DNA from: Herminiimonas sp.
GTDB taxonomy: Bacteria > Pseudomonadota > Gammaproteobacteria > Burkholderiales > Burkholderiaceae
Direction of reading: 5' to 3'
Length of the DNA: 17,628 bases
Assembly (NCBI GenBank): GCA_014377155.1
Contig: JACMQD010000019.1
Coordinates: forward strand, 1-17,628
Shown here: piece by piece, positions 1 to 17,628 of the stretch
How positions within the stretch are numbered: position 1 is the first letter of the stretch
How the letters are laid out: every line of letters begins with the position of its first letter
Position numbers and translations under genes: made by a program
Notes under the pieces: model-generated
Database searches by the model: none
Told to the model about the DNA's origin: nothing
What the model saw: only the letters and a program-made list of their open reading frames with translations

Positions 1-175
1 CAAACCGCTGCGACCAATCTCGAATGGTTTCGTACGTGACAATCACGCCGCGTTCCGCCATGATTTCTTCGACGTCTCGGTAGCTCAGGGCGAAACGGAA
101 ATACAACCAGACGCAGTGACTGATGATTTCGGACGGAAATCGCCGGCGATGATAGAGCGGCTTTGGTTTGTTCAT
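1..175 (-). CDS. IS6-family transposase, N-terminal part (cut by window edge)
   Basis: The first 58 residues of a transposase can be read on the minus strand from the ATG at 175-173; the rest lies outside the window. The protein opens MNKPKPLYHRRRFPSE, followed by a helix-turn-helix-like stretch (LSYRDVEEIMAERGV, about residues 29-43) and TYETIRDWSQRF. This is the usual N-terminus of IS6-family (IS26/IS240-like) DDE transposases, which move by replicative transposition and cointegrate formation. The catalytic DDE residues are not visible, so activity cannot be judged. The gene points out of the window, so its upstream end faces the catabolic island and could mark the island's left border. Family assignment is from recognised motifs, not from a search. 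Confidence 0.88.
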   Translation of the reverse strand, partial: MNKPKPLYHRRRFPSEIISHCVWLYFRFALSYRDVEEIMAERGVIVTYETIRDWSQRF

Positions 176-225
176 GGTCTCATCGTACCGGATCGCGATT
201 TAACCTGACAATGCCGTGGTTACCT
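1..225 (-). mobile_element. End of an IS6-family element (inner boundary approximate)
   Basis: The element holds the transposase start and its short upstream region. IS6-type elements have the left inverted repeat only some tens of bases before the transposase ATG, so the end should lie at about 200-225. The minus strand there reads GGTAACC ACGGCATTGTCAGG, a possible inverted repeat starting with GG. The partner end is outside the window, so neither the repeat nor a target duplication can be confirmed. Confidence 0.5.
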
Positions 226-593
226 CACACCTTGATATGGCGACGCGCGGCATCACGTTAATTCATTCGGCAAAACTACTTAATTTGCCGTGGCCTCATG
301 AAATTCCTGGGCTGTGAGAACAAATCAAATTTGAAGTTAAGAGAGCTTGTGCATTTGCATGAATGTCCCAGGTTCTTTAGCGGCTTCACGACATCTAGGC
401 AGTGACAACGGGCGCTTTTTTAACGCATGCGCACATCGCACTTTCTCAGTGCGACCGGCTGCACCAACGCAATCGGCAACGACCAATCAATCAAAACTTG
501 GGGGGCCGAATGCCGGCAAAAATCATATGACATATGGCGTAGTCTTGCAACTTTGCCTGAGGGGATAGGTAACGGCCTGGCCGCTTAAGTCGA
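226..593. other. Gene-free stretch between the IS end and the first sigma-54 promoter
   Basis: No convincing coding region was found. An open frame at 347-568 has no family resemblance and no ribosome binding site, and its composition looks non-coding. The only supported element is the inverted repeat at 436-454, described separately. The stretch is AT-richer than its neighbours, as expected for a control region or insertion debris. Confidence 0.5.
436..454. promoter_or_regulatory. NtrC-like box / 7-bp perfect inverted repeat
   Basis: TCGCACT-N5-AGTGCGA is a perfect inverted repeat. Its core, GCACT-N5-AGTGC, has the half-sites and the exact spacing (GCAC-N7-GTGC) of NtrC binding sites. It is centred about 175 bases upstream of the start site predicted from the sigma-54 promoter at 594-609, a normal distance for an enhancer. 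The same repeat could also form a short hairpin in RNA. Binding by NtrC is inferred. Confidence 0.5.
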
Positions 594-609
594 TGGCCCG
601 TAAATTGCT
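594..609 (+). promoter_or_regulatory. Sigma-54 (-24/-12) promoter of the racemase-amidase operon
   Basis: TGGCCCG-TAAA-TTGCT matches the sigma-54 consensus TGGCACG-N4-TTGCW with one difference. The invariant GG (595-596) and GC (607-608) have the required 10-base spacing. Transcription should start near 620, leaving a leader of about 120 bases before the ATG at 740. The role fits nitrogen-limited expression. Confidence 0.68.
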
Positions 610-739
610 CGCTGTAGCAGCACTTCCAATACTGCCTTATTTAGAGTCAACTTTAGGCAAACGTCGTGCTGACTTTGACGCGATCGACTTAAGGTTAGTC
701 AGGGCACGCCGGCCGCATTCGCAACTAACATGAATTGCT

Positions 740-1489
740 ATGAAAATACTTTTGATTAACCCAAACACGACGCAGCTGGTAACCGATGCGGTACTTGCTG
801 CCGCGCGCGCCATTGCCCGACCCGATACCGAGTTGCAGGCAGTGACCGGCACGTTTGGTGCCGAAGTGATCGGCTCGCGCAGCGAAAACGCGCTGGCACA
901 ACATAGCGTGTTGGCGCTGGCGGCTCGCCATGCACCTGGTTGTGACGCGGTGGTGCTGGCGGTATCGCTCGATACCGCGCTTTGGGCTACCCGCGAGCTT
1001 TTGGACATACCTGTATTGGGCATGACCGAAGCCGGTTTACTCGTTGCAGCCACAGTGGCACCCCGGATTGGCGTGCTCACTTATGGCAAGCGCATGGCGC
1101 CGTTTTATCGCGAGCTGGTCGAGTCCTATGGCCTGCGTGATCGGCTGGCGGCAGTGGTTGCCATGGATTTGCTGCCGCAACAATCGTTTGGTAACCCGGC
1201 CGCGGTGGAAGCGGCGATTCTGGATGCTGTGCAGCGCCTGATCGAACAAGACGGCGCCGAAGCGGTAGTGCTGGCCGGCGCTGCCATGGCATGCATGGCG
1301 GCGCGCCTGCAACCACTGGTGACCGTGCCGTTGCTCGATGGCGTCGGCTGCGCCGTATCGCTGGCCGAGTCGATGATTCGATTGCAACTGCCGAAAGCAC
1401 GCTCCGGCAGCGTTTCGTCGACCGGAGGCCGGACCATATCTGGGGTTGATCCGGCCATGATTGACTTGTTCGCCGGAGTGCGTACATGA
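740..1489 (+). CDS. Hydantoin/allantoin racemase-like protein lacking both catalytic cysteines
   Basis: This 249-residue protein belongs to the Asp/Glu/hydantoin racemase superfamily. It has the usual length and fold markers: MKILLINPNTT at the N-terminus, DIPVLGMTEAG at 89-99 and PLLDGVG near 198-204. Family members interconvert hydantoin or allantoin enantiomers with two cysteines, in IACFGDPGL-like and IVLGCAGM-like motifs near residues 76 and 181. Here the same positions read VVLAVSLDTAL (V75) and VVLAGAAM (G180), so both acid/base cysteines are replaced. The remaining cysteines (68, 185, 204) are out of register. It may therefore be a non-racemising relative, a binding protein or an inactive copy. 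It starts the operon under the sigma-54 promoter at 594 and overlaps the amidase by 4 bases (ATGA). The ribosome binding site before ATG 740 is weak. Confidence 0.82.
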   Translation: MKILLINPNTTQLVTDAVLAAARAIARPDTELQAVTGTFGAEVIGSRSENALAQHSVLALAARHAPGCDAVVLAVSLDTALWATRELLDIPVLGMTEAGLLVAATVAPRIGVLTYGKRMAPFYRELVESYGLRDRLAAVVAMDLLPQQSFGNPAAVEAAILDAVQRLIEQDGAEAVVLAGAAMACMAARLQPLVTVPLLDGVGCAVSLAESMIRLQLPKARSGSVSSTGGRTISGVDPAMIDLFAGVRT

Positions 1490-2895
1490 GCGCTGCCATG
1501 CATGAGTGGAGTGCGCGCGAGCTGGCATCGAAGGTGACGTCCCGGTCACTCAATGCCGTCGACGTGGCGCACTATTTCATCAATCGGGTGGAACACTACA
1601 ATCCGTCACTGAACGCGATCGTTCAGTTCGACCCGGCGCTGGTACTGTCGGAAGCGGCAAAGGTCGAGCAACGTCTGGACCATGGCGAGGTGCTGCCGCT
1701 GGCCGGGGTACCTATTACCATCAAGGACAACATTTGGGTCGAAGGACGGCGCCTGTCGCAAGGTTCGGCTTTATTTTCCGACTTTATTGCCCCGTGCGAC
1801 GCCTGGGCCGTGTCCCGGCTGCGTCAATGCGGGGCGGTCGTTCTGGGCATCACCAACTGTTCCGAATTCGCGTGCAAGGGCGTAACGTCGAACCGGTTAT
1901 ACGGCACGACGCGCCATCCACTGGACTTGCGATTGACACCGGGCGGGTCGTCCGGCGGCGCGGCGACGGCGCTGGCGGCCGGCATGGGCTTGCTGGCGCT
2001 CGGCACCGATGCCGGCGGTTCGGTGCGGCGGCCGGCCGCACATTGTGGCCTGGTGGGCCTGAAGCCGAGTGCCGGCATCATCCCGCATCCATGGGGTTTT
2101 GGCGAGCCGAACTACGGTCTGTCGGTGATCGGGTTGCTCGCACGTGACGCTGCCGATTGCGCCTTGCTGCTCGACCAGTTGCTGGCTTACGACGGCGGCG
2201 ATGCGGCCAGCCCAGCGGTGCCGGTTGCCCTGTATGCGTCGGCGCTGGTAGCGGCGCTGCCCCGGCGAGATCTGCGCATCGCCTGGAGCCCGCAGCTCGG
2301 TTGCGGCTATGCCATCGATACCGATGTACTACAGACGCTGCAGACGCGAATTGACGCGTTGCGCGACAGCGGCTGGGCAGTCGCCGACGCCGATCCGGCA
2401 TGGCCCATGGGGATTGGCACATTTCCGGTGATGGCCCTGCAGGAAGCCGGACTGCACGCTCTCTATGGCAGCCGGCTAGCTGCCGAACGTGACGCCATCG
2501 ATCCTGACCTGGTTGCGCAGATCGAAGCCGGAGCCGCGCGCACACCGGATGAGCTGGCCCGTGTGTTGCGTTTGCGTGATCGCATTTCCGGTGCGCTGGC
2601 GCATTTCTTTGACGACTATGATGTGCTGTTGTGTCCGACCACCCCAGTCACCGCCTGGCCGGCGGATCAGCTCGGCCCAACCGACATCGGCGGCCGCCCA
2701 GCGGGGCCACGTGGCCATGCCGCGTTTACGCCGCTGTTCAACTATTGTGGCGTCCCTGCGTGTTCGGTACCGGCCGGGCTGGTACGCGGCCTTCCAGTTG
2801 GTTTGCAGATCGTCGCGCGCCGCTTCGACGATGCGCTCGTCTTGCAGATCGCAGCTTTGCTGGAAAGCCAACTGAGGTTAAATACTGGTATTTGA
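1486..2895 (+). CDS. Amidase-signature family hydrolase
   Basis: This 469-residue enzyme of the amidase-signature family hydrolyses a carboxamide to the acid and ammonia in the cytoplasm. The Ser-cisSer-Lys triad is complete: K80 in ITIKDN, S155 in PGGSSGGAA and S179 in GTDAGGSVRRPA, with the spacing of 75 and 24 residues known from fatty acid amide hydrolase. The C-terminal CPTTP and VPAGLVRGLPVGLQIV motifs also fit, and the length is typical. ATG 1486 is chosen because it overlaps the preceding stop codon (ATGA), indicating translational coupling. Relatives include GatA, allophanate, oxamate and 6-aminohexanoate-dimer hydrolases. The subfamily cannot be told from sequence alone, but the setting suggests release of ammonia from a ureide or amide intermediate. 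It is not likely to be GatA, as no gatB or gatC is nearby. Confidence 0.9.
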   Translation: MSAAMHEWSARELASKVTSRSLNAVDVAHYFINRVEHYNPSLNAIVQFDPALVLSEAAKVEQRLDHGEVLPLAGVPITIKDNIWVEGRRLSQGSALFSDFIAPCDAWAVSRLRQCGAVVLGITNCSEFACKGVTSNRLYGTTRHPLDLRLTPGGSSGGAATALAAGMGLLALGTDAGGSVRRPAAHCGLVGLKPSAGIIPHPWGFGEPNYGLSVIGLLARDAADCALLLDQLLAYDGGDAASPAVPVALYASALVAALPRRDLRIAWSPQLGCGYAIDTDVLQTLQTRIDALRDSGWAVADADPAWPMGIGTFPVMALQEAGLHALYGSRLAAERDAIDPDLVAQIEAGAARTPDELARVLRLRDRISGALAHFFDDYDVLLCPTTPVTAWPADQLGPTDIGGRPAGPRGHAAFTPLFNYCGVPACSVPAGLVRGLPVGLQIVARRFDDALVLQIAALLESQLRLNTGI

Positions 2896-2924
2896 GCGGA
2901 GCGGCCCAGGATGCGTCCCGCTCA
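2893..2924 (+). terminator. Possible stem-loop at the end of the amidase gene
   Basis: TGAGCGG (starting on the amidase stop codon) pairs perfectly with CCGCTCA at 2918-2924 across an 18-base loop. No T-run follows, so it is at most a weak or Rho-assisted terminator or an RNA-stabilising stem in this convergent gap. Confidence 0.25.
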
Positions 2925-3078
2925 GAAGCAATTCATCGCCGATGCGCAAACACGGCAACGCCGCGCAATTGCCCTCTAGCGATTCCGCTTCGCCGGCGGC
3001 GACCGGTTACCGGTATCGTGCGTTCCGTTGAGCCGGCAGAGCAATCATGCCACCTGTATTACCTGCGCGAGCGCCAAC

Positions 3079-3106
3079 GCGTGTCACGCCAAAAAGCGAA
3101 ACACGC
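3079..3106. terminator. Stem-loop in the convergent gap before the amidohydrolase stop
   Basis: GCGTGT (3079-3084) pairs with ACACGC (3101-3106). Inside, CGC (3087-3089) pairs with GCG (3096-3098), giving an extended hairpin with a small internal loop. It lies just past the stop codon of the minus-strand gene ending at 3140. A T-tract is missing in both directions, so the terminator call is weak. Confidence 0.22.
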
Positions 3107-3139
3107 ACACATGCGGCGATTACGTCTCCCCGAGCGATG

Positions 3140-4678
3140 TCATATGCTAGAAGAGGGTCCGTAGAACGGGGATCGCTGCTCGCCGTCAAGATAGCCTTCG
3201 TAAAACTTTTTCACATGCGGGAATACCGCCTGCGACAGCTTCTGCCGTTGGACCTCATCTTCACTACGCGGGCGCGACAAGCGTTCTGCAATTTCCTTCA
3301 GTACCTGGTCGCGGTCGACATGTATAAATTTGCCTTTCTCGTAAATCACTTCGCCAGCGACCACCGTGGCGTCGACGGCGCCCATCTTAGCGCGCTGCAT
3401 GACGGCGTCGAGAATCGGCACGTCGCTGTCCTGGTATGGGTACAGCGCCTTGTGGGTGTCGATCATAACGAAGTCAGCTTGCCGTCCGATTTCGAGGCGG
3501 CCGATTTCACTGCCAAACGGCGTCGTCATCGCGCCATGTTCGGTCGCCATGCGCAGCACCTGTGGGCAGGTCGGCACACTGTCGTCCATGCCCGGCGTGC
3601 GATGGGCGCGCAGCACCATGCGCATTTCCTGGAGCATGTCGCGGTCATCGTTGATGCCGGCTTCATCGAGCCCGATACCGACCGTCATGCCTTTGGCCTC
3701 GAATGCGTTAAGAGGTGCGACGCCGCTGCGGAGACGGAAATTCGAGCTACAGTTGTGGCACAGGCAGGTGCCGGTATCGGCCGCGATCTCGATGTCTTCC
3801 TGAGTCAGCCAGACGCCGTGACCGAGTGTCAGTCGCGGTCCAAGCAGGCCGAGTTTGTACAAGTGCTTAACGGCGGTCGTGCCGGTTCGGCGCCGTGCGT
3901 ATTCTTTCTGATAAGCGGTCTCGAGTAAGTGCATGTGCATTGGCACCTGGTCGCGATCGGAGCGTTGCTGCAATGCCGACAGCGCATGGTCCGAGCACCA
4001 GTGCAGGTTGGCCGGCGCGAGCTGGATTCGGGTACGGGCTTGGCCGGCGTTTTCCGTAACGAGGGCGTCATACAGCGCGAGGTTATCGTCGAAGGGAATC
4101 GCCTGTTTTTTAAGATAGGCGGCCAGGGTCGGGGCGAGATCGGTCGGAACGCGCGCGACGAATTCCTCGTCGGCTTCATACACAAGCCGGTTTTGCTCGC
4201 GTACGGCGTAGCAGTACGATGCGCGCATGCCGATATCCCGATACGCCTTTAGGACTTGCAGCGAAGTTGCCTGAATATTGGCCAGTGGCCCGGGCATCCA
4301 GCCATGGATATGCTGCACGGTCGTAATACCGGAGGCGATCATCTCAAAAGCCGAGTACAGGGTATCGAGATACCGATCAAGATCGCGGCTGGCCATCCGA
4401 CTGGCAAACCACAGTTCCAGCGGATGATCGGGCGAACCCATTTGCAGCGGTGTCATGCCGACATGGTGATGACTGTTGACGAAACCTGGCAGCATCATGT
4501 GTACATCCGAACCATAAACATCGGCGTCTGGATGGCGTGCGGCGATGTCGTCGAAGCGGCCGATGTCCATGATCTTGCCATCGCGCTGCAATAGTGCGCC
4601 ATTCTCGATCACGTCGGCTTCATACCGGTTGCGCACACCCGTGACAATCCACTTGGCCTTGTAAATAGTTTCTTTCAT
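3140..4678 (-). CDS. AtzB/TrzA-type metal-dependent amidohydrolase (COG0402)
   Basis: This 512-residue amidohydrolase-superfamily enzyme is of the cytosine/guanine/triazine deaminase type (SsnA/AtzB/TrzA group), cytoplasmic and usually dependent on one Zn or Fe ion. Metal ligands are visible in order: H70 and H72 in PGFVNSHHHVGM, H250 in MHMHLLET with the proton-shuttle E253, H287 in LGHGVWL, and D338 in GIGLDEAGINDD. Length and C-terminal beta-sandwich remnants (RLEIGRQADFVMID) fit the family. Known reactions are hydrolytic loss of an amino or alkylamino group from a purine, pyrimidine or s-triazine ring, for example by 8-oxoguanine or hydroxyatrazine deaminases. The exact substrate is unknown. 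ATG 4678 is preceded by AAGGGA at good spacing. It lies 53 bases after the permease gene as the last gene of the ABC operon, so its substrate is probably what the transporter brings in. Confidence 0.85.
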   Translation of the reverse strand: MKETIYKAKWIVTGVRNRYEADVIENGALLQRDGKIMDIGRFDDIAARHPDADVYGSDVHMMLPGFVNSHHHVGMTPLQMGSPDHPLELWFASRMASRDLDRYLDTLYSAFEMIASGITTVQHIHGWMPGPLANIQATSLQVLKAYRDIGMRASYCYAVREQNRLVYEADEEFVARVPTDLAPTLAAYLKKQAIPFDDNLALYDALVTENAGQARTRIQLAPANLHWCSDHALSALQQRSDRDQVPMHMHLLETAYQKEYARRRTGTTAVKHLYKLGLLGPRLTLGHGVWLTQEDIEIAADTGTCLCHNCSSNFRLRSGVAPLNAFEAKGMTVGIGLDEAGINDDRDMLQEMRMVLRAHRTPGMDDSVPTCPQVLRMATEHGAMTTPFGSEIGRLEIGRQADFVMIDTHKALYPYQDSDVPILDAVMQRAKMGAVDATVVAGEVIYEKGKFIHVDRDQVLKEIAERLSRPRSEDEVQRQKLSQAVFPHVKKFYEGYLDGEQRSPFYGPSSSI

Positions 4679-4731
4679 GCTTATCCCTTGGTGAAAGATT
4701 TAGTAAGATCCGGCGCTCGCCGTCTGTCGTG

Positions 4732-5667
4732 CTAGGTTGCCCTGCGATCATTGCCCGGACCCACCCACCAGAGCAGCCGCTGTTGCATTCGTCGCAGCGC
4801 ATAGTCGAGCAAAAAGCCGAGAAGTCCGATCAACGTCATACTAAAAAACACAAGCGACGAATTGAATGTATTGCGCGCCATCATGACGATTTGACCGAGT
4901 CCACTTCCGACGCCCACGGCTTCGGCGATCAGCACGGCCATCCACGCTGCGAACAGGTTCAGACGCAAGGTGACAAATAGACCCGGCAGGATGGCCGGCA
5001 AGATGACATTCTGGAAAATTTGGCGCTTGCTGGCGCCGAGAATACGCGCTACCTGGACGTAGCTGATGGGGACGTTATCGATCTGTGAGAGCGTGGCAAG
5101 TACAATCACGAAATAAACCGAAATGAACACCATGAATACCGCGGGAACGTTTCCGATACCAAACAAGAAGATCGCCACCGGCAACCACGCAACAGGCGAT
5201 ATCGGTGCCAGCAAGGTCAACGTCGGCAGGGTCAGCTTGCCGAACAACAGGTTGTAGCGATTGAAAATGCCGGTTGCCACGGCAAGCACAAAGCCGATTC
5301 CCAAGCCCAGGACGACCCGTAACGTGGTCCAGGCGATGACCTGCAGCACGCCTAATATGCTGGCACCTTCGCCATCGACGCCAACCCGGCTACCCGCATC
5401 GAAAAACTTGAACTGTTCTGGCAGGTTCGACAGGAACATGTGTGGTGGCGGCATGAGTAGAGGATCGGCCCAGCCGGCCAGCCAGCACAGCTCCCACACC
5501 CCGACGAAGATGCCGACCGAGGCAATCCACCACGCAGCCGTTGCGAGCATGCGGCGCGTCTTGCGCCTGGCCGGGCTCGAGACCGCGCGCGCGGGGATTT
5601 TTTTTATGGGCGGCGTGGCTGTTGCGGCGACCGGGTGCTGTGGCAATTCATTCGACATGACTTTCAT
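4732..5667 (-). CDS. ABC transporter permease, SsuC/TauC type
   Basis: This 311-residue inner-membrane permease of the nitrate/sulfonate/taurine/pyrimidine-type importers has about six hydrophobic segments, the first around residues 45-66 after a basic, proline-rich cytoplasmic tail. The cytoplasmic EAA loop that contacts the ATPase is recognisable as VARILGASKRQIFQNVILPA. ATG 5667 is chosen because it overlaps the ATPase stop by 4 bases; a second in-frame ATG at 5658 is possible. It should form the channel for the substrate delivered by the binding protein encoded at 6562-7638. Specificity is not readable from the permease. Confidence 0.9.
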   Translation of the reverse strand: MKVMSNELPQHPVAATATPPIKKIPARAVSSPARRKTRRMLATAAWWIASVGIFVGVWELCWLAGWADPLLMPPPHMFLSNLPEQFKFFDAGSRVGVDGEGASILGVLQVIAWTTLRVVLGLGIGFVLAVATGIFNRYNLLFGKLTLPTLTLLAPISPVAWLPVAIFLFGIGNVPAVFMVFISVYFVIVLATLSQIDNVPISYVQVARILGASKRQIFQNVILPAILPGLFVTLRLNLFAAWMAVLIAEAVGVGSGLGQIVMMARNTFNSSLVFFSMTLIGLLGFLLDYALRRMQQRLLWWVGPGNDRRAT

Positions 5668-6461
5668 GAGGTTGCTCCCTGTTGATCTGCAAACGCCCGG
5701 TTGACCTCGTCAGCTAGCAGATCCGATAGCGCCTCTTGAAGGCGACGATATTCAGGGTCGCGTGGCGCACGTGGCCGCGCCAGCGTGACGGGAATGATAC
5801 TTTTGACACGCCCCGGACGCGCTGTGAATACGACAATGCGGTCCGCCAGCGCAATCGCTTCTTCGATCGAATGGGTAACCAGGATGACCGAGGCACCACT
5901 GTCGCGCCAGATTTCGATCAGGAAGTCCTGCATCTTTGCGCGGGTCTGCACATCGAGCGCGGCGAAGGGCTCATCCATCATTAACACCATCGGCTGCATC
6001 GCCAATGCGCGTGCCACGGCAACGCGCTGGCGCATACCGCCCGAGAGTTCGTCAGGCCGCTTGTCGAGCATGTCGCCAAGCCCGACCTTGCGCAGCAGCT
6101 TGGATGCCACGTCGCGCCGGTTTTCCGGCGACATGCCGCGCAAACCGAGACCGAACGTCACATTCTCCGCCAGCGTAAGCCAGGGAAAAAGCGACGCATC
6201 TTGAAAGATCATGCCGCGCGCCGAGCTTGGTCCTGTCACCGCAAGGGCATCGCATTCAATGCTGCCCTGACTGGCGGCTTCGAGCCCGGCAATCATGTAG
6301 AGCAACGTACTTTTGCCGCACCCGGACGGTCCCAGCAGGACAACAAACTCGCCGCGCGCGACGTCGAACGACAGGTCGTCGAGTGCCAGCAATGGCGAGC
6401 CACTATCCGGATTCCACGTTTTTGAAATACCCTTGCAGGAAACAGCGGTTACGCTAGCCAT
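5664..6461 (-). CDS. ABC transporter ATP-binding protein, SsuB/TauB type
   Basis: This 265-residue ATPase energises the importer. It has Walker A GPSGCGKST (44-52), Q-loop Q87, signature LSGGMRQR (139-146), Walker B VLMMDEP (159-165) and switch H197. The Q-loop context MIFQDASLFPWLT is typical of the nitrate/taurine/sulfonate group. ATG 6461 has only a modest GAGTGAG-like ribosome binding site. The gene ends overlapping the permease start (ATGA), so the two are translationally coupled. The gap of 100 bases to the binding-protein gene upstream holds a strong stem-loop (6523-6557). Confidence 0.93.
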   Translation of the reverse strand: MASVTAVSCKGISKTWNPDSGSPLLALDDLSFDVARGEFVVLLGPSGCGKSTLLYMIAGLEAASQGSIECDALAVTGPSSARGMIFQDASLFPWLTLAENVTFGLGLRGMSPENRRDVASKLLRKVGLGDMLDKRPDELSGGMRQRVAVARALAMQPMVLMMDEPFAALDVQTRAKMQDFLIEIWRDSGASVILVTHSIEEAIALADRIVVFTARPGRVKSIIPVTLARPRAPRDPEYRRLQEALSDLLADEVNRAFADQQGATS

Positions 6462-6522
6462 CAGATACTCACTCTAAAGTTATTTAGAACTGCAAAAAGC
6501 CATGCCTGGCCCTGGTTGAAGG

Positions 6523-6557
6523 TGCGCCTGCACGGGACCGGGTCCGTTGCAGGCGCA
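6523..6557 (-). repeat. Strong intercistronic stem-loop between binding-protein and ATPase genes
   Basis: TGCGCCTGCA (6523-6532) is perfectly complementary to TGCAGGCGCA (6548-6557). The 15-base loop can pair further (GGAC with GTCC). No T-run follows on the minus strand, so it does not look like a full terminator. Such stems after a binding-protein gene commonly protect the upstream mRNA and raise the binding protein above the membrane subunits; that role is inferred here. Confidence 0.6.
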
Positions 6558-6561
6558 TTCG

Positions 6562-7638
6562 TCAAGCCGATTTCACTTTAAGGGAGGCATACAAGCTCTT
6601 GTTATCGGCAATGACTTTTTCGAGCAGAGACCAGTCGATTGCCTTGGCGTCGGGCAATTTCTTGATGTAGCCGAGTTCCTTCATTGACTGGCCGCGCTCG
6701 AGAATGAATTTGGTCTGGTTGCGCTGGTCCACGACCACAGGCTGCCGCTGTTTCGCTACGCGTGCTGCTTCCATGGTGGTTTTGTAATAGGTGCCGACCG
6801 TATCCTTGAGCGCTGCCTCCGGATCGGACTCTGCCTGGCTCTGCGCGACCATGAGCGCCTTGATGATGGCCCTTACCGCGTCCGGTTTTTTTTCGATCAG
6901 CGGGATACGCGCGGCAAGGACACAGTCGGAATAGCCTTTGCCATACACGTCGGTGCCGTCCGACAGGATGGTCGATCCTTTGCGTGTCAGGCATTGCGTC
7001 GCATACGGCTCGATGTGACAGATGGCATCGACGGCGCCGGCCAGAAATGCCTGGGCCAGCTCCGGGGAGGTATTGAAATAGCGCACCTGGACGTCCTTGA
7101 AACTCATCCCGGCCTTCTTGAGATAGTCGTAGGGCAGGACTTCGAGCGTATCGGCCTGGAAGGTGCCGAAGGTTTTGCCTTTCAGGTCGGCAGCTGATTT
7201 GATGCCTTCCTTAGCAATGATGACGCAGCCTTCCACGCCGCCGCCAGCGACGATACGCACCGGCGCACCGGCGTCATACAAGGTCATGAAATTGGAATAC
7301 GGGATCATCGTGATATCGACTACGCCGGCACCGAACAAGGTGGCGATATCGGCGTTGGACGGCGTCACGACGAAGTCGAGATTGACGCCGTCAGCTTTGG
7401 CAAGATCACGCTTTTTGGCCAGGAACATGCCCAGGTTGCAAAAGCCGGTGCCATGCGTGGCTTTGAGCGTTTCCGCAGCCCACGCGGCCTTCGGATCAAT
7501 CAGCGCAGCCAACCCTGCGGGCAGTGCCGCCGCGACACCGGCCAAGGAGGTCGTTTTAAGAAACGCCCGCCGCTGTTGCAAATGGACTGCATCGATCGCA
7601 GCGCCGTTTGGTTTGTAGTTCCCATGCCGTTCACACAT
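6562..7638 (-). CDS. ABC substrate-binding protein, NMT1/SsuA-like, Tat-type signal
   Basis: This 358-residue periplasmic binding protein of the NMT1/THI5, SsuA/TauA type captures the substrate for the importer. The start is set at ATG 7638 (MCERHGNYK), preceded by GGGGGTG; the frame stays open further upstream, but that extension is not protein-like and covers the promoter. A twin-arginine signal is visible: QRRAFLKTT at 22-30, a weakly hydrophobic stretch rich in Ala/Gly/Leu, and a likely cleavage after AWA (52-54). The mature part carries GTGFCNLGMFLAKK and VVDITMIPYSNF, typical of this fold. Tat export would mean folding before export. It is the first gene of the operon under the sigma-54 promoter at 7772-7757. 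The ligand is unknown; a pyrimidine-, ureide- or imide-like ring is the inference. Confidence 0.88.
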   Translation of the reverse strand: MCERHGNYKPNGAAIDAVHLQQRRAFLKTTSLAGVAAALPAGLAALIDPKAAWAAETLKATHGTGFCNLGMFLAKKRDLAKADGVNLDFVVTPSNADIATLFGAGVVDITMIPYSNFMTLYDAGAPVRIVAGGGVEGCVIIAKEGIKSAADLKGKTFGTFQADTLEVLPYDYLKKAGMSFKDVQVRYFNTSPELAQAFLAGAVDAICHIEPYATQCLTRKGSTILSDGTDVYGKGYSDCVLAARIPLIEKKPDAVRAIIKALMVAQSQAESDPEAALKDTVGTYYKTTMEAARVAKQRQPVVVDQRNQTKFILERGQSMKELGYIKKLPDAKAIDWSLLEKVIADNKSLYASLKVKSA

Positions 7639-7756
7639 AACACCCCCAATTAAATTCGAGTAATTTGAAAAGACGGCGATCCGCTTTTCGAGCAGCCATG
7701 CAGCGTTGTCTCGTCGCCAGAGCGCTACGGATTGAACAATGCTACGCAGTGCGTAA

Positions 7757-7772
7757 TGCAAGGCGTGTGCCA
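7757..7772 (-). promoter_or_regulatory. Sigma-54 (-24/-12) promoter of the ABC operon
   Basis: On the minus strand, TGGCAC-ACGCC-TTGCA (7772 down to 7757) matches the sigma-54 consensus at all conserved positions, with GG-N10-GC spacing. Transcription should start near 7747, about 108 bases before the binding-protein ATG at 7638. Confidence 0.78.
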
Positions 7773-7839
7773 CTTCACTTTATTCCGCTCACAAACGCGT
7801 CACGTGCTCGCATGCGGCTGCTAACTCTCTAGAGTAGTC

Positions 7840-7854
7840 ACGTGAATATCACGT
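7840..7854. promoter_or_regulatory. Palindrome ACGTGA-ATA-TCACGT, possible operator
   Basis: A perfect 6-bp inverted repeat with a 3-base centre sits 93-107 bases upstream of the predicted ABC-operon start site, five bases from the first ATTGTCGACAAT copy. It differs from that motif and from NtrC sites, so it may bind a third regulator. No family can be named. Confidence 0.4.
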
Positions 7855-7858
7855 TACT

Positions 7859-7870
7859 ATTGTCGACAAT
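7859..7870. promoter_or_regulatory. Putative GntR operator, copy 1 (perfect palindrome)
   Basis: ATTGTCGACAAT is a perfect 12-bp palindrome with the GT-N2-AC core typical of GntR-family sites. It is 22 bases centre-to-centre from copy 2, close to two helical turns, so two dimers could bind the same DNA face. It lies upstream of the ABC-operon promoter. Confidence 0.6.
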
Positions 7871-7880
7871 CTTATCAATT

Positions 7881-7892
7881 ATTGTCGACACA
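7881..7892. promoter_or_regulatory. Putative GntR operator, copy 2
   Basis: ATTGTCGACACA keeps the first ten bases of copy 1 and diverges in the last two. It is paired with copy 1 at two-turn spacing. Confidence 0.55.
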
Positions 7893-7947
7893 AAATCCGA
7901 TCCAATATGATGCGTATAGCCGATTTTTGCTTCAACGTCGCGCATGC

Positions 7948-7964
7948 TGCACCATTGCCGCGCA
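7948..7964. promoter_or_regulatory. NtrC-like box in the divergent region
   Basis: TGCACC-ATTGC-CGCGCA matches TGCACC-N5-GGTGCA in 10 of 12 positions, with a perfect left half. It is centred about 155 bases upstream of the M20 gene's predicted start and about 210 upstream of the ABC operon's, so it could serve both sigma-54 promoters. An overlapping longer repeat, CTGCACCAT-N8-ATGGAGCAG (7947-7972, one mismatch), offers another reading. Confidence 0.42.
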
Positions 7965-8068
7965 TGGAGCAGGCCGTGTCGAACCCACGCGGTCGGTTGA
8001 AGATCAGGCGATCCGATTGACCGCACGCCAACGAGCGAGAGGATAAAAATACTGTGGTGACAACAAAA

Positions 8069-8080
8069 ATTGTTGACGAT
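8069..8080. promoter_or_regulatory. Putative GntR operator, copy 3, next to the -24 element
   Basis: ATTGTTGACGAT matches copy 1 in 10 of 12 positions. It ends four bases before the TGG of the sigma-54 promoter at 8085, so a bound repressor would block polymerase access to that promoter. Confidence 0.48.
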
Positions 8081-8084
8081 TTAA

Positions 8085-8100
8085 TGGCACTGGATTTGCT
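8085..8100 (+). promoter_or_regulatory. Sigma-54 (-24/-12) promoter of the M20 hydrolase gene
   Basis: TGGCAC-TGGAT-TTGCT matches the sigma-54 consensus at all conserved positions, with GG (8086-8087) and GC (8098-8099) 10 bases apart. Transcription should start near 8110, giving a leader of about 40 bases before ATG 8151. Confidence 0.78.
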
Positions 8101-8114
8101 TAATAGACTCGGCC

Positions 8115-8137
8115 CCGGTCAACGAACCGGTCTTTTT
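8115..8137 (+). promoter_or_regulatory. Short leader hairpin followed by T-run
   Basis: CCGGT (8115-8119) pairs with ACCGG (8126-8130) across CAACGA and is followed by TCTTTTT. It would sit at the very 5' end of the sigma-54 transcript. It resembles a small terminator, but the 5-bp stem is short; 5'-end mRNA protection is the simpler role. Confidence 0.3.
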
Positions 8138-8150
8138 GGAATCGGACAAC

Positions 8151-9413
8151 ATGCGACTCGACACCTCAATTGCACAGGAAATCATGCGCCGGATCGCGGC
8201 GCTGGCGTGCTATACAGAGCAGGCCGGCATGTTGACTCGGACCTATCTATCGGACGCCCATCAAGGCGCCGCAGTAGAAATTGCCGCGTGGATGAAACAG
8301 GCCGGGATGGTGGTACGGCGCGACGCGGCGGGCAATGTGATCGGCCGTTACGAAGGCCTCGATCCGACGGCGGCGGCGCTGGCCACCGGATCGCATTTCG
8401 ATACGGTGCGCAATGGCGGACATTATGATGGGCCGCTCGGCATTGTCCTGCCGATCAGCTGCATTGCAGCCTGGTCGCAGCAGGGCTGTCGCTTTCCGTT
8501 CGCAATCGAGGTCATGGCGTTCTCCGAAGAAGAAGGCGTGCGATTCAAGGCCACGCTTTTAGGAAGTCGTGCGATTGCAGGTACGTTCGATACTGGCGTA
8601 CTCGACAACGTTGACGACGCAGGTAAGACAATGCGCGGCACCATGCTCGCCGCCGGCTTCGACCCCGCCGATTTGCCGGCTGCTGCCTACCGTGCCGAGC
8701 AGCTTGCCGGTTTTGTCGAAGTCCATATCGAACAAGGACCGGTGCTGCTGGACGAAGGACTGGCCCTGGGGGTGGTGACCGCCATTTCCGGCGCGACGCG
8801 ATTCATGGTTGACATCAAGGGCAGCGCGGGCCATGCCGGAACCGTGCCAATGGCGTTGCGACATGATGCGGCGATGGCGGCGGCAGAGATCGCGCTCTAT
8901 ATTGAAGGCCGCTGCGCCAGTGTGCCAGGGGTAGTCGGCACCGTCGGCCAACTGACCGTTCCGAACGGTGCGGTCAACGTTATTCCGGGCGCGGCGCAGA
9001 TGTCGATCGATATGCGCGCCGGCGACGACGCGTTGCGCACGCAAGCGACCGCGGATGTCATGGCCGAGATCGACCGCATCTGCCTGCGCCGTGGCGTCGA
9101 CGTGACTGTGCGCAAGACCTACGACGCTAGCAGCGTGGCCTGCTCCGGCGCATTGCAACAGCAATGGGCGGAGACCCTCACGCGCTGCGGCCTCGCGGCC
9201 CGCCATTTGGTATCCGGTGCCGGGCACGACACCATGGCGATGGCAACCGTGACCGATGCCGCCATGCTATTCGTGCGTTGCGGTAACGGCGGCATCAGCC
9301 ATCATCCCGACGAATCGATGACGGCGGACGACGCGGCGCTGGCCGCAGCGGCCTTCATGGACTTTGTCGTGCACTTCCGCGCGCCTGCCGCTTTTCGTGC
9401 CGAGGGCAGGTAA
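8151..9413 (+). CDS. Allantoate amidohydrolase / N-carbamoyl amino acid hydrolase-type M20 enzyme
   Basis: This 420-residue di-metal amidohydrolase of the AllC/HyuC (M20) group cleaves a ureido (N-carbamoyl) group to an amine, CO2 and ammonia. Ligands and catalytic residues are in place: H82 in TGSHFDTVRNGG, bridging D93 in GGHYDG, E127 and E128 in SEEEGVRF, H192 in FVEVHIEQGP and H384 in GGISHHPDE. SGAGHDTMAMA (355-365) and H228 in the dimerisation domain also fit. The wording GSHxDTVxNGG and the TRTYLS start resemble allantoate amidohydrolases more than amino-acid carbamoylases, but substrate is not proven. ATG 8151 is preferred over an in-frame TTG at 8136, as it aligns with family N-termini. 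The gene is under its own sigma-54 promoter and ends 23 bases from the convergent gntR gene. Confidence 0.9.
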   Translation: MRLDTSIAQEIMRRIAALACYTEQAGMLTRTYLSDAHQGAAVEIAAWMKQAGMVVRRDAAGNVIGRYEGLDPTAAALATGSHFDTVRNGGHYDGPLGIVLPISCIAAWSQQGCRFPFAIEVMAFSEEEGVRFKATLLGSRAIAGTFDTGVLDNVDDAGKTMRGTMLAAGFDPADLPAAAYRAEQLAGFVEVHIEQGPVLLDEGLALGVVTAISGATRFMVDIKGSAGHAGTVPMALRHDAAMAAAEIALYIEGRCASVPGVVGTVGQLTVPNGAVNVIPGAAQMSIDMRAGDDALRTQATADVMAEIDRICLRRGVDVTVRKTYDASSVACSGALQQQWAETLTRCGLAARHLVSGAGHDTMAMATVTDAAMLFVRCGNGGISHHPDESMTADDAALAAAAFMDFVVHFRAPAAFRAEGR

Positions 9414-9436
9414 TGGGCTGGCCACAGCCGTTGCCG

Positions 9437-10198
9437 CTACGCGAGTTCCTGGTCGAGAATGGCGCGCAGATCGAGCGCGCCCTTCACATTGTCTTCGAGC
9501 CGCAATGCCTGCTCGACGTGGCGCAGATGATCAACCATGCGGGAGCCGGCCCTGCTCGCATCGCGCGCTTCGATGGCATCGATGATCTCGCTGTGATGGT
9601 GCTGCGGACACGAAGGCATGTTCGGGCTGTCATAGAGCGTAATGACCAGACAGGTCTGCGCGGTCAGTTCGCGCATCATCCGAACCAGCATCGCGTTGCC
9701 GGCCAGCTCGGCCAGCAGCACGTGGAATTCGCCGGCAAGTCGGATGATGGCCACGCGGTCGTTGCGGTCGCGCGCCTTGGCCTCCTTTTGGATATGCTGG
9801 CGCAGCTTGCGAATCTGGGCCGGCGATGCAGCCTGGCACAACAGTGTCGACACACCGGGTTCGAGCAGGCGACGAATGAAGAATACCTCGCGCGCCTCGT
9901 CGACGCTGGGGCTGGCGATGAAGGCGCCGCGGTTCGGGATCAGTGTTACCAGCTTCTCATGCGCGAGCCGCGTCAGCACCAGCCGGATTTTGGTGCGGCT
10001 CAGACCGGAAATTTCAACCAAGCGTTCTTCGACCAGTTGCGTCCCCGGCGGCAAGCGATGTTCGAAGATGGCTTGCTGGATTTTTTGATAAAACTGCTCA
10101 CTGCCGAGCACGATCGGCGGCGTTGGGGCGACGACAAGTTTGGACTTTCGGACCGTGGTCTCGACGGGCTTGCGAATGCGTTTCTCGGTGGTAGTCAA
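9437..10198 (-). CDS. GntR-family transcriptional regulator, FadR/FCD subgroup
   Basis: This 253-residue regulator has an N-terminal winged helix-turn-helix (about 32-95, with LPPGTQLVEERLVEISGLSR and LIPNRGAF) and a C-terminal all-helical FCD ligand domain (about 103-233), including EFHVLLAELAGN with H159 and later H202 and H224 as likely metal ligands. The start is set at TTG 10198 (protein LTTTEKR, TTG read as Met), with GAGG five bases upstream. The open frame continues 84 codons further, but that part is not protein-like and runs through the divergent promoter. FCD proteins usually repress catabolic genes and release DNA on binding a small carboxylate or related metabolite. Its probable targets are the palindromes at 7859, 7881, 8069 and 10400. 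The ligand may be a pathway intermediate. Confidence 0.88.
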   Translation of the reverse strand: MTTTEKRIRKPVETTVRKSKLVVAPTPPIVLGSEQFYQKIQQAIFEHRLPPGTQLVEERLVEISGLSRTKIRLVLTRLAHEKLVTLIPNRGAFIASPSVDEAREVFFIRRLLEPGVSTLLCQAASPAQIRKLRQHIQKEAKARDRNDRVAIIRLAGEFHVLLAELAGNAMLVRMMRELTAQTCLVITLYDSPNMPSCPQHHHSEIIDAIEARDASRAGSRMVDHLRHVEQALRLEDNVKGALDLRAILDQELA

Positions 10199-10247
10199 AC
10201 AGGCCTCGCTGTAGGAATCGGATCGAATCGAAATCTGGGTGGCGCAT

Positions 10248-10253
10248 TTTATA
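10248..10253 (-). promoter_or_regulatory. Possible -10 element of gntR
   Basis: TATAAA on the minus strand, about 50 bases before the TTG start, lies within the repeat ATTTT-ATAC-AAAAT (10246-10259). No good -35 was seen at the expected spacing, so the promoter is tentative. The repeat might serve in autoregulation. Confidence 0.3.
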
Positions 10254-10399
10254 CAAAATTGCCATGGATTGTACGCAGGTTTCGTGCCGGGTTCCTCCAC
10301 GCTGGGCCCGCCACCACAGCGCCGCTGCAGCGGTCGCTGCCGAAATGCAACGCATGCCGCAGCGCGTCGCTTAGGAATACGCCTGGCAATAGGATGTCG

Positions 10400-10411
10400 A
10401 TTGTCAACAAT
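10400..10411. promoter_or_regulatory. Putative GntR operator, copy 4
   Basis: ATTGTCAACAAT matches the perfect copy at 7859 in 11 of 12 positions. It lies 69 bases before the ATG of the 10480 gene, in the region shared with gntR, where it could control the large plus-strand operon and possibly gntR itself. Confidence 0.58.
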
Positions 10412-10479
10412 TTCTCCCGCCGGACGGCGCCAGTGAAAAGGCATCGTCATTCATCTCAACTTCAACAATCACATCTTCC

Positions 10480-11208
10480 ATGACAAACCGCCTCCGTTTG
10501 GGAATGCTGACGCCTTCCTCCAATACCACCCTCGAACCGATCACCTCGGCTTTGCTCGCCCAAGTCCCGGAAGTCAGCGCGCATTTCGGTCGCTTCCGTG
10601 TAACCGAAATTGCCCTGTCAGATGCGGCGCTCGCCCAGTTCGACGCCACCGAACTACTGATGGCCGCCGAACTGCTTGGCCATGCCAAACCGGCCGTCAT
10701 CGCCTGGAACGGGACATCGTCGGGTTGGACTGGATTCGATGCCGACGAGAGGCTGTGCGCCAGCATCACCGCGCGTACCGGCATTGCGTCCTGCACCTCG
10801 GTGCTGGCCCTTAATGAAATCTTCGCGCGTACGGGCGTGACCCGCTTTGGATTGGTCACGCCCTATCGTGACGATGTGCAGGACAAGATTATCGCGAACT
10901 ATCAGCGCGCCGGAATCGAATGTGTGGCCGAGCGACATCTGCAGCTTCAGGATAACTTTTCTTTCGCCGACGTGACTGACGACCAGATCCGGACGATGGT
11001 GCGCGAAGTCGCCTTGCAACGTCCGCAAGCGATTGCAATTTTTTGTACCAACTTGCGCGGCGCACCGCTGGTGGCTGAACTGGAAGCGGAAACCGGTATT
11101 CCGATCTACGACACCATCGCCACGGTGGTGTGGAAGTCGCTGAAAATGGCGGGCGCCAATCCGTCGCGCCTGCATGGCTGGGGATCACTTTTTGGAGCAT
11201 TGTCATGA
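10480..11208 (+). CDS. Maleate isomerase / arylmalonate decarboxylase-like protein (Asp/Glu racemase superfamily)
   Basis: This 242-residue cytoplasmic enzyme opens LGMLTPSSNTTLEP, the hallmark of the maleate cis-trans isomerase/arylmalonate decarboxylase branch. Two-cysteine members use a Cys in a CTS motif and a second in CTNL. Here the first motif reads AWNGTSSG, placing G78 where the first Cys would be, while the second, FCTNLRGAP, keeps C189. This Gly/Cys pattern (G74/C188) is known from arylmalonate decarboxylase, so decarboxylation or a one-base reaction is more likely than racemisation or isomerisation. That is inference. It is the first gene of the operon running to about 15766 and overlaps the hydantoinase start by 4 bases (ATGA). 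Its presence with a second superfamily member at 740 is unusual. Confidence 0.82.
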   Translation: MTNRLRLGMLTPSSNTTLEPITSALLAQVPEVSAHFGRFRVTEIALSDAALAQFDATELLMAAELLGHAKPAVIAWNGTSSGWTGFDADERLCASITARTGIASCTSVLALNEIFARTGVTRFGLVTPYRDDVQDKIIANYQRAGIECVAERHLQLQDNFSFADVTDDQIRTMVREVALQRPQAIAIFCTNLRGAPLVAELEAETGIPIYDTIATVVWKSLKMAGANPSRLHGWGSLFGALS

Positions 11209-12686
11209 ATGAACACTATGCATTCGATCTGGTTATCCGGAATGGCAAGATCGCCACGGCGACCGAAATTTTTACCGCCGACATCGGGATCACGGATGGC
11301 AAAATCGTGGCACTTGCGCAATCGCTGGGGCGCGGCACCGAGGAAATCGATGCCGCCGGACGCTGGGTGCTGCCGGGCGGTGTCGATGCGCACTGCCATT
11401 TGGCCCAACCGACGAGTGACGGCTCGGTATTTGCCGACGATTTTTTTACCGGCACACGCTCGGCCGCGTGCGGTGGTACCACCACGGTGATTCCCTTCGC
11501 CGCCCAGCAAAAAGGCCGTAGTCTGGAACAGGCCGTCGCCGATTATCATCTTGAGTCCGATGGCCGGGCGTGCGTCGATTTTGCGTTTCATGTGATCATC
11601 GCCGATCCGACGCCGCACGCGATCGAGACCGAATTGCCGAGCCTGGTCGAACGCGGTTACTCGTCGTTTAAGGTGTACATGACCTATGATGACCTGAAGC
11701 TCGACGACCGCCAGATTCTTGACGTTCTGGCGGCAGCCAGGCAGCACGGCGCGATGACCATGATCCATGCGGAAAACACGGACTGCATTGCATGGCTGAC
11801 CGAACGTCTGCTGTCCCACGGTTTGAGCAGCCCGCGCTATCACGGTTTGTCGCGCCCGCCCGTCGTCGAACGCGAAGCGACGCATCGGGCGATCTCACTA
11901 GCCGAATTCCTCGACATACCGATACTGATCGTCCATGTATCAGGCGCCGAGGCGACCGAACAGATCCGTATCGCCCAAAGCCGCGGCCTGCGTATTTACG
12001 GCGAGACTTGCCCGCAATACTTGTTTCTGACCGCCGACGATATGGGCGGAGAAGGGTTTGAAGGCGCTAAATGTATTTGCAGTCCGCCGCCGCGCGACGC
12101 CGCCAGCCAGCAAGCGATCTGGGACGGGCTCGATAACGGTACCTTTCAGGTTCTGTCATCGGACCATGCGCCGTTTCGCTATGACGATGAGCGCGGTAAA
12201 AAGCGCGATGGCGAACATACCGCCTTCAATCATGTTCCAAATGGCATCCCGGGAATCGAAACCCGTCTGCCGCTGCTATTTTCGGAGGGGGTACTGACTG
12301 GGCGGATCGACATCAACAAATTCGTTGCTCTAACGTCTACCGACCCGGCGAAAATTTATGGTCTCTATCCGCGTAAAGGCACGATTTGCGTGGGCGCCGA
12401 TGCCGATATCGTGATCTGGGATACCGAACACAGCCTGACTATTCGCAATGAACAGCTGCACCATAATGTTGACTACACGCCGTATGAGGGACGGGAGTTG
12501 CACGCCTGGCCGGCCTTGACGCTTTGCCGGGGAGTCGTGGTGTATCGCGACGGCGAATTTACCGGCCAGGCCGGATACGGCAAATTCCTGCCGTGCGAAC
12601 GGCCGACACCGGCGAGGCCGAAGCCGCGCATAGGACGCAGCTTGCCGTGGCTTGATTGGATTAAACAGGAGACCAAGCATGGTTAG
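11205..12686 (+). CDS. Dihydropyrimidinase / D-hydantoinase
   Basis: This 493-residue cyclic amidohydrolase opens five- or six-membered cyclic ureides (hydantoins, dihydrouracil, possibly allantoin) to N-carbamoyl products. The binuclear zinc site is complete: H63 and H65 in GGVDAHCHL, carboxylated K156 in SSFKVYMTY, H188 in MIHAEN, H244 in LIVHVSG and D320 in SSDHAPF. The oxyanion tyrosine is Y161, five residues after the lysine as in characterised hydantoinases. The SFKVYMTY wording favours dihydropyrimidinase/hydantoinase over AllB-type allantoinase. ATG 11205 has GGAG eight bases upstream and overlaps the previous stop (ATGA). The product would be the natural substrate for the M20 enzymes at 8151 and 12679. 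Confidence 0.93.
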   Translation: MNEHYAFDLVIRNGKIATATEIFTADIGITDGKIVALAQSLGRGTEEIDAAGRWVLPGGVDAHCHLAQPTSDGSVFADDFFTGTRSAACGGTTTVIPFAAQQKGRSLEQAVADYHLESDGRACVDFAFHVIIADPTPHAIETELPSLVERGYSSFKVYMTYDDLKLDDRQILDVLAAARQHGAMTMIHAENTDCIAWLTERLLSHGLSSPRYHGLSRPPVVEREATHRAISLAEFLDIPILIVHVSGAEATEQIRIAQSRGLRIYGETCPQYLFLTADDMGGEGFEGAKCICSPPPRDAASQQAIWDGLDNGTFQVLSSDHAPFRYDDERGKKRDGEHTAFNHVPNGIPGIETRLPLLFSEGVLTGRIDINKFVALTSTDPAKIYGLYPRKGTICVGADADIVIWDTEHSLTIRNEQLHHNVDYTPYEGRELHAWPALTLCRGVVVYRDGEFTGQAGYGKFLPCERPTPARPKPRIGRSLPWLDWIKQETKHG

Positions 12687-13911
12687 GCAAATGGTGAAGG
12701 ATCAGGTTGCTGCCTGGATCGATTTACATACTGAGGCACAGACGGCGTTTCTGGTTCACCTGGTACAGCGCCCGTCGGACAATCCGCCGGGCGACTGTGC
12801 GCCGCATGCGGAAATGACTGCCACTCTTCTGGAAGAGATGGGTTTTACAGTCGAGCGGCACGTCGTACCCTCGACCGTGGCACGGCAACACGGCATGCAA
12901 AGCGTCATGAATCTGATCGTGCGCGAACGTTTCGGCACAGGCCCTACCGTAGCGCTGAATGCCCATGGTGACGTCGTGCCGCCAGGCGATGGGTGGAGCG
13001 TCGATCCCTATGCGGCGGTCATTGAGGACAACTGGCTCATTGGCCGCGGTGCGGCGGTATCGAAATCGGATTTCGCGACCTATGCGTTTGCGTTAAGAGC
13101 GCTCAAAGCCGTCGCCGCGCCGCTCAATGGCAGTATTGAACTTCACCTGACCTATGACGAGGAAACCGGTGGCCTGGCCGGGCCACAATGGCTACTGCAA
13201 CAAGGACTGACGTATCCCGACTTCGCTATTTGCGCGGCTTTCTCGCACCATGTCACAACCGCGCACAACGGTTGCTTGCATCTTCAGATCACCCTGCACG
13301 GGATGTCGGCGCACGCCGCCCGCCCTGATACCGGCCATGACGCAATCGAGGCCGGAACCCGCTTGCTCAATGCGCTTTACCACTACCGCGACACGCTTGT
13401 CGAACGTCGCTCCTCGGTTACCGGTATCACCTCGCCCACGATGATAGTCGGCACCATCCATGGCGGCATCAATACCAATGTAGTGCCAGATACGCTGACG
13501 CTGCGCATCGACCGTCGCATCATCCCGGAAGAAGACCCGGCTTCGGTCGAGGCCGAATTGCGTGAAGTCGTACAGCAGGCACTTGCAAACATGATTGGGA
13601 TAACCTACAAGGTCGACACCGTGTTGCTTGCGAAGCCGTTCCGACCAGTCGGTGACGCTGGCCGACTCGCGCAGATCGTCTGTGATCAGGCGTCTATCGC
13701 GCTGGGCGAAACAGTGACGCAGATAGGCGTTCCGCTGTACACGGATGCGCGGCTGTATGCCGAAGTCGGTGTGCCGACTGTCATGTATGGCGCCGGACCA
13801 CGCAGCTTACTGGAAGCTAACGGACACCGTGCCGATGAGCGCCTGCCGTTGGCAATGCTGCCGGTAGCGACCAAGGCGATCGCATGGAGCTTGATCGAAT
13901 TGCTTAGCTGA
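12679..13911 (+). CDS. M20-family metallohydrolase (ArgE/DapE-like) with altered metal site
   Basis: This 410-residue protein of the ArgE/DapE/ACY1 group normally removes an acyl group from an amino acid in the cytoplasm. It carries H96 and D98 in NAHGDVVPPGDGW, the E161-E162 pair in TYDEETGG, a dimerisation segment (HGMSAHAARPDTGHDAIEA) and a late histidine in EANGHRADE. Two features deviate. The motif normally read GRGAxDMKGG is GRGAAVSKSD, so the metal-bridging Asp is V127. The usual GEP motif carrying a further Glu is replaced by AAF. It may belong to a divergent subfamily using D131, or bind a single metal. AGGAGA precedes ATG 12679. The start lies 8 bases inside the hydantoinase gene, indicating coupling. 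It probably processes the ring-opened product. Confidence 0.85.
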   Translation: MVRQMVKDQVAAWIDLHTEAQTAFLVHLVQRPSDNPPGDCAPHAEMTATLLEEMGFTVERHVVPSTVARQHGMQSVMNLIVRERFGTGPTVALNAHGDVVPPGDGWSVDPYAAVIEDNWLIGRGAAVSKSDFATYAFALRALKAVAAPLNGSIELHLTYDEETGGLAGPQWLLQQGLTYPDFAICAAFSHHVTTAHNGCLHLQITLHGMSAHAARPDTGHDAIEAGTRLLNALYHYRDTLVERRSSVTGITSPTMIVGTIHGGINTNVVPDTLTLRIDRRIIPEEDPASVEAELREVVQQALANMIGITYKVDTVLLAKPFRPVGDAGRLAQIVCDQASIALGETVTQIGVPLYTDARLYAEVGVPTVMYGAGPRSLLEANGHRADERLPLAMLPVATKAIAWSLIELLS

Positions 13912-14074
13912 TAGCGACGCTGCGCTGCGCGTTTTCCGCTCGCTGACCGCGTCGATGAGCATGGCGCAGACGCTGGTCATGGGCGCTGCCTTCAAGTTCC
14001 GCGCACAAGCCGTGGCGTCGCGGTAGATCGCGGACCTGACAGTCGGCGCCGATCTGTCCGACATCAATTGGTAA
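13895..14074 (+). pseudogene. Coding-like remnant with in-frame TAG, unknown family
   Basis: Between the M20 and allA-like genes one frame reads without stop from 13895 to 14023, hits TAG at 14024-14026 (CGG-TAG-ATC), then continues to TAA at 14072-14074. The peptide includes ALRVFRSLTASMSMAQTLVM, GAAFKFRAQAVASR and, after the TAG, IADLTVGADLSDINW. Nearly all third codon positions are G or C, as in the flanking real genes, and a TGG-to-TAG change would explain the stop. No start codon with a ribosome binding site is seen at its beginning. It looks like the C-terminal end of a lost gene. I do not recognise the family. Confidence 0.42.
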
Positions 14075-14084
14075 GGGATTAACA

Positions 14085-14582
14085 ATGCAAGCATTTCCGC
14101 TTTCCAGCACCGCGTTCGCGCCGTTCGGCGAACTCGTGGCAGATGCCACCGCGCATTCGATCTTCCCGGTCAATGACGGCCGGGCGCTGCGCCATGCGCG
14201 ACTTGCGACGCCAAAGTCCATCTCCGCAGCCTACCTGCGGCAAGAAATTTCTTTATACCGCGTGGCCTGCAGTCCATGGCCGGTCGAGGTCGCCTACTTC
14301 GAACGACATGCGCTGAGCAGCCAATTGTTTTATCCGCTCGGCAGTGCCGCTTACCTGGTAGTGGTGTGCGCCAGTGATGCGCTGGGCGCGCCCGATCCCC
14401 TCACGGCAATTGCTTTTACTGGCGGCACCGGGTGTGGCATCAATTATCATCCGGGCACGTGGCATTATCCGCTGGTGACACTGGGACAGCAGAGTGACTT
14501 CCTGATGCTGATGGCAGAAAGCGGCACCGAAGCCGATTGTGAAATCGCTTGGCTGGCGCAACCTTTGCTGGTGCAGTCATAG
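14085..14582 (+). CDS. allA: Ureidoglycolate lyase-like protein (AllA family)
   Basis: This 165-residue protein is close to the usual 160 of AllA, which splits ureidoglycolate into glyoxylate and urea, the last step of allantoin breakdown in many bacteria. Family motifs are visible: FYPLGSAAYLVVV, GCGINYHPGTWHYPL with its two histidines (an NYHxxxWHxPL pattern), and SDFLMLMAESG. The E. coli protein has IDRGG at the last position, so the pocket may differ in detail. ATG 14085 is preceded by AAGGGA at good spacing. The gene follows the M20 gene after a 170-base remnant and its 3' end overlaps the transporter gene. It is the strongest single hint that the pathway passes through a ureido-acid intermediate. 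The substrate could be a ureidoglycolate analogue. Confidence 0.85.
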   Translation: MQAFPLSSTAFAPFGELVADATAHSIFPVNDGRALRHARLATPKSISAAYLRQEISLYRVACSPWPVEVAYFERHALSSQLFYPLGSAAYLVVVCASDALGAPDPLTAIAFTGGTGCGINYHPGTWHYPLVTLGQQSDFLMLMAESGTEADCEIAWLAQPLLVQS

Positions 14583-15766
14583 CCCGCCGCGTCGCATCGG
14601 CAGCGGACGGCTGGCTACTGTTGCTGGTGGTGCTGGTAGGCCTCAACTTACGCCCGTTGTTGACCTCGGTCAGTCCGCTGTTGCCGGATATCCGCGCTGC
14701 CACCGGCATGGGCTTTCGCACGGCATCGTTGCTCACCGTTCTGCCGGTCGTGATGATGGGCGCCGTCGCACTGCTGGGCGCCCGTATCCACGGCGCCATT
14801 GGGGATCGCTACGGTATTGCGGCGGGCCTGGCGACGATTGCGCTGGCCTGCGGCTATCGCTATGTAGCCGTTAGCACGCCCGAGCTTGTCGCCAGCGCGG
14901 TGGTCGCCGGCAGCGGCGTGGCGATCATCCAAGCCCTCATGCCCGGCATGATCAAGCGTTGCTATCCCACTAGCACCACGCTTGTCATGGGTTGGTATGC
15001 GGCCGCACTGATGGGTGGCGGCGGGCTCGGCGCCATGCTCAGCCCATGGGGTGCGCAATGGATGCATGACTGGCATGCCGGCCTTGGCATGTGGGCAGTG
15101 CTGGCTGGGTCGACGCTCGCGTGGTGGATGGTTGCGCGCATCGCCGCTGCACCGGTCGTCATGGCAGCGCCGCCGTCACAAGGCTTCTGCGGCAGCCGAC
15201 GCGCCTGGCTGCTAGCACTTTACTTTGGCTGGCTCAACGGCGCATATACCAGTCTGGTGGCATGGCTGCCGGCGTTTTATGCCGAACGCGGCTGGAGCAT
15301 GCAGCAGAGCGGCGCGCTGCTGGCAACCATGACGGCGCTGCAGGTGGTGGCGGGCTTGCTGCTGCCACTCCTGTCGCGCCGCAGAATCGATCGCCGTCCG
15401 TGGCTGGCGCTGGGCTTGATCGCCCAGTGTGTCGGATTCGCCGGGTTGATCACGGCGCCCTATGCTCTGCCGTTCGCTTGGATCGCCATACTTGGTTTCG
15501 GTTTGGGTGCGACATTTTCGATGGGCTTGATTCTGGCGCTCGATCATTTGCCGGATCCGCGCCGCGCCGGTGAACTGACCGCCTTCGTGCAAGGCATTGG
15601 TTTCATGCTGGCCGCGTTGTCGCCGTTGATAACTGGGTTGATTCGCGACATGACCGGAAGCTTCATCGCCGCCTGGTGGGTGCTGGCGGGGTCGTCGGTG
15701 GCGTTATTGGTGATTACGTTGCGCTTCCATCCGGATAGCTATGTTGCTGCCATCCCCAACGGATAA
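14549..15766 (+). CDS. CynX/NimT-family MFS transporter
   Basis: This major-facilitator protein of about 405 residues has around 12 membrane segments and the CynX/NimT signature LNLRPLLTSVSPLLPDI (about 32-48) after the first helix begins, plus GLGATFSMGLILALDHLPDP and RAGELTAFVQGIGFMLAALSP near the C-terminus. Relatives transport cyanate, nitroimidazoles and other small compounds across the inner membrane. The start is uncertain: the best candidate is TTG 14549, which lies 34 bases inside the allA-like gene and has no clear ribosome binding site. No in-frame ATG fits before the first helix, so translation probably depends on coupling to allA. It could import an alternative substrate or export an end product; the direction cannot be told. 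Confidence 0.85.
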   Translation: MAGATFAGAVIARRVASAADGWLLLLVVLVGLNLRPLLTSVSPLLPDIRAATGMGFRTASLLTVLPVVMMGAVALLGARIHGAIGDRYGIAAGLATIALACGYRYVAVSTPELVASAVVAGSGVAIIQALMPGMIKRCYPTSTTLVMGWYAAALMGGGGLGAMLSPWGAQWMHDWHAGLGMWAVLAGSTLAWWMVARIAAAPVVMAAPPSQGFCGSRRAWLLALYFGWLNGAYTSLVAWLPAFYAERGWSMQQSGALLATMTALQVVAGLLLPLLSRRRIDRRPWLALGLIAQCVGFAGLITAPYALPFAWIAILGFGLGATFSMGLILALDHLPDPRRAGELTAFVQGIGFMLAALSPLITGLIRDMTGSFIAAWWVLAGSSVALLVITLRFHPDSYVAAIPNG

Positions 15767-16111
15767 CCGAGTTCTGAGCAACGATTGCCGGAAAACGACC
15801 ATACTGCCGTAGTGCCCAACTTGTGAACGGTGGAAGCGGCAAATGCGCTTGCCACGTCGCAAAGGAAGGGTCTCAATTCCGACGCCGACGCCCGCAAGTT
15901 CATGGCGTTGTTGGTTGATCGTGATATCGAGACGGACCTGAACTCGTCCGAACGCGTGCTTCCTGCCACAATGGATTTGGCGATGCAAATGCGTTGTCCG
16001 CTTACGGCGCAGCTTATCTCGAACTGGCATTGTGTGAAGGCCTGTCGATGGCCACGTTTTATGAGGATCTTACATTTGCACATGCGCAGGCCGGTAGAAT
16101 GCGTGTTCTGA
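15767..16111 (+). pseudogene. Decayed VapC-type PIN-domain toxin gene
   Basis: Three pieces of a VapC-like PIN domain follow one another. The first, AVVPNL-stop-TVEAANALA, has TGA where the family has Trp (normally PxLWxxEvaNaL). The second runs on as RKGLNSDADARKFMALLVDR, IETDL and MDLAMQMRCPL. Near 15995-16003 the frame slips, and the +2 frame gives YGAAYLELALCEGLSMATF, YEDLTFAHAQAGRMRVL, matching the family's YDAAYLELA..GLPLAT..DL..AA end. The catalytic Asp of YDAAY is also Gly. The N-terminal quarter with the first catalytic Asp is missing, and no VapB antitoxin is seen. Nonsense change, frameshift and lost residues show a dead gene. VapC toxins cut RNA and often travel on mobile DNA. Confidence 0.72.
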
Positions 16112-16658
16112 TAAATCCGTTCGCTACCGGCGATTTACGGATACACTTGAAGCGTTGTACGGCTATGTAGATGTGTCTTGTTTTTTAGTAAATAAGTAAG
16201 CCCGCATTATGTAAAACCTTTTGCGCGCTCTTAAATGACCGTCAAATGATTTTCGTTAAAACCAACTGGTCGCGCATTTTTGCAAAAACAACTTCGTACT
16301 CGCACTGGCAGTTTTGTTTATTTGCCTGGCTTCGTTCCCCTTGGCTTGCGCTACCGATCATCGATAGACAATGGGCCCTTGTTTGGTCAAGCGGGTTGCA
16401 TGTTTCTTCGGGCGGCCCGGCTATCTTGAAGAATGTTTCCTTGGCGGTCGTGTGCCGGGACTGAACCTGCCGGTCGGCGCGTTGCGCCAGCACACGACCA
16501 CCGCAGGCTCGGTCCTGTGCCCTTGCCTTACAAGATGCGCGCGCCATTTTCCTTGTCTCTCAAGCCTGTGTTGCCCTTTGGTATCGTTTTTCGCAAGACA
16601 ATCCGCGCATCGACTTAATGGGAAGACACGCAACCGTTCAAGTACTTCCTAGTAAATC
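16112..16658. other. Gene-free stretch with a structured inverted repeat
   Basis: No supported coding region. Several short open frames on both strands lack family resemblance and ribosome binding sites. One hydrophobic frame (16266-16367) lacks a start codon. The only notable element is the large inverted repeat at 16443-16502, listed separately. Confidence 0.5.
16443..16502. repeat. Long inverted repeat with internal hairpin
   Basis: GGCGGTCGTGTGC (16443-16455) pairs with GCACACGACCACC (16490-16502), 12 of 13 bases. The 34-base interior contains GGCGC-GTT-GCGCC (16476-16488), a perfect 5-bp stem with a 3-base loop, and a weaker stem before it, giving a three-way-junction shape. No T-tract follows on either strand. 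It may be a transcription end signal, a structured RNA or an insertion-sequence remnant. Confidence 0.45.
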
Positions 16659-17628
16659 CTATGATGGTTTATCGCCTTCCTTGAGCTTTTGTTGTTCAGA
16701 AATTTCCAGAGCGATCTCTGCCGCAGCTTCTGCGGTCATCCCGTCGGTGCGACGCAGGTATTCGGCCTCGCCAACGATGTCACTATGTTTCACGTCCATT
16801 TCCTCAGGCTGCATCATTTCGCCTGGCAGTTCGACTTTGAGTTCATCGATCAGCATGAGCAGTGCCGCCGCCACGGGCAGCGCCAGCAGCGCGCCGCCAA
16901 TACCATACAGCGTGCCCCCGGCGATCAATGCGAATAGCACGATCGACGACGGCAAGCGCAATGAACGGCCATACACGAGTGGAATGACTATCCGGCTCTC
17001 AAACTCTTCGTAGCACAGCAAGAGCACGAATACGACTGTTGCGGCGCCGCTGCCGACGGCGAGGGCAGCCAGTACAGCGGGAATCATGGTCAGAAAAATG
17101 CCGACGAAAGGAAGCACATCGGCAATCCCGCCGAATGCCGCTATCGCAATCGCGTTCGTCACGCCGCACGCAGTAAGTAGGATGAACAGGAAGATCGCCA
17201 TCATGGCGCAGGTCACGACCTGGCCACGCACATAGCCGCCAACGATGGTTTCAAGATGGAGCATGATGCGAGACAGTTTGATGTGATGAGCCCGCGGTAT
17301 GATCGCGAACAATGCGCCGCGTAGCCTGTCCCGGTCAATCATGATATACAGCGCAAGGAAGAAAGCCCCGGCGCCATACGCGACGATTTCGAACAGAGTC
17401 TTTGAAAATGCCACTGCCTGAGCGCTGTACGATTTGAACAGCGCACTGTACTCTACATGTTGCAAGGCGTCAGCCAACGAGCTGGTGAGTGGGTAGGTTG
17501 CAAGGAACTTCACGAGGCGTCCGCGCAAGGCCGGCTCCTGATTCACCAGACTTGCCACTTGCGTGATAAAAGGCGGCACCGTGAATATGGCCAGAGCAAC
17601 CACAATCAACAGCAACGTCACAAACACG
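16659..17628 (-). CDS. AI-2E family transporter, C-terminal part (cut by window edge)
   Basis: About 322 residues of a polytopic inner-membrane protein of the AI-2E transporter family (formerly UPF0118) are visible; the frame is open to the window edge, so the N-terminus is missing. Typical pieces are DVLPFVGIFLTMIPAVLAAL, the segment ESRIVIPLVYGRSLRLP and IAGGTLYGIGGALLALPVAA. The protein ends with an acidic cytoplasmic tail of about 60 residues that follows IDELKVELPGE. Characterised members export autoinducer-2 or act as ion or small-molecule permeases; the role here is unknown. It shows no link to the catabolic island, lies beyond the VapC remnant, and probably belongs to the chromosomal flank. 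Confidence 0.88.
   Translation of the reverse strand, partial: VFVTLLLIVVALAIFTVPPFITQVASLVNQEPALRGRLVKFLATYPLTSSLADALQHVEYSALFKSYSAQAVAFSKTLFEIVAYGAGAFFLALYIMIDRDRLRGALFAIIPRAHHIKLSRIMLHLETIVGGYVRGQVVTCAMMAIFLFILLTACGVTNAIAIAAFGGIADVLPFVGIFLTMIPAVLAALAVGSGAATVVFVLLLCYEEFESRIVIPLVYGRSLRLPSSIVLFALIAGGTLYGIGGALLALPVAAALLMLIDELKVELPGEMMQPEEMDVKHSDIVGEAEYLRRTDGMTAEAAAEIALEISEQQKLKEGDKPS

What the first reader, a model, noticed from the sequence alone, without database searches (positions are those of the whole stretch)
740..15766. Composite cyclic-ureide module not matching a known pathway
Hydantoinase, AllC-like and AllA-like enzymes fit an allantoin- or hydantoin-type route, but here they are joined with an AtzB-type deaminase, an amidase, a second unusual M20 enzyme, two racemase-superfamily proteins with altered cysteines, a Tat-exported ABC binding protein and a CynX-type carrier. 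A plausible order is uptake, ring deamination (3140 gene), ring opening (11205), de-carbamoylation (8151 and/or 12679), then cleavage by the AllA-like lyase and amidase. The substrate may be an uncommon imide, modified purine or s-triazine-like ring.
Basis: inference. Interest (0 to 1): 0.7.

Follow-up and report, generated by a model that had tools for sequence, protein, structure and literature searches.

The report
Uncharacterised cyclic-ureide breakdown gene island
A cluster of bacterial genes that probably imports and takes apart some small nitrogen-rich ring compound; its core gene pair recurs in many related bacteria, the ring compound is not known, and several of its enzymes have unusual active sites.

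Summary
In detail: 13 intact genes lie at 740-15766, in the families named. The altered residues are real and conserved. The 10480 protein has Gly for the first racemase Cys and keeps the second (33 of 33 aligned rows). The 740 protein lacks both. The second M20 enzyme has Val or Thr for a metal-site Asp (21 of 21 rows).

The set is a mosaic of modules that recur elsewhere. An AMDase-like protein plus D-hydantoinase are adjacent in 35 of 43 copies. The 3140 type sits with this binding protein in 12 of 13 loci. Eight or nine of the 13 part types occur together on Azospirillum and Salipiger plasmids. The motif TTGTNNACAA lies upstream of this GntR type in 9 of 22 regions, against 15 of 1100 random windows. 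Its only two exact copies in the window suggest one regulon for genes 3140-13911.

Most likely an inducible pathway that imports a small cyclic ureide or amidine, deaminates or opens it, and decarbamoylates it. Substrate and step order are unknown. No known pathway tested meets all its features. 'AtzB-type' is too specific; AllA and CynX look like strain-specific additions.

The parts
740..1489 (+). Asp/Glu/hydantoin racemase family protein lacking both catalytic Cys positions
   Evidence: PF01177; best solved relatives 3qvk and 5lfd (both named allantoin racemase); Cys->Val and Cys->Gly
1486..2895 (+). Amidase-signature enzyme; overlaps the racemase gene by 4 nt
   Evidence: PF01425 308 bits; a neighbouring racemase and amidase pair, in the other order, occurs in Salipiger L084
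3140..4678 (-). Amidohydrolase of the AtzA / adenosine-deaminase / 8-oxoguanine-deaminase / SsnA superfamily, own subfamily
   Evidence: HHH, H-L-(L/V)-E, GHGVW and D-E-A-G motifs conserved in the 13 homologs shown
4732..5667 (-). ABC importer permease
   Evidence: PF00528
5664..6461 (-). ABC importer ATPase
   Evidence: PF00005
6562..7773 (-). NMT1/THI5-type substrate-binding protein with twin-arginine signal (start codon uncertain)
   Evidence: PF09084; signal read; SsuA 2x26 best solved relative (45.5 bits), THI5 4h6d weak
7860..7869 (.). Predicted GntR operator TTGTCGACAA, with a 1-mismatch copy at 7882-7891
   Evidence: conserved motif
8151..9413 (+). M20 N-carbamoyl / allantoate amidohydrolase-type enzyme
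   Evidence: NF006775 508.4 against 479; TIGR01879 349.4 against 204
9437..10300 (-). GntR/FCD regulator; start codon uncertain (longest ORF would start at 10450)
   Evidence: PF00392, PF07729; ORF
10401..10410 (.). Predicted GntR operator TTGTCAACAA, about 70 bp before the 10480 gene; inside the regulator's longest ORF if that start is used
   Evidence: ORF
10480..11208 (+). Cofactor-free AMDase / maleate-isomerase-like enzyme with one catalytic Cys (G78, C189)
11205..12686 (+). D-hydantoinase / dihydropyrimidinase, overlapping the gene before and after
   Evidence: TIGR02033 and NF009941 above cut-off; D-hydantoinase 1nfg 422.8 bits
12679..13911 (+). M20 enzyme of a conserved subfamily with altered metal site (GRGAAVSKSD)
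14085..14582 (+). AllA (ureidoglycolate lyase) family protein
   Evidence: PF04115 128 bits; below the cut-offs of the eight NCBIfam models matched
14549..15766 (+). CynX/NimT-type MFS carrier
   Evidence: NF007256 above cut-off

Best explanation
The window carries an inducible catabolic island that imports a small nitrogen-rich cyclic ureide or cyclic amidine and dismantles it. Shown from sequence: an ABC importer operon ending in an AtzB-like amidohydrolase; a carbamoylase-type gene; a GntR-type regulator; an operon of AMDase-like enzyme, D-hydantoinase and altered M20 enzyme; and a conserved palindrome before both operons. Inferred: GntR releases TTGTNNACAA when the substrate or a product is present; the importer brings the substrate in; the amidohydrolase removes a ring amino group or opens one ring; the hydantoinase opens a hydantoin- or dihydropyrimidine-type ring; the M20 carbamoylase removes the carbamoyl group as NH3 and CO2. 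The AMDase-like enzyme acts at carbon 5 of the ring (decarboxylation, or single-base isomerisation) just before or after ring opening. The amidase and AllA may serve later steps. The substrate and the order of steps are not shown.
For: Family scores. AMDase-like and hydantoinase adjacent in 35 of 43 copies in 40 loci; AMDase-like gene in 138 of 398 Burkholderiaceae genomes at E<=1e-70. 3140 type with this binding protein in 12 of 13 loci and with a nitrilase-family enzyme in 10 of 13; that enzyme resembles N-carbamoylputrescine amidase, below its NCBIfam cut-off. GntR, binding protein, permease, ATPase, AtzB-type, AMDase-like, hydantoinase and amidase genes in a row in Azospirillum argentinense Az39; nine of the 13 part types within one stretch in Salipiger. 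Operator motif 9 of 22 against 15 of 1100; two exact copies in the window, 0.14 expected.
Against: No locus examined holds the whole set. In Az39 several parts are distant (GntR 31%, binding protein 25%, permease 32%) and its amidohydrolase is of another subfamily. The 8151 type is not seen with the 3140, 10480 or 11205 types in 79 loci at the thresholds used. Eight of 43 AMDase-like copies have no hydantoinase next to them. The 12679 type also sits by kynurenine genes in six loci, so it is not specific to ureides. The 10401 site lies inside the regulator gene if its most upstream start (10450) is used. No site within one mismatch lies before the 740 pair or between 13911 and AllA. The 3140 amidohydrolase might open a ring rather than deaminate, as SsnA does (PMC12507026, passages).
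Confidence: 0.6

Rival explanations
1. A variant allantoin / ureidoglycolate route: the hydantoinase replaces allantoinase, the 8151 enzyme is allantoate amidohydrolase, the 12679 enzyme takes the next ureide, and AllA releases urea and glyoxylate; the 740 protein is a relic allantoin racemase.
For: 8151 passes NF006775 'allantoate amidohydrolase'. 8151/12679 relatives follow a racemase and PuuE allantoinase and precede urt/urease genes in Aminobacter SR38. AllA family protein 14085.
Against: Hydantoinase is far above the D-hydantoinase cut-off and below the allantoinase one (262.9 against 357.85). The 740 protein lacks both Cys. AllA occurs in 1 of 79 loci, the one fetched by AllA. It does not explain the importer/3140 operon or the AMDase-like enzyme.
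Confidence: 0.2
2. An ordinary hydantoin-utilisation (hyu) cluster: racemase, D-hydantoinase and carbamoylase turning 5-substituted hydantoins into amino acids.
For: TIGR02033 and TIGR01879 are both passed. [quoted passage not shown]
Against: The racemase lacks both Cys. The extra amidohydrolase, AMDase-like and altered M20 enzymes do not appear in the hyu clusters described in the passages seen.
Confidence: 0.15
3. A cyclic-imide (maleimide/succinimide type) route: hydantoinase as imidase, amidase as half-amidase, 10480 protein as maleate isomerase.
Against: The first Cys is Gly in 33 of 33 rows; its need as nucleophile for maleate isomerisation is recalled. Carbamoylase, AllA and the deaminase-type enzyme have no place. 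The half-amidase scheme is recalled, not read here.
Confidence: 0.07
4. The window is an accidental neighbourhood of two or three independent catabolic units.
For: Modules occur apart in other genomes. The left edge holds an IS6-like transposase fragment, and relatives lie on plasmids.
Against: Motif copies before both operons. Mixed sets recur in L039, L084 and L115.
Confidence: 0.2

Closest known systems
Reductive uric acid pathway of anaerobic bacteria (XdhD-YgfK-SsnA-HyuA-YgeW/UacY-YgeY-YgeX)
   Same: Same three part types: Amidohydro_1 enzyme (SsnA), D-hydantoinase (HyuA) and M20 enzyme (YgeY) acting on ureide rings and products (PMC12507026, passages).
   Different: No YgfK/UacX, YgeW or YgeX gene was found among the window genes scanned (UacY was not tested); the 3140 and 12679 proteins fall far below SsnA and YgeY cut-offs; there is an importer, an AMDase-like enzyme and AllA instead.
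Allantoin catabolism (racemase, allantoinase, allantoate amidohydrolase, AllA)
   Same: Racemase-superfamily, cyclic amidohydrolase, M20 and AllA families.
   Different: D-hydantoinase rather than allantoinase by score; Cys-less racemase; extra importer/3140 and AMDase-like modules.
Hydantoin-utilisation (hyu) clusters
   Same: D-hydantoinase with carbamoylase and racemase relatives.
   Different: Cys-less racemase, extra deaminase-type amidohydrolase, single-Cys AMDase-like enzyme, altered M20.
Arylmalonate decarboxylase (AMDase)
   Different: Gly after the second Cys is Thr (T190); the N-terminal loop reads PSSN where AMDase has PPA (aligned by eye); 61 bits against the 225 cut-off.
5-Nitroanthranilate aminohydrolase (M20) and DapE/ArgE enzymes
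   Different: Metal-site Asp replaced by Val/Thr and the Glu of the later EPT motif by Ala in all 21 rows; whether 5k8m shares this was not tested.

Membership tests
Reductive uric acid pathway | SsnA equivalog | tested here: not met
   3140 protein 150.5 (NF005540, cut-off 444) and 134.3 (TIGR03314, 455.5) bits
Reductive uric acid pathway | YgeY equivalog | tested here: not met
   12679 protein 68.3 against 321.5 (TIGR03526) and 94.3 against 321 (NF009555)
Reductive uric acid pathway | YgfK/UacX and YgeX encoded nearby | tested here: not met
   No such gene among the 14 window genes given to family scans; genome outside the window not held
Allantoin catabolism | Allantoinase | tested here: not met
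   TIGR03178 262.9 against 357.85; D-hydantoinase TIGR02033 554.6 against 393.25
Allantoin catabolism | Allantoate amidohydrolase | tested here: inconclusive
   NF006775 508.4 against 479 passed; TIGR03176 AllC 219.7 against 597.75 not passed
Allantoin catabolism | AllA ureidoglycolate lyase | tested here: inconclusive
   PF04115 passed; the eight NCBIfam AllA models matched are below cut-off
Allantoin / hydantoin racemase (also the racemase of hyu clusters) | Two catalytic Cys | tested here: not met
   Val and Gly at the two positions in the 740 protein
hyu hydantoin utilisation | D-hydantoinase and hydantoinase/carbamoylase family amidase | tested here: met
   TIGR02033 and TIGR01879 above cut-off
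Arylmalonate decarboxylase | G74 / T75-S76 / Y126 / C188 | tested here: met
   G78, T79-S80, Y129, C189, each 33 of 33 rows; criteria from PMC4996985 passages; alignment to AMDase
Arylmalonate decarboxylase | G189 and family score | tested here: not met
   T190 in 33 of 33 rows; NF052327 61.2 against 225
Maleate isomerase | Two catalytic Cys | tested here: not met
   First Cys is Gly in 33 of 33 rows (alignment)
Ectoine EutA | TIGR02990 cut-off | tested here: not met
   63.4 against 318
Ergothioneine ErtD/ErtE | NCBIfam cut-offs | tested here: not met
   ErtD 242.7 against 650 (NF058539) and 192.3 against 600 (NF058538); ErtE 346.4 against 520
s-Triazine pathway | AtzD-type ring-opening enzyme in the cluster | tested here: not met
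   None among the window genes scanned; AtzD-family genes only in relatives L047 and L086
Any of the above | Substrate turnover | not testable with these tools
   Needs purified enzymes

The most novel reading that the evidence does not exclude
The AMDase-like / D-hydantoinase pair is the core of an undescribed aerobic route for oxidised pyrimidines or purines. The single-Cys enzyme decarboxylates a 5-carboxylated cyclic ureide (for example a 5-hydroxyhydantoin-5-carboxylate made by ring contraction of an oxidised pyrimidine) without a cofactor. The hydantoinase opens the resulting 5-substituted hydantoin to a ureidoglycolate-type acid, and carbamoylase or AllA finish it. This would give an AMDase-type enzyme a physiological role in about a third of the Burkholderiaceae genomes sampled (138 of 398).
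Probability: 0.1. Interest if true: 0.8.

Novelty: new variant of a known kind. Interest (0 to 1): 0.5.

Why it matters
The AMDase-like gene is common (138 of 398 sampled Burkholderiaceae genomes), and its relatives are named 'maleate isomerase' or 'aspartate/glutamate racemase family protein', with 'dihydropyrimidinase' beside them in several records. Residue evidence argues against two-Cys maleate isomerisation. [quoted passage not shown] A compact operon in a wheat-rhizosphere Azospirillum makes both questions testable. The M20 subfamily with a conserved altered metal site is a second, separate target.

Tried and rejected
Rejected: (1) FAH-family neighbours (L113, L117) as a second ureidoglycolate lyase. 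PMC3793230 (passages) argues that assignment is an error, so it is not used. (2) AtzB as the specific identity of the 3140 protein. (3) Glycation product MG-H1, creatinine and guanidinohydantoin as substrates: chemically possible, but no evidence. (4) s-Triazines: no AtzD-type gene in the window.

Led nowhere: genome-contig scan with one protein gave four loci only. SBP relatives in solved structures are weak and mixed. The ten paper searches showed no title or abstract start describing this cluster; long lists were cut (32: 12 of 74; 74: 12 of 16; 92: 6 of 31; 93: 12 of 36; 118: 20 of 36; 119: 15 of 31), and in the 20 listed none held a maleate isomerase term. The library is open-access only. 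The 12-mer ATTGTCGACAAT was not well conserved in relatives; the looser TTGTNNACAA was. That motif was chosen after seeing the window, so the window row is not independent (8 of 21 without it); rank 1 is not clearly separated from ranks 2-3, and no function is inferred from it.

Rows dropped before counts: one search used the 40 loci L039-L078 only, which I picked by rank and by second copies (AMDase-like >=50%, hydantoinase >=45%). One search used 79 loci over 10 kb with identity and coverage thresholds set by me (28-50%); they were fetched by several anchors and some come from the same contig, so they are not independent. One search used GntR matches >=43% and removed identical upstream regions. 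A1 has 21 rows: the window and 20 of the 22 matches listed (L089 and L104 left out). A2 has 33 rows: the window and 32 of the 55 listed there. A3 (16) and A4 (26) are A1 and A2 without the plasmid-record rows.
Full report
1. Observation. The window was read on both strands. Pfam and NCBIfam scans give the families listed under parts. The hydantoinase passes the D-hydantoinase model (TIGR02033, 554.6 bits against 393.25) and the subfamily model NF009941, and not the allantoinase model. The 8151 enzyme passes an 'allantoate amidohydrolase' model (NF006775) but not AllC. The carrier passes the cyanate-transporter model. The 3140 amidohydrolase and the 12679 M20 enzyme pass none of the 25 best NCBIfam cut-offs shown for each.

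4. Conservation. In 398 Burkholderiaceae genomes (family of Caballeronia arvi), the AMDase-like protein has a match at E<=1e-70 in 138, the 3140 amidohydrolase at E<=1e-100 in 6 and the 12679 enzyme at E<=1e-100 in 96. In 40 twenty-kb loci chosen by the AMDase-like gene, 35 of 43 copies have the hydantoinase directly downstream. In 79 loci over 10 kb, 13 hold the 3140 type: 12 of these also hold this binding protein, 10 a nitrilase-family enzyme, 5 the 12679 type, 3 the AMDase-like and 3 the hydantoinase type. The nitrilase-family enzyme resembles N-carbamoylputrescine amidase, below its cut-off. The 8151 type occurs with the 12679 type in 5 loci and, at these thresholds, with none of the 3140, 10480 or 11205 types. 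AllA occurs in 1 of 79, the locus fetched by AllA itself, and CynX in 0 of 79.

5. Compact relatives. Azospirillum argentinense Az39 carries GntR (31%), binding protein (25%), permease (32%), ATPase (47%), an AtzB-type amidohydrolase of another subfamily, AMDase-like (61%), hydantoinase (66%) and amidase (34%) in a row. Salipiger CCB-MM3 has amidase, TRAP transporter, AMDase-like (52%), hydantoinase (51%), LysR, racemase, amidase (46%), a PuuE-like gene, a second ABC transporter, GntR, then binding protein (64%), permease (60%), ATPase (61%) and the 3140 type (59%). Burkholderia aenigmatica carries the importer/3140 operon with the 12679 type and a two-Cys racemase on a plasmid. Aminobacter SR38 has racemase, PuuE, allantoate amidohydrolase and the 12679 type before urt and urease genes.

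6. Regulation. TTGTNNACAA occurs exactly in 9 of 22 450-bp regions upstream of this GntR type (8 of 21 without the window), against 15 of 1100 random windows of the same loci and 4 of 1100 shuffled upstream regions; with at most one mismatch, 20 of 22 against 97 of 1100 and 157 of 1100. The window has exactly two exact copies, 7860 and 10401 (0.14 expected; 2 of 200 shuffles reach two). The first lies between the importer operon and the carbamoylase. The second lies about 70 bp before the AMDase-like gene, between it and gntR if gntR starts near 10300; with the longest ORF (start 10450) it would lie inside gntR. Genes 3140-13911 are therefore a probable regulon. No site within one mismatch lies before the 740-2895 pair or between 13911 and AllA.

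7. Mechanism. The most economical reading is an inducible import and hydrolysis pathway for a small cyclic ureide or amidine. The uptake, ring-opening and decarbamoylation steps follow from the families. The deamination step and the step of the AMDase-like enzyme are inferred. SsnA, of the same superfamily as the 3140 protein, takes part in ring cleavage in the reductive urate pathway (PMC12507026, passages), so 'ring deamination' is not safe.

8. Comparison and verdict. The reductive urate, allantoin, hyu, maleate isomerase, AMDase, EutA, ergothioneine and s-triazine families were tested feature by feature (Membership tests); each fails at least one tested feature. The island works like a ureide pathway but is not filed under a known one. 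The paper searches named in Tried and rejected listed nothing on it in the held library. Novelty: new variant of a known kind.

Noticed in passing
window 2-175 (-): N-terminus of an IS6-like transposase at the window's left edge; 39% over 46 residues to the IS6 transposase beside the B. aenigmatica plasmid cluster. Pfam gave no hit for the 58 residues.
   Followed up: partly
L098, L102, L103, L104, L105, L109: Relatives of the altered M20 enzyme (58-59%) lie divergently beside kynureninase and tryptophan 2,3-dioxygenase genes. A role in N-formylkynurenine or a related amide is possible; presence of kynB was not tested.
   Followed up: partly
L086 10111-21932: Polaromonas plasmid with the closest AllA found in plasmids (53%) beside a gene that passes the cyanuric acid amidohydrolase model (544.9 against 360), a hydantoinase and a racemase.
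   Followed up: partly
L047 14822-15901: AtzD/TrzD-family ring-opening amidohydrolase below the cyanuric acid hydrolase cut-off (225 against 360), near an AMDase-like/hydantoinase pair and an AtzB-type gene.
   Followed up: partly
L039 3280-16168: One genome (G346) carries two AMDase-like copies (74% each), a hydantoinase, the importer/3140 operon and two GntR genes within 13 kb.
   Followed up: partly
L113 and L117: AMDase-like genes beside FAH-family genes and, in L113, a BhcA-like aminotransferase (425.5 against 650); function of the FAH proteins not clear.
   Followed up: no
window 15767-16658: About 0.9 kb without a convincing gene between the carrier and an AI-2E family transporter that runs off the window end.
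   Followed up: no
L069 8294-10785: Two beta-lactamase-family proteins directly after an AMDase-like gene that has no hydantoinase next to it.
   Followed up: no
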